From positions 310,001 to 374,000 of the forward strand of contig NZ_PVTF01000007.1 of assembly GCF_003002815.1 (NCBI RefSeq): 64,000 bases of DNA. The letters run 5' to 3'. The stretch comes from Umezawaea tangerina. Lineage in GTDB: Bacteria > Actinomycetota > Actinomycetes > Mycobacteriales > Pseudonocardiaceae. Numbering within the stretch: position 1 is the stretch's first letter; every line of letters starts with the position of its first letter. The notes under the pieces were generated by a model. That model did no database searches. It saw only the letters and a list, made by a program, of their open reading frames with translations, and was not told the origin of the DNA. This document shows, in pieces, positions 1 through 64,000 of the stretch. The position numbers and the translations under genes were made by a program.

Positions 1-554
1 CACCGGTGCCGCGCCCGGAGGACGAGGCGCGCTACCGGGCCCAGTCCGTCGAGTCGTCCACCGAGCTGCTGATGCAGCTGGGGCAGGTCTTCGACGTGCA
101 GCAGCGGGCCGCGGACCTGGTCAACGGGACGAGGAGCGAGCTCGCCGAGGTCTCGCGGAGGATCTCGGGCAAGCAGACCAAGAGCGTGCTGGTCGTCTAC
201 CCCGGAATGTCCATGATGAACAACAACGGGCTGCCCGCGGTCTTCGGCGGTGGTGTCTACGACGACATCATCGCGCGAGCCGGTGGCACCAACCCGTTCG
301 GCGGCAAGAGCACCGCCGAGCTCGCCGAGATCAACGCGGAGGCGTTGGCGTCGGCGAAGGTCGACGTGCTGGTGATCGGCCTCTTCCAGGCCTCCGAGAA
401 GGCCGAGCTGTTCGCCGACGACCTGTTCAGGAAGTTCCCGCAGTGGGAGGCGTCGAAGACCAGGACGTTCACGTCGGTGTCGGACAGCATCTACCTCGGG
501 CCGCTCAACGCCATCGCGGTGCGGAAGATCGCCGATGCGGCCCACGGCGCGTAG
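1..554 (+). CDS. Iron-siderophore ABC transporter substrate-binding protein, 3' end
   Basis: The reading frame is already open at the window edge, so this is the C-terminal part (about 182 residues) of a FecB/BtuF-type periplasmic-binding lipoprotein. Such proteins capture ferric siderophores or cobalamin outside the membrane and deliver them to a FecCD permease. The visible part has the usual second lobe: a beta-strand ending in YPG near residue 66, a DDIIARAGGTNPF helix, and a LASAKVDVLVIG strand. It overlaps the permease gene by 20 bp, and the ATPase follows, which fixes the assignment to this importer class. The ligand cannot be told from this fragment. Confidence 0.85.
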   Translation, partial: PVPRPEDEARYRAQSVESSTELLMQLGQVFDVQQRAADLVNGTRSELAEVSRRISGKQTKSVLVVYPGMSMMNNNGLPAVFGGGVYDDIIARAGGTNPFGGKSTAELAEINAEALASAKVDVLVIGLFQASEKAELFADDLFRKFPQWEASKTRTFTSVSDSIYLGPLNAIAVRKIADAAHGA

Positions 555-1590
555 CGGCCCGCACCTGGTGTCCGGTGCGGGTTTCGCGGTGCTGCTCGTG
601 GTCCTGGCGGTGGCCCTCGTCGGCATCACGGCGTTCGCCATCGGGGTCGGCACCGTCGACGTGCCGGTCGGAGGGGTGGCGAGGGTGGTCTGGGGCCACC
701 TGCGCGGCGACCCGGCGGGGCTGGACCCGTTGACCGACCAGATCGTCTGGGAGTTCCGCACGCCCAGGGTCCTGCTCGCCGGGCTGGCGGGCAGCGGGCT
801 CAGCGTCGCCGGGGTGTGCCTGCAGACGTTGGTGCGCAACCCGTTGGCCGATCCCTACCTGTTCGGCGTCTCGGCCGGGGCGTCGCTGGGCGCGGTCATC
901 GCGCTCACCAGCGGGGTCGGCCTGGTCGCCGGACTCGGCGTCGCGGGAGCGGCGTTCGCGGGGTCGTTGGTCAGCCTCGGGGTCGTGTTCGCCATGGCGC
1001 AGCGCGGCGGACGGCTGATCGGCAGCAGCCTGGTGCTCGCCGGTGTCGCGGTCGCCTACCTCGGCACCGCGGTCACCAGCTACCTCCAGCTCCAGGCGAA
1101 CCCGGCCGAGCTGCGCGGTGTCATGTTCTGGATGCTCGGCTCGGTCGCCGGGGCGTCCTGGGACGACCTCCCCGTGGTCGTGGTGGCGACCGCGGTCACC
1201 GCGGTCTGGCTGACCACGCAGGGGCGGTCGATGAACGCCCTGTCGGTCGGCGACGACACGGCGGCGGGGTTGGGCGTGGACGTGCACCGGCTGCGCGTCC
1301 TGCTGCTCGTGGCGGCCTCGTTGCTGACCGCCGCGGTGGTCAGCGTCGCGGGCGGCATCGGCTTCGTCGGTCTCGTCGTCCCGCACGCCGTGCGGCTGGT
1401 CGTGGGACCCGACCACCGCAAGGTGATCCCGGTGTCGCTGGTCGCGGGCGCGGTCTTCCTGGTCCTGGTCGACCTCGTCACCCGCACGGTCGACCGGCCC
1501 AACGAGATGCCCGTCGGGATCTTCACCGCCGCACTGGGCGCGCCGTTCTTCCTGGTGCTGCTGCGCAAGAGGAAGCGGGCCCTGCGATGA
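535..1590 (+). CDS. FecCD-family iron-siderophore ABC transporter permease
   Basis: A 351-residue polytopic inner-membrane protein of the FecCD/BtuC family, of normal length for it. It has an N-terminal membrane segment at about 15-40, the family hallmark RTPRVLLAGLAGSGLSVAGV followed by NPLADPYLFGVSAGASLGAV, and a C-terminal stretch GGIGFVGLVVPHAVRLVVGPDH that forms the ATPase contact. The ATG at 535 lies inside the end of the upstream binding-protein gene, and the stop overlaps the ATPase start in an ATGA junction, so translation is probably coupled. It likely works as a homodimer importing a ferric siderophore. Confidence 0.93.
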   Translation: MRPTARSGPHLVSGAGFAVLLVVLAVALVGITAFAIGVGTVDVPVGGVARVVWGHLRGDPAGLDPLTDQIVWEFRTPRVLLAGLAGSGLSVAGVCLQTLVRNPLADPYLFGVSAGASLGAVIALTSGVGLVAGLGVAGAAFAGSLVSLGVVFAMAQRGGRLIGSSLVLAGVAVAYLGTAVTSYLQLQANPAELRGVMFWMLGSVAGASWDDLPVVVVATAVTAVWLTTQGRSMNALSVGDDTAAGLGVDVHRLRVLLLVAASLLTAAVVSVAGGIGFVGLVVPHAVRLVVGPDHRKVIPVSLVAGAVFLVLVDLVTRTVDRPNEMPVGIFTAALGAPFFLVLLRKRKRALR

Positions 1591-2354
1591 GGGTGCGGGT
1601 CGACGGCGTCTCGGTGGTCGTCGACGACACCACCATCCTGGGAGGCGTCGACCTCGTCGCGGAGGCCTCGACGATCACCGGGATCATCGGTCCGAACGGG
1701 TCGGGCAAGAGCACGCTGCTGCGCTGCGTCTACCGCGCGCTCAGACCGACCACCGGCGCGGTCCACATAGGACCGGACGACGTGTGGCGGTCCAGCGCGC
1801 GCAAGGCGGGCCTGCGCACGGCCGTCGTCGCGCAGGACCACGACCTGGACAACGACTACTCCGTGCGCGAGATCGTCGCGATGGGGCGCACCCCGCACAA
1901 GGGGATGCTCGACCGGGACACCGCGGTCGACCGGACCATCGTGGACGACGCACTGGAACGGGTCCGCATGGGCTGGGCCGCGCACCGGGTCTTCGCCACG
2001 CTGTCGGGCGGCGAACGGCAGCGGGCGCTGGTGGCCAGGGCGTTGGCGCAGGAGGCTCCCGTGCTGCTGCTGGACGAGCCCACCAACCACCTCGACATCG
2101 GCGCGCAGCTGGAGCTGCTCGACCTGGTGCGGGAGCTGGGGCTCACCACCATCGCCGCGCTGCACGACCTCGACCACGCCACCGCGTACTGCCGGCGGCT
2201 CGTGCTCCTGCACGGCGGCAAGGCGGTGGCCGAGGGGACCCCGGCCGAGGTCCTCGACGTCGACCGCGTCGCCGAGGTGTTCGGGGTGCGCAGCGCCGTC
2301 GTGCCGCACCCGCTGACCGGTCGTCCGCACGTCGTGACGGCCTCGATCGGATGA
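1587..2354 (+). CDS. Iron-siderophore ABC transporter ATP-binding protein
   Basis: A 255-residue FepC/FecE-type ATPase that powers the permease encoded just upstream. Walker A is GPNGSGKST at about residue 36, the signature LSGGERQRALVARAL follows, then Walker B VLLLDEPTNHLD and the switch histidine in ALHDLDHA. The start is the ATG of the ATGA overlap with the permease. A longer in-frame extension exists upstream but lies inside the permease gene and has no family similarity. This is the last gene of the importer operon; a strong hairpin lies about 190 bp downstream. Confidence 0.95.
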   Translation: MRVRVDGVSVVVDDTTILGGVDLVAEASTITGIIGPNGSGKSTLLRCVYRALRPTTGAVHIGPDDVWRSSARKAGLRTAVVAQDHDLDNDYSVREIVAMGRTPHKGMLDRDTAVDRTIVDDALERVRMGWAAHRVFATLSGGERQRALVARALAQEAPVLLLDEPTNHLDIGAQLELLDLVRELGLTTIAALHDLDHATAYCRRLVLLHGGKAVAEGTPAEVLDVDRVAEVFGVRSAVVPHPLTGRPHVVTASIG

Positions 2355-2546
2355 GGTGGCGAAGTCGTCGGAACCCGACGCGCCGCGGGAACGACTCCTG
2401 CTGTGTCGGCCGTTCCGCGCGGTTCGACCTCCGGACGCGCGTCGGGCACCCACGGGTGCGCGCGGGCGTCCTGGCTCCGCCACGTCGCGCCAGTCCGCCG
2501 TTCCGGCCACTCGTACGACGTCACGGACTCCGCTGACGGGTCCGGT

Positions 2547-2579
2547 CGGTGGTGCGGGACCGATGTCCCCGCACCACCG
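2547..2579 (+). terminator. Hairpin downstream of iron importer operon
   Basis: The inverted repeat CGGTGGTGCGGGAC / GTCCCCGCACCACCG has a CGAT loop and a single bulged G. There is no U-tract, as is common in actinomycete terminators. It is the only strong structure in the 288-bp gap 2355-2642; nothing else was recognised there. It may end the ABC importer transcript or structure the leader of the following gene. Confidence 0.5.
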
Positions 2580-2642
2580 GCCGCCTGGGCGGAGTGGACC
2601 CTTCGGTCGACCGCGGGCCGGGGTGCCGGCAGATTGTCGGGG

Positions 2643-4319
2643 GTGACGAGTGGGACGACACCGGGCGACGCCGAGGTGTGGAGCCGGGGTGACCGCGAGG
2701 CCTTCGGGGTGCTGTTCGACCGGCACGTCGAGGCGGTGTGGAACCACGCGCACCGGCTGACCGGGTCCTGGGAGCGGGCGCAGGACGTCACGTCGGCGAC
2801 GTTCCTGGCCGCGTGGCTTACCCGCGCCGGGACGGCCCCGGTCGGGGACAGCGCGTTGCCGCTGCTGTACTCGATGGCGGGAGAGGAAGCGGGCACGGCG
2901 CGGCGGCGTCCGCCGTCGACGCCCGTGGACGATGACGACGACGTGCTGGTGCACCGGGTCGACGAGCTGGCCGACGCCGTGCGGCGGCTGCCACGGGGGC
3001 GGCGCGAGGTCGCGGAGCTGTGCCTGCTGGGTGGGCTGCCGGTCGCCGACGTGGCCGCGCACCTCGGGGTCGCCGAGGCGGCGGTGCGTGCCGACCTCGC
3101 CCTCGCCGTCGAGGACCTGCCGGTCGTCGAGGTCGTCACCCCGCGCGCGCTTCCGGCCGAGCTGAAGGCGCGGCTGCGGGCCGAGTTCGACCACGGGCCG
3201 GAGCACCGGCCGCGGAGGTCCGCGCGGCTGCTGGTCGTCGCCGCCGCGATGGTGTTGCTGGCGGGGACGGTGTTCGTGCTCCGACAGCCGCCGGAGGCCG
3301 TGACGCGGGCGCCCCAGCAGGCCGCGGCGGTCGGCCCGGTGCTGGACGAGGCGGTGGCCGCGGCCGCCCTCGACCGCTGCTGGACGGCCGTGGGGCAGCG
3401 GGGGACGGCGGGCCGCTACCCCGACCGTTCCCGCTGGCGGCCCGTGTTCACGGTGGGCGACGCCCAGGTCGGCGTGGTCGCCGCGCGAGCCGACGGCAAG
3501 CCGCTGTTCTGCCAGACCACGCCCACCACGGCCACGGTGAGCGACCCGGACGCGGCACCGGCCACCGGGACGTCCGCCGTCCTGGTCAGCCGGGAGGGGG
3601 TCGTCGCCGGGGTGACCGACGTGGACTGGCGGCTGGTCGGGCTCGACGGCAGCGGCCCGAACGGGGTCGTCGCGGTCCGGGCCGAGACGAGTGACCACCT
3701 GTTCGTCGCCAGGACCGGGGTGAACCCGACCGGGGTCGCGATGACCATCAGCGAGACCGGCTCGCAGGACCCCACGGCCGTGCGGGTGCTCACCGCGCCC
3801 ACGACGCCCGCCGTCGTGGCGAGCGACCGCCCCGACGGCCCCGCGCCGGACCGCACCTCCGAGGCGGGCAGGGCCCTCGGGGACTGCCTGGCGCGCTCGG
3901 CCGTCCCGCTGCCGGACCCGGACTCCTACCAGACCGGGGCCGCGGTGACCTACCCCGGCGGCGCGGTCGTGCTCGGCCGCAGCTCCAGCAGCCTCGTGAC
4001 GTGCGAGTCCACCGGCGACACGGCGACGGCCGTCCGGGTCCTGCTCGTGCACAGCAGCGCGCCCGCGGTGGTCAGGGACGCCCGGTTCGTCGGTGACGGC
4101 GGCATCGCCATCGGCGGCGAGCTCGCGCCGGAGGTCGCGACCGTCGAGATCGGCACCGACGACGAGCCCCTGCGCCCGGCCGCGGTGGCGGGCGGCACCT
4201 TCGCCGCCGTGCTCCGGGCGGAGGTCAGCGCGAGCCCCACGTCCTCCGGTGCCGTGCACGCGGTGGCCCGTGACGCGACCGGGGCCGTGCTCTTCGAGAA
4301 CTTCTGGCAGGTCCCGTAG
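2643..4319 (+). CDS. Sigma-70-like protein with membrane anchor and extracellular domain
   Basis: A 558-residue protein. Residues 10-160 resemble an ECF-type sigma factor: a region-2-like part (DREAFGVLFDRHVEAVWNHAHRLTG ending in SATFLAAW) and a region-4-like helix-turn-helix (RRLPRGRREV to VADVAAHLGVAEAAVRADL). An acidic DDDDD linker separates them. A membrane segment follows at about 196-213, then roughly 340 residues of unrecognised, probably extracytoplasmic sequence. Sigma domains fused to an anchor are known in actinobacteria and may act as membrane-held regulators; whether this one binds RNA polymerase is unknown. The GTG at 2643 was chosen because similarity begins there; the longer open frame upstream runs through the hairpin region. 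It appears to be transcribed alone. Confidence 0.7.
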   Translation: MTSGTTPGDAEVWSRGDREAFGVLFDRHVEAVWNHAHRLTGSWERAQDVTSATFLAAWLTRAGTAPVGDSALPLLYSMAGEEAGTARRRPPSTPVDDDDDVLVHRVDELADAVRRLPRGRREVAELCLLGGLPVADVAAHLGVAEAAVRADLALAVEDLPVVEVVTPRALPAELKARLRAEFDHGPEHRPRRSARLLVVAAAMVLLAGTVFVLRQPPEAVTRAPQQAAAVGPVLDEAVAAAALDRCWTAVGQRGTAGRYPDRSRWRPVFTVGDAQVGVVAARADGKPLFCQTTPTTATVSDPDAAPATGTSAVLVSREGVVAGVTDVDWRLVGLDGSGPNGVVAVRAETSDHLFVARTGVNPTGVAMTISETGSQDPTAVRVLTAPTTPAVVASDRPDGPAPDRTSEAGRALGDCLARSAVPLPDPDSYQTGAAVTYPGGAVVLGRSSSSLVTCESTGDTATAVRVLLVHSSAPAVVRDARFVGDGGIAIGGELAPEVATVEIGTDDEPLRPAAVAGGTFAAVLRAEVSASPTSSGAVHAVARDATGAVLFENFWQVP

Positions 4320-4330
4320 GGGGCGCGGGC

Positions 4331-4360
4331 TTGACCTTCGAGCCGGGTCGAAGGTCTACG
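4331..4360 (+). promoter_or_regulatory. MerR-type promoter/operator with 9-bp dyad
   Basis: The perfect dyad GACCTTCGA-N6-TCGAAGGTC (4333-4356) sits between a TTGACC -35-like box (4331-4336) and a TCTACG -10-like box (4355-4360), giving the over-long 18-19 bp spacing typical of MerR-activated promoters. The GTG start codon at 4369 is only 8 bp beyond the -10 box, so the transcript is probably leaderless; no Shine-Dalgarno is visible. Confidence 0.8.
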
Positions 4361-4368
4361 GTCGCGGC

Positions 4369-5085
4369 GTGACCAGCCTGCGGATCTCCCAGCTCGCGAC
4401 CAGGACCGGTGTCCCCGCGACCACCCTGCGCTTCTACGAGACCGCCGGACTGCTGCCCGCCGCCCGCACCCCCGCCGGCTACCGGATCTACGGGCAGGAC
4501 GCGGTGCGGCGGCTGGAGTTCATCACCTCGGCGAAGGTCCTCGGCCTGCCGCTGGAGGAGATCCGCGACCTGCTCGGCGTGTGGGACCGGGGCGTGTGCG
4601 CGGCGGTGCGGGACCGGATGCTGCCGCTGGTCGCCGATCGCCTCGCTGCCGCCGACCGCCGCCGGGCCGAGCTCGCCGCCTTCTCCACCCGGCTCGCCGC
4701 GGTCCACGAGCGGCTGTCCGCACCGGCACCGGCGGGCGCGTGCGGACCCGACTGCGGGTGCACCACCGCACCGGCGGCGTCCCGGCAGGGCAGTCCGGTG
4801 GCGTGCACGCTCGACGGCCCCGGACTCGCCGAGCGGACCACCGAGTGGCGTCGGGTCGCGGCACGGGCCACCGGACGGCGTGACACCGCGGACGGCGTGA
4901 CCCTGACGTTCCCCGCGGGCCCAGGGGCGGCCGCGGAGCTCGCGGCGCTCGCGGCGGCCGAACAGGAGTGCTGCGCGTTCTTCGACTTCACCCTGCACCT
5001 GACGCCCACCGCGCTGGAGCTCACCGTGCGGGCCCCGGACACCGCGGCCCACCTGCTGGCCGGGCTGTTCGGCGCCGACACCTGA
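4369..5085 (+). CDS. MerR-family regulator with Cys-rich C-terminal domain
   Basis: A 238-residue regulator. Residues 1-70 are a MerR winged helix (ISQLATRTGVPATTLRFYETAGLLP), followed by a dimerisation coiled coil to about 115. The tail then holds a cysteine cluster, CGPDCGC, and a second domain with a QECCAFFDF motif. That CC-F-F domain is often seen fused to MerR proteins in actinobacteria, probably as a ligand- or metal-binding module. The palindrome immediately upstream indicates autoregulation. No metal transporter or reductase lies beside it, so the target regulon is not visible and the effector is unknown; thiophilic metal sensing is an inference from the cysteines. Confidence 0.85.
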   Translation: MTSLRISQLATRTGVPATTLRFYETAGLLPAARTPAGYRIYGQDAVRRLEFITSAKVLGLPLEEIRDLLGVWDRGVCAAVRDRMLPLVADRLAAADRRRAELAAFSTRLAAVHERLSAPAPAGACGPDCGCTTAPAASRQGSPVACTLDGPGLAERTTEWRRVAARATGRRDTADGVTLTFPAGPGAAAELAALAAAEQECCAFFDFTLHLTPTALELTVRAPDTAAHLLAGLFGADT

Positions 5086-5159
5086 GTGGACGGTCCGCGC
5101 GCGGCATCGGCAACCGCGTCGACCAAGCGCTCCTGGTCCGCGTGGAGGACGGCTGAGGC

Positions 5160-6020
5160 CTACGACGCGGTGGAGCGGTAGACCGCCGTGGCGATCCGGA
5201 CGAAGGACCGGATCAGCGGGTTGGTGTCGCCCTCGTTCCAGGCCAGCACGACGCGGCTCGGCGCCATGTCGACCAGCGGCACCACGGCCAGGTGCTCGGG
5301 CAGGTCGTGGCCGAGCGGGGCGATGCCGATCGTGCCGTTCCAGAGCACCGCCTGCAGGCACTCCTGCACGACGCGCACCACAGGACCTTCCCGCGGCTTG
5401 CCGCCGTTCCAGTACGCCTGCCACGCGGGGTCGGAGCCGGGTGGGAACTGGAACCAGCGGCGGTCGGCGAGGTCGGCCAGCCGCAGGTGGTCCCGGCGGG
5501 CCAGCGGGTCGTCGGCGCGCAGCACGACGCCGACCGGGTCGGCACGCAGCTCGCGCACCGCCAGCGCGGTCCCGTCGAACGGCGCACGGGTCAGGGCGAC
5601 GTCGACCGACCCCGCGCGCAGCCCGCACGTCGGGTCGGTCAGGTCGGTGTCGCGGATCCGGATGTCGGCGTCGGGGTGCTCGCGGCGGTAGGCGGCGGCC
5701 AGCCGGGTGGCGCCGGTGTCGGTGGCGTCGCCGAGGATGCCGACGGTGATGCCCGCGGTGCCCGCCGCCGCGGCCACCCGCACGCGCACCCGGTCGGCCT
5801 GGTCGAGGAGGGCCCGCGCCTCGTCGAGCAGCACGGTCCCGACCGACGTGAGCGCGACGCCCGCGGGGGAGCGGTCGAACAGCGGGGCGCCGACCTCGCC
5901 CTCCAGCCGCTGGATGGCCCGGCTCAGCGGCGGCTGGCTCATGTGCAGCCGCGAGGCGGCCCGGCCGAAGTGGAGCTCCTCGGCGACCGTCACGAAGTAG
6001 CGCAGGGTGCGTAGCTCCAC
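5160..6020 (-). CDS. LysR-family transcriptional regulator
   Basis: A 286-residue LysR regulator of normal length. Residues 1-60 form the winged helix (MELRTLRYFVTVAEELHFGRAA to PPLSRAIQRLE); residues 90-286 form the periplasmic-binding-like effector domain. It is divergent from the cupin/DoxX/Pht5-like operon starting at 6101, and the 80-bp gap between them carries a palindromic LysR box, so it very likely controls that operon and itself. The effector is unknown; an aromatic acid would suit the Pht5-like enzyme, but that is inference. Confidence 0.9.
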   Translation of the reverse strand: MELRTLRYFVTVAEELHFGRAASRLHMSQPPLSRAIQRLEGEVGAPLFDRSPAGVALTSVGTVLLDEARALLDQADRVRVRVAAAAGTAGITVGILGDATDTGATRLAAAYRREHPDADIRIRDTDLTDPTCGLRAGSVDVALTRAPFDGTALAVRELRADPVGVVLRADDPLARRDHLRLADLADRRWFQFPPGSDPAWQAYWNGGKPREGPVVRVVQECLQAVLWNGTIGIAPLGHDLPEHLAVVPLVDMAPSRVVLAWNEGDTNPLIRSFVRIATAVYRSTAS

Positions 6021-6027
6021 GCTGTGA

Positions 6028-6046
6028 CGATACCCGCCGGGTATCG
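6028..6046 (+). promoter_or_regulatory. LysR box between divergent genes
   Basis: Perfect inverted repeat CGATACCC-GCC-GGGTATCG, which contains the T-N11-A core expected of a LysR box. It lies 8 bp from the LysR start and 55 bp upstream of the cupin gene, so it is well placed for autorepression and activation of the divergent operon. Confidence 0.75.
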
Positions 6047-6100
6047 GGAGCGCGGAACGGGTCTTGGACAGCCGCCGCGCCCCGGCTGTGGAATCGGACC

Positions 6101-6586
6101 ATGGCTGACGAACAGAAGACCGCCGAGGACCCCGCCGTGTCGGTGGTCGGTCCCGGCGACGGCGAGACGATCGTCCTGGGCACCACCCGACTGCGCGTCC
6201 TGGAGGACGGGAGCAACACCGGGCACCGCCTCGGGATCGCGGAGTCCGTGCTCGCCCCGCACACGCCCGGACCGCCGCAGCACCGCCACGCCCAGCACGA
6301 CGAGGGCTTCTACGTCATCTCCGGCGCGGTGCGGTTCACGGTGGGGGACAAGGACTACGACGCGACCGCGGGCACGCTCGTGATGGTCCCGCCCGGCGCA
6401 CCGCACACCTTCGCCAACGTGACCGACGAGCCCGCCGTCATGCTCAGCACCTTCACCCCCGACCTGTACGTGCAGTACTTCCGCGACCTCCAGGACATGA
6501 TCGCGAGCGGTCAGCCGATGACGCCGCAGGCCAACATCCGGGTGATGAGCCGCTACGCCACGGTGCCCGCGACGGACCCCGCCTGA
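6101..6586 (+). CDS. Cupin-domain protein
   Basis: A 161-residue single-domain cupin. The first metal-binding cupin motif is visible as PQHRHAQHDEGFYVISGAVRF (G-X5-HXH-X-E type, around residues 65-80), and the second as PPGAPHTFANV (around 115). The following helix-rich tail (YVQYFRDLQDMI) matches quercetinase-like cupins. It may be a small dioxygenase, isomerase or sensor; the substrate cannot be deduced. It is the first gene of a three-gene operon, followed after 31 bp by the DoxX gene, and is divergent from a LysR regulator. Confidence 0.85.
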   Translation: MADEQKTAEDPAVSVVGPGDGETIVLGTTRLRVLEDGSNTGHRLGIAESVLAPHTPGPPQHRHAQHDEGFYVISGAVRFTVGDKDYDATAGTLVMVPPGAPHTFANVTDEPAVMLSTFTPDLYVQYFRDLQDMIASGQPMTPQANIRVMSRYATVPATDPA

Positions 6587-6617
6587 CCCCCACCCGCACC
6601 ACCGCGAAACGGAAGAC

Positions 6618-6980
6618 ATGGACATCGCGTACTGGATCGTCGCAGGCCTGCTCGCCCTCTTCTACGCCTACGCGGGCGGCGTCAAGATCGTCCGGAGCCG
6701 CGACGGGCTCCGGCCCATGATGGCCTGGGTGGACCGCATGCCGCTGCCCGCGGTCCGGGCCATCGGCGTGCTCGAACTGCTCGGCGCGGTCGGGCTGGTC
6801 CTGCCGCCGCTCACCGGGGTCGCGCCCTGGCTCGCCCTGGCCGCGGCCATCGGGTTCGTGCTCCTGCAGCTCGGCGCGATCCCCGTCCACCTCACGAGTG
6901 GCGACCGGCAGATCGCCCTCAACGCCACCCTCGTCGTCGTCGCTGCCGTGACCGCCTGGCTGGCCACGACCTGGCTGTGA
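6618..6980 (+). CDS. DoxX-family membrane protein
   Basis: A 120-residue protein with four predicted membrane helices (residues about 4-22, 46-64, 72-88, 98-116), matching the DoxX/DoxD-like fold. Members accompany oxidoreductases and are thought to be quinone-linked or accessory membrane proteins; no specific role can be given. It lies 31 bp after the cupin gene and 43 bp before the Pht5-like gene, so it is a middle gene of the LysR-linked operon. Confidence 0.85.
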   Translation: MDIAYWIVAGLLALFYAYAGGVKIVRSRDGLRPMMAWVDRMPLPAVRAIGVLELLGAVGLVLPPLTGVAPWLALAAAIGFVLLQLGAIPVHLTSGDRQIALNATLVVVAAVTAWLATTWL

Positions 6981-7023
6981 CCCCGACGACGTGCCACCAC
7001 CACGACACCTGGAGTGACAAGAC

Positions 7024-8022
7024 ATGGCGGACCCGATCACGATCTCGGCGAGCTGCATGCGCTACGACCACACCGCGGCCCTGCTGGACGGCGAGGTGGA
7101 CGTGCCGGGCTTCGCGCTCCGCACCGAGACGAGCGACGACGTCGCGGACCTGTTCCGGCGGGTGGTCGAGCGCCGCGAGTTCGACGTGGCCGAGCTCGGT
7201 TTCACCTTCCTGCTGCGGACCATGGACCTCGACGACCCGCCGTTCGTGGGGATCCCGGTGTTCATGATGAGGAAGTTCCAGCACTCGGTGGTCTACGTGA
7301 ACGAGGCGAGCGGCATCACCGGCCCCGCGGACCTCGCGGGCGCGACCATCGGCGAGTTCGCCGTGTACGGCCACGACATGGGGATCTGGCCGAAGGGCAT
7401 CCTGGCCGACGAGTTCGGCTTCGCGCCGGAGCGCTGCCGCTGGCTGGTCGGCGGGACGAACGAGCCCATGGGCCCCATGGACTTCGTCCCGCCGCGGCAC
7501 CCCGACGCGGTCGACGTGCACCACGTCGGCGACGGCGAGGCGCTCGGCCCGATGCTGGAGGCGGGCAAGATCGACGCGCTGATCTCCGCGGTGGCACCGG
7601 AGGCGGTGCACCGGGAGGGCTCGGGGGTGCGGCGGCTGTTCGCCGACGCCGACGAGCGGGAGGCCGACTACCACCGGCGCACCGGGATTTTCCCGATCAT
7701 GCACGTCGTGGTGGCCCGCCGGGAGCTGGTCGAGGCCAACCCCGGCCTGGCGACCGCCGTGCACCGGGCGTTCGGCGCGTCGAAGGCACTGGCGGAACGG
7801 GCCTACCGCGAGGGGCGGACCCCGGACCCGGCCGCGCCCTGGTACTTCCCGCAGATGCTCGACCGGGACGGGCGCCTCTTCGAGGACGGCCGCGACGACT
7901 ACGGGATGGCCGCCAACCGCGCCGCCGTCGACGCCTTCCTGCGCTACCACCACGAGCAGGGGCTCTCGGACCGCCTGCTCCGCAGCGAGGACGTCTTCGC
8001 GGCCGAGCTCATGGGGACCTGA
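7024..8022 (+). CDS. 4,5-dihydroxyphthalate decarboxylase-like protein
   Basis: A 332-residue protein resembling Pht5 (4,5-dihydroxyphthalate decarboxylase) and the NMT1-like periplasmic-binding fold. Visible hallmarks are an early DHTAALLDGEVDVPGF segment, a lobe with ELGFTFLLRTMD and PVFMMRKFQHSVVYVN, and IWPKGILADEFGFAP in the middle. It has no signal peptide, so it is probably cytoplasmic, which favours an enzyme over a transport binding protein. Many such genes are mis-labelled as ABC substrate-binding proteins. It ends the cupin/DoxX operon and faces an XRE gene tail to tail with 13 bp between stops. Confidence 0.75.
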   Translation: MADPITISASCMRYDHTAALLDGEVDVPGFALRTETSDDVADLFRRVVERREFDVAELGFTFLLRTMDLDDPPFVGIPVFMMRKFQHSVVYVNEASGITGPADLAGATIGEFAVYGHDMGIWPKGILADEFGFAPERCRWLVGGTNEPMGPMDFVPPRHPDAVDVHHVGDGEALGPMLEAGKIDALISAVAPEAVHREGSGVRRLFADADEREADYHRRTGIFPIMHVVVARRELVEANPGLATAVHRAFGASKALAERAYREGRTPDPAAPWYFPQMLDRDGRLFEDGRDDYGMAANRAAVDAFLRYHHEQGLSDRLLRSEDVFAAELMGT

Positions 8023-8033
8023 CCGCAGAGGGC

Positions 8034-8057
8034 GCTCACGTGCCGCGCGGCGTGAGC
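8034..8057 (+). terminator. Hairpin at convergent gene ends
   Basis: The arms GCTCACG and CGTGAGC enclose a 10-nt loop, 12 nt after the Pht5-like stop. The structure includes the last codons of the opposing XRE gene. It is a candidate terminator for the plus-strand operon. Confidence 0.45.
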
Positions 8058-8872
8058 TGCTGGGTGCCGATCGCGGACAGCAGGTCGAGCTTGCTCCGGG
8101 CGTCCGTTCCGGGACGCGGCGTGTAGACGACCACCCGCAGGTTCGAGCCCTGCGTGGTGAGGGTGTCGGAGTCGAGGTCGACGTCGCCGACCTCGGGGTG
8201 CTCGACGACCTTGTGCCCGCTCTGGTGCGCCGCCACCGCCCCGAGCGCCCACAGCTCGCGGAACCGCGCGCCGCGTTCCAACCGGGCGACCAGCGCGGTC
8301 AGCTCCCGGTCGTCGGGGTACCGGCTGGTGGTGGCGCGCAGGTCCGCCACCAGCGACCCCTCGAACGCGGCGAGCTCGGCCGGGGTGTACCGCACGCGCC
8401 CGGTCGAGCCCTCGAACTGGCGCAGCAGCATGTTGCGCTCGTCCGCGGACACGGCGGTGGGGTCGCCGAACGTGGCCGCGAACAGCGGGTTCCAGTGGAG
8501 CAGCTGCCACGTGGCGTCGTAGACCGAGAGCGGGTGCCCGGAGAGCTGGTCCATGATCCGGTGCACGCTGCCGGGGACCAGCCGCGGGACGCGGTTCGGG
8601 TCGGCGGTGTGCCCGGCCAGGCGCATCAGGTGGGCCTGCTCCTCGTCGGACAGCTGCAGGGCGCGGGCCAGTGCCACGCACACCTGCGCTGACGGGGTCG
8701 AGGCCCGGCCCTGCTCGATCCGGACCACGTACTCGATCGAGATGCCCGCCAGCACGGCCAGCTCCTCGCGCCGCAGCCCGGAGGCGCGCCGGGGCGAGTT
8801 CCGCGTGAGCCCCACCGCCTCCGGGGCGAGCCGGTCGCGCCAGGCGCGGAGCGCGTCACCCAGGTCGTTCAT
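8036..8872 (-). CDS. XRE-family regulator with MmyB-like ligand domain
   Basis: A 278-residue regulator. The N-terminal helix-turn-helix (residues 1-75: LRREELAVLAGISIEYVVRIEQGR) is followed by an MmyB-like ligand-binding domain (about 100-270) with VYDATWQLLHWNPLFAATFG. These proteins typically repress a divergently encoded short-chain dehydrogenase or similar enzyme, which is the arrangement here (SDR at 8974). The start at 8872 (MNDLGDAL) was preferred over a longer frame because family similarity begins there. A strong palindrome in the intergenic region is its likely operator. Confidence 0.88.
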   Translation of the reverse strand: MNDLGDALRAWRDRLAPEAVGLTRNSPRRASGLRREELAVLAGISIEYVVRIEQGRASTPSAQVCVALARALQLSDEEQAHLMRLAGHTADPNRVPRLVPGSVHRIMDQLSGHPLSVYDATWQLLHWNPLFAATFGDPTAVSADERNMLLRQFEGSTGRVRYTPAELAAFEGSLVADLRATTSRYPDDRELTALVARLERGARFRELWALGAVAAHQSGHKVVEHPEVGDVDLDSDTLTTQGSNLRVVVYTPRPGTDARSKLDLLSAIGTQQLTPRGT

Positions 8873-8904
8873 CCGGCCAGTCTCCCGCACGACCCCGTCC
8901 GCAG

Positions 8905-8925
8905 CCTGGTACCGGCTGTACCAGG
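8905..8925 (+). promoter_or_regulatory. Palindromic operator between XRE regulator and SDR
   Basis: The perfect inverted repeat CCTGGTAC-N5-GTACCAGG is centred in the 101-bp divergent spacer, 33 bp from the XRE start and 48 bp from the SDR start. Its length and position fit a homodimeric helix-turn-helix repressor controlling both genes. Confidence 0.75.
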
Positions 8926-8973
8926 ACGATCCCTGGCTGCCACGGGCAGTCGCGCTGGTGGACGGTGGTCCCC

Positions 8974-9855
8974 ATGAACCGACAGCACCACACCGACGCG
9001 AACTCCACCCGCCACGAGACCTCGGAGCTGGTGGTGGTGACCGGCGCGTCCACCGGGATCGGCCGGGCGACGGCGAAGCGCCTGGCGGCCGACGGCTTCC
9101 ACGTGCTGGCGGGCGTGCGCCGCCAGGCCGATGCCGACCGCTTGGCGGCTCCCGGCATCGAGCCCGTCATCCTCGACATCACCGACGAGGCCCACGTGGC
9201 CGCGCTGGCCGAACGGGTGGCGCGGGACCGCGACCGGCCGTTGCGGGCGCTGGTCAACAACGCCGGCATCGCGGTCAACGCGCCGGTGGAGACGGTGGCG
9301 CTGCCCGAGTGGCGGCGGCAGTTCGACGTCGGCGTGTTCGGGCAGATCGCGGTGACCCAGGCGCTGCTGCCCGCGCTGCTCGCCCACGGCGGCCGCGTCG
9401 TCAACATCGGCTCGGTCGGCGGCAAGGTCGCCATGCCGGGCTTCGGCCCGTACTCCGGCGCGAAGTTCGCCATGGAGGCCGTCAGCGACGCGCTGCGCCG
9501 GGAGGTCGAGGAGTTCGGGGTGGAGGTCGTGGTCGTCACCCCCGGCGCCGTGCGGACGTCCATGAACGAGAGCGGCGTCGCCACCGCCAAGCGGCTCGCG
9601 GGGACCATGACCCCCGACCAGCACGCCCGCTACGACAAGCTGACCGACGCCTTCCTGGCCCAGATCGAGGCGTTCGACAAGGACGGTGTCGAACCCGAAC
9701 GCGCGGCCGCCGTGGTCGCACGGGCCATCACCGCGCGCAAACCGCGCACGCGCTACCAGGTCGGCCGCGACGCCGCCGTCATCGTCCGCGTCGCCCGGCT
9801 CGTCCCCGACCGCCTCCTCGACCGGATGCTGCGCAGGCGGATGAAGCTGGGCTGA
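8974..9855 (+). CDS. Short-chain dehydrogenase/reductase
   Basis: A 293-residue classical SDR. The cofactor motif TGASTGIG is near residue 23, the structural NNAG near 95, the active-site Ser in NIGSVGGKV, and the catalytic YSGAK near 158. It has an extended C-terminal part (about 220-293) with a helix rich in Arg. Substrate is unknown; the C-terminal extension resembles SDRs acting on retinol- or steroid-like substrates. It is divergent from the XRE regulator and probably induced through the palindrome at 8905. The ATG at 8974 is preferred over the GTG at 8965. Confidence 0.9.
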   Translation: MNRQHHTDANSTRHETSELVVVTGASTGIGRATAKRLAADGFHVLAGVRRQADADRLAAPGIEPVILDITDEAHVAALAERVARDRDRPLRALVNNAGIAVNAPVETVALPEWRRQFDVGVFGQIAVTQALLPALLAHGGRVVNIGSVGGKVAMPGFGPYSGAKFAMEAVSDALRREVEEFGVEVVVVTPGAVRTSMNESGVATAKRLAGTMTPDQHARYDKLTDAFLAQIEAFDKDGVEPERAAAVVARAITARKPRTRYQVGRDAAVIVRVARLVPDRLLDRMLRRRMKLG

Positions 9856-9898
9856 CCGCGCCCGCCGGACCACCTCGCGCCACCGCCCGGATCGGACC

Positions 9899-10084
9899 TC
9901 ACCGCGACGGGACGATCGCCCACAGCGCGAGGTAGACGAGGAACTGCGGTCCGGGCAGCAGGCAGGACAGCACGAACAGCAGTCGGACCGTGCCGGCCTT
10001 CATGCCCCACCGCTCGGCGAGCCCCGCGCACACGCCGGCGATCCTGCGGTTGTCCCTCGGCCTGCTCAACGCCGCTGACGTCAT
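9899..10084 (-). CDS. PspC-domain small membrane protein
   Basis: A 61-residue protein made of one PspC domain: RRIAGVCAGLAERWGM followed by a hydrophobic helix pair (VRLLFVLSCLLPGPQFLVYLALWAIVP). PspC domains are linked to phage-shock or envelope-stress responses and sit in the cytoplasmic membrane. The start at 10084 has a strong GGAGG Shine-Dalgarno; a longer frame upstream runs through a hairpin and is unlikely. It faces the SDR tail to tail. Confidence 0.85.
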   Translation of the reverse strand: MTSAALSRPRDNRRIAGVCAGLAERWGMKAGTVRLLFVLSCLLPGPQFLVYLALWAIVPSR

Positions 10085-10108
10085 GGTCCGTTCCTCCGAC
10101 TGCTCCGT

Positions 10109-10132
10109 GGTGGCGCTTTTCCCCGCGCCACC
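10109..10132 (-). terminator. Hairpin between IMPase and PspC genes
   Basis: Perfect 8-bp arms GGTGGCGC / GCGCCACC around an 8-nt loop, located 76 nt past the IMPase stop and 24 nt before the PspC start on the minus strand. It is a candidate terminator for the upstream gene or a leader structure for PspC. Confidence 0.4.
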
Positions 10133-10207
10133 AACGGTAGGCGGCCGCGCGTCCCGGCACATCCCGCCGGAGCGGACACCCGCGGGTGGCTCGCACGGGG
10201 GACCTGG

Positions 10208-10984
10208 TCAGCGGCCGTCCCCGGTTCCCAGTAGCGCCAGCAGTCCTTTGTGGACGCCCGGTGCGGCGGCCAGGACGTCGGCGTGCCCCGGCCGCCACGG
10301 CTCGCCGCGCAGGTCGGTCACCACGCCGCCCGCCTCGGTGACGAGCAGGACGCCCGCGGCCACGCCGACCAGGTCGCACTCGTACTGCCAGTACGCGTCC
10401 ACGTGGCCCTCGGCGACGTCGAGCTGCGGGAACGTGCTGGGCACCGTGGAGCGGATGAGCAGGACCTCGTCGAGCAGCGCGGCGACGGCGTCGCCGAAGT
10501 CGCGGTTGCGGGTGCGGGGCTGGGTCATCGCGACGACCGCCGCGTCGACCTCCGTCTTGGCGGACACGGTGAGCGGCCTGCCGTCGAGGAAGGCGCCCCC
10601 GCCCCGCACCGCCGTCCACGTGCGGAAGCCGACCGGCTGGTGGACGACCGCGAGCACCGGCGTGTTGTCCCTGAGCAGGGTGACCGTCACCGCCCACTGG
10701 TCCGTGCCGTGCACGAAGTTGACGCCGCCCTCGATCGGGTCGACGGCCCACCACTCGCCGGGCGGGAGCTCCGCCATCTCCTCGTCGTCGCCGACCCAGC
10801 GCGCTTCGGGGCGGATCTCGGCGAGGGCGGGTCGCAGGATGCCGGAGACGAGGTCGTCCAGGCGCTTGCCGACCGCGCCCATCTCCGCCTTGGTCGTGGG
10901 GCGGGCGGTGTCGGTGTACTGGTCGTGCAGTGCGGCACCCGCGCTGACGACCACGGCCTTGACCTGTTCGAGCAGGTTCTCCAT
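10208..10984 (-). CDS. Inositol monophosphatase-family protein
   Basis: A 258-residue member of the Mg-dependent IMPase/FIG superfamily, which removes phosphate from inositol phosphate, histidinol phosphate, PAP or fructose bisphosphate. The first metal-site motif is WVGDDEEMAEL, and the second is WAVDPIEGGVNFVHG where the family consensus is W-DPLDGT-NF-G. The Asp that usually follows DP-L is Glu here, and Thr is replaced by Gly, so the metal site is atypical. The C-terminal YWQYECDLVGVAAGVLLVTEAGG matches the family W-D-AAG-LLV-EAGG motif. The start at 10984 has an AGGAGGA Shine-Dalgarno. It is divergent from a LysR gene; the substrate is unknown. Confidence 0.85.
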   Translation of the reverse strand: MENLLEQVKAVVVSAGAALHDQYTDTARPTTKAEMGAVGKRLDDLVSGILRPALAEIRPEARWVGDDEEMAELPPGEWWAVDPIEGGVNFVHGTDQWAVTVTLLRDNTPVLAVVHQPVGFRTWTAVRGGGAFLDGRPLTVSAKTEVDAAVVAMTQPRTRNRDFGDAVAALLDEVLLIRSTVPSTFPQLDVAEGHVDAYWQYECDLVGVAAGVLLVTEAGGVVTDLRGEPWRPGHADVLAAAPGVHKGLLALLGTGDGR

Positions 10985-11067
10985 GACGGGGCTTCCTCCT
11001 GGGCTCCTCGTGCGGTTGCGCCGTCGCGTCGAGCGGCTCGTGTCCACCTTCGAGCCCGACGCCCATT

Positions 11068-11119
11068 AAGTCCAATGCACTCTTGCTAAGCTAGGGTTTA
11101 CTGTCATGCAATTGGACTT
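11068..11119 (+). promoter_or_regulatory. Inverted repeat straddling a LysR start codon
   Basis: The left arm AAGTCCAAT (11068-11076) is exactly mirrored by ATTGGACTT (11111-11119), which forms codons 3-5 of the LysR gene. The similarity continues outward and inward (TTAAGTCCAATGCA versus TGCAATTGGACTTGAA). The spacer of 34 bp is AT-rich and contains the likely promoter. It may be a looping or two-site LysR operator that blocks its own gene and tunes the divergent IMPase gene. Confidence 0.6.
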
Positions 11120-12005
11120 GAACCTGCTCACGGTCCTCGACGCGCTGCTGGAAGAGGGCAGCGTGCTCGGCGCTGCCGACCGGCTGCGGCTCTCCTCACC
11201 CGCGGTCAGCCGCTCACTGGGGCGCATCCGGCGGTTGACCGGCGACGACATCCTGGTGCGCACCGGCCGCACCATGACGCCGACGCCCTACGCGCTGGCA
11301 GTCCGCGAACAGGTCGGCGACCTGGTGCGGCAGGCCAGGAGCGTGCTCGTCCCCAACCGGGAGCTCGACCTGGCCGAGCTCGACCGCACCTTCACGCTCC
11401 AGTGCCACGACGCCCTCACCACCGCGTTGGCGCCGCCGCTGCTGACCACCGTGGCGGAGCTCGCTCCCGGTGTGCGCCTGCGCTTCCTGGCCGAGCCCGC
11501 GTCCGACACCGACGACCTGCGCCACGGTCGCGTCGACCTCGCGATCGGCTCCTCCGCGCCCGACCTGCCCGAGTTCCGCTCCGAGACCGTCGGCCACGAC
11601 CGGGTCGTCGCGATCGTGCGCCGCGACCACCCGTGCGCGGGCGCCCTCGACCTCGCCGCCTACGCCGCCCAGCCGCACATCCTGATCTCCCGCCGCGGCC
11701 GCCTCGCCGACCCGGTCGACGAGATCCTGGCGACCCACGGCCTCCGCCGCCGCGTCGTCGCCTCGGTCGGCACCGCCGCGAGCGCCATGCTCATCGTCAG
11801 CCGCGGTGACGCCGTCCTGAGCGCGCCCGCGGCGATCTGGCGCCCCCTCATCGACACGTTCGGCCTGCGGACCGAGCCGCTGCCCGTCCCGGTACCGCCC
11901 CCGGCGATGATCTCCAGCTGGCACCAGCGCTACGACACCGACGCCGCCCACGCCTGGCTCCGCGAGAGGGTGCGCGCCACCCTGGCCGCGACCGTCGCCC
12001 CCTGA
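11106..12005 (+). CDS. LysR-family transcriptional regulator
   Basis: A 299-residue LysR regulator. The winged helix is at residues 1-65 (LDLNLLTVLDALLEEGSVLGAADRLRLSSPAVSRSLGRIRRLTGDDILVR in outline, of the NodD/PcpR-like subgroup), and the effector domain spans about 90-295. It is divergent from the IMPase gene, with a paired inverted repeat overlapping its own start codon, suggesting tight autorepression. Targets are not identified beyond the divergent gene. Confidence 0.9.
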   Translation: MQLDLNLLTVLDALLEEGSVLGAADRLRLSSPAVSRSLGRIRRLTGDDILVRTGRTMTPTPYALAVREQVGDLVRQARSVLVPNRELDLAELDRTFTLQCHDALTTALAPPLLTTVAELAPGVRLRFLAEPASDTDDLRHGRVDLAIGSSAPDLPEFRSETVGHDRVVAIVRRDHPCAGALDLAAYAAQPHILISRRGRLADPVDEILATHGLRRRVVASVGTAASAMLIVSRGDAVLSAPAAIWRPLIDTFGLRTEPLPVPVPPPAMISSWHQRYDTDAAHAWLRERVRATLAATVAP

Positions 12006-12125
12006 GCACGTCCGGCGTGGGTGGGTGTCGCGGGTCCACCCGGATCCTCCGCCGCTTGTCTACCTTGGCTGTCAGGTGGCAGGCGCGAGTGCGGCGGGGG
12101 AGCATCCCCGGAGGGAGGTGGAGCG

Positions 12126-12959
12126 GTGGTCGAGCAGGAGGTGGTTCCCCGGCTGGGGGAGTTCCTGCGGGCCCGGCGGGCGCTGGTGCGGCCGCAGGAC
12201 CACGGGCTGCCCACCGGTCCGCGCCGCACGCCCGGCCTGCGGCGCGAAGAGGTCGCCATGCTCGTGGGGGTCAGCACCGACTACTACGTCCGGCTCGAAC
12301 AAGGGCGGGACAGGCACCCGTCGCCGCAGGTCGTGGAGGCGTTGGCGAGCGCGTTGCTGCTGGAGGGCGAAGCGGCCGAGCACCTGCGCGGTCTCGCGAG
12401 TCCCGCGGTGCCGCGCCGTCGTCGGACGGGCCGCCGCGAGTACGCCTCGCCGGGGCTGGTCGCCTTGATGGACGCCTGGCCCGCCACACCCGCGCTCGTC
12501 TACGGGCGGTACATGGACCTGCTGGCGGCGAACCCGCTCGGCGGGGCGCTGTTCTCCTGGCTGGGTGAGGAGACCAACCTGCTGCGGGGGATCTTCCTCA
12601 GGCCGGGGGCGCGGCTGTTCTACCGGGACTGGGCGCGGATCGCCGAGGGGTGCGTCGCGGCGCTGCGCGCGGCGAACCGCGACCCCGACGACCCGCGGCT
12701 GGTCGAGCTGGTGGGCGAGCTGTCGGTGCGGAGCCCCGAGTTCGCGCGGCTGTGGTCGCGCCACGATGTGCGGGCGAAGATGGCCACGACCAAGCACCTG
12801 GTCCACCCGGCCGTCGGCGCGCTCGCGCTGTCGTTCCAGAACCTCACCGTCGCCGACGCCCCCGGCCAGCACCTGGTGGTCTACCACGCCGCACCGGGCA
12901 GCCCCGAGGAGCAGGCGCTCGCCCTGCTCGGCAGCGCCGCCGCCTCCGACCGGGTCTGA
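12126..12959 (+). CDS. XRE-family regulator with MmyB-like ligand domain
   Basis: A 277-residue paralogue-type match to the regulator ending at 8036: helix-turn-helix at about 30-90 (RRTPGLRREEVAMLVGVSTDYYVRLEQGRD) and MmyB-like domain beyond (YMDLLAANPLGGALF, with KHLVHPAVGALALSFQNLTV near the end). The GTG at 12126 is preceded by a strong GGAGGGAGG Shine-Dalgarno, which decides the start. An SDR gene follows 80 bp downstream on the same strand, so the regulator-SDR pairing seen at 8036-9855 recurs here in tandem orientation. Confidence 0.88.
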   Translation: MVEQEVVPRLGEFLRARRALVRPQDHGLPTGPRRTPGLRREEVAMLVGVSTDYYVRLEQGRDRHPSPQVVEALASALLLEGEAAEHLRGLASPAVPRRRRTGRREYASPGLVALMDAWPATPALVYGRYMDLLAANPLGGALFSWLGEETNLLRGIFLRPGARLFYRDWARIAEGCVAALRAANRDPDDPRLVELVGELSVRSPEFARLWSRHDVRAKMATTKHLVHPAVGALALSFQNLTVADAPGQHLVVYHAAPGSPEEQALALLGSAAASDRV

Positions 12960-13039
12960 GATCCGGCGGTCCCCTCCCCGACGGTGAGCGATCCGTCGTC
13001 CACAAGCGTCCCCTGGGCGCCCGCATCCCTGGAGTCGAC

Positions 13040-13876
13040 ATGTCCGTCTGGTTCATCACCGGTGCCTCGCGCGGCTTCGGCCGCGAGCTGACCGCCTCGG
13101 CCCTCGCCCACGGCGACCGGGTCGTCGCGACCGCCCGGAACCCGGAGGCGGTCACCGACGCCTTCCCCGAGGCGGGCGACGCGCTGCTGGCCCTGCCGCT
13201 CGACGTCACCGACGAGGCGCGGGCCGCCGCGGCCGTCGCCGCGGGTGTCGAGCGCTTCGGCCGGATCGACGTCGTGGTCAACAACGCGGGCTACGGGATC
13301 TTCGGCGCGGTCGAGGAGATCTCCGACGCCGAGGCCCGCGACCTGTTCGACACCAACGTCTTCGGCCTGCTCGCCGTCACCAGGGCGGTGCTGCCGACGC
13401 TGCGGGAGCAAGGCGGGGGGCACGTCGTGAACATCGGTTCCAGCGCCGGGTTCGCCGCGGGCGCGGGCCGAGGTCTTTACGGCGCCTCGAAGTTCGCCGT
13501 GGAGGCCATCACGGAGGCGCTGCGCGGCGAACTGGCCCCGCTCGGCATCCGCGTCACGGTCGTGGAGCCCGGCTCCTTCCGCACCGGGTTCCTGACCCCG
13601 GACAGCAGGCGCGGCCCGGCGACCACCATCCCGGCCTACGCGGGCACGGTCGGCGTGCTGCGGACGGCGATCGAGGGCAACGACGGCCGCCAGCCAGGAG
13701 ATCCGGTGAAGGCGGCGGCCGCCATCCGACGGCTGGTGGCCGCCGCCGAACCGCCGTCGCGGCTCCAGCTGGGCAGCGACAGCGTCGCACTGGTCGAGGG
13801 CAAGCTCGCCGCCGTGGCCGAGGAGCTTTCCGCTTGGCGCCCGCTGGCCCTGTCCACCGACTTCGAGCCCGCGTGA
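13040..13876 (+). CDS. Short-chain dehydrogenase/reductase
   Basis: A 278-residue classical SDR: cofactor motif TGASRGFG at residue 8, NNAGYG near 82, active-site Ser in NIGSSAG and catalytic YGASK near 151. It belongs to the large group of NADP-dependent SDRs with a C-terminal substrate lid (about 190-270). The substrate is unknown. It is downstream of the XRE regulator at 12126 and faces the TetR gene at 13910, from which it is separated by a perfect 9-bp hairpin. Confidence 0.9.
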   Translation: MSVWFITGASRGFGRELTASALAHGDRVVATARNPEAVTDAFPEAGDALLALPLDVTDEARAAAAVAAGVERFGRIDVVVNNAGYGIFGAVEEISDAEARDLFDTNVFGLLAVTRAVLPTLREQGGGHVVNIGSSAGFAAGAGRGLYGASKFAVEAITEALRGELAPLGIRVTVVEPGSFRTGFLTPDSRRGPATTIPAYAGTVGVLRTAIEGNDGRQPGDPVKAAAAIRRLVAAAEPPSRLQLGSDSVALVEGKLAAVAEELSAWRPLALSTDFEPA

Positions 13877-13877
13877 G

Positions 13878-13906
13878 CCCCTTCCGTCCACACGGGCCGG
13901 AAGGGG
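13878..13906 (+). terminator. Bidirectional terminator hairpin
   Basis: Perfect 9-bp arms CCCCTTCCG / CGGAAGGGG with an 11-nt loop fill the 33-bp gap between the convergent SDR and TetR genes. Confidence 0.7.
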
Positions 13907-13909
13907 TCG

Positions 13910-14521
13910 TCAGGAACCGGTGACGGTCGCCGGTGCCAACCACGGGGCGAGTGCCGCGCGGGTGGCCTTGCGGACCGCGTCCCGGTGCGCCACCGCGTCG
14001 AGCCCTGGTGCGGTGAGCAGCAGGTGGATCGTGCTCTGCACGGACGCGCCGGCGAACGCACCGGTCAACGCCGCGGCGGTCACCTCGTCGAGCTCGTCGG
14101 GGAAGGCCGCGGCCAGGCCGCGGGCGACCTCCAGCTGCGCCCGGCAGCACAGCTGCAGGCCTCGGGCCAGCACCGCGGGGACCTCGCGCATCAGCTGCAA
14201 CCGCAGCGCGGCGAGCCCGCCGCCCAGGTCCTCGGAGCCGTCGATCTCCGCGATCGCCCGCAGCAGCACCTCGGCGGGGCGCTCGTCCGGCCCTCGCCGC
14301 TCGACGCACTCCAGAGCCGCGCGCACCCTGGCCTCGTGGTCGGGGAAGAGCAGCTCCTCCTTGCTCTCGAAGTAGCTGAAGAAGGTGCGCGCGCCCACGT
14401 CGGCGGCGTCGGCGATCTCCGCGATCGTGGTGCGCTCGTAGCCCTGGCGCCCGAACAGCTCGGTGGCGGCATCGACGAGCGCGCGGCGGGTGCGGACCCG
14501 CTTGCGGTCACGGACGGTCAT
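13910..14521 (-). CDS. TetR-family transcriptional regulator
   Basis: A 203-residue TetR regulator. The N-terminal helix-turn-helix (LVDAATELFGRQGYERTTIAEIADAADVGARTFFSYF) covers residues 12-60; the rest is the helical ligand domain. It is divergent from a flavin monooxygenase gene with an 81-bp spacer that contains an almost perfect 27-bp palindrome, so it most likely represses that monooxygenase and itself. The arrangement is typical of antibiotic- or aromatic-inducible monooxygenases. Confidence 0.92.
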   Translation of the reverse strand: MTVRDRKRVRTRRALVDAATELFGRQGYERTTIAEIADAADVGARTFFSYFESKEELLFPDHEARVRAALECVERRGPDERPAEVLLRAIAEIDGSEDLGGGLAALRLQLMREVPAVLARGLQLCCRAQLEVARGLAAAFPDELDEVTAAALTGAFAGASVQSTIHLLLTAPGLDAVAHRDAVRKATRAALAPWLAPATVTGS

Positions 14522-14551
14522 CCGCCCAGCTTACCGCCGGTCGCAGCGGGG

Positions 14552-14578
14552 GCAGAACTGCAATCATTGCATTTCTGC
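14552..14578 (+). promoter_or_regulatory. 27-bp TetR operator
   Basis: Arms GCAGAACTGCAAT and ATTGCATTTCTGC flank a single central base; 12 of 13 positions are mirrored. It lies between the divergent TetR and monooxygenase genes, 24 bp from the monooxygenase start. Confidence 0.85.
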
Positions 14579-14602
14579 ACTCACTGCCGATATGTTCTGC
14601 CC

Positions 14603-15760
14603 ATGACCCCACCCACCGTCCTGGTCCTCGGCGCGGGCGTCGCGGGCCCCGCACTCGCCTACTGGCTGGCCCGCCACGGGATGCGCCCCACCGTCGTCGA
14701 ACAGGCAGCCGAGCTGCGCTCCGGCGGCACCGCCGTGGTCGTCAAGGACCGCGCCCACGCGGTCGTCGAGGAGATGGGCGTCCTGCCCCGGCTGCGCGAG
14801 CTCGCCACCACCGTCGACGCCATGGCCCTCCTGGACGCGAACGGCAGGCGGATCGCCCGGATCCCCACGTCCTCCGACCGGTCCCCGTCGGTCGAGGTGA
14901 CCCGCGCCGACCTGTCCGCGGTGCTCCGCCACGCCGTCGGCGACGACGCGGAGTTCCTCTTCGACGAGACGGTCACGGCCCTGGAGCAGGACGGGGAGGG
15001 CGTCGACGTCACCTTCCGCCGCGCCGCGCCCCGCCGCTTCGACCTGGTGGTCGGCGCCGACGGCGTCCACTCGGCGATCCGCGGGCTGGTGTTCGGGCCG
15101 GAACGCGACTTCGTCACCGACCTGCCCCTGTACGCCGCGAGCGTTCCCGTGTCGCCGGACCTGGTCGACGACCCGCGCGAGATGCTCCTGCTCAACGCGC
15201 CCGGCCGCATGCTGGCCATCCACCCGTCACGAACTACCCCGGTCGCCCTGTTCACCTTCCGCGGCCCGCGCGTGGACGGCTACGACGGCTACGACCGCCA
15301 CGACACCGCGCTCCAGAAGCGCATGCTGGCCGCCGCCTACGCCCCGTTGGGCTGGCGCGTCCCCGAGCTGGTCGCGACCTACCAGGAGCACCCCGCGCCG
15401 TTCTTCCAGCCGCTCGGCAACCTCCGGCTGCCGACCTGGTCGCGCGGCCGGGTCGCCCTCGTCGGCGACGCCGCCTCCGCCGTCGCCCTGCTCAGCGACG
15501 GCTCCAGCCTCGCCATCGCGGGCGCGCACGGCCTCGCCGCGGCCCTCGCCGCCCACCCCGGCGACCACGCCGGTGCCTTCCGCGCCTACGAGGCCGACCA
15601 CCGGCCCCGAGCGGACGCGAAACACCGCCTCACCGGCGTGGCCGCCGCCTTGCTGGTTCCCCGGACCCGTGCGGGCCTGGCAGTGCGCAACACCCTCGCC
15701 CGGACCGTCACCCGCGCGACCAGGACGCCCCTGCACGACCCGTCGGCCACCCGCACCTGA
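14603..15760 (+). CDS. FAD-dependent monooxygenase (PHBH/TetX-type)
   Basis: A 385-residue class A flavoprotein monooxygenase. The FAD-binding GxGxxG appears as VLGAGVAGPALAYWLARHG at residues 6-24. The DG motif is VVGADGVHSAIR near 155, and the second FAD motif is GRVALVGDAASAVALLSDGSSLAIAGA near 290. This family hydroxylates aromatic or antibiotic substrates such as tetracycline and rifampicin. It is divergent from a TetR repressor with a strong operator, which suggests substrate-induced detoxification. It lies next to the NRPS locus but in the opposite orientation with its own regulator, so it is probably not part of the cluster. Confidence 0.88.
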   Translation: MTPPTVLVLGAGVAGPALAYWLARHGMRPTVVEQAAELRSGGTAVVVKDRAHAVVEEMGVLPRLRELATTVDAMALLDANGRRIARIPTSSDRSPSVEVTRADLSAVLRHAVGDDAEFLFDETVTALEQDGEGVDVTFRRAAPRRFDLVVGADGVHSAIRGLVFGPERDFVTDLPLYAASVPVSPDLVDDPREMLLLNAPGRMLAIHPSRTTPVALFTFRGPRVDGYDGYDRHDTALQKRMLAAAYAPLGWRVPELVATYQEHPAPFFQPLGNLRLPTWSRGRVALVGDAASAVALLSDGSSLAIAGAHGLAAALAAHPGDHAGAFRAYEADHRPRADAKHRLTGVAAALLVPRTRAGLAVRNTLARTVTRATRTPLHDPSATRT

Positions 15761-15771
15761 GCACCCGACGG

Positions 15772-18700
15772 CTACGCCGCGGTGCCCGCGATCCGGCCGA
15801 GCGCGGCCAGCAGCCCGTCGGCGACGAGATGTGCCGTGTCGGCGGGCAGCAGCGCTTCGTCGACGCGGACGCGGATCTCGAAGTCGGCGGTCGTGGGGTT
15901 CCTGTCGACCTCGACGGACAACGGGATCTCGTTGCGGTCGCTGGACCACCAGTCGACCGGCTCGACCGTCGTGAGGTCGGCCAGCCGGTCCAGGACGTGG
16001 AAGTCGGCGAAGTTGAACCGCACGTGGAACAGCGGCGCGCCGTGGTCGCGCTGGACCTCGGCCAGCGGGAACCGGCGGAACGGCGCGCTGTCGCGTTCGA
16101 AGGCGGCGACCGCGGCGATCAGCTCGTGGTCGCCCATCGCCGCGGGGCGGACGCGCAGGGGCAGGGTGTTCAGGAAGAGGCCGAGCACCTGGTCGGCGCC
16201 AGGTGACTCGGGGCGTCCGTTGACCACGACGCCGGTCGCGACCTCGTCCACGTCGAGGACTTGTCGGACGGCCCGCACGTGCGCGGCCAGGTAGACGCAC
16301 TTGGTGGGCACGCCCAAGGCGAGCGCGACCCGTCTGACCTCTTCGGACAGTCCGGAAGGGACGGTGACCACCGCGTCGGGGTCCATCCGGGGCGGTCGGC
16401 TCCCGGCGGCGGTCGGGGGGAGCGGGGGAGCGGGGCGGGTGGTGGCCGTCCAGTGCGAGCGGATCTCCGCGGACCGGAGGTCGGCGCGTTCGAGCCGGAC
16501 GAAGTCGTGGTACCGGACGTCGGGCGGTGCGAGGGGCAGGTCGCGCTCGTCGTAGCGCAGCAGCAGCTCGGTCATCAGTGAGGCGAAGCTCCACCCGTCG
16601 AGGATCGTGTGGTGGGCCGTCACCGACAGGTGGTGGGTGCCGTCGGCGTGGGTGAGGACGTGGCAGCGCCACAGCGGGGCGGACCCCAGGTCGAAGCCGC
16701 GCTGCCACTCGGTGGCCCACCACCGCCGCAGGGCCTCGTGCGGGTCGGCGGACGTCGCCTCCCGTACGGTCGGTGCGACCTCGACCGACCGGTGCACCAG
16801 CTGCAGCGGCTCGGAGTACGCGCCCAGGTCGAACGACGTGCGCAGGACGTCGTGCCGGGCGGCGAGGTCGCGCAGGGCGCGGCGCAGGGCGTCGGGGCGC
16901 AGCGGTCCGCGCAGCCGGACGGACACGAGGTCGTGGTAGAGGGTCGGGTCGTCCGCCATCTCGCAGTGGAAGGCGATCCCCATCTGCAACGCCGACACCG
17001 GGTAGGCGTCCTCGACGTCGTCGGGCAGCGCGGCGCGGTCGGCGGGCGACAGGAGCGCGGTCCGGTCCGCCGGTGGTACGGGAGCGGTGCGCGACACGTG
17101 CGCGAGCCCGGAGACCGTCGGCGTGCGGAACAGCTGGGCGACGGTGACGTCGAGCCCGCGGGCGCGGGCCGCGCCGACCGCCGCGAGCGCGGTCATGGAG
17201 TCGCCGCCGAGCGCGAAGAAGTCGTCGGTGGGGGAGACGGCGGGCAGCCGCAGGACCTCCGCCCAGATCCCGGCCAGCACGCGTTCGGTGTCGGAGCCCT
17301 GGCCGGGCGGGGTCGTCCGGTCGACCGGTGCGGGGGCGGCCTCGGATCGCGGTGCCGCGCTCCGCCGGGACAGCACGGTGTCGGGGGAGTCCACGGCGGT
17401 GCGCAGGAACCGCAGGTACCCGTCGAGCATCGCGTTCGCGGTGCTTTCGGTGAACAGCGCCGAGTCGTACTCGGCGGAGAACGCGGTGCCGTCCGGCGCC
17501 TCCCGCACCTCCACCAGGAGGTCGAACCGGGACGTGCCCGCGTCGACGTCCACCATCCGTGTCCGCAGACCGTCCAGGCGCGGCTCGAACCCGGTCGTGC
17601 CGTGGTGGGTGAAGGCCACCCGCACCAGCGGCCGGTGCGAGCGGTCGCGGTCCCGGCCGACCACCTCCGCGACGATCCGGTCGAACGGGACGTACTGGTG
17701 GTCCACCGCGGCCAGCGCCTGTCGGTGCGCCGCCCGCACCGCGTGCCGGAACGTCGACCCCGGCGCCGCGGTGAGGCGGATCGGCAGCGTGTTCGCGAAG
17801 TACCCGACCACGTCGTCGAGCTCGGGGCCGGGACGGCCGGACGACGGTGAGCCGACGACCACGTCGTCGACCCCCGCGAGGTCGGCCACGACCTGCCCGT
17901 ACGCGGCGAGCAGCACGGCGTACGGGGTGGCGTTCTCGGCACGGGCGAGCGCCGCCACGGCCTGCCGCAGGTCGGCGGGCGCGAACCGGGTGAGCCTGCG
18001 CCCGGCGAACGCGGGCTCCGGCGGTCGGGGGTGGTCCGCGGGCAGCTCCAGCGCGACCGGCGCCCCGTCGAGCGTGGTCCTCCAGAACGTCAGCCCCGCG
18101 GACGGGTCGACCGACCGCTCCCACGCCACGTGGTCGGTGAACGTCCGCGCCGGGCCGTCCTCCCGGAAGGTGCCGTTGTACCGGTCGGCGAGCTCGCGCG
18201 ACAGCACGTCCACCGACCAGCCGTCGGCGACCAGGTGGCTGACGACCACCACCAGCAGGTGGTCGCCGTCGGGCAGCGCCATGATCTCGGCGCGGAGCAG
18301 GGGAGGGCGGGCGAGGTCGAACGGCCGGGCCGCGAGGCTCCTGGCGCGCCGCGCGGCCTCGGGCTCGTCGGGCACGCGGACCAGCCGTGCCAGCCCGCGC
18401 GGCGCGGTGCCGACCGACCGGACGGGGCCGTCGGCGCCCAGGGTGAACCCGGTGCGCAGCGACTCGTGCCGGGCGACCGCCTCGTCCACGGCCTGTGCCA
18501 GCCGCGCCGTGTCGAGGTCCCCGTGGACCCGGACGGCGGCGGTGATGTTGTAGGCGCTGCTCGCCTGCGGGGACAGCTCGGCCAGGAACAGCAGGTTGGC
18601 CTGGTTCGACGACAACGCCGTGGGGTCGCCCGGCGAGGGTTCCGCGGGGTCGACGGCCGTCCGCTCGGACAGCAGGGCGGCCACCGCGGCGGGGGTGCCC

Positions 18701-20397
18701 GCGGCGAACAGGTCGCCCAGCGACAGGGCGGGCTCGAAGCGGCGGCGCAGCCTGCCGAGGACACCGGTGGCGTGCAGGGAGTCCCCGCCCAGCCCGGTGA
18801 ACGGGTCGTGCCTGCCGACCGGGCGCACGCCGAGCACCTCGGCCCAGATGTCGGCGACGGCGCCCTCCACCTCGCCCTTGGGCGCGCTGTAGGGCAGCTC
18901 GGCCGGTCGTCCCCGCACGTCGAGCGCGCTCAACGCGGCCCGGTCGACCTTGCCGTTGGCGGTCATCGGCAGCGCGTCCACCGTGACGAAGGCGCGCGGC
19001 ACGAGGTGCGCGGGCAGCACCTCGGCGGCCGCCGCCCGCAAGGCGGTGGACGTGACGGCGCCGCCGGTGACGAACCCGACCAGCTCGGCGTGGCCGTCGC
19101 GTTCGCGCAGCACCACGGCGCACTGCCCGACACCGGGTGCCGACGCCAGCGCGTGCTCGACCTCGCCCAGCTCCACCCGGAACCCGCGCAGCTGCACCTG
19201 GTCGTCGGCGCGGCCGTGGAACACCAGCTCGCCGTCCGCGGCATGGCTGGCCAGGTCTCCGCTGCGGTACAGCCGCCCGCCACCGCCCAGGTGGTCGGGC
19301 AGGAACCTGGCCGCGGTCAGCTCCGGCCTGCCCAGGTAGCCCAGCGCGACACCGGGGCCACCGACGAAGATCTCGCCCTTCTCGCCGTCGGCGACCGGTC
19401 GGAGGTCGGCGTCGAGCAGGTGCACCCGCAGGTCCCGCAGCGGTTCGCCGATGGGGCTGTCGGCGCGGTCGAGGTCGGCGGCGCGCATCGTGCGCGCGGT
19501 GACGTGGACGGTGGTCTCGGTGATCCCGTACATGTTGACCAGCCGCGGCGAGACGTCGCCGTGGTGGTCGAACCAGTCGCGCAGCGCCGCCGGGTCCAGG
19601 CGCTCGCCGCCGAACACCACCAGCCGCAGGGAGTGGCCCGCGAAGCCCTCGTCCCGCGCGGCGGCCGAGAGCTGCCGGAACGCGGTGGGCGTCTGGTTCA
19701 GCACGGTCACCCGCTCCCGCTTGAGCAGCCGCCAGAACTCCTCCGGCGACCGGCTCGTCGCGTACGGCACGACGACCAGGCGCCCGCCGAACAGCAGTGC
19801 TCCCCAGATCTCCCACACCGAGAAGTCGAACGCGAAGGAGTGGAACAGCGTCCACACGTCCCGCGGCCCAAGGCCGAAGTCGTCCCCGGTCGACTCGAAG
19901 AGCCGCAGGACGTTGTGGTGGGAGACCACCACGCCCTTCGGCGTGCCGGTCGAGCCGGAGGTGTGGATGACGTACGCGGGGGCGTCCCCGTCGACGGGGA
20001 CCGGTGGCGCGGGCGAGGTGGCGGGGGCGGAGACGAAGGTGACGCCGGTGCCGGTGAACAGCCCGGCGAACCGGTCCTGTCCGGCGACCACCCGGCAGCC
20101 CGTGTCGGACACGACGAACCCCAGGCGCGCCGGCGGGTAGGCCGGGTCGAGGGGCACGTAGGCGGCGCCGGTCTTCAGGATCCCCAGCATCATCACGACG
20201 AGCCCGGTCGAGCGGTCCGCGCACAGGCCCACCAGCGCGCCCGGTCCGGCGCCCGTGGACCGCAGCGCGCCCGCCCACAGGTCGGACTCCCGGTCGAGCT
20301 CGCCGTAGGTCAGCGCGCGGTCGTCGTCCACGACCGCGACCCGCTCCGGGAACTCGGCGCCGCGGCGCGCGAAGAGGTCGACCAGACTGCTGCCCAT
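15772..20397 (-). CDS. Non-ribosomal peptide synthetase, A(Thr)-T-C-T-C
   Basis: A 1541-residue NRPS. Domains: adenylation 1-490 (A3 TSGSTGTPKG at 147, A10 NGKVDR at 481), carrier 510-580 (Ser540), condensation 595-1010 (motif S720-H-L-V-A-D-G, keeping the second His), carrier 1035-1100 (Ser1067), terminal condensation 1128-1541 (H1262-H-T-I-L-D-G). The specificity residues read D191 F192 W195 N234 V261 G263 M289 V297 H298, the threonine code DFWNVGMVH. The second carrier has no A domain of its own and must be loaded in trans. There is no thioesterase, so the final C domain may transfer the chain to a free amine or another carrier. The start at 20397 has a GGAGG Shine-Dalgarno. It lies 32 bp after the type II thioesterase gene in one operon. 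Confidence 0.93.
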   Translation of the reverse strand: MGSSLVDLFARRGAEFPERVAVVDDDRALTYGELDRESDLWAGALRSTGAGPGALVGLCADRSTGLVVMMLGILKTGAAYVPLDPAYPPARLGFVVSDTGCRVVAGQDRFAGLFTGTGVTFVSAPATSPAPPVPVDGDAPAYVIHTSGSTGTPKGVVVSHHNVLRLFESTGDDFGLGPRDVWTLFHSFAFDFSVWEIWGALLFGGRLVVVPYATSRSPEEFWRLLKRERVTVLNQTPTAFRQLSAAARDEGFAGHSLRLVVFGGERLDPAALRDWFDHHGDVSPRLVNMYGITETTVHVTARTMRAADLDRADSPIGEPLRDLRVHLLDADLRPVADGEKGEIFVGGPGVALGYLGRPELTAARFLPDHLGGGGRLYRSGDLASHAADGELVFHGRADDQVQLRGFRVELGEVEHALASAPGVGQCAVVLRERDGHAELVGFVTGGAVTSTALRAAAAEVLPAHLVPRAFVTVDALPMTANGKVDRAALSALDVRGRPAELPYSAPKGEVEGAVADIWAEVLGVRPVGRHDPFTGLGGDSLHATGVLGRLRRRFEPALSLGDLFAAGTPAAVAALLSERTAVDPAEPSPGDPTALSSNQANLLFLAELSPQASSAYNITAAVRVHGDLDTARLAQAVDEAVARHESLRTGFTLGADGPVRSVGTAPRGLARLVRVPDEPEAARRARSLAARPFDLARPPLLRAEIMALPDGDHLLVVVVSHLVADGWSVDVLSRELADRYNGTFREDGPARTFTDHVAWERSVDPSAGLTFWRTTLDGAPVALELPADHPRPPEPAFAGRRLTRFAPADLRQAVAALARAENATPYAVLLAAYGQVVADLAGVDDVVVGSPSSGRPGPELDDVVGYFANTLPIRLTAAPGSTFRHAVRAAHRQALAAVDHQYVPFDRIVAEVVGRDRDRSHRPLVRVAFTHHGTTGFEPRLDGLRTRMVDVDAGTSRFDLLVEVREAPDGTAFSAEYDSALFTESTANAMLDGYLRFLRTAVDSPDTVLSRRSAAPRSEAAPAPVDRTTPPGQGSDTERVLAGIWAEVLRLPAVSPTDDFFALGGDSMTALAAVGAARARGLDVTVAQLFRTPTVSGLAHVSRTAPVPPADRTALLSPADRAALPDDVEDAYPVSALQMGIAFHCEMADDPTLYHDLVSVRLRGPLRPDALRRALRDLAARHDVLRTSFDLGAYSEPLQLVHRSVEVAPTVREATSADPHEALRRWWATEWQRGFDLGSAPLWRCHVLTHADGTHHLSVTAHHTILDGWSFASLMTELLLRYDERDLPLAPPDVRYHDFVRLERADLRSAEIRSHWTATTRPAPPLPPTAAGSRPPRMDPDAVVTVPSGLSEEVRRVALALGVPTKCVYLAAHVRAVRQVLDVDEVATGVVVNGRPESPGADQVLGLFLNTLPLRVRPAAMGDHELIAAVAAFERDSAPFRRFPLAEVQRDHGAPLFHVRFNFADFHVLDRLADLTTVEPVDWWSSDRNEIPLSVEVDRNPTTADFEIRVRVDEALLPADTAHLVADGLLAALGRIAGTAA

Positions 20398-20429
20398 GGT
20401 GGGGTGTCCTCCGTGTTCGGGGTGCGGAC

Positions 20430-21158
20430 TCACACCGGTGTCGTCGGCCGCGGGCGCAGCTCGCCCAGCAGCGCGTCCCGGTGCTCGTGCAGGAAGTGGT
20501 GGCCGCCCGCCAGCTGCCGCAGGTCGCACCGCGCGGTGGTGTGCGCCCGCCAGTCCCGCAGGCGCGCGGGGTCGAGCCCGCGGTCGTCCACTCCGGACAG
20601 CACGGTGATCGGGCAGTCCAACGGCGGACCCGGCGCCATCCGGTACCGCGCGGTCGCCGCCAGGTCCGCGCGCACGGCGGGCAGCACGAGCTCGCGCATC
20701 TCGGGGTCGGCCAACGCCCGCACGTCCGCGCCTTCCTTGCGCAGCAAGGAGACGAGGTCGTCGTCCGGGAGGTGGTCGGGGAACGGCGGGCGCGGCGACC
20801 GCGGCGCCGCGCAGCCCGCGACGACCAGGGACTCCGGACCGGGGTGGCCCCGGCGCACGAGCGCGCGGGCGGTCTCGAACGCGACGAGCGCGCCCATGCT
20901 GTGCCCCAGCAGCACGTAGGGCAGCCGCGGCAACGAGGTGATGGCGACCGCGACGTCGTCGGCCAGCTCCTGCACCGACTCCGGCGGCGGGTCGGCCAGG
21001 CGCTCGGCCCGGCCGGGGTAGCGCACCGCGCGGACCTCGAGCCCGGCTCCCGCGTCCAGCCAGTCGCGGAACACCGCGGCGCTCCCACCCGCGTGGGGAA
21101 GCAGGAACAGCCGGGTCGACGCGCCGGGCCGCCCCTTGCCCAGGAACGGACCCGTCAC
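20430..21158 (-). CDS. Type II thioesterase
   Basis: A 242-residue alpha/beta hydrolase of the type II thioesterase family, which clears mis-primed carrier proteins in NRPS and PKS systems. The nucleophile motif GHSMG has its Ser at 87, after the family opening LFLLPHAGGSAAVFRDW; the catalytic His is in GGHHFLHEH near the C-terminus. The GTG start overlaps the stop of the Cys-coded NRPS gene (GTGA), so the two are co-translated. The Thr-coded NRPS gene follows 32 bp downstream. It is the only thioesterase visible in the cluster. Confidence 0.93.
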   Translation of the reverse strand: MTGPFLGKGRPGASTRLFLLPHAGGSAAVFRDWLDAGAGLEVRAVRYPGRAERLADPPPESVQELADDVAVAITSLPRLPYVLLGHSMGALVAFETARALVRRGHPGPESLVVAGCAAPRSPRPPFPDHLPDDDLVSLLRKEGADVRALADPEMRELVLPAVRADLAATARYRMAPGPPLDCPITVLSGVDDRGLDPARLRDWRAHTTARCDLRQLAGGHHFLHEHRDALLGELRPRPTTPV

Positions 21159-23539
21159 CGGGCCTGCTCGGCTTCGAGCAGCTCGTCCACCAGCGCCGCG
21201 AACCCGGCCAGCGAGGGCTCGGTGACCAGGGCGCGCAGCGGCACCCGGACGCCGAGGTGGTGGCGGAGCCGGGCGATGGCGCGGGTCGCGGCCAGCGAGT
21301 GGCCGCCGAGGTCGTAGAAGTTGTCGTCCGCCCCGATGCCGCCGACCCCCAGCGTCTCGGCCCACACCTCGCCGATCCTCGCCTCGGTGGCGCTGAGCGC
21401 CCGCCCACCCCCGCGGCCGGTCGGGGCGGGCAGCGCCCGCCGGTCGACCTTCCCGTTGTCGGTCAACGGGATGCGGTCCAGCAGGACCACCGCGGTGGGC
21501 ACCGCGTGCGGCGGCAGGACCAGGGCGAGCGCGGCCCGGACGTCGGCCGCCGTCACGGTGTCGGACGCGGGCACGACGTACCCGACGAGCTCCGCGGTGT
21601 CCCCGTCGCGGCGGGCGTGCGCCACGCCGCGCTCGACCAGCGGCGACGACGCCAGCGCCGAGTCGACCTCCCCGAGCTCCACCCGGTGGCCGCGCACCTT
21701 GACCTGGTGGTCGAGCCTGCCCAGGAACTCCATCGTCCCGTCCGGCCACAGCCGGACCCGGTCGCCGGTCCGGTACATCCGGGATCCGGGTTCGCCGAAC
21801 GGGTCCTGGAGGAACGCGGCCGCGGTGAGCTCCGGCGCCCCGAGGTAGCCGCGGGCGAGGCAGTCGCCCGCGACGTACAGGTCCCCCGGCACGCCCTGGG
21901 CCACCGGGCGCAGCGCGGAGTCGAGCACGTACCGGCTCACGTTGCGGATGGGGTGCCCGTAGGGGATCGACGTCCACGCCGGGTCGACCTCGTCGAACCG
22001 GAAGTAGTTGCTCCACACCGTGGTCTCGGTGGGGCCGCCCAGCGCGACGACCTCGGTGCCGGGGAACGCCTCGTGGACCGCGGTGGGCAGCGCGACCGGG
22101 ATCCAGTCGCCGCTGAGCAGGACCAGCCGCAGCGCCGGCGCGCCCCCGGTCGGGAGGGGTTCCAGCTGCGCCAGCGCCGCCGGGGCGGAGTTCCACACGG
22201 TGACCGGCTCGGTGCGCAGGAGGTCGAGCAGCCTCGCGGGGTCGACCGCGGCCTCCTCGGCGGGCATCCGGACCCCGGCGCCGACGAGCAGCGGACCGAA
22301 CACGCTGTAGACGGACAGGTCGAACGCCAGCGGGGTGACCAGCAGCGCCAGGTCGGCGGGGCCGACGGCGAACGTGTCGTTCGCCCAGTCCAGCAGGTTC
22401 GTCACCGCGCCGTGCGGCACCTGCACGCCCTTGGGGACCCCGGTGGAGCCGGAGGTGAACAGCACGTAGGCCAGCTCGTCGGGACCGACCTCGGGCGGGC
22501 TCCACGGCGTCCCCGCCACCGGCAGGCCGTGCACGCGGACACCCGCTCGACCGGCGGCGGCGTGGACGGTCCCGGCGGGCTCGTCGTCGTCGAGCCACAC
22601 CAGGTGCGCCGGGCCGGTCGTGGCGAACTGCTCCTCGGCCCGGTCCGGCGACACGACCGCGACGTCCGCGGCCACGGCCGCCAGGACCTGCTCGACCCGC
22701 CGCCGCGGCCACGTGCGCTCCACGGGCACGTACGCCGCTCCGGCACGCATGATCCCCAGCATCGCGGCGACGGCCAGCGGACCGCGGTCGACCACCAGCG
22801 GCACGAGGTCACCGGTCCGCACGCCGAGGCGGTGCAGTGCGGCGGCCACCCGGTCCGCGGTCGAGACCAGCTCCGCGTAGGTGAGCGACCGGTGGTCGCC
22901 CACCACCGCGACCGCGTCCGGGGTGGCGCGCGCCTGGTCCTGGACGCGGTCGTGGACAGCGCCCGTCCGCCGCGCGGTGGTGGGCCCGGACCGGACGGCC
23001 AGCGCCCGGTCGGACTCGCCCACGCCGCTCAGCGCGCCCACCGGCGTGACCGGGGCGGCGGTGGCGAGCTGGTCGAGCAGCCGCAGGAAGTGGTCGAGCA
23101 CCCGCCGGACGTCCACCTCGGCCTGCGCCGACGGGTCGAACGAGGCGTGCCCGAGGTGGTCGGTGCCGTCGGTCGGGAGCCGGACGTCCAGGTGCGGCCC
23201 GGTCCGGTCCGGCCCGACCGAGATCGTCGCCTCGCCGACGTCCACCCCGGCGGCGGCCGCGACCCGGTCCAGGTACTCGGCCACCGGGGTGTCCGGCCAG
23301 AAGGGCACGTCCACACCGGCGTCGCCGCGGTGGAACCGGACCTCCGCCTCCCCGGCCAGCTCGACCAGCGCCAACGACCACGCGGCCAGTGCCCGCACCT
23401 CCCACGCCGTCCGCGGCGGGCTCCCGGAATTCCGGGTCGCCTCGCGCACGACCCGGAATGGAATCCCGTCGAGATTTGTCCCATTGTCATCGACAACGGG
23501 ATTGCCGAACCTGATTCGAGTCGGCTTCCACGTTCGCAT
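21155..23539 (-). CDS. Non-ribosomal peptide synthetase, A(Cys)-T with degenerate N-terminus
   Basis: A 794-residue NRPS. Residues 1-185 match only the end of a condensation domain (about 125-178, VLDHFLRLLDQLATAAPVTP); no HHxxxDG motif is present, so this part is a remnant or docking region. Adenylation spans about 190-690 (A3 FTSGSTGVPKG at 361), and the carrier Ser is S748 in LGGHS. The specificity residues D407 L408 Y411 N450 L474 S476 L500 V508 W509 give DLYNLSLVW, close to the cysteine code DLYNLSLIW. No heterocyclisation domain is attached. It starts the minus-strand NRPS operon, divergent from the free C-domain gene, and overlaps the thioesterase gene by a GTGA. Confidence 0.92.
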   Translation of the reverse strand: MRTWKPTRIRFGNPVVDDNGTNLDGIPFRVVREATRNSGSPPRTAWEVRALAAWSLALVELAGEAEVRFHRGDAGVDVPFWPDTPVAEYLDRVAAAAGVDVGEATISVGPDRTGPHLDVRLPTDGTDHLGHASFDPSAQAEVDVRRVLDHFLRLLDQLATAAPVTPVGALSGVGESDRALAVRSGPTTARRTGAVHDRVQDQARATPDAVAVVGDHRSLTYAELVSTADRVAAALHRLGVRTGDLVPLVVDRGPLAVAAMLGIMRAGAAYVPVERTWPRRRVEQVLAAVAADVAVVSPDRAEEQFATTGPAHLVWLDDDEPAGTVHAAAGRAGVRVHGLPVAGTPWSPPEVGPDELAYVLFTSGSTGVPKGVQVPHGAVTNLLDWANDTFAVGPADLALLVTPLAFDLSVYSVFGPLLVGAGVRMPAEEAAVDPARLLDLLRTEPVTVWNSAPAALAQLEPLPTGGAPALRLVLLSGDWIPVALPTAVHEAFPGTEVVALGGPTETTVWSNYFRFDEVDPAWTSIPYGHPIRNVSRYVLDSALRPVAQGVPGDLYVAGDCLARGYLGAPELTAAAFLQDPFGEPGSRMYRTGDRVRLWPDGTMEFLGRLDHQVKVRGHRVELGEVDSALASSPLVERGVAHARRDGDTAELVGYVVPASDTVTAADVRAALALVLPPHAVPTAVVLLDRIPLTDNGKVDRRALPAPTGRGGGRALSATEARIGEVWAETLGVGGIGADDNFYDLGGHSLAATRAIARLRHHLGVRVPLRALVTEPSLAGFAALVDELLEAEQAR

Positions 23540-23612
23540 TCAGATCCCCCGGACCGTTGCCGCTGGACCACATCTGAAATCCAGAACTACACGAGGTGAA
23601 CAGCGAGTGCAG

Positions 23613-23628
23613 CGTGATGTGGATCACG
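23613..23628 (+). promoter_or_regulatory. CRP-like palindrome in divergent NRPS promoter
   Basis: The perfect inverted repeat CGTGAT-GTGG-ATCACG has the GTGA-N6-TCAC form of CRP/FNR-family sites. It lies in the 181-bp spacer between the divergent NRPS (23539) and C-domain (23721) genes and could coordinate both operons. No cluster-situated regulator gene is seen among the biosynthetic genes. Confidence 0.5.
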
Positions 23629-23720
23629 GCCGGTTTCTCTTCCTGGCCTATGTGGATTCGTGGAACAGTTCCGCCGTCTGAAGCGTAACCGTGTGTGTTT
23701 CCATCGGGGAGGCGCTTGAC

Positions 23721-24983
23721 ATGAGCACGGGTTCTCCGACTTTGTCGGTGACCACGCCGATATTCGGCGACAAGATGCCGATATCACTGGCCCAGCGCGA
23801 ACGGCTGCTGCTGTGGTGGGGAAACGAGTACTGCCTCGACCAGCCGACTTACGCGTGGATATTCCCTGGCAGGATCGACGTGGAGGTCGTCGAGGTCGCT
23901 TGGGGACGACTTCTGTCCCGTTTTGGCAATCTGCGCGCGAGGTTCGTCGCGGACTCCGTCGACGACATCCACCGGGTTGATTCCGCGCTTTCGGGTGCGA
24001 TCGACGCCACGTTCGTCGCCACTGATGGCGGACATTTCTTCGACGAATTGTGCGCACCGTTGACCGTACTGGGTGGCGCACTCACTCGGATGGTCCATTC
24101 GATCGACGGTGATGAGACGCTGATAGGCGTCTGCTTCGACCACCTCGTGATCGACGGGCACACGCTCCGGATGATTCTGTCCGAATTGTGGGGATTGCTC
24201 CGGAATGAGTCGCCGGCCGGTCCGGCGCCGTTGTCCGACGAGGCGTTCATCAGGCGCGAACGCGACGCCGCGCTGTCCCCGGCGGTCGAGCGTGACCTCG
24301 ACTACTGGCGCGAGACGTCGGGTGGGCTCACCTACCCGCCGTTCTTCGCCGACCTCGAGCGCGACCCCGCCGTCCCCGCCGCGCCGGAGACCTCGGTGAC
24401 GGCCGTCGACCTGTCCGGACCGGCGGACCGGGCCCGGATGTCACGGGCCGCCGCGCTGCTCGCGGCCGTGACGGCCTCGCTCGCCCGGACGACCGGCACC
24501 GGGTCGGGGCACTTCACCACCCTGGTGCAGGGCGCGCGCCGCACCAACCGGTCGGAGCTGCGGATGGCGGGGTTCCTGTCCACGTGGCTGCTCGCGAAGG
24601 TCCCTGTGGGAGCGACCGTCGACCAGGCCTCAGGCGCACTGCTGCGCGCGATGGGCGCCCACAGCGTCCACCACGCCGAGATCGTCCGGCGGCTGGAGCC
24701 CCACCACTACGGGGCGCGCTACCGGCGCACCGAGGCGCTCCCGCCGTACGCGCTGTTCAACTTCCAGGGCGCGGCCGAGCCACCGCGCCTGGCGGGTGGG
24801 CTGGGGCGGGTGCTCACCGTGCCGCCGGTGCCGGGCAACGTCCTGCACGGCGGCCTCCGGGTCTACGGCACCGAGCGGGAGGGCACCGGGGCGGTCGACG
24901 TCCGGGTCGTCGCGGACGCGGCGGTCCTCGGCACCGGGTTCGCCGACGCGGTCGCCGCCGACCTGGCGGCGGCGGGGTCGTGA
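23721..24983 (+). CDS. Free-standing NRPS condensation domain
   Basis: A 420-residue protein consisting of one condensation-type domain. The active-site motif is F-D140-H141-L-V-I-D-G, so the first His of HHxxxDG is Asp while the catalytic second His remains. Later features include GFLSTWLLAKVPVG (the usual G-F-N-LP-R region) and a LPPYALFNFQG strand. Stand-alone C domains act in trans to form an amide or ester or to offload a chain. It opens the plus-strand block C-MFS-carrier-P450-A; the stop overlaps the MFS start (GTGA). The first 150 codons use several rare ATA and other A/T-ending codons unlike the neighbours. The ATG at 23721 has a GGGGAGG Shine-Dalgarno. Confidence 0.9.
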   Translation: MSTGSPTLSVTTPIFGDKMPISLAQRERLLLWWGNEYCLDQPTYAWIFPGRIDVEVVEVAWGRLLSRFGNLRARFVADSVDDIHRVDSALSGAIDATFVATDGGHFFDELCAPLTVLGGALTRMVHSIDGDETLIGVCFDHLVIDGHTLRMILSELWGLLRNESPAGPAPLSDEAFIRRERDAALSPAVERDLDYWRETSGGLTYPPFFADLERDPAVPAAPETSVTAVDLSGPADRARMSRAAALLAAVTASLARTTGTGSGHFTTLVQGARRTNRSELRMAGFLSTWLLAKVPVGATVDQASGALLRAMGAHSVHHAEIVRRLEPHHYGARYRRTEALPPYALFNFQGAAEPPRLAGGLGRVLTVPPVPGNVLHGGLRVYGTEREGTGAVDVRVVADAAVLGTGFADAVAADLAAAGS

Positions 24984-26191
24984 CCGGCCGGACCCCGATG
25001 CCGAAGGGGTTCTGGTTCCTGTGGACCGGCATCCTGGTCAACCAGCTCGGGTCCTTCGTGATCCTGTTCCTCGCCGTGTACCTGACCCAGGTGCGGGGCT
25101 TCTCCGCCTCGGCGGCAGGCATCGTGGTCAGCCTCGCCTACGGCGGCGGCGGCCTGGTCGGCACGTTCGCGGGCGGTGTGCTCGCCGACCTGCTGGGCAG
25201 GCGGGTCACCATCCTGGTCGCCCACCTGTGCACCGCCGCGGCCACGCTGGCGATGGGCTTCGTCGCCCACCCGGCCGTGCTGGTCGGGTGCGCGCTGGTC
25301 GCGGGCACGGCGAGCAACGCGGCCCGGCCCGCGGCGAGCGCGATGATCGTGGACCTCACCGAGGGCGCCCAGCGGGAACGCGCCTTCGCTCTCCAGTTCT
25401 GGGCCGTCAACGCCGGGTTCGCCTGCGCGGCCGTCGTCGGCGGCCTGCTGGTGGACACCGACTACCGGGCGCTGTTCGTGATCGACGCGGCCACGACGGT
25501 GGTCACCGCCGCGGTCGTGTTCACCAAGGTCCGGGAGACCCACCCGGCCACCGCGCGCACCACCGGCGCGGAGACCCGCGCCGGGTTCGCGCGCATCCGG
25601 CGCGACGGGCCGTTCCTCGCCCTGGTCGGCCTGACCGTCCTGTTCGGGGTCGTGTTCATGCAGCACATCAGCACGCTGCCGCTCGCGCTGCGCGAGGACG
25701 GGTTCGGCTCCTCGGTGTACGGCAGGCTGATCGCGCTGAACGCGGGCCTGATCATCGCGCTGCAGCTGTGGGTGCCGAAGGCCGTGGCCGGGCGCGACCC
25801 GGCCCGCGTGCTCGCGCTCGCCGCCGCGTTCATGGGGGGCGGGTTCGCGCTGCTCGCCCTCGCGCACGACCTGCGGGGCTACGTGCTGTCCACCGTGGTC
25901 TGGACCGCGGGCGAGATGCTCCAGGCCTCGCTGGTGCCCAGCCTGGTCGCCGCGCTGTCCCCGCCCGCCGCCCGCGGCCGCTACCAGGGGCTGTTCGCCC
26001 AGGCGTTCCCCGTCGCCGCGCTGGTCGGGCCCGCGCTGGGCGGGGTGGTGCTCCAGCACCTGGGAGCGGGCGCTGTGTGGACCGGGTGCCTGGTGCTGGG
26101 ACTGCTGTGCGCGCTCGGGCACCTCGCCGCCGGACCGGCCCGGCGGCACCGACTGGCGGACTCGCCCACCGCCGCCACCGCCACGAGATGA
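24980..26191 (+). CDS. MFS transporter (DHA1-type), probable product exporter
   Basis: A 403-residue major facilitator with about 12 membrane helices. It opens with a WFLWTGILVNQLGSFVILFLAVYL helix region, and the loop 2-3 motif is seen as GVLADLLGRRVTIL. Drug-efflux members of this family are common in peptide clusters and give export and self-protection. The GTG start overlaps the stop of the C-domain gene, and the carrier-protein gene follows after 7 bp, so it is embedded in a biosynthetic operon. A second MFS gene (32147-33394) lies in the opposing operon; which substrate each handles is unknown. Confidence 0.9.
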   Translation: MTGRTPMPKGFWFLWTGILVNQLGSFVILFLAVYLTQVRGFSASAAGIVVSLAYGGGGLVGTFAGGVLADLLGRRVTILVAHLCTAAATLAMGFVAHPAVLVGCALVAGTASNAARPAASAMIVDLTEGAQRERAFALQFWAVNAGFACAAVVGGLLVDTDYRALFVIDAATTVVTAAVVFTKVRETHPATARTTGAETRAGFARIRRDGPFLALVGLTVLFGVVFMQHISTLPLALREDGFGSSVYGRLIALNAGLIIALQLWVPKAVAGRDPARVLALAAAFMGGGFALLALAHDLRGYVLSTVVWTAGEMLQASLVPSLVAALSPPAARGRYQGLFAQAFPVAALVGPALGGVVLQHLGAGAVWTGCLVLGLLCALGHLAAGPARRHRLADSPTAATATR

Positions 26192-26198
26192 GGGGTAG

Positions 26199-26465
26199 AT
26201 GGACCGCGACCAGTTCCACCGCACCATGACCGACTTCCTGACCGGTCTCGACGAGGACGGCGACGCCGTCGAGGTCGGACCGGACGACAACCTGTTCGAC
26301 GAAGGGCTCGTCACCTCCTTCTCCGTGGTCGGGATGATCACGCACCTGGAAGGGCTCGTCGGGCACCCGATCGACGTGTCGCGCTACGGCGTCGAGCGGT
26401 TCTACACGATCGGCGGCCTGTACGAGGTCGTCCTGGCGGAGGAGGCGCTCCGTGCGGGTGCGTGA
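26199..26465 (+). CDS. Discrete acyl/peptidyl carrier protein
   Basis: An 88-residue carrier protein. The phosphopantetheine attachment Ser is S40 in NLFDEGLVTSFSVV, closer to the DltC-type D-G-L-DSF motif than to the GGHSL of NRPS modules. The predicted four-helix fold ends with a long AEEAL helix. It overlaps the start of the P450 gene by 14 bp and precedes a free A domain, so it most likely holds the amino acid that the P450 oxidises, as in NikP1/NikQ- or NovH/NovI-type systems. Which A domain loads it is inferred from position only. Confidence 0.85.
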   Translation: MDRDQFHRTMTDFLTGLDEDGDAVEVGPDDNLFDEGLVTSFSVVGMITHLEGLVGHPIDVSRYGVERFYTIGGLYEVVLAEEALRAGA

Positions 26466-27612
26466 GCTGACACCGGGCGGGCTCGACTTCGCGGACGAGG
26501 CGTTCCAGACCGACCCGTGGCCGCTCTACGACTGGTACCGCGAGCACGAGCCGGTGTCGTGGTCGGAGGGCATGAAGTCGTACTTCGTCTTCGGCTACCG
26601 GCACGTGCGGCACGTCCTCACCTCGCCGGAGTTCACCGCCTACCACCCGTTCCGGCGCAGCAGGGCCGCCTTCGGTCCGTCCACACTGGACAGCGAGGGC
26701 CCCGACCACGCCCGAATGCGCGAGGCGCTCAACGGGCCCTTCCGGCCGCGCCAGGTGGCCGGGTACGGCGGCGCGATCGTCGAACCGGTGGTGGACCGGC
26801 TGCTCGACGACGTGCTGGCGCGCGGCACCGACGACTGGGTGGACGAGTTCGCCTGGCGGTTGCCGACCAGGGTCGCCTGCCGGGTGCTGGGCATCGACGA
26901 GTCCGAGGACTCGACGGTGTACGACCTGATGCGCCCGCTCATCCTGTTCGTCGACCACGCCCCGGTGGCGTTCGCGACCGCGGTGGAGCACCGCGACCGG
27001 CTGCGCGCGTACCTCCGCGGGGTGGTGCGGGACGGCGTGGCACCGGACCGGATGCTCGCCAGGCTGACCGCCGACGACACCCTCACCGAGTCCGAGGCGA
27101 TCGACAACGCGATCCTGCTGCTGGCCGCCGCCACCGAGACGACCTGCTCGGCCACGATCAACCTCATCGCGCGCGTCGCGGGCCAGCCGGGGCTGTTCGA
27201 CGCCGTGCGCGCCGACCCGGCGAGCATCCCGGCCGTGGTCACGGAGACGCTGCGGCACGAGCCGCCGCTGCACGTGACGCTGCGCTACGCGGCCCACGAC
27301 GTGGCGCTGGCGGGCGTGGACATCCCGAAGGGGGCGTCGATGCAGGTCTGCATCGCCAGCGCGAACCGCGACCCCGAGGTGTACCCCGATCCGGGGACCT
27401 GGGACCCCACCAGGGACCGGCGCACGTTCCTGACCTTCGGCCTGGGCAGGCACCACTGCCTGGGCATGGGTCTCGCGCAGCTGGAGCTGGAGAGCGTGTT
27501 GCGCGGCCTGACCCGGCGCCTGGACGGGCTGTGGACGACCGCGCCGGACGACCCCACCCCGCGCGGCCGCACGTTCCGCAGCGTTCCGGGTCTGCGGCTG
27601 GGGCACCGGTGA
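26452..27612 (+). CDS. Cytochrome P450
   Basis: A 386-residue bacterial class I P450. The heme ligand is C336 in FGLGRHHCLG, the K-helix motif is E265-T-L-R268, and the I-helix reads AAATETT around 225-231, where the usual A-G pair is A-A but the acid/Thr pair is kept. The gene overlaps the carrier-protein gene by 14 bp and the A-domain gene by 3 bp (GTGA). P450s next to a carrier and an A domain commonly beta-hydroxylate carrier-bound amino acids; that role is inferred here. Other roles, such as oxidation of the finished peptide or of a phosphonate, remain possible. No dedicated ferredoxin gene is adjacent. Confidence 0.92.
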   Translation: MRVRELTPGGLDFADEAFQTDPWPLYDWYREHEPVSWSEGMKSYFVFGYRHVRHVLTSPEFTAYHPFRRSRAAFGPSTLDSEGPDHARMREALNGPFRPRQVAGYGGAIVEPVVDRLLDDVLARGTDDWVDEFAWRLPTRVACRVLGIDESEDSTVYDLMRPLILFVDHAPVAFATAVEHRDRLRAYLRGVVRDGVAPDRMLARLTADDTLTESEAIDNAILLLAAATETTCSATINLIARVAGQPGLFDAVRADPASIPAVVTETLRHEPPLHVTLRYAAHDVALAGVDIPKGASMQVCIASANRDPEVYPDPGTWDPTRDRRTFLTFGLGRHHCLGMGLAQLELESVLRGLTRRLDGLWTTAPDDPTPRGRTFRSVPGLRLGHR

Positions 27613-29114
27613 CGTCGCTGGTCGCCGCGTTCGGCCGCCAGGTGGGGCGGACGCCCGACGCGGTCGCGCTCGTCGACGCCGGTCGGGGGATCAGCTACGC
27701 CGAGCTGGACCGGTGGTCCGACGGCGTCTGCGCTGACTTGCTGGCGGCGGGCGTACGGCCCGGCGGTCTGGTCGGGCTGAGCGCCCGCCAGGGGGCCGCC
27801 GTGGTCGCCGCGGTCGTCGGCGTGCTCAAGGCGGGAGCGGGGTACGTGCCGCTGGACCCGTCCTACCCGCGGGCGCGGCTGGCGTACATGGCCGACGACG
27901 CCGGGGTCGAGGTGGTCCTCGGCGACGACAGCACCCCCGCGTCGCTGGGCGAGGGCCGCCGGGTGGTCGCGATGTCCGATGTGGACGACGCTCCGCGGCC
28001 CGCTCCGGCCCGACCACCGGTGGGCGCCTCCGCCCCGGCCTACGTCATCTACACCTCGGGCTCGACGGGCAGGCCCAAGGGCGTGCTCATCCGGCACGAG
28101 CAGGTGCTGGCGCTGTTCGCCTCCACCTCACCGCTGTTCGGGTTCGGCCACGACGACCGGTGGACGCTGTTCCACTCCTACAGCTTCGACTTCTCGGTGT
28201 GGGAGATCTGGGGCCCGCTGCTGTCGGGCGGCCGGGTCGTGGTCGTCCCCGAGGCGGCACGCGTGCACCCCCGCGCGTTCGGCGAACTGCTCGACCGGGA
28301 GGGGATCACCGTGCTGAGCATGGTGCCGTCCGCCTTCCGGCACTTGGTGATCGACCCCGCGCCGCGGCTGCGGCACGTCGTGTTCGGCGGCGAGCCGTTC
28401 GACGCCGGCACCGTGGCCGCGTGGACCGGGGCGGCGGACGGGCGGCGGCTGCCCGCGATCAGCAACATGTACGGCATCACCGAGACCACCGTGCACGTCA
28501 CCCACCGGTGGGTCACCTCGGCGGACCTGCGGCGGGAGGGACCGGGAACCCCGATCGGGACACCGCTGGCGCACTTGGACGTGCTCCTGCTCGACGAGGA
28601 GGGCCACCCGGTGCCGCCGGGCGTCCGGGGGGAGATCCACATCGCCGGGACCGGTCTCTCGCCGGGGTACCTCGGCCGCGAGGACCTGAACCGGGCGCGG
28701 TTCCCGGAGCTCATCGGCCCGGACGGCGTGGCCCGCAGGTACTTCCGGTCCGGTGACGCCGCCGCGTGGTCCCCCGACGGCACCGGACTGGTGTTCCACG
28801 GCAGGCTCGACGACCAGGTGCAGTTCCACGGGTTCCGCGTCGAGCTGGGGGAGGTGGAGTCGGCCCTGCGCTCGCACCCGGACGTCGCCGAGGCGGTGGT
28901 CGTGGTGGAGGACCGCGCCGGGGCCGAACCCGAGCTGGTCGCCTACGTCGAGGCGAAGGCGCCGATCACGGCACGCGGGCTGCGCAAGGAGGCGGCGCTG
29001 TGGCTGCCGCGCCACATGGTGCCGACGCGCGTGGTCGTGGTGGACGAGCTGCCCAGGACGGCGTCGGGCAAGCTCGACCGGCAGGGCGCGCGACGGGCGG
29101 GCGGACCCCGGTGA
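27609..29114 (+). CDS. Free-standing NRPS adenylation domain
   Basis: A 501-residue adenylation enzyme without a fused carrier. A3 is YTSGSTGRPKG at 148, A5 NMYGITETT near 286, and the A10 lysine is in SGKLDRQG. The specificity residues D194 F195 W198 S237 V258 G260 M287 V295 H296 read DFWSVGMVH, the threonine-type pocket with Ser in place of Asn at the fourth position, so Thr or a close relative is possible but uncertain. It probably loads the discrete carrier encoded at 26199 or an A-less carrier of the Thr-coded NRPS. It is the last gene of its operon; its stop codon lies in the loop of a terminator hairpin. Confidence 0.9.
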   Translation: MTSLVAAFGRQVGRTPDAVALVDAGRGISYAELDRWSDGVCADLLAAGVRPGGLVGLSARQGAAVVAAVVGVLKAGAGYVPLDPSYPRARLAYMADDAGVEVVLGDDSTPASLGEGRRVVAMSDVDDAPRPAPARPPVGASAPAYVIYTSGSTGRPKGVLIRHEQVLALFASTSPLFGFGHDDRWTLFHSYSFDFSVWEIWGPLLSGGRVVVVPEAARVHPRAFGELLDREGITVLSMVPSAFRHLVIDPAPRLRHVVFGGEPFDAGTVAAWTGAADGRRLPAISNMYGITETTVHVTHRWVTSADLRREGPGTPIGTPLAHLDVLLLDEEGHPVPPGVRGEIHIAGTGLSPGYLGREDLNRARFPELIGPDGVARRYFRSGDAAAWSPDGTGLVFHGRLDDQVQFHGFRVELGEVESALRSHPDVAEAVVVVEDRAGAEPELVAYVEAKAPITARGLRKEAALWLPRHMVPTRVVVVDELPRTASGKLDRQGARRAGGPR

Positions 29115-29126
29115 CGGGGCCCGCCC
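29099..29126 (+). terminator. Bidirectional terminator embracing the stop codon
   Basis: The stem GGGCGG-A-CCCCG pairs with CGGGG-C-CCGCCC around a GTGA loop that contains the TGA stop of the A-domain gene. Eleven of 12 positions pair. It fills the 17-bp gap to the convergent NRPS ending at 29132 and probably terminates both operons. Confidence 0.75.
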
Positions 29127-29131
29127 ACCCG

Positions 29132-32128
29132 TCAGCCCGCCAGGACCGCGCGGGTGAACAGCTCCAGGTGCCGCAGGGTGGCGGCGGCGAGGTCGCGGAC
29201 CGCCCCCTCGGCGAACATGCGCGGGCTGTAGCTCCAGTCGAACGACAGGCGCTCGTCGACGATGTCGATCCTGACCTCGATCTGCGAGAACGTCCTGCTC
29301 TCCGGCGACTTGCCCTGGCCGACGTGGTCGTCGGTGCGGCGGAACAGGTCGGAGGTCGGCAGGTCGTGCAGGCCGCGACCGCGGTAGTGCACGTACACCT
29401 GCGGTCGCGGCAGCGCGGCGAAGCGCGGTCCCCACTCGGTGTCCGCGCCGAGGTAGCGCAGCGGACCCCAGGCCTGCTCGACGGTGCGGACGTGCAGGAG
29501 CTGCTGGCGCAGCGCGCTGACCGCGCCCGCCGGACCCGCCTGCCGCGGCACGGTCAGCACGTGCGGGACCACGCCCGCGAGCCAGCCGACCGTGCGGGTG
29601 ACGTCCGGGCCCGCGGGCTGCGGGGTGCGGCCGTGCCGGAAGACGTCGATCGCGACCGTGTCGTGCCCGCAGAAGTCCGCGGTCCCGGCGGCGACGGCGG
29701 CCAGCATGACCTGCTCGGTGCTCGTCGCCGAGCCCCGCGCCAGCCCGAGGACGTCCGCGCTGAGCCCCTCGCCGCAGCGGAGCGCGAACGAGGCCATCTC
29801 CGACCGCGCCAGACCGCCCCGCGGTGCCTCGGCGGGCAGCCGGCCCACCTCGCGCCACGGGAACGAGAGCCACTCCCGCGCCATCCGCGCGCCGGACGTG
29901 CCCAGCGCGGACCGGCGCAACGAGGCCGCGTGCCCGAACGCGGACAGCGACGGCGCGGCGACGGGCTCGCCCCTGAGCAGCAGGTCGAGCTCCTGGGCGA
30001 GCGTCTGCACGCTGACCCCGTCGACCACCAGGTGGTGGAAGGCGAGCACCAGCCGGTCGCCGTGGTCCGACGCGGCGTACAGGGCGCGGCACACCGGGGC
30101 CGACCCGATGTCGAACCGGCCGTACAGCCCGTCCACGGCCGCGCGGTACGCCGCCTCGGCCTCCCGCTCGTCCAGGCCGGTGGAGTCGAGCCAGGACAGC
30201 GGGAACGACGCGTCGGGCGCGGCCAGGGAGACGCCTTCGTGGTCCGGTGAGAACCGGGACCGCAGGACCGCGTGCCGGACGGTCAGGTCGGTCAGCGTCC
30301 TGGCCAGCGCGTCGCGGTCGAGCCGGTCGCGCACGGCGAGCACGACGGGCTCGACGAAGTGGGAGGGGTCGGGGTGGCCGAGGCCGAAGAACCAGTGCTG
30401 CGACGGGAGGAGCGCCGGGGTCGCGGTCTCCGCGACCGGTGCGGCCGCGGTGGTGCCGTCGACCGCCGAGAGTCCCGCGACGGTCGGGTTCCGGTAGACG
30501 TCGCGGACCGAGATCGGCACGCCCGCCGCGGTCGCGCGGGTCACCAGCCGCAGCACCGAGAGGCTGTCGCCGCCCATGTCGAAGAAGTCGTCGGTGGGCC
30601 GTACGTCCTGGCGCCCCAGCACGTCGCGCCAGATCGCCAGCAGGTCGCCGTCCCGCGCGACCTCGGCCTCGACGGGGGACAGGCGCAGCGCCCGGCGGTC
30701 GACCTTGCCGTTGCCGTTGCGCGGAAGCGACTCCACCACGAGGATCCGGTGCGGCACCTCGTGCGCGGGCAGCCGCTCCCGCAGGTACCCGCGCAGTGTC
30801 GCGTCCAGGTTCTCCACGTCGGGCCGCGCGACCACGTGGGCGGCCAGCACCGGCCCGTCGTGCACGACCACCGCGGCCTCGGCGACGGCCGGGTGCTCGC
30901 GCAGCGCGGCCTCGATCCCGCCCAGCTCGACCCGGAACCCGCGGATCTTCACCTGGTCGTCGGTCCGGCCCGCGTACTCGATCCGCCCGTCCGGGCGCAG
31001 CCTGCCGAGGTCGCCGGTCCGGTACACGAGGTGGTCGCCGCCCGTCGGGTCCTCGACGAACCGCTGCGCGGTGAGCTGCGGCCGGTTGAGGTAGCCCAGG
31101 CCCACGCCGACGCCGCCGACGCAGATCTCGCCGACCTCGCCGTCGGGGACCGGGTCGACGCCGTCGAGCAGGTGCACGACGGTGCCGGACACCGGACGGC
31201 CGATCGTCACGTCGCCGTCCGGTGCCACCCGCTCGCAGGTGGAGAAGATCGTGGTCTCCGTGGGCCCGTAGATGTTCCACGTCGCCTTCACCACGGCCAG
31301 CCGGTCGGCGAGTGCGCGGGGGAGCACCTCGCCGCCCGCGACCACCGTCAGCGTGCCCGGCGGTTCCCAGCCCGCGCCGAGCATCGCGGCGAACATCGAC
31401 GGCGTGCCCATCAGGTAGCTGACCGACCGCTCGCGCAACGCCGCCGACAGCGCGTCGGGGTCGCGGGCGACGGCCCGGTCGAGCAGGTGCAGCGTGCCGC
31501 CGGAGACCAGCGGGAGCAGCAGTTCCAGCGCGGCGAAGTCGAACGCGAACGACGCCATCGCCAGCACCGAGTCCGACGGCGCGAACCCGAAGTTGTCCCT
31601 GGCGTGGGCCACGATGTTCGCCACTCCGCGGTGCGCCGAGACGGCACCCTTGGGCTGCCCGGTCGAGCCGGAGGTGTAGATCACGTACGCCGCGTCGTCC
31701 GGGCGCACGTCGGCGGGCTCGCGCCGCGGTCCGCTGGGGACGTCCGACGTGGAAACCACGACGGGGCACAGCAGTGCCGCTGTTTCCGGGTCGTCGCTGA
31801 TCACGGCGCTGAACTTCGCGTCCTGCGCGACGAACCGCAGCCTGTCGAGCGGGTAGGTGGGCTCCAGCGGCGCGTACGCCGCACCCGACCTGAGCACCGC
31901 CAGCACGGCCGCGGCCGCCTCGACGGTCCGGCCGACGTGGACCCCCACGACGTCGCCGCGCCCGATGTGGCCGGGCAGCGCGTCGAGCAGCCGGTCCGCG
32001 TTCTCCGACAGCTCGCGGTAGGTCCACGACCGCTCGGCGTCGCTGACCGCGACCGCGTCCGGGCGCACCCTGATCTGCTCGGCGATCAGCCCGTGCACGG
32101 GAACGTGCGGGTCAACCTTGTCCTGCAT
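29132..32128 (-). CDS. Non-ribosomal peptide synthetase, A-T-E (epimerisation-like, catalytic Glu absent)
   Basis: A 998-residue NRPS. Adenylation spans 1-485 (A3 YTSGSTGQPKG at 151), the carrier 490-560 (Ser522), and the last domain 570-998. The last domain opens with PSQHWFF, has H698-H-L-V-V-D-G-V-S, R-HGR near 860, then TVGWLAGVVP and VYVHYRGRG, all hallmarks of epimerisation domains. The glutamate of the usual EGHGR motif appears replaced by Phe (DVFRHGR), so racemisation may be lost. Specificity residues D197 F198 L201 M240 V263 G265 I286 I294 F295 match no code I know. It ends the minus-strand operon that contains the PEP mutase, only 18 bp after the MFS gene, which ties peptide and phosphonate chemistry together. 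Confidence 0.92.
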   Translation of the reverse strand: MQDKVDPHVPVHGLIAEQIRVRPDAVAVSDAERSWTYRELSENADRLLDALPGHIGRGDVVGVHVGRTVEAAAAVLAVLRSGAAYAPLEPTYPLDRLRFVAQDAKFSAVISDDPETAALLCPVVVSTSDVPSGPRREPADVRPDDAAYVIYTSGSTGQPKGAVSAHRGVANIVAHARDNFGFAPSDSVLAMASFAFDFAALELLLPLVSGGTLHLLDRAVARDPDALSAALRERSVSYLMGTPSMFAAMLGAGWEPPGTLTVVAGGEVLPRALADRLAVVKATWNIYGPTETTIFSTCERVAPDGDVTIGRPVSGTVVHLLDGVDPVPDGEVGEICVGGVGVGLGYLNRPQLTAQRFVEDPTGGDHLVYRTGDLGRLRPDGRIEYAGRTDDQVKIRGFRVELGGIEAALREHPAVAEAAVVVHDGPVLAAHVVARPDVENLDATLRGYLRERLPAHEVPHRILVVESLPRNGNGKVDRRALRLSPVEAEVARDGDLLAIWRDVLGRQDVRPTDDFFDMGGDSLSVLRLVTRATAAGVPISVRDVYRNPTVAGLSAVDGTTAAAPVAETATPALLPSQHWFFGLGHPDPSHFVEPVVLAVRDRLDRDALARTLTDLTVRHAVLRSRFSPDHEGVSLAAPDASFPLSWLDSTGLDEREAEAAYRAAVDGLYGRFDIGSAPVCRALYAASDHGDRLVLAFHHLVVDGVSVQTLAQELDLLLRGEPVAAPSLSAFGHAASLRRSALGTSGARMAREWLSFPWREVGRLPAEAPRGGLARSEMASFALRCGEGLSADVLGLARGSATSTEQVMLAAVAAGTADFCGHDTVAIDVFRHGRTPQPAGPDVTRTVGWLAGVVPHVLTVPRQAGPAGAVSALRQQLLHVRTVEQAWGPLRYLGADTEWGPRFAALPRPQVYVHYRGRGLHDLPTSDLFRRTDDHVGQGKSPESRTFSQIEVRIDIVDERLSFDWSYSPRMFAEGAVRDLAAATLRHLELFTRAVLAG

Positions 32129-32146
32129 GGGTTTCCTTCCGAATTC

Positions 32147-33394
32147 CTACGTCGTCGCGTCCGGGCGCGGCCTCGCGGCCGACGAGCCGAGCACCCCGGC
32201 CGCGGCGAACACCAGCGCCAGCGCGAACCAGCCCACCACGCCCGTCCCGATGACGAGCCAGGTGACCAGCGGCGGGCCCACGGACTGGCGAACGCCCTTG
32301 CGCATCGCGAACACACCCTGGTACTCGCCCTGCCTGCCGGGTGGCGGCAGCTCGAACGACAGGGTGAACGCGCTCGCGCTCTGCACCATCTCGCCCCAGG
32401 CGACCACGACCGCGCCCACCAGGAGCACGGCCATGCCGACCAGCGGGCCGCCGGTGCCCGACAGCGCCGTCACCGCGCAGCCGACCGCGAGCAGCAGACC
32501 GGCCCTGGTCTGCGCCCGCGCGGCATCGGCCAGGTCGTCGGCGGCCTTGCCGATCCGGACCTGGAACAGCACGACCAGCGCCGTGTTGAGCACCAGCAGC
32601 ACCGCGTTGAAGCCCGCGCCGACCGCCGTGCTCGTGACGATCCACAGCGGCACGGCGAGGGTGATCACGACCGAGTGCAGCTCCAGTACGCCGTTGGCCG
32701 CGGTCAGCACCAGGAACCGCACGTCGCGGAACGCGCCGCGGGTCGTCCGTTCGCGAGGACCGGTGGCGCGCGGCGAGCCGTCGGACGGCCGCGCGGCGAT
32801 CCACGCGCACGCCAGGTGCGTGGCCGCCGTCGCGAGGACGACCGCGACGAACGCCGCGCGCGTGCCGACGGTGAGCGCCAGCCCCGCGAGCGCGGAGCCC
32901 GCGGCGAAGCCGATGTTGAACACCGCCCGCAGCCTGCCGCGCACGACGGCGGCGGCCGCGCCGACCCGCTCGTGCACCAGCGTCGCCCGCAGCGGTTCCG
33001 CCGCGCCCTCGCACACCCCGATCGCCACCACGGCCAGCAGGAACGGCGTGAACGAGGAGACCAGCCCGTAGGCGGCCACCACCGCCGCGCACAGCACGTG
33101 CGCGGCCACCAGCGGGCGCCTCGACCCGAACCGGTCCGCGAGCGCGCCCGCCGGGGTGCTGACCGCGATGCCGCACAGCCCGGCGACACCGAGCCCGAGA
33201 CCGACCTGCTGGGGGCTCAGCCCGACGACGCGGGTGAGGAACACCGCGCTGGAGGTCAGGAACAGCCCCGTGCCCAGCGACTGGGCGAGCACGAGCACGG
33301 CCAGTCCGCGGGCGGCCCCCGGTTCGGGGACCACCGCGGACAGCCACCGCCGGGCGCTCCCGCTCACCGCGTTCGTGGCGGGAGGCACGCTCAC
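32147..33394 (-). CDS. MFS transporter, probable phosphonate/peptide exporter
   Basis: A 415-residue major facilitator with about 12 membrane helices. The conserved loop 2-3 motif is GALADRFGSRRPLVAA and the cytoplasmic central loop lies around 190-215. It is translationally coupled to the PEP mutase gene (GTGA overlap at 33391-33394) and followed by the A-T-E NRPS gene. Phosphonate clusters often carry one such exporter for self-protection; the substrate is inferred only from context. Confidence 0.9.
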   Translation of the reverse strand: MSVPPATNAVSGSARRWLSAVVPEPGAARGLAVLVLAQSLGTGLFLTSSAVFLTRVVGLSPQQVGLGLGVAGLCGIAVSTPAGALADRFGSRRPLVAAHVLCAAVVAAYGLVSSFTPFLLAVVAIGVCEGAAEPLRATLVHERVGAAAAVVRGRLRAVFNIGFAAGSALAGLALTVGTRAAFVAVVLATAATHLACAWIAARPSDGSPRATGPRERTTRGAFRDVRFLVLTAANGVLELHSVVITLAVPLWIVTSTAVGAGFNAVLLVLNTALVVLFQVRIGKAADDLADAARAQTRAGLLLAVGCAVTALSGTGGPLVGMAVLLVGAVVVAWGEMVQSASAFTLSFELPPPGRQGEYQGVFAMRKGVRQSVGPPLVTWLVIGTGVVGWFALALVFAAAGVLGSSAARPRPDATT

Positions 33395-34251
33395 ACCTCC
33401 AGCTTCTGCCAGTCGTCGAGGTTCTGCAGCTCGAAGACCTCGGTGACGGACGCGATCCGGGACTCCAGCGAGGTCGTCTCGCCGAGGGTCAGGATCGTCT
33501 TGAACGTGTCGCGCAGCGCCGACACGGTGGCCCGCAGCCCCTGGTTCGCGTAGATCACCACGGACACGCCCGCCGCGGCGGCGTCGTCGACGTGCCACTC
33601 CGGGTAGGTGGTCGGGACGACGACCACCGGGCGGTGACCGTTCCACGCCCGCAGGAACTCCAGCACCTGGTCGTTGACCTTGGCCTTGGAGTGGATCAGC
33701 ACGGCGTCGGCGCCCGCGTCGGCGTAGGCGTGGCAGCGCTCCAGCGCCTCCTCGACGCTCAGCCCGCTGATCAGCGCCTCGGTCCTGGCGATCACGAAGA
33801 AGTCGGGGTCGCGCTGCGCGTTCTTCGCGGTCTCGACCTTGCTCGCGAACGCCTCGGTGCTCAGCAGCGTCTGCGCGCCGCCCGCGAAGCTGTTCATCTT
33901 CGGGAAGAGCTTGTCCTCCATGCACACGGCGGTGATGCCCGCGGCCTCGTACTCGTGCACCATGTGCGCCACGTTGAGGTTGTTGCCGTAGCCGGTGTCG
34001 CAGTCGGCGACGACCGGGATCGACAGCGCCTTCTGCATGTTCGACGCGCCTTCGAGGTACTCCGTCATCGTCATGACGCTCGCGTCGGGCAGGCAGCGGG
34101 CGGCGGACATCTCCAGGCTGGAGGCCCACACGCCCTGGAACCCCGCCTGTTCGGCCAGCGCGGCGCCCATGGCGTCGTGGGCGCCGGCGAGCCGGACCAC
34201 CTTGTTGGCGGCCAGCACGGTGCGGAAGCTCTGGTGTTCGCGCCTGAGCAT
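33391..34251 (-). CDS. pepM: Phosphoenolpyruvate phosphomutase
   Basis: A 286-residue member of the PEP mutase/isocitrate lyase superfamily. It rearranges phosphoenolpyruvate to phosphonopyruvate, the entry step of nearly all natural phosphonates. The diagnostic motif EDK-X5-NS is present as E112-D-K-LFPKM-N120-S; Mg ligands lie in ADCDTGYGN (D83, D85). Oxaloacetate decarboxylases and methylisocitrate lyases of the same fold lack EDK-X5-NS. The equilibrium favours PEP, so a strong pulling step must follow; the usual decarboxylase is not encoded here, and the facing dehydrogenase or the transaminase may do it. It has an AGGGAGA Shine-Dalgarno and sits third in the operon transaminase, FAD enzyme, PEP mutase, MFS, NRPS. 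Confidence 0.93.
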   Translation of the reverse strand: MLRREHQSFRTVLAANKVVRLAGAHDAMGAALAEQAGFQGVWASSLEMSAARCLPDASVMTMTEYLEGASNMQKALSIPVVADCDTGYGNNLNVAHMVHEYEAAGITAVCMEDKLFPKMNSFAGGAQTLLSTEAFASKVETAKNAQRDPDFFVIARTEALISGLSVEEALERCHAYADAGADAVLIHSKAKVNDQVLEFLRAWNGHRPVVVVPTTYPEWHVDDAAAAGVSVVIYANQGLRATVSALRDTFKTILTLGETTSLESRIASVTEVFELQNLDDWQKLEV

Positions 34252-34292
34252 TCGGTGTTCTCCCTGTGTGTCTCGTGGACCGTGGTTTCTCG

Positions 34293-34335
34293 GGGACCGG
34301 GTCCGCCGGTCCGTCGCGTCGCGGGACCGGGTCCG
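34293..34335 (-). repeat. Pair of 13-bp direct repeats upstream of the PEP mutase gene
   Basis: Two copies of GGGACCGGGTCCG (34293-34305 and 34323-34335), each self-complementary in its GGACC-GGGTCC core, occupy the 85-bp gap between the FAD-enzyme stop and the PEP mutase start. They could form alternative hairpins or a binding site that sets expression of the distal half of the operon. Confidence 0.5.
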
Positions 34336-34336
34336 G

Positions 34337-36535
34337 CTAGCGGACGAGGGCCGCGTCGAGGTCGTCCGCGGTCCGCACGTGGCCCCAGAACTCGTGGAGC
34401 CAGCGCAGGACGTCGTGCATGATGTGGTGGTCCTGGTTCGGGCGCAGCGCCCCAAGCTGGAAGAACATGACGCCCTCGCTGGGCGGCCCGAGGAACGTGA
34501 GCCGCTCGTCGGCCGAACCGCCGGACCGGACCGGGTGGAAGCCGTCGGTCAGGTCGAGCCCACCGGGCTCGAAGTCCGGCGCGCCGTCCTGGCCGGGGTT
34601 GCGCCACTTGCGGACCAGTCCGCGCCGCAGCAGGTTCGGGTAGATCGGTGAGAGGTCGGCCTCCGGGTCGAAGGAGTGCACCCTGGCGTCGACCAGGACG
34701 TCGAAGTCCCGTTCGACTCCGGTGTCCCGCCCGGTGACCCGCCACCGGCCGTCCACCCCGCGCACGCTCGCGCCGGGACCGACGGACACGTCGAGCAGCC
34801 CGTGCTCGACGAGCGCGAGCATCTTCTCCATGACCTCCAGCGCGGCGCCGTTGGCCAGCCGGTTGTGGTGTCGCATGTAGACGTCGAGGAACGTCCGGTG
34901 CGACCGGGCGGTCAGCCCGCCGAAGTCCACCGCGTGCGCGAGCACCGGCCGCAGGTCCCGCCAGACGCCGTCGGCTGCGGCCTTGACCGGGTTGTCGACG
35001 TTGTTCTGGTCGGCCCGCAGGTGGTCCAGCCGCATGAACTCCAGCAGCGCCTCGCGGAAGCCGTCCTCGCCCACCGTGCCGTCGACCGGCTCGATGGTGT
35101 CCTTCCAGGAGAACGCGTTGCCCGCCACGGTGGTCTCGTTGCCCCACGGCGACGTGGCGGCCGCCACGGCCGCGGCGAACGAGGCCGGGTCGTCGAGCAG
35201 CCCCGCCAGCTCCGCGGCGGCCGCCTCGCCGTACACCACGTGCAGGAAGCGGCGCAGCGCCGCGGACAGCAGGGGGTCGGTCCCGGCGATCGGCCGTTCA
35301 CCGCGCAGGACGGCGTCCAGGACGGCCGCCATCGTGGTGAACGCCTGCTCCAGCGGGCGCAGCAGCACGCGCTGGGCGCCCTCGGGGTCGACGTCGCCGC
35401 CCGCGTCGCGCAGGAACGCCTCGAACGCGGGCCGGGCGGCGTCGGCGAGCGCGGCACCGGCGTCGGGACCGAGCAGCGTGGTGTGCTGCAGCAGCGCCAT
35501 CTCCAGCAGCACGATCGGGAGGATGTGCCGCTCGAAGTCCAGCTGGCGGCGCACCCGGTCGCCGATGAGGACGGGGGAGCCGACCGCGGCCCGCAACCGG
35601 TCCACGGCGCCCTCGGTGAGGAACACGCCGCGGTGCTCCAGGTTCGCGAGGTCGCGCTCCTTCGCGTTGAACGGGCGGGCGAAGGTGAACAGGCCCGAAC
35701 CGCTGAACGCCAGGATCGACGCGGGCTCGCGGCCCGACGGCCGGTAGACCAGTCGGCCGTCGACCTCGTCGTAGGTGCCGCCCCGGCCTTCGGTCAGGTG
35801 CAGGACGACGTCGATAGCCGTCAGGCCCATGCCGGCGCACCCGATGGACTGGCCGGGCGCCACGACGTCCTCCGGCAGCCCCACCTCCAGCGGGTACACC
35901 GAGGACACGAAGGTCGCCGGGCCCTTGGCGGCGAACTCGGCCCACGCGCGCTGCCGGGGCAGCGACGCGGGGTCGTTCGCGGAGTGCCCGGTGAGCATCA
36001 GCACGTGGTCGACGACCCCCTGGGCGGCGCCGTCCGCGGTGACCGGGCGCAGGCCGTCGGCCTGCTCGACCAGGTCGACCACCTCGGTGCCGTGCAGGAG
36101 CACGTCGATCCGGGGGTGCGCCCGCAGCAGGTCGAGGTAGGTCCCGAACTGCTCCCGCAGCGCGAGCCCGTGGACGTAGCGCTTGGGCCAGTCCTCCGGG
36201 CTCAGGTCGAACGACGGGTCGCCCGTCTCGTCGAACTTGGTCCGGCACCACTCGTGCAGCGTCGGGCGCAGCTCCCTGGGCAGCAGCGGGCCCGCGTCCG
36301 ACACGCTCTCGTCCGCCGCGAAGGCGACCTGGCCGACGATCCGGTTGAGGAAGCTCGTGGTCGGCTGCTCGGCGCTGTGCACCTCGCCGTCGCCGAAGTG
36401 CCCGGAGCGGTCGTACACGTGGATCTCCAGCGAGGTCCCCTCGCCCAGCGAGTCCGCGGTGGCGGCGAGCCGCTCCATCACGTACGTCGCGCTGGGGCCC
36501 GCGCCGATCACCGCGAGGCGGACGGTCCTGCCCAT
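34337..36535 (-). CDS. FAD/NAD(P)-binding oxidoreductase (NAD_binding_9-like), phosphonate operon
   Basis: A 732-residue cytoplasmic flavoprotein. It begins with a Rossmann motif, LAVIGAGPSATYVMERLA (residues 6-23), and a second nucleotide-binding segment is near 225 (SIGCAGMGLTAIDVVLHL). The C-terminal third carries conserved-looking DARVHSFDPEADLSPIYPNLLRRGL and FLGPPSEGVMFFQLG. It resembles the large FAD-NAD(P)-binding family found in several antibiotic clusters, whose members oxidise amines or amino acids; the reaction here is unknown. Its start overlaps the transaminase stop by one base (TGATG), so an amino-phosphonate made by the transaminase is the most natural substrate. That is inference from linkage only. 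Confidence 0.75.
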   Translation of the reverse strand: MGRTVRLAVIGAGPSATYVMERLAATADSLGEGTSLEIHVYDRSGHFGDGEVHSAEQPTTSFLNRIVGQVAFAADESVSDAGPLLPRELRPTLHEWCRTKFDETGDPSFDLSPEDWPKRYVHGLALREQFGTYLDLLRAHPRIDVLLHGTEVVDLVEQADGLRPVTADGAAQGVVDHVLMLTGHSANDPASLPRQRAWAEFAAKGPATFVSSVYPLEVGLPEDVVAPGQSIGCAGMGLTAIDVVLHLTEGRGGTYDEVDGRLVYRPSGREPASILAFSGSGLFTFARPFNAKERDLANLEHRGVFLTEGAVDRLRAAVGSPVLIGDRVRRQLDFERHILPIVLLEMALLQHTTLLGPDAGAALADAARPAFEAFLRDAGGDVDPEGAQRVLLRPLEQAFTTMAAVLDAVLRGERPIAGTDPLLSAALRRFLHVVYGEAAAAELAGLLDDPASFAAAVAAATSPWGNETTVAGNAFSWKDTIEPVDGTVGEDGFREALLEFMRLDHLRADQNNVDNPVKAAADGVWRDLRPVLAHAVDFGGLTARSHRTFLDVYMRHHNRLANGAALEVMEKMLALVEHGLLDVSVGPGASVRGVDGRWRVTGRDTGVERDFDVLVDARVHSFDPEADLSPIYPNLLRRGLVRKWRNPGQDGAPDFEPGGLDLTDGFHPVRSGGSADERLTFLGPPSEGVMFFQLGALRPNQDHHIMHDVLRWLHEFWGHVRTADDLDAALVR

Positions 36536-37683
36536 CAGGCGGCACCCCCGGTCCGGACGGCGGGCAGCACCCGGTCGAGCGCGCTGAAGAAGCCCTTGAT
36601 GTCGGCCTCGTCGAGCTGGCCCATGTTCGCGACCCGGAACACCGCGCCCAGCTCCTCCTGCACGCCGTACACCACGTAGCCCTCGTCCTTCAGGCCGTCG
36701 TGCAGGTCGGCGTAGCGCACGCCGTCGGGCACCATGACGTTGGTGACGCTGTTGCTCCAGTGCTCGGCGGGCAGCAGGAACTCCATGCCCCGTTCGGCGA
36801 GCCCCGCGCGGACCTGCGCCGCGAGCTCGGCGTAGCGGGCCGCCCGGCCGGTGACGGTCTCCTCCAGCACCAGGTCGAGCGCCTGCTCGAAGGCGAACAT
36901 CACCTGCACCGCGGGCGTGAACAGCGGCGCGCCCACGATCGCCTGGCCGCGGTAGTGGCCGTGCAGGTCGAGGTAGAACGTGTGCGCCGGCACGTCGGCC
37001 AGCTCCTCGAAGCGGGACCTCGGCGCGCAGACGAAGCTGACGCCGGGCAGGCCCTCCAGGCACTTGTTCGCCGTGGCCACGCACCAGTCGACGTGGTCGG
37101 CCAGCATGTCGAAGCTCTCCGCGCCGACGCTGCTGATCGCGTCGACCAGCAGGGACCGGCCCAGCCGGTGGGTGATCTCGCCGATGGCGCGGACCGGGTT
37201 GAGCATCCCGGTGCTGGTCTCGTGGTGGACCATCGCCACGTGGGTGATCGTCGGGTCGTCCACCAGCGCCCGCTCGACCGCCGCCGGGTCGATCGGGTTG
37301 GTCCAGCCGAACTCCAGGTACGTCTCGTCGATGCCGTGGGTGGCCACGATGAGGTGGATGCGCAGGCCGTAGTTCCCGTTGTCCAGCACCAGGATCCGGC
37401 CGTCGGCGGGGACGACCGACGAGACGGCCGCCTCCAGCGCCGCGGTGCCCGACCCCGCCAGCAGCACGCTCGTGCAGGTCTCGTCGCCGCCGCACACCGC
37501 GGTGGCCTTCGCCCGGACCCTGGTCATCAGGTCGGCGACCTCGGGCTCGCGGTGGCAGACGTCGGGGTAGGCCAGCGCGGAGCGGACCCGCTCGTGCACG
37601 TTGACCGGGCCGGGGTTGAGCAGGACCGTCCTGGACGGCGGAGGTGCGGCCTTTCCGTACTTCGACGCGAATGCGTCCGGCAT
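36535..37683 (-). CDS. 2-aminoethylphosphonate-pyruvate transaminase-like enzyme (PhnW family)
   Basis: A 382-residue class V PLP aminotransferase close in size to PhnW (about 367). The PLP lysine is K207 in TANKCLEGLPG, with the ring-binding Asp at D181 (VDAISSVGAES). It opens with the family signature VLLNPGPVNV and CHREPE. PhnW interconverts phosphonoacetaldehyde and 2-aminoethylphosphonate with pyruvate/alanine. Without a decarboxylase gene nearby, an alternative substrate is a C3 phosphonoaldehyde or phosphonopyruvate itself. It is the first gene of the phosphonate/NRPS operon, divergent from the 38328-44105 operon. The ATG at 37683 was chosen because similarity begins there. Confidence 0.88.
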   Translation of the reverse strand: MPDAFASKYGKAAPPPSRTVLLNPGPVNVHERVRSALAYPDVCHREPEVADLMTRVRAKATAVCGGDETCTSVLLAGSGTAALEAAVSSVVPADGRILVLDNGNYGLRIHLIVATHGIDETYLEFGWTNPIDPAAVERALVDDPTITHVAMVHHETSTGMLNPVRAIGEITHRLGRSLLVDAISSVGAESFDMLADHVDWCVATANKCLEGLPGVSFVCAPRSRFEELADVPAHTFYLDLHGHYRGQAIVGAPLFTPAVQVMFAFEQALDLVLEETVTGRAARYAELAAQVRAGLAERGMEFLLPAEHWSNSVTNVMVPDGVRYADLHDGLKDEGYVVYGVQEELGAVFRVANMGQLDEADIKGFFSALDRVLPAVRTGGAA

Positions 37684-37934
37684 GAAGTGCTCGCTTTCGT
37701 CTACTGGACAGGCGGCTAAACGCGCGGATACCGTCCCAATTGGTTCGGAACCGGGTGCGACATCCACCGGACGCCAGTCCGGCAAAATGGACATACCTCC
37801 CGGACCGGCAATGCCGATTCCGCTGCTCGCTGAATTGCACGGTGAATAAACGCGCGTATTCGGCGTTCGGCGGATATCAGCAGTTAACCAGAAAGCCGCC
37901 TGCTGTACCTGCTCCGTTCGGGTGACTGGGAAGT

Positions 37935-37950
37935 GCATGTCCGGTGACAT
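37935..37950 (+). promoter_or_regulatory. Palindrome in divergent phosphonate promoter
   Basis: The perfect repeat CATGTC-CGGT-GACATG lies 252 bp upstream of the transaminase start. It could be an operator for an unlinked regulator. Confidence 0.4.
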
Positions 37951-38070
37951 GTTGTCCACTTCCGGACTTCTGGTGTTCGAGGGGTTCCCCTTGTGTCGCA
38001 ACGCCTGTACCGATCATGCTATGGCCAGGCGACGCGAGGTGGCCGTCGCCGGCGGCACGATGCCGGGCGG

Positions 38071-38098
38071 ACGGCGAGTTGTTGTCGACACTCGCCGT
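38071..38098 (+). promoter_or_regulatory. 9-bp stem hairpin in divergent phosphonate promoter
   Basis: Perfect arms ACGGCGAGT / ACTCGCCGT with a 10-nt loop that contains most of the palindrome TGTCGACA. It may be an operator or a leader structure for either operon. Confidence 0.45.
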
Positions 38099-38287
38099 TA
38101 ACTTGACGTCGAAAGGCGGAATCATCTACTTTACGAAACTTTCGGCCACTGCTGTCGCGTATCGACAAATCAATGGGGTGCGTTCGCGCCAAGCAAATGT
38201 GTCCTGTATCGCACTACCCCTCATGTCGGTGGCGATCCGGGAAGAAAGTGGTTAGACCTGAAGTATCGCAACCGCCCCGACGGTCAA

Positions 38288-38309
38288 GGGCGGACCTACC
38301 AGGCCGCCC
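38288..38309 (+). promoter_or_regulatory. Leader hairpin just upstream of first gene
   Basis: GGGCGG-A-CCT pairs with AGG-CCGCCC around a 3-nt loop, ending 18 nt before the ATG at 38328 and just ahead of the Shine-Dalgarno. It could attenuate or stabilise the operon transcript. Confidence 0.4.
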
Positions 38310-38327
38310 TTCGAACGGAAAGCGAGA

Positions 38328-38681
38328 ATGTCCGCACAAGACACGCTCGGCGGTGGCGCCGCCCTTGTCCTGCCCGAGTTCGACGACCCTCCCGCGGACC
38401 AGGGGGCGGCGCTGACCTTCCACTGGCGGGAGACCCTCCGGCAGACCACCGCGGCGGGCACCGCGAGAGGGTACGACCTGCCTCGGCCCGAGGGGTGGGC
38501 GGCCCACCGGCTGGTGCCCTGGCGCGTCGAGTTCTGGCACGGCCACGCGAGCCGCCTGCACCGCAGGCACCCCCGCACCGCCGACGGCGACGGCTGGACC
38601 GCCCGGCGGCCGCACCCCCGACCTGCTCTGACCGACCCCGGCAAGACGATCTCTTGGCGCGACGGAGAGGAACGCAGTTGA
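38328..38681 (+). CDS. Mini-protein resembling the ends of pyridoxamine-phosphate oxidase
   Basis: A 117-residue protein. Its N-terminus (LPEFDDPPAD) resembles the PdxH entry region, and residues 55-97 (EGWAAHRLVPWRVEFWHGHASRLHRR, ending in DGDGWTARRPHP) match the PdxH C-terminal dimerisation segment. The roughly 120-residue FMN-binding barrel in between is missing, so it cannot bind FMN by itself in the PdxH way. It could be an internal-deletion relic, a subunit partnering another PNPOx (a full PdxH lies at 44116), or a recruited small protein. Being first gene of a tight operon with a good Shine-Dalgarno and a 4-bp overlap with the next start argues that it is expressed. Confidence 0.7.
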   Translation: MSAQDTLGGGAALVLPEFDDPPADQGAALTFHWRETLRQTTAAGTARGYDLPRPEGWAAHRLVPWRVEFWHGHASRLHRRHPRTADGDGWTARRPHPRPALTDPGKTISWRDGEERS

Positions 38682-39667
38682 CGACATCGAGGGCCGAACG
38701 ACCCGGCACCGGCACCACCACGTTGAAGCGGTCGATCCTGGTGCTCGACCCGATCGACGAGACCGCGCTGCGCAGCCTGGAGGAGGACTTCGACGTCCGC
38801 GTCCGGTTCCAGCCGCCGGAGGCGGAGCTGCGGGAGCTGGTCCGCGACGTCGACGTGCTGATCGTGCGCAGCGGTGTCCGGATCGACGCGTCCGTGGTCG
38901 CCGCCGCCACCCGGCTGTCGCTGGTGTGCCGCGCGGGTTCGGGCACCGACAACCTCGACCTGGTCGCGCTCGCCGCGGCGGGCGTGCGGGTCTTCAACGT
39001 GCCGGGCGGCTCGTCCGCGGCCGTGGCCGAGCTGGCGCTGGGCCTGACCTTCGCCGTCGCCAGGAAGATCGCCCTCGCCGACCGGCAGCTGCGGGAGGGC
39101 ATCTGGGACAAGCCCCGCCTCGCGGGCCGCGAGCTGGGCGGCAGCGTGCTCGGTGTGGTCGGCCACGGCGCCATCGGCTCGCGGGTCGCCGCGCTGGGGC
39201 GTGCGCTGTCGATGCGGGTGCTGGTCACCTCGCGCCGCGACGACGAGGAGTACCGCCGCGGCGTCACGGCGAGCGGCGCGGAACCGGTCGGCCTCAAGGA
39301 CCTGCTCGCCTCCTCCGACGTGGTGTGCCTCGCCGTCCCGCTCACCGACGCCACCCGCGGGATGGTCGGTGCGGGCGAGCTGGCGCTGATGAAGGACTCC
39401 GCGTTCCTGATCAACGTCGCCCGTGCGGGTGTCGTCGAGGAGGACGCGCTGCTGGCGGCGTTGCGGGACCGGACGATCGCGGGTGCCGGCCTCGACGTGG
39501 TGTCCAACGAGCGCACCCGCAGCCCGTTCGCGGACCTCGACAACGTCGTCCTGACCCCGCACATCGGCGCGATGTCGCTGGACGCGCAGCGGCGGATCGG
39601 CGAGATCGTGGTCGACTCGATCCGCACGGCGCTGACGGGCGGCGACATCGCGAACGTGGTGTGCTGA
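38678..39667 (+). CDS. D-2-hydroxyacid dehydrogenase (phosphoglycerate dehydrogenase-like)
   Basis: A 329-residue NAD-dependent dehydrogenase of the SerA/D-lactate family. The nucleotide motif is GHGAIG (162-167), and the catalytic triad appears as R249 (INVARAG), E278 and H295 (LTPHIGAMS). The ACT regulatory domain of housekeeping SerA is absent. Family enzymes interconvert 2-oxo and 2-hydroxy acids, so reduction of phosphonopyruvate to phosphonolactate is a natural proposal and would pull the unfavourable PEP mutase step. The TTG at 38678 is chosen as start because a GAGAGGA Shine-Dalgarno precedes it and it overlaps the upstream stop. Confidence 0.85.
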   Translation: MTTSRAERPGTGTTTLKRSILVLDPIDETALRSLEEDFDVRVRFQPPEAELRELVRDVDVLIVRSGVRIDASVVAAATRLSLVCRAGSGTDNLDLVALAAAGVRVFNVPGGSSAAVAELALGLTFAVARKIALADRQLREGIWDKPRLAGRELGGSVLGVVGHGAIGSRVAALGRALSMRVLVTSRRDDEEYRRGVTASGAEPVGLKDLLASSDVVCLAVPLTDATRGMVGAGELALMKDSAFLINVARAGVVEEDALLAALRDRTIAGAGLDVVSNERTRSPFADLDNVVLTPHIGAMSLDAQRRIGEIVVDSIRTALTGGDIANVVC

Positions 39668-39669
39668 GC

Positions 39670-40701
39670 GTGCCGACCACGACGATGGCGGCCGCCGTCC
39701 TGTCGCGCGACCGGGTCATCGAGCACCGGTCCGTCGACCGCCCCGAGCCCGGACCCGGCGAGCTGCTGGTGCGGGTGAGCCGCACCGGGATCTGCGGGTC
39801 CGACCTGGCCACTTACGCCGGGCACCACCCGTACAAGACCGCGCCGGTGGTGCTCGGCCACGAGCTCAGCGGCCACGTGGTGAGGGTGGGCGCGGACGTC
39901 GAGGGGTTCGCCGAGGGCGACCGGGTCTGCTCGGCCGCGTTCTCCCACTGCGGGGAGTGCGTCGACTGCGCGGCCGGGGCCACGAACCGGTGCACGAGCA
40001 GGCTCAACCTCAGCCACCTCGGCTGGGAGGGGTCGTTCGCGGAGTACGTGCTGCTGCGCCCGAACATGGCCTTCCGGCTGCCCGCCGAGGTGGACGACGA
40101 ACTCGGCGCGCTGGTCGAACCGCTGTCCATCGGGCTGCACGCCGTGCGGCTCGCCACCGGCGTGGCGGGCGGCGACGTCGCGGTGCTCGGCACCGGCGGC
40201 ATCGGGCTGAGCTGCCTGGTGGCCGCGGTCCGACTGGGCGCCCGCGCCGTCACGTGCGTGGACATCGGGACGCAGAAGCGCGCCCTGGCACTGGAACTGG
40301 GCGCCGAGTCCTTCGTGGACGGAGCCGACCCCGGTGCGGTGCCCACCGGCGCGGACGTCGTGCTGGTGGCCTCCGGTCACCCCGGCGCGCTCGCGCAGGC
40401 GGCGGCGATGACCAGGCCCGGCGGCGAGGTGGTCGTGGTCAGCTACTTCGACCGACCGCAGGACGTCGACCTCAACCCGCTGGTGTCGCAGGAGGTCGTG
40501 GTCCGGTTCTCCGCGCTGTCCACGGCGGCGGACTTCACCGAGGTGATCGGCTGGCTGGAGCGCGGCGAGGTGGACCCGCGCCCGATGGTCACGCACAGGT
40601 TCCCGCTGGCCGCCGCCGACGAGGCGATGCGCGTGCTGGCGAAGGGCGGCCCGGTGGGCAAGGTCGTCCTGGCGGTCTCGGACGGGAGGGGTGGGCGATG
40701 A
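39670..40701 (+). CDS. Zinc-dependent alcohol dehydrogenase (MDR family)
   Basis: A 343-residue medium-chain dehydrogenase like sorbitol or threonine dehydrogenases. Catalytic Zn ligands are C42 (GICGSD) and H64-E65 (GHELSGH), and the structural Zn cysteines are C94, C97, C100 and C108. The Rossmann motif is VLGTGGIGLSC near 180. In this operon it could oxidise the C2 alcohol of a dihydroxypropyl- or hydroxypropyl-phosphonate to a ketone, or reduce an aldehyde. It follows the hydroxyacid dehydrogenase by 2 bp, and its stop overlaps the ArgC-like start (ATGA). An alternative GTG at 39661 would add three residues. Confidence 0.9.
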   Translation: MPTTTMAAAVLSRDRVIEHRSVDRPEPGPGELLVRVSRTGICGSDLATYAGHHPYKTAPVVLGHELSGHVVRVGADVEGFAEGDRVCSAAFSHCGECVDCAAGATNRCTSRLNLSHLGWEGSFAEYVLLRPNMAFRLPAEVDDELGALVEPLSIGLHAVRLATGVAGGDVAVLGTGGIGLSCLVAAVRLGARAVTCVDIGTQKRALALELGAESFVDGADPGAVPTGADVVLVASGHPGALAQAAAMTRPGGEVVVVSYFDRPQDVDLNPLVSQEVVVRFSALSTAADFTEVIGWLERGEVDPRPMVTHRFPLAAADEAMRVLAKGGPVGKVVLAVSDGRGGR

Positions 40702-41789
40702 GCGGCGGAGGACGTGACCTCGTGGTCGGCGTGGTCGGCGCGGCGGGGTACACCGGGGGCGAGCTGTGCAGGCTGCTGCTCGGCCACCCGGACGTCGGCA
40801 CGATCCTGCCCGCGGTGCGCGACGACCGGTCGTTCGAGCGGACCCACCCCAACCTCGCGGGCTCCGGCCTCGTGTTCACCACCGTGGACGAGCTGGAGGC
40901 GCGGGCGGTGGACCTGGACGTGGTGTTCTTCTGCACCCCGACCGGCCACGCCATGCTGGCCGCGCGGCACTACCTGGACGCGGGCGCGGTCGTGGTGGAC
41001 CTCAGCGCGGACTTCCGGTTCGCCGACCCGGCCGCCTTCGAACGCGCCCACGGGGTGGTGCACGCGGCGCCCGAACTGCTCGACGAGGCCGTGTACGGCG
41101 CCACCGAGCTGAACCGGGACCTGGTGCGCAAGGCGCGCCTCATCGCCAACCCCGGCTGCTACGCCCTCACCGCCGTGCTGGCGCTGGCCCCGCTGCTCGA
41201 CGCCCGCGGCGACGGGATCCACGACGTGGCCGTGCACGCCGTCAACGGCACCACCGGGGCGGGCACCACGCCGAAGAAGGACCTGGCCCACGCCGAGGTC
41301 TTCGGGTCCATGCTCGCCTACAGCCTCGAAGGCCACCGCCACGGACCCGAGCTCGAGGCCGTGTTCGGCGCGCTGACCGGCCACGAGGTCGGCGTGGACC
41401 TCAACACCACGCACGGGAACTTCGCCAGGGGCATCCACCTGCAGGCCAACGTCCGACTCACCGGACCGACCTCGCGCGCGGAGCTGCTGGAGACCTACAC
41501 CCGGTTCTACGGCGCGGGCCACGACGGCGAGTTCTTCGTGCTGGTCAACGACAACGCCCGCACCGGGAAGATCAACGACAAGCAGTACGACCTGTACCCG
41601 AGGCTGGCCGACGTGGTCGGCTCGAACTTCTGCCACCTCGGCCTCGACCACGACGCCGACCGGAACGTGGTGAAGGTCGTCGCGGTCACCGACAACCTCG
41701 TGAAGGGCGCGGCCGGGTCGGCGATCCAGAACATGAACGTCGCACTGGGCCTGCCCGAGACGGCGGGGCTGCGCGCGTATGCGCTCTGA
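40698..41789 (+). CDS. ArgC-like acyl-phosphate reductase
   Basis: A 363-residue homologue of N-acetyl-gamma-glutamyl-phosphate reductase. NADP binding is at GAAGYTGGELCRLL (residues 14-27) and the catalytic Cys is C154 in IANPGCYALT. Such enzymes reduce an acyl phosphate to an aldehyde through a thioester. No other arginine genes are present, and the next gene is a PGK-like kinase that could make the acyl phosphate, so this pair would convert a carboxylate to an aldehyde. An acyl phosphate of phosphonolactate is the suggested substrate (inference). ATGA overlap upstream and 11-bp overlap downstream. Confidence 0.88.
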   Translation: MSGGGRDLVVGVVGAAGYTGGELCRLLLGHPDVGTILPAVRDDRSFERTHPNLAGSGLVFTTVDELEARAVDLDVVFFCTPTGHAMLAARHYLDAGAVVVDLSADFRFADPAAFERAHGVVHAAPELLDEAVYGATELNRDLVRKARLIANPGCYALTAVLALAPLLDARGDGIHDVAVHAVNGTTGAGTTPKKDLAHAEVFGSMLAYSLEGHRHGPELEAVFGALTGHEVGVDLNTTHGNFARGIHLQANVRLTGPTSRAELLETYTRFYGAGHDGEFFVLVNDNARTGKINDKQYDLYPRLADVVGSNFCHLGLDHDADRNVVKVVAVTDNLVKGAAGSAIQNMNVALGLPETAGLRAYAL

Positions 41790-42984
41790 GACCGGCACCG
41801 CCCCGGCGCTGCGCGGAGTGCCGCTGCTGAGGGACGCCCCCCTCGGCCGCGGGCAGCGGTGGATCTACTCGGCGGGCTTCAACGTGACCCCCTCCTCGCG
41901 CCGGTCGGAACGCCTCGACACCGAGCTGGCCGACCTCGGCCTCCTGCTGCGCGCGGGCTGCCGGGTCGCCCTGCTCTCGCACCAGGGCGAGCACGGCACC
42001 GCGCTCGCCCTGGACTTCGTCGCCGACCACCTGCGCGCCCGGCTGGCCGCGCCGGTGGACTACCACCCGGTCAACACCGGTCCGGACGCCGCGCGGCGCG
42101 CGGAGCGGATCGGGCCGGGGGAGCTGGTGGTGTTCGGCAACACCCGGCACCACGCGGGCGAGACGGCGGGCGACCCCGCCCTGGCCGCGGAGTTCGCCGC
42201 GCTGGGCGACCTCGTGGCCGCGGGCGGGTTCTCCAAGGCGCACCGCGCCCACGCCTCCAACGTGGGGATCATGGCGTTCCGACCGGGTTTCCTGGCCGAC
42301 AGCGTCGTGCGCGAGGTGGAGCTGCTGGCCCCGTGGGCGGGCGCGCGCGACAACCTGGCCTCCGTCGCGGTCCTGGGCGGGAGCAAACCGGAGAAGACGC
42401 TGACGGGGCTCGCCCACGTCATGGACACCTACGACGTCGTCGTCCCGGGTGGGGTCGTGCTCAACACCCTGTTGCGCGCCAAGGGGTACGACGTCGGCGG
42501 GTCCGAGCTGGGCTCCCGGCCGGAGGAGTGCCTGGCGGTGGCGCGGGACGTGCTGGGACGGCCGCACCGGGCGGAGCTGCTGCTCCCGGACGAGGTCGTC
42601 GTGGCACCCCCGACCGGACCGGCGCGCACGGTCCGGGTGTCCGACGGTGTGCCACCCGGTCACGCCGTGGTCGACCTCGTGGTGTCCGCCGCGACGAGGG
42701 CCCGGCTCACCCACCTCGCGACCCGTGGCGCGAGGGCGTTCGTCGCGGGGCCACCCGGCCACTGCGCACGTGGGTTCACCACGGGGTCGGGGCACCTGGT
42801 CGACCTGCTGACGGCACCCGCGGTCGACCTGCTCCTGCTCGGCGGGGACACCGCGGCGGAGCTGCCCTGGGACGGACCGGTGTCCACCGGCGGAGGATCG
42901 GCCCTGCACTACCTGGCCCACGGCACCTGCCCGGCGCTCGACGCGCTGCGCGGGTCACCCGCGACCGAGGAAGGCGACACATGA
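41779..42984 (+). CDS. Phosphoglycerate kinase-like enzyme
   Basis: A 401-residue divergent PGK. Family landmarks remain: GFNVT at 33-37 (PGK VDFNVP), LLSHQG at 66 (SHLGRP), NTRHHAGE near 121, KAHRAHAS at 153-160, AVLGGSKPEKTL at 197-208 (GGAKVSDKI) and GGDTA and STGGGSALHYL near the end. Substrate-side residues differ: the Asp of VDFN is Gly and the Arg of SHLGRP is Glu, while the Arg of the NTRH and AHRAHAS motifs are kept. That suggests a kinase for a carboxylate resembling, but not identical to, 3-phosphoglycerate; phosphonolactate is the obvious analogue. Its tight overlaps with the ArgC-like and Fe-ADH genes show one operon. Housekeeping PGK normally sits with gap and tpi, which are absent. 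Confidence 0.85.
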   Translation: MRSETGTAPALRGVPLLRDAPLGRGQRWIYSAGFNVTPSSRRSERLDTELADLGLLLRAGCRVALLSHQGEHGTALALDFVADHLRARLAAPVDYHPVNTGPDAARRAERIGPGELVVFGNTRHHAGETAGDPALAAEFAALGDLVAAGGFSKAHRAHASNVGIMAFRPGFLADSVVREVELLAPWAGARDNLASVAVLGGSKPEKTLTGLAHVMDTYDVVVPGGVVLNTLLRAKGYDVGGSELGSRPEECLAVARDVLGRPHRAELLLPDEVVVAPPTGPARTVRVSDGVPPGHAVVDLVVSAATRARLTHLATRGARAFVAGPPGHCARGFTTGSGHLVDLLTAPAVDLLLLGGDTAAELPWDGPVSTGGGSALHYLAHGTCPALDALRGSPATEEGDT

Positions 42985-44105
42985 TCATCGACCTGCCCGT
43001 TCCCACCGAGGTCGTCTTCGGTCGGGGGAGCTCGCTGGAGCTCGGCTCGCGGACCCGCGCGCTGGGCGGCCACGCCCTCGTCGTGACCGGGCGCCACGCC
43101 CTGCGCCGGGCGGGCGTGCTCGACGCGCTGCTGGGTGTCCTGCACGACGCGGGCGTGCGCACGACGACGTTCGACGCGGTGTCCCCGGACCCGAAGGCGA
43201 GCGAGGTCGACGCCGCCGTGGCGGTCGCCACCCGCGAGGGCTGCGACGTCGTCGTGGGGCTCGGCGGTGGCAGTGCCATCGACGCCGCCAAGGCGATCGC
43301 CGTCGGTCTGCGGTTCGGCCCCATCGGCCCCCTGGTCGGGCGGACGCTGGACGACGTCACCGACCTGGTGCCCGTGGTGGCCGTCCCGACGACCGCGGGC
43401 AGCGGGGCCGAGGTCACCAAGGGCTCGATCATCACCGACACCGAGCGGAACCTGAAGTCCGGCATCCGCGGCACCGCCCTGTTCCCCCGGCTCGCGGTCG
43501 TCGACCCCGGACTGCTCGCCACCGTGCCGCTCGCGGTGGCCGTGGAGTCCGGGTTCGACGCGCTGGCGCACGCCGTGGAGGGCTACCTGGCTCGGCGTTC
43601 GACCGAGCAGTCCCGCGAGTTCTCCGTGCGCGCGCTGGGGATCCTCGGGGCGCGCCTGCCCGAGGTCGCCGCCGGTCGCGCGGACGACGCCGTGCTGGAC
43701 GACATGGCGATGGCGGCGCTGCTGGGCGGGGCGAACGTGGCGCTGGCCAGCACCTGCCTGCCGCACCGGCTGCAGCAGGCCATCGGGTCGGTGCCCGGCG
43801 TGCCGATCTCCCACGGCCGGGGGCTGGCCGCGGTCTACCCGGCGTGGGTCGACCGCGTCCGCCCGCACGCCGCGGGCAGGCTCGACGAGGTGGCCCGCAT
43901 GCTCGGGCACGACGACCCCGCCGAGGCGATCGCCGCCCTGCGCCGGGTCGCGGGGCTGGAGGCCGACCTGCGCGAGCACGGGTTCGAGCCGAAGCACGTC
44001 GACGACTTCGTGGCCGCCGTGACGGGGAACCTCGACAACGACCCGATCCCGGACCCCGACACCGACCTGCTGCGCGAGCTCTACGAACGGTCCTTCACCC
44101 GGTAG
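42981..44105 (+). CDS. Iron-containing alcohol dehydrogenase
   Basis: A 374-residue group III alcohol dehydrogenase. NAD binding is at VVGLGGGSAIDAAKA (around 88), and metal ligands include the Asp of ESGFDALAHAVEGY and the His residues of that segment and of ISHGRGLA. Fe-ADHs in phosphonate clusters (PhpC, DhpG) reduce phosphonoacetaldehyde to 2-hydroxyethylphosphonate; here the aldehyde made by the ArgC-like enzyme is the likely substrate, giving a dihydroxypropylphosphonate. It is the last gene of the operon and starts in an ATGA overlap with the kinase gene. Confidence 0.88.
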   Translation: MIIDLPVPTEVVFGRGSSLELGSRTRALGGHALVVTGRHALRRAGVLDALLGVLHDAGVRTTTFDAVSPDPKASEVDAAVAVATREGCDVVVGLGGGSAIDAAKAIAVGLRFGPIGPLVGRTLDDVTDLVPVVAVPTTAGSGAEVTKGSIITDTERNLKSGIRGTALFPRLAVVDPGLLATVPLAVAVESGFDALAHAVEGYLARRSTEQSREFSVRALGILGARLPEVAAGRADDAVLDDMAMAALLGGANVALASTCLPHRLQQAIGSVPGVPISHGRGLAAVYPAWVDRVRPHAAGRLDEVARMLGHDDPAEAIAALRRVAGLEADLREHGFEPKHVDDFVAAVTGNLDNDPIPDPDTDLLRELYERSFTR

Positions 44106-44115
44106 CGCCGACCGG

Positions 44116-44781
44116 TCAGGGCCAGAGCAGGTCCGCGGACCACCCGTCGCCGGTCGCGGTGTAGCGCAGCCGGGTGTGGTTGCGGCCCTCGTCGCCCTGC
44201 CAGAACTCGACCTCGTCGGCCCGCACGCCGTACACCGTCCACTCGGGAGCGACGAAGTCCGGGTCCCGCAGGATCTCCTCGGTCGCCTCGGCCACGGCGG
44301 CGACGCTCTCCTCGCGGCTGCCGAGCACGTCGCTCTGCCGCGACAGCTTCGCCGCCGCCCGCGCGCTCGGGGACCGGTTCAGGTAGTCCCGCGCGCTGTC
44401 CTCGGCGTCGGCCACGACCACCGCGCCGCGGACGCGCACCTGGCGGCCGAGGCTCGGCCAGTAGAACGTGAGCGCCGCCCACGGGTTGTCGGCGAGCTCC
44501 TTGCCCTTGCGGCTGCCCGACCCGGACGCGAACTGCCAGAGCCCGCCGTCGAGGTTCTTCAGGATCAGCACCCGCGCCGACGGGCGTCCGCCGTGGTCGG
44601 TCGTCGACAGGGTCATCGCGTGCGGCTCGGTGACGCCGGACTCGACCGCGTCGCGCAGCCACTCCTCGAACAGCGCGTCCGGGTCGTCCGGCGCGCTGTC
44701 GAGGTCGAAGGAGGGGAGCGGACCGGCCAGCGAGGGGAGGCCTCGGAGCAGTCGCCTGATGGGGTTGTCCGTCGCGGTCAC
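44116..44781 (-). CDS. pdxH: Pyridoxine/pyridoxamine 5'-phosphate oxidase
   Basis: A 221-residue FMN oxidase that makes pyridoxal 5'-phosphate. Full family layout is present: N-terminal PHAMTLSTTDHGGRPSARVLILK, FMN contacts ASGSGSRKGKELADNPWAALTFYWPSL in outline, and a C-terminal dimerisation segment VRADEVEFWQGDEGRNHTRLRY. It could serve the PLP-dependent transaminase of the cluster or be an ordinary housekeeping copy. It is convergent with the Fe-ADH gene (10 bp between stops) and 181 bp downstream of the enolase gene on the same strand. The GTG at 44781 was chosen. Confidence 0.88.
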   Translation of the reverse strand: MTATDNPIRRLLRGLPSLAGPLPSFDLDSAPDDPDALFEEWLRDAVESGVTEPHAMTLSTTDHGGRPSARVLILKNLDGGLWQFASGSGSRKGKELADNPWAALTFYWPSLGRQVRVRGAVVVADAEDSARDYLNRSPSARAAAKLSRQSDVLGSREESVAAVAEATEEILRDPDFVAPEWTVYGVRADEVEFWQGDEGRNHTRLRYTATGDGWSADLLWP

Positions 44782-44897
44782 CGGGTCGATGCTAGCGAAT
44801 CCGCTCCACGGGTGATCATGGAGGCGACCACACTGGGAGATGACCGGGTTCGCCCAGGGCGTCCGTGGCATCACGAGCGGCGGTGTCCGGGGCAGAC

Positions 44898-44952
44898 CCT
44901 CGGGGGTGGTGCTCGTCCTGCCGCGAGCGACAGGGGAGCGCCACCCCCGAGG
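44898..44952 (-). terminator. Branched terminator after enolase gene
   Basis: Perfect 12-bp arms CCTCGGGGGTGG / CCACCCCCGAGG, with a nested GCTCG / CGAGC hairpin in the loop, begin 10 nt past the enolase stop on the minus strand. It probably separates the enolase from pdxH transcription. Confidence 0.75.
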
Positions 44953-44962
44953 ATCCCGGCAG

Positions 44963-46312
<1,350 letters not shown>

Positions 46313-46379
46313 TCAGCACTCCTCCTCCCCGTTCGACGTCGAGGCCGGTCGGCGAGAGGTCGTCGGCTAGTGTCGACGA

Positions 46380-48641
46380 GTGGTGCTGGTCGGCCGGGAC
46401 GTCGAGCTCGAGGAGCTCGCCCGCGCACTGGACCGGGCGGGTGCCGGGCACGGTGGGGTGCTGGTGGTGACCGGCCCGCGCGGCGCGGGCAAGACCGCGC
46501 TCGCCGACGCCGCCGTCGACCTGGCGCACGGGCGCGGGTTCCGCGTCCTGCGGGGAGGTGGACCCCTGGTGTGGGCCCAGGTCGCCCGTGATCTGGGAGT
46601 GCCGGACGAGGTCGTCGCGCCGCTGCTGGGCGAGCCCGGTCCGCTGGAGCTGGACGACGTGGCCCGCCGCCTGGTGTCGCCGGACCGCACGGTGGTCGTG
46701 GTGGACGACGTCGACCGCGCCGGACCGGCGGCCGTCGCGCTGCTCGCCGTGCTGGCGGGCCGGGTCGGCGCGGGCCGCACCGTGGTGGTCGCGACCGCGA
46801 CGACCTCCCTCGACACCGGCCGCGAGCTCAGGATCGGCGGCTTGGCGGAGGACGAGCTCGCCGCCGTCCTGCCGTCGTCCAACGCCTTGTGGGTGGCCTC
46901 GCGCGGCCTGCCGGGGGTCGCGCACCGGCTCGCCGCGCTGGACGGGACCGGCGACCCGATCGTCACCATGGCGCTGAACGCCTTGTCCGCCAACGAGTTC
47001 CTCGACATCGACGTCGCGCTGGTCCGGTTGCTGGAGCTCGCCGTCCCGCGAGCGCCGGACGACCCGACACGGGCGCGCGTGCTGGCGAGGCTGGCCCGCG
47101 AGCTGGTCGGGGACGCGTCGGCGCGCGACCGGCGCCACGACCTGGTCACCGAGGCCCTGCGGCTGGCGGGCGACGACCCGTCGGCCTCGGCGGACGTGCT
47201 CGACGCCCGGTTGTCCGCGTGCTGGGACCCGTTGCCCGCACAGGACCGCCTCGACACCGGCGCGCGGATCGTCGCGCTCGCCCGGAGCACCGCCGACGCG
47301 ACCCTTGAGCTGAAAGGGCTCTTCTGGCAGTTCGTCGCGTTGACCGAGCTCGGTCGGCTCGGTGCCGCGGAGTCCGTGCTCGGCACGTTCGAACGACTGG
47401 CGGCGGCGACCGGGTCGGGTGGCGACGTGGTGATGGCGCTGAGCAGGCACGCGATGATCGCCGCGCTGCGCGGCCGGTTCGACGAGGTCGAGGCGGTCAC
47501 CGACGAGGTCGTGCGGCTGGGCATGCGGTTCGGCGTGCCGGACACGCGGCGGCTGGTCGCCACCGTGAGGTTCGGGATGGTGGGGTGGGAGCGCGCCGAC
47601 CGCGTCGCGGTCGAGGCCGAGCTGGGGCCGGTGCTCGCGATGGCGCGCCGGTTCCCAGGGCACTTCTTCGAGGCCACCGCGGCGCGCATGCTGACGCTGG
47701 TCGGCCGCGACGCCGAGGCCGCGGCGGAGCTGGGACGGGTGCTCCCCAGCGTGCTCGCGGGCTCCGGACCCCGGTGGGTCGCCGCGATGGCCGACCTCGG
47801 CCACGTCGCCGTCGTCACCGGCGACACCGCCGCCGCGCGACGCCTGTACGCGGCGCTGGAACCGTTCGCGGGCAGGCTCGTCGTGTGGAGCGGGGCGAGC
47901 ACGGTCTGGGGCAGCGTCTCCCACCGGCTCGGTCGGCTCGCCGAGGTCCTCGGGCGGCGGGAGGAGGCCCTGGTCCACCTCAAGGCGGCCGCGGTGCTCG
48001 AGGAGGAGATCGGCGCCCTGCCCGCGCTGGCCCACAGCCAGGCCGCGCTCGCCGACCTGACCGGCGACGAGGAGCTGCGGAGCCGAGCCCGCGCGACCGC
48101 CGAACGGCTAGGGATGGTGCTGCTGCTGGAACGGTTGGCGCGCCCGGCCGACGAGTGGCGGCTGGGCCGCGACGGCGAGGACTGGTTGCTGGAGGCGGGT
48201 TCCGAGGTCGTCCGGCTGCGGGACTCGCGCGGTCTGCACTACCTGCGGGCGCTGGTCTCCGCCCCTGGCCAGGAGATCTCCGCTCTCGACCTCGCCGCGG
48301 GCGGGGCCGGGCTGGTCGCCGCCGGTGCCGAACCGGTGCTCGATGACACGGCGCTCAAGGCCTACCGGGCGCGGCTCGCGGTGCTGGACCCCGACGACCC
48401 CGAACGGGAGGCGCTGCTCGACGAGCTGCGCCGGGCCGCCGGGCTGGGCGGGAGGCGCCGAGCCGCGCCGTCGGAGGCGGAACGGGCGCGCGTCAACGTG
48501 ACGCGGACGCTGCGGGCGGCGTTGGCGCGGATCGCCGAGTCGGCGCCACGGGCGGGCGCGCACCTGCAGGAGTCCGTGCGGACGGGGCTGGTGTGCCGGT
48601 ACGCGCCCGCGCCGGGTGGTCCGGCGCGCTGGCGGGTGTGA
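46380..48641 (+). CDS. STAND-type AAA ATPase, putative regulator without HTH
   Basis: A 753-residue protein. Residues 1-200 are a P-loop ATPase (Walker A TGPRGAGKTAL at about 30, Walker B TVVVVDDVD near 105); the middle 250-560 is helical, TPR-like. The C-terminal 150 residues (LGRDGEDWLL, LRDSRGLHYLRALVSAPG, then SEAERARVNVTRTLRAALARI) match a conserved tail shared by many actinobacterial ATPases related to LuxR/LAL regulators but lacking the LuxR helix-turn-helix. Function is therefore signalling or regulation in a loose sense. It is divergent from the enolase gene (136-bp spacer) and could be a candidate regulator at the cluster edge, though nothing proves it. Confidence 0.75.
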   Translation: MVLVGRDVELEELARALDRAGAGHGGVLVVTGPRGAGKTALADAAVDLAHGRGFRVLRGGGPLVWAQVARDLGVPDEVVAPLLGEPGPLELDDVARRLVSPDRTVVVVDDVDRAGPAAVALLAVLAGRVGAGRTVVVATATTSLDTGRELRIGGLAEDELAAVLPSSNALWVASRGLPGVAHRLAALDGTGDPIVTMALNALSANEFLDIDVALVRLLELAVPRAPDDPTRARVLARLARELVGDASARDRRHDLVTEALRLAGDDPSASADVLDARLSACWDPLPAQDRLDTGARIVALARSTADATLELKGLFWQFVALTELGRLGAAESVLGTFERLAAATGSGGDVVMALSRHAMIAALRGRFDEVEAVTDEVVRLGMRFGVPDTRRLVATVRFGMVGWERADRVAVEAELGPVLAMARRFPGHFFEATAARMLTLVGRDAEAAAELGRVLPSVLAGSGPRWVAAMADLGHVAVVTGDTAAARRLYAALEPFAGRLVVWSGASTVWGSVSHRLGRLAEVLGRREEALVHLKAAAVLEEEIGALPALAHSQAALADLTGDEELRSRARATAERLGMVLLLERLARPADEWRLGRDGEDWLLEAGSEVVRLRDSRGLHYLRALVSAPGQEISALDLAAGGAGLVAAGAEPVLDDTALKAYRARLAVLDPDDPEREALLDELRRAAGLGGRRRAAPSEAERARVNVTRTLRAALARIAESAPRAGAHLQESVRTGLVCRYAPAPGGPARWRV

Positions 48642-48680
48642 GCGAACGGATCGTTCGGTGCCGGTTTACGCCTTCCCGGT

Positions 48681-49520
48681 GTGACGCTTATCGATGATCT
48701 GAACAAGCAGCTCTGGGTGGTCGCCGCGGTCGGCCGGCTCGCGGGGCGAGGGCTTCTCGAACGGGAGGCCGACCCCGACGACGAGGTGTCGGTGCTGGCG
48801 CAACAGCTGCTCGTCGAGGCGGGCTGGTTGGACACCGACCCGGTTCGGCCCGGTGCGGCGGTCCTGGCCGGGCTGCCGCAGGGGGCGCCGCTGTCGGCGC
48901 TCGGCGGGCACGTGCGGGAGCGGTTGGCGCAGGCCGTGCGGTTCGCGGACGGTGCGGGGCCGGGGTGGGCGGAAAGCAATCGTGAGCTCGTCCGGTTCCG
49001 GGGGCGGACCAGCGGGGGGATCGTGCGGGCGATCATGGGGAGGTGCTGCGGGGAGGCACTGGCGGACGCCGGTTCGCTCTTGGACGTGGGAGTCGGCGCG
49101 GCGGGGATCCCGATCCGGCTGTGCGGTGAGTTCCCCGGTCTGCGAGCGGTGGGGATCGACGTGAGCCCGGTGGCGGTGGAGGTGGCGCGGGAGGAGGTCG
49201 CCGCCTCCGGGTTCGGGGATCGGATCGAGATCCGGGAGCAGTCGGTGGGGGAACTGGCCGAGGTGGAGGCCTTCGACCTGGTGTGGGTGCCGCAGCAGTT
49301 CATCCCGCGTGAGGTGCTCGTCGAGGCGCTGCCTCGGGTGCTGAGGGCGATGAAGGGCGGGGGGACGCTGGTGATGGCGTTGGGGAGGGCGGGGGAGCTG
49401 GAGAACCTGATGTTCGGGGGTGGGACGTTGGGGGATGAGGAGGCGGTGGGGTTGTTGGAGGGGAACGGGTTCGTGGATGTGCGGGTGTGGGGTGGGGATG
49501 TGGTGACGGGGAGGCGTTGA
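48681..49520 (+). CDS. Class I SAM-dependent methyltransferase-like protein
   Basis: A 279-residue protein. The SAM-binding glycine motif is LLDVGVGAAGIPIRL near residue 135, followed by AVGIDVSP (acidic ribose contact) and VWVPQQFIPREVLVEALPRV. An N-terminal helical region (1-110) resembles the dimerisation or lid part of small-molecule methyltransferases. Substrate unknown. It follows the ATPase by 39 bp, which includes a CGAACG-GAT-CGTTCG palindrome, so it may have its own promoter. The 3' third is unusually G-rich in its codons (runs of GGG and GTG). Confidence 0.75.
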   Translation: MTLIDDLNKQLWVVAAVGRLAGRGLLEREADPDDEVSVLAQQLLVEAGWLDTDPVRPGAAVLAGLPQGAPLSALGGHVRERLAQAVRFADGAGPGWAESNRELVRFRGRTSGGIVRAIMGRCCGEALADAGSLLDVGVGAAGIPIRLCGEFPGLRAVGIDVSPVAVEVAREEVAASGFGDRIEIREQSVGELAEVEAFDLVWVPQQFIPREVLVEALPRVLRAMKGGGTLVMALGRAGELENLMFGGGTLGDEEAVGLLEGNGFVDVRVWGGDVVTGRR

Positions 49521-49633
49521 GGGGGGTGTCTCGCTTGGTTTGGGAGGCGCGGTGTGTCGCCCGGTGTTGGTAGCGCGGACTCCCGGGGTGTCGCTAGCCG
49601 TGGTCTCCGGGGGTGTCGCTGCAGCGGACCCAG

Positions 49634-49753
49634 GTGCGGTCGGCTTGACTTGGGGCCCCTTTTTTGGGCTTCGTCGGGCGAAAAAGGGCAGGTGGTAGAG
49701 CCTGCCCGCCGACTCATTGTAAGCCCAAAAACCCCAAGTCAAGCCGACCGCAC
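49634..49753. repeat. 120-bp element with 22-bp perfect terminal inverted repeats
   Basis: Positions 49634-49655 and 49732-49753 are perfect reverse complements. Inside, 49661-49671 mirrors 49721-49731 (TTTTTGGGCTT / AAGCCCAAAAA), and 49686-49692 pairs with 49701-49707 (GGGCAGG / CCTGCCC, 8-nt loop). The whole folds into one long interrupted hairpin. No ORF is present. It looks like a MITE-type element or an elaborate bidirectional terminator. It occupies the middle of the 381-bp gap 49521-49901; the part 49521-49633 before it shows nothing recognisable. Confidence 0.75.
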
Positions 49754-49770
49754 GAGCGGACGAGCGCCGC

Positions 49771-49867
49771 TCGCTTCCAGCGTCGCTGGGTAGGGCGGCT
49801 TGTCGCTTCCAGCGTTGCTGGGTGGGGCGTTTGCGTTGGCTCGCTTCCAGCGTTGCTGTGTAGGGCG
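49771..49867. repeat. Three 27-bp REP-like repeats
   Basis: Copies at 49771-49797, 49803-49829 and 49841-49867 share the core TCGCTTCCAGCG-T-GCTGG plus GGGCG, with a CCAGCG-T-CGCTGG palindrome that is perfect in the first and decays in the others. Spacers are 5 and 11 bp. The array lies just past the M6 protease stop on the minus strand. It is too short and too variable in spacing for a CRISPR array; REP-like or terminator function is more likely. Confidence 0.7.
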
Positions 49868-49901
49868 TTTGCGTTTGCGTTTACTCGCTTGGCTTGTGTC
49901 G

Positions 49902-52013
49902 TTACCTGCCCACGACGGTGCAGGAGGCGGTGGTGGTTTTGGTTGGGTTGCTTTCCGAGGTGGCGGTGAGGGTGATCTTGGACATGAGAGGGCCGTTGGT
50001 GCGTTTGGCCAGGACTGGGACGTTGACCTGGGTGCCGAACTTGGCTGTGGTCAAGGCGTTGGGGACTGAGACGGTCCAGCCGGAGTTCTCCGCTTTGGCG
50101 GAGACGCGGTAGACGTCGCCGTCGACGTACTGGGTGACGGGTTCCGGGTGTTGGCCTGCGGGGGTGGTGGTGCGGCCGGTGTTGAGGAGGGGGAAGTTGC
50201 AGGTGGCGATGTCGTTCGAGGCGGCTCGGCCGGTGGTGGGGAGGACGCGGACGCCGCGTTGTTGGGGACCGGCACCGTCTAGGGAGCGGATGGCGACGGT
50301 GTAGGACAGGAGGCCCTGGGGGTCGCGTTTGACGTCGAGGACGTAGAAGTGCAGGCGGTTGGCCGTGTCGACGTACTCGTACTCGCTGCCCGAGTTGGTG
50401 CCCGCGTGGAACAGGGCGTCCGACAGCTGGCGGTAGTCGCCGACGGTGATGGGGACGTTCGTGCCGTCGGGCAGGACGTAGTCGGTCATGCCGATGTCCT
50501 GCGGGTTGGCGTCGACGACCCAGGCGAACGGCGCCTGGTCCTCGTTCTTGGTCTTGGCGAGCAGCACGCCCGCGTCGGGGGTGAAGGAGTCGACGCCCAT
50601 CCGGTCGACGACCTCGACGGTGTAGTTCTGGTAGCCGCCGCCGTCGCAGAACGGGTCGGTCCGGATGTCGCAGGCGGGGGACAGGTCGCCGGTGCCGAGG
50701 GCGATGTTGACGCCTGCCAGGCCTTCGGGCCCGGTCTGGACGGTGCGGGCGGTGACCTTGGCGACGACCAGGCCGGAGTCGGCCAGGGCCTCCCTGGACA
50801 GCCGCAGCACGTTGCGCTCGTCGACGATGCCGAGCTTGATCTTGTTGCGGAGCATGTGCTGCGAGCCCATCGACCCGCCCGCGGTCGCCGGGATGACCCA
50901 GCGCGAGTGCGGGCCGCCGGGGCCGTTGAACGAGCCGCGGGAGAGCATGTCCCAGATGCCGTTGTAGTCGCGGCGCGGCGGGCTGCCGTAGGGGTTGCCG
51001 TAGTTGTCGCCGATGCCGAGCAGGTGGCTCAGCTCGTGCGCGTACACGCCCTGGCCGGAGCTCTCGGCCTGGGTGGACGAGCCGCCGCCCGCGTTGGGCC
51101 AGATGCTGGAGCCCGCGGCCCACGAGGTCCAGTCGACGTAACGGGTGCGCGACCAGTTCGGCAGGGCCGGGTCGGGCGGGCCGAAGTCGTCGGTCACGGC
51201 CTCCTTGGTCGGGAACTTCATCATCCCGAACTCCTGCCACGTCCCGGACTCGTCCTGGCCCGCGGACAGGAAGTAGACGAAGTCGTAGCCCTTGGGCACT
51301 TCCGCGCCCACGTCGGCGAGCCAGGCGGCGTTGCCGTCGGTGCGGATGTTGCGGTTGCACGTGTCGCCCGCGGGGCAGGCGGTGCCGCCCTGGAACTCCA
51401 TGGCGTACTCGTGGTCCTTGCCCGGCATCGTGTACGGGCCGAACCCCTTGAGGTCGACGCCGTAGCGCCCGCCGGAGTCCTCCATCCAGTACTCGTGCAC
51501 GGTGTGGCCGCGGTTGACGGCGTTCGGCTTGTTCAGGAAGTCCTGGTAGAACTGGGCGACCTGGTCGCGGGGCACGCCACTGGCTTCCGCGCTGGGGTTG
51601 CCGAACACGGTGGACCGCTCGGGCTGCGTCACGACGAACGGCTGGTTGGGGTAGTCGAGCAGGACCAGCGCGCCCTTGAAGGTGCGCACCGAGCCCTTGA
51701 CGGCGGGGTCGGCCCAGTTGGTGCCGGGGATCTTCCGGTAGTCGCCCTCCCACGTCATGTGGTCGGGGTTGACCCAGTTCTGCGGGTCGACGGGGCCGGG
51801 GAACCCGGCCTGGGCCGCCACGCGGGCGGAGTCGGGGGACTGCTGCCAGGGCTGCCGGCGCGGCCAGTGGTCGAGCTGCCAGTGGTGCAGGGGGTCGTCG
51901 AGGGGAGCGGCGGCCACGCCGGAGTTGCCTGCGGCGAGCGCGGCGACCGAGAACAGCGCGGTGATCAGCAGGGCAGGGCGCCGAGTCCCACGACGGACGT
52001 GTGTGCGGTCCAT
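49902..52013 (-). CDS. Secreted M6-family metalloprotease (immune inhibitor A-like)
   Basis: A 703-residue protein. A signal peptide covers about 1-35 (basic start, RRPALLITALFSVAALAAG, cleavage near VAAA). The catalytic zinc motif HELSHLLGIGD (HExxHxxGxxD) lies near residue 325 within YAHELSHLLGIGDNYGNPYG. Cys residues in CPAGDTCNRN and CDIRTDPFCDGG suggest extracellular disulphides. The C-terminal 150 residues form a beta-rich module ending in ATSESNPTKTTTASC. Peptidase M6 enzymes are secreted endoproteases. The ATG at 52013 has a GGAGGTGG Shine-Dalgarno. It is divergent from the GNAT gene. Confidence 0.88.
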   Translation of the reverse strand: MDRTHVRRGTRRPALLITALFSVAALAAGNSGVAAAPLDDPLHHWQLDHWPRRQPWQQSPDSARVAAQAGFPGPVDPQNWVNPDHMTWEGDYRKIPGTNWADPAVKGSVRTFKGALVLLDYPNQPFVVTQPERSTVFGNPSAEASGVPRDQVAQFYQDFLNKPNAVNRGHTVHEYWMEDSGGRYGVDLKGFGPYTMPGKDHEYAMEFQGGTACPAGDTCNRNIRTDGNAAWLADVGAEVPKGYDFVYFLSAGQDESGTWQEFGMMKFPTKEAVTDDFGPPDPALPNWSRTRYVDWTSWAAGSSIWPNAGGGSSTQAESSGQGVYAHELSHLLGIGDNYGNPYGSPPRRDYNGIWDMLSRGSFNGPGGPHSRWVIPATAGGSMGSQHMLRNKIKLGIVDERNVLRLSREALADSGLVVAKVTARTVQTGPEGLAGVNIALGTGDLSPACDIRTDPFCDGGGYQNYTVEVVDRMGVDSFTPDAGVLLAKTKNEDQAPFAWVVDANPQDIGMTDYVLPDGTNVPITVGDYRQLSDALFHAGTNSGSEYEYVDTANRLHFYVLDVKRDPQGLLSYTVAIRSLDGAGPQQRGVRVLPTTGRAASNDIATCNFPLLNTGRTTTPAGQHPEPVTQYVDGDVYRVSAKAENSGWTVSVPNALTTAKFGTQVNVPVLAKRTNGPLMSKITLTATSESNPTKTTTASCTVVGR

Positions 52014-52194
52014 GCCACCTCCGTGGTGTCGACTCACACGCTAGCCACCGGTGATCGCTCCGCGTGGTCGCGCGGACACGTTGTCAGTTAACGGAAATCC
52101 CGGTGCCACCGCGGTAATTCGCTTGCCCCGTCGACGACACTGCACTGGCGCACCGCACGTCGTGGTGCCGACAACCGAGGAGGCAGCGGCGACG

Positions 52195-53421
52195 ATGGAG
52201 ATCCGACCCACCACGGACCAGGACCTCGACGTCCTCGTCGGCACGTTCCACGCCGCGATCGGGCGCTTCCCCAACACCCCGGCCGACGGCGGCGGGGCCT
52301 GGTGGTCGGCGCTCGAGATGGACCGCGGCCTGCTCGCCACCACGGTCGACGGGCGGCCGATCGGCACCGCGGGCGCGTACTCCTTCGAGCTCACCCTCCC
52401 CGGCGAGGCGGTCGTCCCGGTCGCCGGGGTGACCGTCGTCGGCGTCGTGCCGTCGCACCGGCGCCAGGGCGTGCTCACCGCGATGATGCGGCGCCAGCTC
52501 ACCGACCTGCGGGCCCGCGGCGAGATCGCCTCCGTGCTGCTCGCCTCCGAGGCCGCGATCTACGGCAGGTTCGGGTACGGACCCGCGACCTACACGTCCC
52601 GGCTCACGGTGTCCCGCCACCAGTCCGCCTTCACGCCCCCGCGGGCACGGGGAGAGGCCGGCGCCCCGGCGACCGGCTCGGTCGAGCTGTTCCGCCGGTC
52701 GGAGTGCGGCGGGATCCTGGAGGAGGTCTACGACCGGTACCGCCGCGCGCAGCCGGGCGCGCTGTCCCGGCCGCCCCGCTGGTGGGCGGCGGGCGCGGGA
52801 CAGCCGCCGGTCTCCTCGACGCCGCGCTACGTCGTCGTGCACCGCGACGCCGGCGGTGTCCCGGACGGGTACGCCAGCTACTCCCTCGGCGAGGGCGCGA
52901 CGGTGACGGTGACGGTCGACGAGACCGTCACCACCGACGACGCGGTCTTCACGGCGCTGGCCCGGTACGTGCTCGACCACGACCTGGTCACCGAGGTGGT
53001 GTTCAAGCACGTACCGCCAGGGCACCCGCTGCGCTGGCAGCTCGCGGACTTCCGCGCGGGCCAGGTGGGCGACGACACCGACTGGCTCTGGGTGCGGCTG
53101 CTCGACGTCCCGCGCGCGCTGGCCGCGCGGGGCTGGTCCGCCGACGGCGAGCTGGTCCTCGACGTCGACGACCCGGCGCTGGGCGAGCACCACCGCTACC
53201 TGCTGACCGTGCTGGACGGCAAGGCCGACTGCGTCCCGACCGACCGGGAGCCCGACCTGTCCCTGGACATCAGGGACCTGGGCTCGGTCTACCTGGGTGG
53301 CACCGCCCCGAGCACGCTCGTGCGCGCGGGCCACGTCCGCGCCCACCACCCCGACGCGGCCGCCCGCGCCGACGCCCTCTTCCGCGCCGACCGCCCACCG
53401 CACTGCGTGCACTGGTTCTGA
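52195..53421 (+). CDS. Eis-like GNAT N-acetyltransferase
   Basis: A 408-residue protein with the length and layout of Eis (enhanced intracellular survival) acetyltransferases: an N-terminal GNAT domain with the acetyl-CoA loop VVPSHRRQGVLTAMM near 88, a second GNAT-like region, and a C-terminal sterol-carrier-like domain ending in the free carboxylate of a terminal Phe (CVHWF). Eis enzymes acetylate aminoglycosides and other amines at several positions. An upstream spacer of 181 bp separates it from the divergent protease. It may give aminoglycoside tolerance; this is inferred from the family. Confidence 0.88.
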   Translation: MEIRPTTDQDLDVLVGTFHAAIGRFPNTPADGGGAWWSALEMDRGLLATTVDGRPIGTAGAYSFELTLPGEAVVPVAGVTVVGVVPSHRRQGVLTAMMRRQLTDLRARGEIASVLLASEAAIYGRFGYGPATYTSRLTVSRHQSAFTPPRARGEAGAPATGSVELFRRSECGGILEEVYDRYRRAQPGALSRPPRWWAAGAGQPPVSSTPRYVVVHRDAGGVPDGYASYSLGEGATVTVTVDETVTTDDAVFTALARYVLDHDLVTEVVFKHVPPGHPLRWQLADFRAGQVGDDTDWLWVRLLDVPRALAARGWSADGELVLDVDDPALGEHHRYLLTVLDGKADCVPTDREPDLSLDIRDLGSVYLGGTAPSTLVRAGHVRAHHPDAAARADALFRADRPPHCVHWF

Positions 53422-53443
53422 CCGCGCCCACCGTCGGCCGCGC

Positions 53444-54286
53444 TCAGCGGAAGTCGTCGGCGTGGTCGACGGCCCACTGGGCGTAGGTGTGCGCTGGCGA
53501 GCCGGTGACCTTCTCGGCGATGACCGAGGTCAGCGCCGGGACGCCGTCGGCGGCGGCCCACTGGCGCACGATCGCTTCGGCGACGAACGGCGGCATGGTC
53601 TTGGCGACCTCCGCGCGCCCCTCGTCCTCGGAGACCCGCTCGACCCGGACCGGGCGACCGAGGGCCTCCCCGATGTGCTCGACCTGGCGTCGCAGGGTGA
53701 GGGACTCGGCACCGTGGATCGTGTACGCCTGGTGCGAGTGGCCCCGCTCGGTCAGCGCGGTCACCGCGACGGCCGCGATGTCCTTCTCGTGCACCGGTGC
53801 CGACCACGCGAGCGGGTAGGGGAGGCGGACGACGCCGTCGGTGCGGATCGACTCGGCCCACCAGGTGCGGGTGTTGGTGGCGAACGACCCCGGCCGCAGG
53901 AACGTCCAGTCCACCCCGGACCGCTGGACGGCGTGCTCGATCGCCCGGTTCACCCGCGGGACCGGGCTGTCGGCGTCGGGGTCCACGACCGACACCGACG
54001 ACAGCAGGACCACGTGCCGGATCCCCGCGGCCACCACCGCGGCGGTGACCTTCCCGATGTCGTAGGGCCTCATCGGGTCGAGCATCCCGTAGAGGAACGC
54101 CCCGTCGGCACCCTCGAACGCCGCGGGCAGCGTCTCGGGGTGGTCCAGGTCGGCGGCGACGTTGTCCGCCCCCGGTATCGCGGGCGCGGTCCGGCCGACC
54201 GCTCTGACCCGGTGGCCGGCGGTCAGCAGGCCACCGGCGACGTGGCGTCCCACGTTGCCGCGCGCGCCCAGGACGACGAACTCCAT
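53444..54286 (-). CDS. NmrA-like NAD(P)-binding oxidoreductase
   Basis: A 280-residue atypical SDR. The Rossmann motif GARGNVGRHVAGGLL is at residues 7-21, and HVVLLSSVSV near 92 replaces the usual Tyr-Lys catalytic part, as in NmrA/HSCARG redox sensors and quinone reductases. The TFLRPGSFATN segment near 130 is typical. Substrate unknown. The start at 54286 has an AGGAGAT Shine-Dalgarno. It lies 40 bp after the SDR gene at 54327 in a two-gene operon probably controlled by the TetR protein at 55293. Confidence 0.88.
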   Translation of the reverse strand: MEFVVLGARGNVGRHVAGGLLTAGHRVRAVGRTAPAIPGADNVAADLDHPETLPAAFEGADGAFLYGMLDPMRPYDIGKVTAAVVAAGIRHVVLLSSVSVVDPDADSPVPRVNRAIEHAVQRSGVDWTFLRPGSFATNTRTWWAESIRTDGVVRLPYPLAWSAPVHEKDIAAVAVTALTERGHSHQAYTIHGAESLTLRRQVEHIGEALGRPVRVERVSEDEGRAEVAKTMPPFVAEAIVRQWAAADGVPALTSVIAEKVTGSPAHTYAQWAVDHADDFR

Positions 54287-54326
54287 GAGGTGATCTCCTG
54301 TCGGTCGGGGTCGGTGTTCGCGTCGG

Positions 54327-55208
54327 TCAGGCCCGGATGTTCTCCAGGTCCTCCAGCAGGCTCGGGTGCTTCGGCTCCCAGCCGAGGGCCTGCCGGGTGC
54401 GCGCGCTCGACGAGGGCTGGTCGGCCGCGAAGATCGGGCCGAGGGCACCGAAGCCCTCCGCGGGCACCGACTCGACCGGCAGGCCGAGCCGTCGGCCGAT
54501 GACCGCCGCGATGTCGCGCACCTGGTCGCCCTCGTCCGCCACGGCGTGCCAGGCGGTACCGGCCTCGGCCCCCTCCAGGGCGAGGCGGAAGAGGACGGCC
54601 GCGTCGAGCGCGTGCACGGCGGGCCAGCGCTGCGTGCCGTCGCCGGGGTAGCCGGAGACCCCGGTCTGCCGGGCGATGGTGGTCAGCAGGCCCGCGAAGC
54701 CGCCCTTGCCCTCGTTGTGGACGGTGCGCGGCAGGCGGACGGCCGAGCTCCTGACCCCGCTGGAGGCCAGCTCCAGCACCGCCGCGACCGAGCGGCCACG
54801 ACCGCCGACCGGGCCGTCGGTCGGCACCGGGTCCTCCTCGGTGGAGGCGCGACCCGGCGCGTAGGGCGTGCCCGAGCAGGTGACGAAGGGCTTGCCGCTG
54901 CCCACGAGCGCCTCGCCGATGGCCGTGAGGGCGGCGTTCTCCTCGGCGATGCAGGTCGCGAGGGCCTCGGGGCTGCTGAAGTCGTTGCCGAACGCCAGGT
55001 GGATGGCCCCGTCCGCCTGGGCGGCGCCCGCGCGGATGACGTCGAGGTCGGTGAGAGACCCCCGGAGCGGCTCGGCGCCCGCCGCCTCGGCGGCCTGGGC
55101 GGACGCGTCGGAGCGGGTGAGTGCGAGCACGCGGTGGCCGTTGTCGATCAGCTCCGCGACGACGGCGGACCCGATCAGGCCGGTGGCACCGGTGATGAAG
55201 ACGCGCAT
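54327..55208 (-). CDS. Extended SDR / NAD-dependent epimerase-like protein
   Basis: A 293-residue extended SDR with TGATGLIGSAV at residues 7-17 and a RSDASAQAAEAAGAEPLRGSL cofactor-selecting loop. It resembles reductases of the 3-beta-HSD/epimerase group that are often called NAD(P)H-binding proteins and found next to TetR repressors. The catalytic Tyr-x3-Lys is not clearly present. It is divergent from the TetR gene across two operator copies and leads the operon with the NmrA-like gene, so it is likely induced by the TetR ligand. Confidence 0.87.
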   Translation of the reverse strand: MRVFITGATGLIGSAVVAELIDNGHRVLALTRSDASAQAAEAAGAEPLRGSLTDLDVIRAGAAQADGAIHLAFGNDFSSPEALATCIAEENAALTAIGEALVGSGKPFVTCSGTPYAPGRASTEEDPVPTDGPVGGRGRSVAAVLELASSGVRSSAVRLPRTVHNEGKGGFAGLLTTIARQTGVSGYPGDGTQRWPAVHALDAAVLFRLALEGAEAGTAWHAVADEGDQVRDIAAVIGRRLGLPVESVPAEGFGALGPIFAADQPSSSARTRQALGWEPKHPSLLEDLENIRA

Positions 55209-55224
55209 GGATCTCTCCCTGAGG

Positions 55225-55281
55225 TGATGGGACTCTTGTCCCGTCACGCTACCAGAGTGATGGGACAAGAGTCCCGTCGCT
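55225..55281 (+). promoter_or_regulatory. Two mirrored TetR operator copies
   Basis: GGGACTCTTGTCCC (55229-55242) and its exact reverse complement GGGACAAGAGTCCC (55262-55275) are 33 bp centre to centre, about three helical turns, in the 84-bp spacer between the divergent SDR and TetR genes. Each copy also has GGGAC/GTCCC self-symmetry and a flanking GTGAT. Two repressor dimers on the same DNA face would shut off both promoters. Confidence 0.88.
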
Positions 55282-55292
55282 ATGATCGGTGC

Positions 55293-55871
55293 ATGGGTCG
55301 ATGGGAGCCGGACGCGCGCGGACGTCTCGTCCTGGCCGCCGTCGACCTGTTCACCGAACAGGGGTACGACGCCACGACGGTCGCGCAGATCGCCGAGCGC
55401 GCCGGGGTCACCAAGAGCACGTTCTTCCGGCACTTCCCCGACAAGCGCGAGCTGCTGGTCGCCGGGCAGGAGGCGCTGAGCAGGCTGCTGACCGAGGGGA
55501 TCGCCGAGGCGCCCGACGGCGCGAGCCCGCTCGAGGCGGTCGCGGGCGGCCTCGTGCGCGCCTCGACCGCGATGGGCCCGGCCAACCGCGAGTTCGCCCC
55601 CCGGATGAAGGCCGCCATCGCCACCAGCACCGAGCTCCAGGAGCGCGACGCCCTCAAGAGCGTCAGCCTCGCGGCCGCCATGACCGCCGCCCTGGTCGCC
55701 CGCGGCGTGCCGGACCCGACCGCCGCGCTGGCCAGCGAGCTGGGTGTCCTCGCCTTCAAGCGCGCGTTCGCCGAGTGGTCGGAGGGCGACCGCGGTGCCG
55801 AGGACGAGTTCGCCGGGTACGCCCTGGCCGCCTTGGACGAGCTGCGGGCGGCGAGCGCGTCACTGGGCTGA
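55293..55871 (+). CDS. TetR-family transcriptional regulator
   Basis: A 192-residue TetR regulator with the helix-turn-helix at residues 8-55 ([35 protein letters not shown]) and a helical ligand domain. The double palindrome immediately upstream is its probable binding site, giving autorepression and control of the divergent reductase operon (54327, 53444). Such switches often respond to reactive aldehydes, quinones or drugs; the ligand is unknown. Confidence 0.92.
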
Positions 55872-55951
55872 CGGGCTCCCGTCGCCCCGACTTCACCCGG
55901 TCGTGGACCCGCCCGTGGAATAGACGCGGGGCGGTGGCTGTTCTGCCGGGC

Positions 55952-56383
55952 ATGTCGGACGAAACTGTGGCACTCAGCCCCACGTCGTGGGTGCAGGACC
56001 AGACCAAGCGGATCCTGGAGACCGGGACCACCGAGGGGATCGAGGTCGTCGGGGCCCCGATCGTGCTCTTGACGCTGCGCGGTGCGAAGAGCGGTGTGCT
56101 GCGCTACACGCCGGTGATGCGGGTGGAGCACGAGGGCAAGTACGCGGTCGTCGCGTCCAAGGGCGGTGCCGCCGAGCACCCCACCTGGTACTACAACATC
56201 AAGGCGCACCCCGAGTTCGAGCTGCAGGACGGGACCGTGAAGAAGACCTACGCCGCGCGCGAGGTCGAGGGCGAGGAGCGGGCGCGGTGGTGGGAGCGCG
56301 CTGTCGCGGCCTTCCCGAACTACGCCGAGTACCAGACGAAGACCGACCGCCAGATCCCGGTCTTCGTGCTGGAGTCCAAGTAG
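55952..56383 (+). CDS. Ddn-like F420-dependent nitroreductase-family protein
   Basis: A 143-residue split-barrel protein of the deazaflavin-dependent nitroreductase family. Hallmarks are [23 protein letters not shown] (residues 33-56), the cofactor-binding [20 protein letters not shown], and a C-terminal [15 protein letters not shown]. Family members use coenzyme F420H2 to reduce quinones and nitro compounds, which supports an actinomycete host. It follows the TetR gene by 80 bp on the same strand and ends before a strong hairpin. Confidence 0.9.
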
Positions 56384-56430
56384 GACGTTCGACGGCCGTG
56401 AAGGCTGTCACGGCGGTCCGGTGAGTCGAG

Positions 56431-56473
56431 GACGGGCGGGTGCGTGGTCGGTGCGACCGCACACCCGCCCGTC
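56431..56473 (+). terminator. Strong bidirectional terminator hairpin
   Basis: Perfect 12-bp arms GACGGGCGGGTG / CACCCGCCCGTC enclose a second GGTC/GACC stem and a GGTGC loop. It lies between the convergent Ddn-like and methyltransferase genes. Confidence 0.85.
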
Positions 56474-56510
56474 GTGCACCGGCCGACGAACGCTTCCCCT
56501 GGCCGTCAGG

Positions 56511-57158
56511 TCACCCGGTGAGCGCGCCCTTGCGGGCGAGCAGGTGGACCTCCTGGAACTGCCTGCGGTCGGTGGGCACCGGCTCGCGGACCACCCTGGC
56601 CACCTCGGACAGCCCGGCCTCGCGCAGCAGTGCCGAGAGGTGGTCGGGCGCCCACCGGTAGGCCGGGGCGACCGCGTGGTCGAACACCCGCGTCGGGTGG
56701 GACGGGCCGTCGGTCGCCGAGAAGCCGAGCAGGAGGTGGCCGCCGGGTGCCAGCACGCGGTGCAGCTCCGCCAGGACGGCGGGGAGCTCGGGCGGCGGGA
56801 CGTGGATGGCGGACCAGCGGGAGAGCACGCCTCCCAGCTCGCTGTCGGCGATGTCCAGCGCGGCCATCGAGCCGACGTCGAACCGCAGGTCCGGGTGGGC
56901 CTGTCGGGCCAGCTCGACCATCACCGGCGAGACGTCGACCCCGAACGCCGCCAGGCCCAGCCCGCGCAGGTGCGCGGTGACGTGGCCAGGGCCGCACCCC
57001 AGGTCCGCGACCCTGCCGTTCCCGCCCGCCAGGACGACCTCGGCGAAGGCGGCCAGCGCCATCCGGTCCAGGGGGCTGTCGCGCAGGGAGTCGCGGAACA
57101 GCGCCGCGTAGGTGTGGGCGGCCGCGTCGTAGGCCTCGCGGGTGTCGTGTTCGACCAT
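56511..57158 (-). CDS. Class I SAM-dependent methyltransferase
   Basis: A 215-residue methyltransferase with a clear SAM site: VADLGCGPGHVTAHLRGLG near residue 50, the acidic ribose contact in GVDVSPVMVELAR, and the post-motif LHRVLAPGGHLLLGF near 135. It resembles the general methyltransf_25/11 group; the substrate is unknown. The S41 peptidase gene lies 16 bp upstream on the same strand, so they are probably co-transcribed. Confidence 0.85.
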   Translation of the reverse strand: MVEHDTREAYDAAAHTYAALFRDSLRDSPLDRMALAAFAEVVLAGGNGRVADLGCGPGHVTAHLRGLGLAAFGVDVSPVMVELARQAHPDLRFDVGSMAALDIADSELGGVLSRWSAIHVPPPELPAVLAELHRVLAPGGHLLLGFSATDGPSHPTRVFDHAVAPAYRWAPDHLSALLREAGLSEVARVVREPVPTDRRQFQEVHLLARKGALTG

Positions 57159-57174
57159 GCGCGGGACAGTAGTT

Positions 57175-58059
57175 CTAGCCGCGCCCCAACGCGGTCAGCG
57201 CCTCGCGGTGCGCGCGGTCCAGCGCCTCGTCGGCCGGGACCGCGATGTCGGGGATGACGCCCACCAGCTCCCAGTTCGTCCCGGACACGGGGTTGACCGC
57301 GCGGGCGGTCGGGATGGTCACCTCCAGGTGCGGGTGGACGGCGAAGCCGCGGCGCGGGTGCGCCCCGCCGCCGGTCGTCTCGCCGACGATCGTGGCGCGG
57401 CCCAGCTGCTGGAGGTCGTAGCTCAGCTCCTCGGCGCCGGAGAACGTCGCGCCGCTGGTGAGCACGTACACCGGCCGGGTGCCGCCGAACCGCTTGCCGG
57501 GCACGTGCGCCGGGCTCCAGAACTGCTGGTACGACTCGTCCTCACGGGTGTGGAACGTGTTGAGGTGGGTCGGCTCGTCGAGCAGGTAGCCGCACACCCA
57601 CGCCACGGTGTGCGGGTCGCCGCCGCGGTTGCGCCGCAGGTCGATGACCAGCGCGTCGGCGTGCGAGACGAGCGTGAACGCCGCCGTGATCGACTCCGCC
57701 GCCATCTCCAGCGGGAACAGCAGCGACGCCAGTTCCAGGTGCGCCACACCGCCGTCGAGCAGGCGGACCAGCGGCACACCGCCCATGTTCTCGGCGAACT
57801 CCTTGGCGACGTGCGACCGCGTCGCCTCGTCGTCCTCGTGCGCCTCGTCGACGTGGTGCTTGAGCCGCAGGTGCCGGTCGCCGTTGACCGACTGGAGGTC
57901 CTCCGTGACCAGCACGGCCAGCTCCTCGGGCGTGGTGGCGGTCGCGTAGTGGTCGCCGCGCGCGGTGAGGTGGGCGTCCAGCGCGGCCGCGACCTCGGGG
58001 AACACGTAGTGCTCGACCAGCAGTCCGCGGGTCCTGGTGATGATCGACGGGATGTCCAT
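57175..58059 (-). CDS. S41-family peptidase-like protein
   Basis: A 294-residue protein of the S41 (tail-specific/CRBP-like) group. An N-terminal helical region is followed by the core sheet with ALVIDLRRNRGGDPHTV near 140, and the nucleophile region VLTSGATFSGAEELSYDLQ with Ser in TFSGAE near 200. It lacks a PDZ domain and a signal peptide, so it resembles interphotoreceptor-retinoid-binding-type S41 proteins rather than CtpA. The likely role is a cytoplasmic peptidase or binding protein. First gene of the pair with the methyltransferase at 56511. Confidence 0.85.
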   Translation of the reverse strand: MDIPSIITRTRGLLVEHYVFPEVAAALDAHLTARGDHYATATTPEELAVLVTEDLQSVNGDRHLRLKHHVDEAHEDDEATRSHVAKEFAENMGGVPLVRLLDGGVAHLELASLLFPLEMAAESITAAFTLVSHADALVIDLRRNRGGDPHTVAWVCGYLLDEPTHLNTFHTREDESYQQFWSPAHVPGKRFGGTRPVYVLTSGATFSGAEELSYDLQQLGRATIVGETTGGGAHPRRGFAVHPHLEVTIPTARAVNPVSGTNWELVGVIPDIAVPADEALDRAHREALTALGRG

Positions 58060-58198
58060 GGCGGGAAGTAAAGCAGCGCGGGCACCGAGCCCTCTTGGTG
58101 CCGCGCGAAAGCCTTGGGCGGCAACCGGTGCGGGGTCCGGTCCGGCCACCGGTCCGCCGGTGACCGCGGGGCGATCTTCCCGGACGAACGGGCGGCGC

Positions 58199-58232
58199 GA
58201 GTGGTGCCCGGTGTCGCCACCGGGCACCACTC
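58199..58232 (-). terminator. Perfect 15-bp stem terminator
   Basis: GAGTGGTGCCCGGTG pairs perfectly with CACCGGGCACCACTC around a TCGC tetraloop, starting 3 nt past the stop of the PNPOx-reductase gene on the minus strand. Without a U-tract but very stable. It is the main structure in the 176-bp gap 58060-58235. Confidence 0.88.
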
Positions 58233-58235
58233 CCG

Positions 58236-60374
58236 TCACGGTTCGGCGATGTCCAGGGTGACCTTGGACAGCGGACAGCCCACGCAGGTGAGGACGAAAC
58301 CGTCGGCCTTCTGCCGCGGTGTCAGGCAGTTCGGCCCGTTCATCGCCACCTCGCCCTCGCGGAGCCGCACCATGCAATCCCCGCAGTTGCCTACCGTGCA
58401 CGAGTACGGCATCGGCAGCCCCGCCGCGAGCCCGGCGTCGAGCAGCGTCTGGCCGGGCTCGACGACCGCGGTGCCGACGTCGTGCGCGCCGTCCAGGACG
58501 ACCATCCCCTGCGGTGCGGTGGTCGTGGCGGTCGTGTCCGCACCGCTGGTGTAGCGCTCGTGGTGCACGTGGTCGTCCGGCACGCCGAGCCCGGTCAGCA
58601 CGCCCCGCACCACGTCCACCAGCGCCTCGGGCCCGCACAGGTAGTACCGGGCGTCCCGCGGTGACCGCAGGCCGGCGAGCCAGTCGCGCACACCGGCGGC
58701 GTCGAGCCGTCCGCGGGCCCACGTGAGGACGTGCGTGACCGACAGCCGCTCGGGGTTCTCCTCCTCTAGCCGCAGGAGGTCGTCGGCGAAGATGGCCTCC
58801 TCCTCGCCGCGGTTGCTGCACAGCAACGAGATCCGGCCGCCCGAGGGTGCCGCCAGCAGCGTGCGGATCATGCTCATCATCGGGGTGACCCCGCTGCCCG
58901 CGGCGACCATGACCACGTCGTGCGCCGCCGCCGGATCGGTGTGGAACGACCCGGACGGGCCGCGCAGCGACAGCCGGTCACCCGCCCGCAGGGTGTGGAC
59001 GTGGGTCGAGAACCGGCCCTCGTCGACCCGCTTGACGGTGACCTCCAGCCGTGCGGCCCCCGGCGCCGACGACGCGGAGTAGGCGCGCCGCACCGGGCGG
59101 CCGTCGACGTACGCGACCAGGGTGAAGAACTGCCCCGGCCGGAAGTCGAACGACCTGGGCCGCTCGACGTCCTCCAGCACGAGGGTGACCGCGCTCGGCG
59201 TCTCCCGGCGCACCTCGGCGATCCGCACCTCCCGCAACGGGGTCGCCGCGCCGGGGCCGTCCGACGGCCCGGTGCGCCGGGAGTCGACCTCGAGGTCGTC
59301 GTAGCCCTCCTTGCGCAGCCCGGACCCGTAGGCGCGGTTCATCACCCGCCGCAACAACCGGCCGATGCCGGGGATCCTCGCGACGCCCTTGAGCAGGCGC
59401 GCGGCCAGGCCGTTGTCGCCCTTGGCGAGGTTCGCGGCGAGGTGGTCCCCGGCCACCACCATCAGGTCCGGCGCGGTGCCGCGGTCGAGGTGGGTCGCCG
59501 CGGTCCACACCCGCGACCGCGCCACGGCATCGCTGGCGGTCACCTCGGCGCGGTCGACGTCGATGACCAGAGCCGCGTGCGGGGGAGTCCCGCGCAGGGC
59601 CATCGTCGCCAGCAGCTCCGGGTCGTCGGTGATCGCGCCCCGGCCGCTGACGTGCAGCACACCGGTCCGGCCGGGAACCAGCGCGGCCAACGAGATCCGG
59701 TCGTCCCGCACGAGGTTGTGGAGGCTGTCCGTGCGCTTGTTCCCCTTGCGGTCCGCGATGACGAGCGTCCGGCCGTCGAGGATCCGCGCCACGGTCGGCT
59801 GGTCACCGCGCGGACTGGTGTCGCTGCCGCCCACGTCGTCCCAAGTGGACAGTGCGAGGAACTGGGCGGCCGCGACGAAGTCCGCGATGCCGGGGCCGCG
59901 CAACGGGCCGTCGCCCTGGACCTCGGGTGCCTGCGGGGGCGGGCCGGGTGGTTGCCACAGGCGCGAGCGGATGACGGCCTGCGCGCAGTGCACGAAGGCC
60001 TCCGTGACGTCGACGAACGTCTCGGCGCCTTTCCGCTCGGCCACGGAACCGTTGACGCGCAACGTCTCCCCGACACCGGGAAGGAGGAAGACGAACGACA
60101 CCGGGCCGTGCGCCTCGCCGTCGGGCAGGGTGAACGAGATCCGCGTGGGGGAGTGCGGGCGCACGAACCCCGGTGTGCCGCCGATGAACGTGGTCCGGCC
60201 GACGCCGTCGGCGTCGCGGTAGCCGAAGCCCGCCAGCGGACTGTGCGCCAGGATGGTCCGGCAGCCCTCGTCGAGGGTGCTGATCTGCTTCAGCATGACC
60301 TTCGACGGCGGCTTCCCGAGGGTCGCCTCGACCTCGTCGACGGTCGTCATGCGGTGGAGTGTGCCCAACTGCAT
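58236..60374 (-). CDS. PNPOx-ferredoxin reductase fusion (flavin/2Fe-2S oxidoreductase)
   Basis: A 712-residue fusion. Residues about 1-335 contain a split-barrel pyridoxamine-phosphate-oxidase-like part, including FLALSTWDDVGGSDTSPRGD and LVIADRKGNKRTDSLHNLVRD. Residues about 385-610 are an FNR-type reductase: FAD-binding RRAYSASSAPG, NAD-binding VMVAAGSGVTPMMSMI and the C-terminal YLCGPEALVDVV. Residues 625-712 form a plant-type ferredoxin with the 2Fe-2S cysteines in SCTVGNCGDCMVRL and a later C in LTCVGCPLS. Similar fusions reduce unknown partners, perhaps using the N-terminal flavin site. It is 13 bp downstream of the siderophore-interacting protein gene in a probable operon. Confidence 0.88.
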   Translation of the reverse strand: MQLGTLHRMTTVDEVEATLGKPPSKVMLKQISTLDEGCRTILAHSPLAGFGYRDADGVGRTTFIGGTPGFVRPHSPTRISFTLPDGEAHGPVSFVFLLPGVGETLRVNGSVAERKGAETFVDVTEAFVHCAQAVIRSRLWQPPGPPPQAPEVQGDGPLRGPGIADFVAAAQFLALSTWDDVGGSDTSPRGDQPTVARILDGRTLVIADRKGNKRTDSLHNLVRDDRISLAALVPGRTGVLHVSGRGAITDDPELLATMALRGTPPHAALVIDVDRAEVTASDAVARSRVWTAATHLDRGTAPDLMVVAGDHLAANLAKGDNGLAARLLKGVARIPGIGRLLRRVMNRAYGSGLRKEGYDDLEVDSRRTGPSDGPGAATPLREVRIAEVRRETPSAVTLVLEDVERPRSFDFRPGQFFTLVAYVDGRPVRRAYSASSAPGAARLEVTVKRVDEGRFSTHVHTLRAGDRLSLRGPSGSFHTDPAAAHDVVMVAAGSGVTPMMSMIRTLLAAPSGGRISLLCSNRGEEEAIFADDLLRLEEENPERLSVTHVLTWARGRLDAAGVRDWLAGLRSPRDARYYLCGPEALVDVVRGVLTGLGVPDDHVHHERYTSGADTTATTTAPQGMVVLDGAHDVGTAVVEPGQTLLDAGLAAGLPMPYSCTVGNCGDCMVRLREGEVAMNGPNCLTPRQKADGFVLTCVGCPLSKVTLDIAEP

Positions 60375-60387
60375 CGGAAGTCCCCTC

Positions 60388-61155
60388 TCAGCCCGGTGCC
60401 GACCAGCCGTGCCGCCAGTACCCCGCGAACGAGATGTCCGCCTTGGGCACGGCGCGGTCGCCGACGAGGTGCCGTCGCACCGACGTGGCCAGCCGGGACT
60501 CGCCCGCGACCCACGCGTACACGGGTCCGGGAGGCAGCACCGCGCGGCGGACCGCCTCCAGCACAAGGGATCCCGGTCGCACGCCCCGGCGGCCGTCGCG
60601 GTTGGACCAGCGGACCCGCACCCCCGGCGGTGCCGCCACGTCCCGCACGTCGGCGGCGGTCGGCACCTCGAGGTAGACCTCCGCGGCCAGCGACGGCGGG
60701 GCCTGGTCGAGGATCGCGAGGATCGCGGGCAGCGCGGTCTCGTCGCCGACGAGCAGCTGCCACCGGGCGTGCGCGGGCGGCCGGTACGTGGTGCCCATGT
60801 CGAAGACGCCCGCCGCGTCACCCGGCCGCGCTTGGCGCACCCAGGAGGACAAGGGCGAGTCGCCGTGCAGGGCGAACTCGATGTCGATCTCGTCGTCGGC
60901 CGGTCGGGCGCGGCGGATCGTCAGGTTCCGGACCAGCGGGCGGACCGACCTCGGCATCAGCAGCACCTGGGCCATCCACGCCTCGCTCGACGCGGTCGGC
61001 ATGCGCAGCGCGGTCTGGCCCGCACGCGGGAAGAACAGCCGGACGGCCTGGTCGCCGCCCGCCACCACCAGGTCCCGCAGCGCCGGACCGCCGAGCGTGA
61101 GGCTCGCGAAGCCCGGCGACAGCGCCTCCCGGCGGCGCACCTCCAGTGTGGTCAT
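60388..61155 (-). CDS. Siderophore-interacting protein (ViuB/YqjH-like ferric reductase)
   Basis: A 255-residue flavoprotein of the SIP family, which releases iron from ferric siderophores in the cytoplasm by NAD(P)H-dependent reduction. Typical features are the FAD-contact RNLTIRRA near 90, the LLVGDETALPAILAIL phosphate-binding segment near 148, and the C-terminal WVAGESRLATSVRRHL and ISFAGYWRHG. The start at 61155 (MTTLEV) fits the family better than the longer frame. It is divergent from a TetR gene with a palindrome between, and precedes the PNPOx-reductase gene. Confidence 0.92.
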   Translation of the reverse strand: MTTLEVRRREALSPGFASLTLGGPALRDLVVAGGDQAVRLFFPRAGQTALRMPTASSEAWMAQVLLMPRSVRPLVRNLTIRRARPADDEIDIEFALHGDSPLSSWVRQARPGDAAGVFDMGTTYRPPAHARWQLLVGDETALPAILAILDQAPPSLAAEVYLEVPTAADVRDVAAPPGVRVRWSNRDGRRGVRPGSLVLEAVRRAVLPPGPVYAWVAGESRLATSVRRHLVGDRAVPKADISFAGYWRHGWSAPG

Positions 61156-61221
61156 CGTCCGCGACCCAGGCCGTCGCACCTTGGGGATCACGTCGTGTTC
61201 TCGCAGTTCATGGGTATATTG

Positions 61222-61235
61222 TGAGCATTCGCTCA
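61222..61235 (+). promoter_or_regulatory. TetR operator palindrome
   Basis: TGAGC-ATTC-GCTCA lies in the 123-bp divergent spacer between the SIP and TetR genes, next to an AT-rich TATATT stretch likely to be promoter. It is the probable operator for the TetR protein encoded at 61279. Confidence 0.7.
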
Positions 61236-61278
61236 GGTATTTGACTACTCGCTTTCGCCGCCTTCGGGGAGGACCGGG

Positions 61279-61929
61279 ATGTCGTCGTCGGACCGCCGCC
61301 TAGACCCACGTCGCAAGCCCCGCCAGGTGCGCGGCGAGCTCACCCGCGAGCGCATCCTCACGGCGGCTGCTCACGTTTTCGCCGAGCACGGCTACGCCGC
61401 GGGCACCACCAACCGCATCGCCGAGCGCGCCCGCGTCTCCATCGGCTCGCTGTACCAGTACTTCCCGAACAAGGACTCCATCCTCGCCGCGCTGCTGATC
61501 CAGCACATCGACCGCGGCTCGTGGGCCGGGGCCGACGACCTCGACCTGTCACCGGGCACCCTGCGGACGGCGGTCGAGGCCCTCGTCCGCGACGCGGTCG
61601 ACAACCACCGCGACGACCCCCAGCTGCTCCGGGTCATGATCGAGGAGGCGCCGGTCTCGAAGGAGCTGCTCGACACGATCGACCGCCACGGGAAGCTGCG
61701 CACCGCCCAGGTCCGCGACGTCATCACCCGCCACCCCGACGTCCACGTGGACGACGTCGACGCCGCCGCCGAGATCATCCTGTTCACCGTGGAGATGAAC
61801 GTCCACAAGTTCATGGCCGGTCCGGGGACGATCCCGGTCGAGGTGTTCGAGAACGAGCTCGTCGCCATGCTGACCCGCTACCTGGGCGGGGACGGTCAGT
61901 CGTCGGCGCGCACGACACCCGTGCGGTAG
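61279..61929 (+). CDS. TetR-family transcriptional regulator
   Basis: A 216-residue TetR regulator. An Arg/Lys-rich N-terminus (RRLDPRRKPRQVRG) precedes the helix-turn-helix at about 20-65 (ILTAAAHVFAEHGYAAGTTNRIAERARVSIGSLYQYF). It probably represses the divergent iron-reductase operon and itself through the TGAGC palindrome. Its last 34 bp overlap the convergent response-regulator gene. Confidence 0.92.
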   Translation: MSSSDRRLDPRRKPRQVRGELTRERILTAAAHVFAEHGYAAGTTNRIAERARVSIGSLYQYFPNKDSILAALLIQHIDRGSWAGADDLDLSPGTLRTAVEALVRDAVDNHRDDPQLLRVMIEEAPVSKELLDTIDRHGKLRTAQVRDVITRHPDVHVDDVDAAAEIILFTVEMNVHKFMAGPGTIPVEVFENELVAMLTRYLGGDGQSSARTTPVR

Positions 61930-62567
61930 GCGAACACCACCGCCTGGACCCGGTCGCGCAGGCCCAGCTTCATCAGGACGCGGGAGACGTAGGTCTTGAC
62001 CGTCTCGAAGCCGAGCCCCATCTCGTCCGCGATCTCGTTGTTGGACAGGCCGCGCGCGATCAGCCGCAGCACCTCGCGTTCCCGAGGGGCCAACGGCGCC
62101 AAGGGGTCGCGGGCGGGCACGGCGGCGGCCGGGCGGACGCGGTCGGCGAAGCGCCCGATGAGCCTCCGGGTCACGGCGGGCGACAGCAGCGAGTCGCCGC
62201 CGGCGACCGTGCGGACCCCGTTCACCAGCTCGGCGAGCGGGGCGTCCTTGAGCAGGAAACCGCTGGCCCCGGCGCGCAGGGCGTCGTAGACGTGCTCGTC
62301 GGTGTTGAACGTCGTCACGACGAGCACCTTCGGCGGCCGCACGACGTCGGGCCGCGCGATCCGCCTGGTGGCCTCGATCCCGTCCAGCCCCGGCATGCGG
62401 ATGTCCATGACGACGACGTCCGGGGCCAGCCGCTCGGCGGCGTCGACCGCGGTGATGCCGTCCGCGGCCTCCCCGACGACCTCCATGTCGGGCTGCGCCC
62501 GGAACGCCGTGGCGTAGCCGGTGCGCACCAGCTCCTGGTCCTCGCAGATCAGCAGGCGGATGGTCAC
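61896..62567 (-). CDS. NarL/LuxR-type response regulator
   Basis: A 223-residue response regulator. The receiver domain (1-120) has acidic pocket residues in LLICEDQELV and the phospho-acceptor Asp in VVVMDIRMPGLDG near 55, Lys in GASGFLLKDAP near 105. The LuxR helix-turn-helix is at about 150-210 (LAPREREVLRLIARGLSNNEIADEMGLGFETVKTYVSRVL). Its ATG overlaps the stop of the histidine kinase gene (ATGA), so the pair is co-translated. The 3' end overlaps the convergent TetR gene by 34 bp. The target regulon is probably the downstream membrane or transport genes that are typical of this class, not visible here. Confidence 0.93.
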   Translation of the reverse strand: MTIRLLICEDQELVRTGYATAFRAQPDMEVVGEAADGITAVDAAERLAPDVVVMDIRMPGLDGIEATRRIARPDVVRPPKVLVVTTFNTDEHVYDALRAGASGFLLKDAPLAELVNGVRTVAGGDSLLSPAVTRRLIGRFADRVRPAAAVPARDPLAPLAPREREVLRLIARGLSNNEIADEMGLGFETVKTYVSRVLMKLGLRDRVQAVVFAYRTGVVRADD

Positions 62568-63751
62568 GCGCCACCCGCGATCGGGATCACCGCGTGCAGC
62601 CGGAACCGGCCGTCGGGCTCCTCACCCGCGGTCAGCCCGCCGCCCAGCGCCGCGACCCGGTCGCGCAGCCCGGTCAGACCGCGCCCGCCGGACAGCTCCC
62701 GCCCGGCGCCCACCGGGATCGGCACCGGGGCCGCGGTGTTGGTCACCTCGACCTCCACGCGGTCGTCCCGGTAGCCGGTCCGCACCTCGGTCGGCTGCCC
62801 GGCGGCGTACTTCACCGCGTTGGTCAGTCCTTCCTGGACCACGCGGTAGACCGCCAGCCCCACGTCGGCCGGGAGTGCGGTCGGGTCGCCGTCCTCGATC
62901 AGTCCGACCGGTTGACCGCTGGTCCGGATCCGCTCCACGAGGTCCCGCACGCTGCCCTGGACCGGCGACCGCGGCTCGGACTCGCCGGTGGCCTCCAGGA
63001 CGTCGAGCTGGTGCCGCAGCTCCGCGAGGGCCTGCCTGCCCGCCCCTCCCATCGCCGTCAGCGCGGCGAGGACCCGCTCCGGCGACTCGGCGAGGAATCG
63101 GGTGGCGTCGGCCTGCACGACGATGGCGGTCACGTGGTGGGTCACCACGTCGTGCAGCTCCCGCGCGATGCGCGACCGTTCGGCGGCCGTCGCCGCGATC
63201 GCGGCCAGCCGTCGCCGTTCGGCCTCCTGGGCCCGTTGGCGGCGCACGTGGGCGCCCAGCGCCCAGAACGCGACGAAGATCAGGTAGAAGACCAGGAACT
63301 CGGTCATCCGGTCCGGGGAGCCGAGCGCGGTCAGGACGAGGCAGAGCACGACGTGGGCGGCCGTCGCCGCGACGACCGTCGTGCGCCGGAACCGCCGCTG
63401 GTGCGCACCGGCGGAGTACAGCGCGAGGTAGACGGTCACGGTGCTGAACTGCGGCGCGTACGCGAGCGACTCGTGGACCGCGAAGGCCGTGCCGGTGATC
63501 GCCAGGCAGGTGGCGGGCCTGGTCCTGCGCACGGCGAGCGGCGCCGTCTGAGCCAGCACGAGGACGAGCGAGAACAGGTCGGCCTGCCGCCGCGGCAGGT
63601 CACCGAACTCCGCGCCCATGCCGGACAGCGCGGGGACGAACGCCAGGACGGTGAACAGGACCGCGAGCCACCGGTCCCACCCCGCGCTGTCGTGGTCGCG
63701 CCACCAGGTCCGCACCACCCGAGACCGGTGTGCGAACCACGTCGTCGGCAT
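62564..63751 (-). CDS. NarL-type sensor histidine kinase
   Basis: A 395-residue membrane kinase. Four to five hydrophobic helices occupy residues about 25-165. The HisKA_3 dimerisation helix with the phospho-accepting His is RSRIARELHDVVTHHVTAIV near 200, and the ATPase domain has AVYRVVQEGLTNAVKYA (N box) near 300 and GGRGLTGLRDRVAALGG (G box) near 355. It pairs with the response regulator at 61896. The input signal is unknown. The 127-bp spacer to the next plus-strand gene at 63879 has no recognised motif. Confidence 0.93.
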   Translation of the reverse strand: MPTTWFAHRSRVVRTWWRDHDSAGWDRWLAVLFTVLAFVPALSGMGAEFGDLPRRQADLFSLVLVLAQTAPLAVRRTRPATCLAITGTAFAVHESLAYAPQFSTVTVYLALYSAGAHQRRFRRTTVVAATAAHVVLCLVLTALGSPDRMTEFLVFYLIFVAFWALGAHVRRQRAQEAERRRLAAIAATAAERSRIARELHDVVTHHVTAIVVQADATRFLAESPERVLAALTAMGGAGRQALAELRHQLDVLEATGESEPRSPVQGSVRDLVERIRTSGQPVGLIEDGDPTALPADVGLAVYRVVQEGLTNAVKYAAGQPTEVRTGYRDDRVEVEVTNTAAPVPIPVGAGRELSGGRGLTGLRDRVAALGGGLTAGEEPDGRFRLHAVIPIAGGA

Positions 63752-63878
63752 GGCCGGACAGCCTACTGTCCCCCGTGCGAGCTACCCGTGGCGTCCTCGG
63801 TCTGGGGACTCGCGACCACGCCCTCGCCTCCTACCTTTCCGCCATCCCCAGAGCACCACGGAAAAACGGAGGCACCCC

Positions 63879-64000
63879 GTGATCGAGTCCGCCCTGTCCC
63901 GCGCCCGACGGCGACTGCGCTCCACCGCCGGAGTCCGACCCGCGTGGCGGTTCCCGGTGCTGCTGGTCATGACGGTGGCCGTCATGGTGGTGGCGCAGCA
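63879..64000 (+). CDS. N-terminal fragment of a membrane protein, cut by window edge
   Basis: The GTG at 63879 follows a GGAGG Shine-Dalgarno and opens an uninterrupted frame to the window end (about 40 residues). A basic segment (SRARRRLRSTAG) precedes the start of a hydrophobic helix (FPVLLVMTVAVMVVAQ), so this is a cytoplasmic N-terminus entering the first membrane span. The family cannot be determined. It is divergent from the histidine kinase and may be a regulatory target of that two-component system. Confidence 0.6.
   Translation, partial: MIESALSRARRRLRSTAGVRPAWRFPVLLVMTVAVMVVAQ

Follow-up and report, generated by a model that had tools for sequence, protein, structure and literature searches.

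Gene content of the locus

Our study covers a window of 64,000 nucleotides of Umezawaea tangerina DNA, in which the 28 genes from 12126 to 52013 were scanned with Pfam, NCBIfam models being applied as well (Table 1). The pepM operon, on the minus strand, holds genes for an aminotransferase, a flavoenzyme, PepM, an MFS protein and an A-T-E NRPS, spaced by -1, 85, 2 and 18 bp. It is adjoined by two NRPS operons, at 15772-23449 (-) and 23748-29114 (+), and by a so-called C3 operon at 38723-44105 (+), in which PGDH-like, Zn-ADH, ArgC, divergent PGK and Fe-ADH genes follow one another with spacings of -7, 20, -11 and -4. An earlier note on this DNA had described a PEP mutase with the motif EDK-X5-NS in one operon with an A-T-E NRPS, a PhnW-like transaminase, a flavoenzyme and an MFS protein, with the other three operons adjoining; gene calls, Pfam, NCBIfam and spacing confirm this arrangement, coordinates included. 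Its description of the PEP mutase as fused is wrong, since pepM is a separate gene of the same operon. The parts it named are in place, but the right edge that it set at 44105 is too short, as the gene set continues as far as an enolase. The window contains no tRNA and no Rfam match at the gathering threshold.

Table 1. Genes of the phosphonate locus and its surroundings, with predicted functions and their evidence.
Feature	Position	Strand	Evidence
NRPS A(Thr-like)-T-C-T-C, 1541 aa	15772..20397	-	Pfam, code script
Stand-alone thioesterase	20430..21158	-	PF00975
NRPS A(Cys-like)-T, about 165 aa ahead of A	21155..23449	-	Pfam, code script
Stand-alone condensation-like protein	23748..24983	+	weak PF00668, 26.3 bits (gathering score 30.6); weak matches to solved C domains
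MFS exporter (predicted)	24980..26191	+	Pfam
Small carrier protein, DltC-like	26199..26465	+	weak NCBIfam match, under cut-off; no Pfam match
Cytochrome P450	26452..27612	+	Pfam
Stand-alone A domain (Thr-like)	27609..29114	+	Pfam, code script
NRPS A-T-E, code DFLMVAIIFK, 998 aa	29132..32128	-	Pfam, code script, solved-structure matches
MFS exporter (predicted), pepM operon	32147..33388	-	PF07690
PEP mutase (predicted), pepM, 286 aa	33391..34251	-	EDKLFPKMNS; TIGR02320 best model, below cut-off; 5unc nearest
FAD N-hydroxylase (predicted), FzmM class, 732 aa	34337..36535	-	FzmM fold
PhnW-like class-V aminotransferase	36535..37683	-	TIGR03301; nearest solved chains AEP transaminases
PNPOx remnant, shortened against relatives' gene	38328..38681	+	117 aa, internal gap
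PGDH-like 2-hydroxyacid dehydrogenase, proposed phosphonopyruvate reductase	38723..39667	+	PF02826/PF00389; conserved near pepM
Zn alcohol dehydrogenase, proposed oxidation of DHPPA C2 hydroxyl	39661..40701	+	PF08240/PF00107
ArgC-type acyl-phosphate reductase	40722..41789	+	TIGR01850 304.6 bits, cut-off 233.6
Divergent phosphoglycerate-kinase homologue, proposed phosphonolactate kinase	41779..42984	+	PF00162 149.5 bits
Fe alcohol dehydrogenase, proposed aldehyde reductase	42981..44105	+	PF00465
PdxH/PhzG-like PNPOx, intact	44116..44781	-	NF004231 166.7, cut-off 129
Second enolase, role uncertain	44963..46243	-	TIGR01060 662 bits

Identity of the PEP mutase

The best NCBIfam model for PepM, TIGR02320 (PEP_mutase), scores 296.3 bits, yet this is below its curated cut-off of 319.55; the models for phosphonopyruvate hydrolase, methylisocitrate lyase and CPEP mutase reach 264.6, 164 and 112.8 bits. 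At 112.8 against 296.3 bits, carboxyphosphonoenolpyruvate mutase was rejected as an identity. The nearest solved chain is the PEP phosphomutase 5unc (2.5e-95), EDK-X5-NS is present in all 28 PepM family members listed, and in relatives one and the same gene set is accompanied by either of two distantly related PepM lineages. The prediction that the window's pepM encodes the enzyme converting PEP to phosphonopyruvate is well supported at the sequence level. In the whole genome the highest score with the phosphonopyruvate decarboxylase model is 41 bits, against a cut-off of 312.5. Removal of phosphonopyruvate should therefore fall to another enzyme, a task for which hydroxyacid dehydrogenases have been described (PMC12871164).

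A five-gene set that recurs with pepM

The PGDH-like gene is conserved near pepM in relatives, and there the genes of the C3 operon recur as a set of five (PGDH, Zn-ADH, ArgC, PGK and Fe-ADH). The PGK homologue retains several PGK motif blocks; the housekeeping PGK elsewhere in the genome scores 461 bits with the same profile. In the class sample this homologue is absent from all 393 other genomes, and 4 of 392 Streptomyces genomes carry it, all with pepM within about 12 kb (two of these four were known beforehand, one of them being the centre of the sample). Ten loci other than that of the window (L051, L052, L053, L055, L056, L057, L059, L061, L070 and G150) hold all five genes together with PepM, aminotransferase and flavoenzyme. 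For example, Clavibacter L070 has AT-FAD-PepM-PGDH-ZnADH-ArgC-PGK-FeADH in one row, with overlaps or gaps of at most 56 bp. Because of this recurrence and the single Clavibacter operon, there is strong support for grouping the C3 operon with the phosphonate genes, as the earlier note had proposed in treating the two as one unit, and since the genes recur together in other genera their grouping is not by chance. The VIA-align list covers the families that it shows, and one relative's protein entered the Pfam scan shortened.

The core trio of PepM, aminotransferase and flavoenzyme was present in 22 loci: 11 of these carry a split decarboxylase (one pair scored) and none of the five-gene set, and 10 carry genes of that set and no decarboxylase within the flank. 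The decarboxylase loci form one clade in the flavoenzyme tree, so the mutual exclusivity counts few events. The remaining locus, L050, has the three core genes, but its flank contains no gene of the five-gene set and no decarboxylase, an observation that speaks against the route proposed below. In G346 and G1093 the five-gene set also accompanies pepM, yet neither an aminotransferase nor a flavoenzyme lies in the 40 kb examined, and these loci presumably make another product.

Aminotransferase and flavoenzyme

The aminotransferase scores 357.9 bits with TIGR03301, just below the cut-off of 360.8; that both it and PepM fall short of their curated cut-offs counts against the route. The flavoenzyme has the three-domain fold of FzmM (8cp2/8cp5), its closest solved relative, and counterparts of FzmM N62, R266, R409, R412 and R577 are kept in all 21 family members. 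Near the flavin, W51, which stacks on it in FzmM, is H in 21/21, and N413 and R416 are also changed; these three replacements are likewise at odds with the route. Within the aspartate-holding set, R13 becomes S/T, R276 becomes E, N413 is variable (N in 1/21) and R416 becomes A/G/I, leaving only R577 (21/21), whose model region has low pLDDT. Both enzyme families also occur in loci that carry a decarboxylase, where they would act on phosphonoacetaldehyde/AEP, and for this reason the substrates in the window are a guess.

NRPS genes

The specificity codes obtained by script are, in order, DFWNVGMVHK, DLYNLSLVWK, DFWSVGIVHK and DFLMVAIIFK; readings by eye gave M for I in the third and G for A in the fourth. 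We take the first three to be Thr-like, Cys-like and Thr-like from the code tables, and we know of no code that matches the fourth, that of the A-T-E protein. A-domain codes differ between loci, G150 having DVRHFALLAK. The last domain of the A-T-E protein finds its best solved matches in bacitracin synthase 3 and PvdL, followed by tyrocidine/gramicidin synthetase chains, which are epimerisation domains; an RTVGW motif, seen by eye, also indicates E rather than C.

The MFS protein of the pepM operon has relatives beside pepM in G1093 (47%) and G948 (46%). A-T, C and MFS exporter genes lie directly behind pepM in G150, and L051, L053 and L054 contain A and PCP genes, in L051 between pepM and the aminotransferase. 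The relatives compared show no counterpart of the operons at 15772-23449 and 23748-29114 beside pepM. At E <= 1e-12, 5 of 297 family genomes hold the stand-alone condensation-like protein; one is the window's own genome, and identity in the remaining four is 26-29%. The evidence supports a phosphonate cluster that contains NRPS parts. Joining of the phosphonate to a peptide is likely, since the A-T-E gene is within the pepM operon and the G150 genes directly follow pepM. The new phosphonate-containing peptide of the earlier note is partly supported; two separate products are possible because both NRPS operons lack counterparts beside pepM in the relatives compared.

Enolase and PNPOx genes at the cluster edges

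The genome's other enolase scores 678 bits, and the catalytic motifs of the one in the window look ordinary by eye. Its isozyme lineage occurs in 13 of 150 family genomes, the window's included, and a copy of at least 70% identity in 6 of 25 genomes with a flavoenzyme locus. A Fisher test of isozyme against gene set gave p 0.002 (3/4 vs 10/146), a value confounded by large genomes and by most of the 146 being unsearched for the gene set. The absence of the second enolase from two sister genomes favours self-resistance. As a settled self-resistance marker the enolase was not upheld: a pepM search at E <= 1e-40 found nothing in the isozyme-bearing G083, G090, G076 and G118, and in G150 and G346 the isozyme is far from pepM. 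In 12 loci elsewhere, each a stretch of about 4 kb around the isozyme, window-protein matches besides enolase were one each of P450 (31%), ABC ATPase (30%), FecCD (38%) and response regulator (57%), the last belonging to the window's right flank.

Where other loci carry a PNPOx gene (213-219 aa in three relatives), the window has a remnant at 38328..38681, which also weighs against the route. The intact PNPOx gene has a DNA match of about 80% elsewhere in two sister genomes.

Proposed route and alternatives

We propose, with an even chance of being right, that the cluster is strain-specific and directs synthesis of an N-oxygenated aminophosphonate, which is probably linked to a peptide; PepM, PGDH, PGK/ArgC, Fe-ADH, Zn-ADH, aminotransferase and flavoenzyme would act in that order. 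PepM would convert PEP to phosphonopyruvate and the PGDH-like enzyme would convert this to phosphonolactate, whose carboxylate the PGK homologue would phosphorylate; the ArgC-type enzyme would turn the acyl phosphate into 2-hydroxy-3-phosphonopropanal, and Fe-ADH would give 2,3-dihydroxypropylphosphonate (DHPPA). Judging by gene content, the steps from PGDH to Fe-ADH would be glycolysis in reverse on a C-P analogue. Co-occurrence, fold and residues suggest that Zn-ADH may then oxidise C2 of DHPPA to give 3-hydroxy-2-oxopropylphosphonate, that the PhnW-like enzyme may convert this to 2-amino-3-hydroxypropylphosphonate, and that the FzmM-class flavoenzyme may take the amine nitrogen to a hydroxylamine or oxime. 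The peptide portion would come from the A-T-E protein, perhaps with the Cys/Thr NRPS operons, and export of the product would fall to the MFS proteins.

Such a product would share its P-C-C-N-O arrangement with phosphonoacetohydroxamate and SF2312, both of them enolase inhibitors. A peptide-carried N-hydroxylated 2-amino-3-hydroxypropylphosphonate, made by reversed lower-glycolysis chemistry, with the extra enolase as self-resistance and hence enolase as the target, is distinctly unlikely as a complete account.

Other readings of these genes were weighed. That the PEP mutase homologue acts as a C-C lyase or as a phosphonopyruvate hydrolase, with no phosphonate being formed, is extremely improbable; the TIGR02320 score below its cut-off would allow this, but all rival models listed score lower, EDK-X5-NS is intact and two distant lineages accompany the same gene set, and with 5unc as nearest chain the lyase raised by the earlier note is disfavoured. 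The flavoenzyme might, given FzmM as its closest solved relative, be an aspartate N-hydroxylase that supplies nitrous acid or hydrazine for a product with an N-N bond, as in fosfazinomycin; with R13, R276, N413 and R416 replaced, R577 alone retained and no aspartase/fumarase-type lyase among the 28 genes (12126 to 52013), we regard this as very improbable. An unlikely variant has the aminotransferase convert phosphonopyruvate to phosphonoalanine, which the flavoenzyme would N-hydroxylate, the kinase, ArgC and Fe-ADH reducing the carboxyl group. Phosphonoalanine is an aspartate analogue, the FzmM-like enzyme keeps the aspartate-site R577, and transamination of phosphonopyruvate is a known branch (PMC11867202). 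The same paper places the phosphonopyruvate transaminase PnaA in the aspartate-aminotransferase superfamily, whereas the window enzyme is PhnW-like; four of the five aspartate-holding residues are replaced, and no task would be left for PGDH and Zn-ADH.

It is somewhat unlikely that two neighbouring products are made, a phosphonate from 29132-44105 and an unrelated peptide from the Cys/Thr NRPS operons at 15772-29114. Relatives with the same phosphonate core but without these operons in the stretches compared, and the rarity of the condensation-like protein, favour such a division; however, the operons abut with 17 bp between 29114 and 29132, and NRPS genes are found inside the pepM operon, behind pepM in G150 and in L051, L053 and L054. 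The proposed N-oxygenated aminophosphonate route, if true, would be a testable phosphonate branch in which five enzymes redirected from central metabolism take the place of phosphonopyruvate decarboxylase, with an aminotransferase and an amine N-hydroxylase acting after them. Its head-group would be new, and one could then tell from sequence whether a locus makes DHPPA-type, keto-type or N-oxygenated products by checking which of the PGK/ArgC, Zn-ADH and flavoenzyme genes accompany pepM.

Comparison with known systems

The phosphinothricin tripeptide pathway uses PepM. Its product is a phosphonate-type peptide made with NRPS (PMC11867202); the window's genome differs in having no decarboxylase over the cut-off, and its mutase is not a CPEP mutase. 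Compared with the phosphonoalamide type, the aminotransferase is class V and PhnW-like, not PnaA-like, and no ATP-grasp ligase, VlpF-type included, is present among the 28 genes (12126 to 52013). The window shares flavoenzyme class and fold with fosfazinomycin FzmM, 4/5 aspartate-binding residues being lost. PcxL of the phosphonocystoximate cluster converts an aminophosphonate to an oxime (PMC10404684); set beside it by description, the window differs in having no decarboxylase.

The earlier note knew of no phosphonate cluster with this many NRPS parts, but to call the locus unlike anything known is too strong: it is one of a recurring family with a member, L054, in Streptomyces sp. I6. The announcement of that strain describes an orphan hybrid cluster for a phosphonate and a nonribosomal peptide (PMC6346202), which is probably, though not certainly, L054, as I6 has two pepM genes (PMC12723261). 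L054 and the window have the same families of PepM (69%), aminotransferase (67%), flavoenzyme (60%) and PGDH (56%); L054 carries SbnA/SbnB-family, A and PCP genes, and the window instead Cys/Thr NRPS, P450 and enolase. The literature examined names no product for the ten loci with five-gene set and core trio, the phosphonocystoximate and hydroxynitrilaphos clusters being outside the comparison. Among the literature matches listed, none links a PGK homologue to pepM, which carries little weight because the search did not cover the paper on valinophos, the inventory of early branch points or the 10,000-genome study.

Among the closest known systems is the valinophos/DHPPA pathway of Streptomyces durhamensis, in which PepM is paired with a 2-hydroxyacid dehydrogenase that draws off its product, and the core is DHPPA (PMC12871164 and PMC12723261); it also has the ATP-grasp VlpF. 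The window has the DHPPA-type feature of a 2-hydroxyacid dehydrogenase gene near pepM. G948, which matches the valinophos description, shares PepM, PGDH, ArgC, PGK and Fe-ADH with the window and has an ATP-grasp amino-acid ligase; the 40 kb around its locus hold no Zn-ADH orthologue, aminotransferase or flavoenzyme. Relative to the description of valinophos itself, Zn-ADH, aminotransferase, predicted N-hydroxylase and NRPS genes are additional in the window.

Layout and strain specificity of the cluster

Gene calling by codon usage and family scans bear out the earlier note's claim of a phosphonate locus joined to NRPS genes, which is present as stated; the locus lies on contig C7 of the 10.68 Mb actinobacterial genome. 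The pepM operon lies on the minus strand in the order aminotransferase, flavoenzyme, PepM, MFS and A-T-E, with two back-to-back NRPS operons on its left. On its right, the plus-strand five-gene set, whose genes overlap or are spaced by short gaps, encodes a PGDH-like protein, Zn-ADH, ArgC, a PGK homologue and Fe-ADH; beyond it, a PdxH-like gene and then an enolase gene lie on the minus strand. PepM bears the motif EDKLFPKMNS, its closest solved protein is PEP phosphomutase, and its top model is that of PEP mutase, though 23 bits below the curated cut-off. Elsewhere in the genome the broad Pfam family of PepM turns up four more times, once weakly, and no phosphonopyruvate decarboxylase scored over cut-off across the genome.

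The gene set looks strain-specific, enolase included, in a DNA comparison with two same-genus genomes that covered the window on either side of 20001-44100. Where this strain-specific part ends on the right, there is a long inverted repeat without an Rfam match.

Coordinates of features in the window and in related loci
Feature	Location	Remark
Sister-like flanks	1-12005; 49.9 kb onward	Contain stretches of 85-90% DNA identity to two same-genus genomes; counterparts scattered over sister chromosomes
Inner edges	12005-20000; 44101-49.58 kb	Best sister matches, pieces <200 bp set aside: PdxH-like ~80%, housekeeping enolase 72%, NRPS/FMO <=72%
PNPOx remnant	38328-38681	Shortened, 117 aa; G150 has a PNPOx gene at the equivalent place, between aminotransferase and PGDH
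Five-gene set	38723-44105 (+)	
PdxH-like gene	44116-44781	Intact
Repeat matches	49583-49790	Stretches match at least 19 places in sister genome G408, 82-90%
Inverted repeat	49641-49770	Intergenic, seen by eye
Eight-gene operon	L070:8886-18484	Whole set; Clavibacter sp. VKM Ac-2873
Transketolase-type and TPP enzymes	L046:17243-19904 (G346); L113:7974-10633 (G1093)	Beside five-gene set and pepM
DUF402 protein	L115:13725-14321	Near Fe-ADH of G948
Kinase gene	L064:7967-8839	Amino-acid-kinase family; decarboxylase locus

Relatives carrying the core trio

PepM matches (E <= 1e-40) were found in 21 of the 397 genomes of the order, the window genome counted; G150 and G219 also carry the aminotransferase, the flavoenzyme and the complete five-gene set. 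An alignment of three flavoenzymes, used as query against genome contigs, returned 25 loci (L057, from G219, is itself one of the queries), whose called genes were clustered within a 10 kb flank, absence meaning absence inside that flank. By these clustered calls PepM, aminotransferase and flavoenzyme occur together in 22 of the 25; L058 and L060 have neither PepM nor aminotransferase inside the flank, and the L074 locus is truncated. In eleven of the 22 a split TPP decarboxylase is present with its two halves and the five-gene set is entirely absent, ten carry PGDH or more of that set without the decarboxylase, and one (L050) has neither. The set is complete in nine of these ten, the exception being Streptomyces sp. 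I6 (L054), whose flank stops at PGDH. The flavoenzyme tree groups the decarboxylase loci as a single clade (SH-aLRT 100), so this mutual exclusivity reflects a small number of evolutionary events. A distant PepM accompanies the same gene set in L056, L057, L061, L074 and G346, although long branches leave its exact position in the PepM tree unsure. In Clavibacter L070 the eight genes from aminotransferase through Fe-ADH are consecutive; after them come genes clustering with NTP_transf_5, F17 (a family without a Pfam match) and FomA-like kinases.

One decarboxylase pair, that of L064, was scored against models: the top model for its C half was TIGR03297 (phosphonopyruvate decarboxylase, 132.7), closely followed by sulfopyruvate decarboxylase beta (130.7), and the top model for its N half was sulfopyruvate decarboxylase alpha (99.2), closely followed by TIGR03297 (94.7), all under cut-offs. 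We call it phosphonopyruvate decarboxylase from its pepM context.

Predicted chemistry and peptide part

In the decarboxylase loci, the aminotransferase substrate is presumably P-CH2-CHO and that of the flavoenzyme P-CH2-CH2-NH2. By the ketone route this P-C-C-N frame would be kept and a CH2OH branch added, and because of this presumed frame we tentatively prefer 2-amino-3-hydroxypropylphosphonate over 3-amino-2-hydroxypropylphosphonate. ArgC scores above its curated cut-off, and the PGK homologues retain the SHQG, GNxR, HRxHAS and GGG blocks of PGK alignments; of the residues that, by PGK numbering, hold 3-phosphoglycerate, most are kept and some are not.

By specificity-code tables, codes in the window point to Cys-like and Thr-like A domains. 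Together, the small carrier protein, the P450 and the stand-alone A domain look like a unit for oxidation on a carrier, whose product the A-less T domain of the 1541-aa NRPS could accept. In place of these, the decarboxylase loci and L051, L053 and L054 have an A domain whose codes lie near DIWEITADDK, along with SbnA/SbnB genes, of which the pair of L064, the sole pair tested, is over cut-off. Given these differences from the window, the peptide parts vary around a fixed phosphonate core.

Enolase and possible self-protection

A duplicate target gene is a recognised sign in phosphonate clusters, lumazine synthase being the flavophos case (excerpts of PMC12871164), and SF2312 is a natural phosphonate inhibitor of enolase (excerpts of PMC12288639 and PMC6863902). 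The cluster-type enolase isozyme lineage also occurs in genomes without a detected pepM, so we hold enolase self-resistance as a speculative case only. The L064 kinase, whose best NCBIfam model is FomA (fosfomycin kinase; 176.2 bits, far below the cut-off of 550), belongs to a family with 15 members in the gene set of the 25 loci. It is a candidate self-protection gene, and relatives may be protected by such a FomA-like kinase; the scan of 28 window genes revealed none of this kind.

Proposed order of steps and comparison with known phosphonate loci

The PGK homologue is rare in the genomes sampled: it was found in none of 393 other genomes of the class sample (E <= 1e-45) and in four of 392 of the Streptomyces sample (E <= 1e-40), two of them known beforehand (L051, the sample centre, and L053). 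In each of these four genomes pepM lies no more than ~12 kb from the PGK homologue. G1093 and G346 carry Zn-ADH with TPP/transketolase-type genes, and neither aminotransferase nor flavoenzyme was found within 40 kb, which suggests that the ketone meets another fate there; these loci are perhaps another phosphonate type. DUF402 homologues lie near the same gene set in L052, L055, G1093, G833 and G835.

The DHPPA-like locus of G948 contains PepM, MFS, PGDH, ArgC, PGK, Fe-ADH and an ATP-grasp ligase. Across 40 kb around it, a Zn-ADH orthologue (30% match only), aminotransferase and flavoenzyme were not found. The locus fits DHPPA as an intermediate, with Zn-ADH predicted to act after it. Its gene content agrees with published excerpts that describe a hydroxyacid dehydrogenase as the draw-off enzyme for phosphonopyruvate (PMC12871164) and VlpF as the ATP-grasp enzyme producing DHPPA-valine (PMC12723261).
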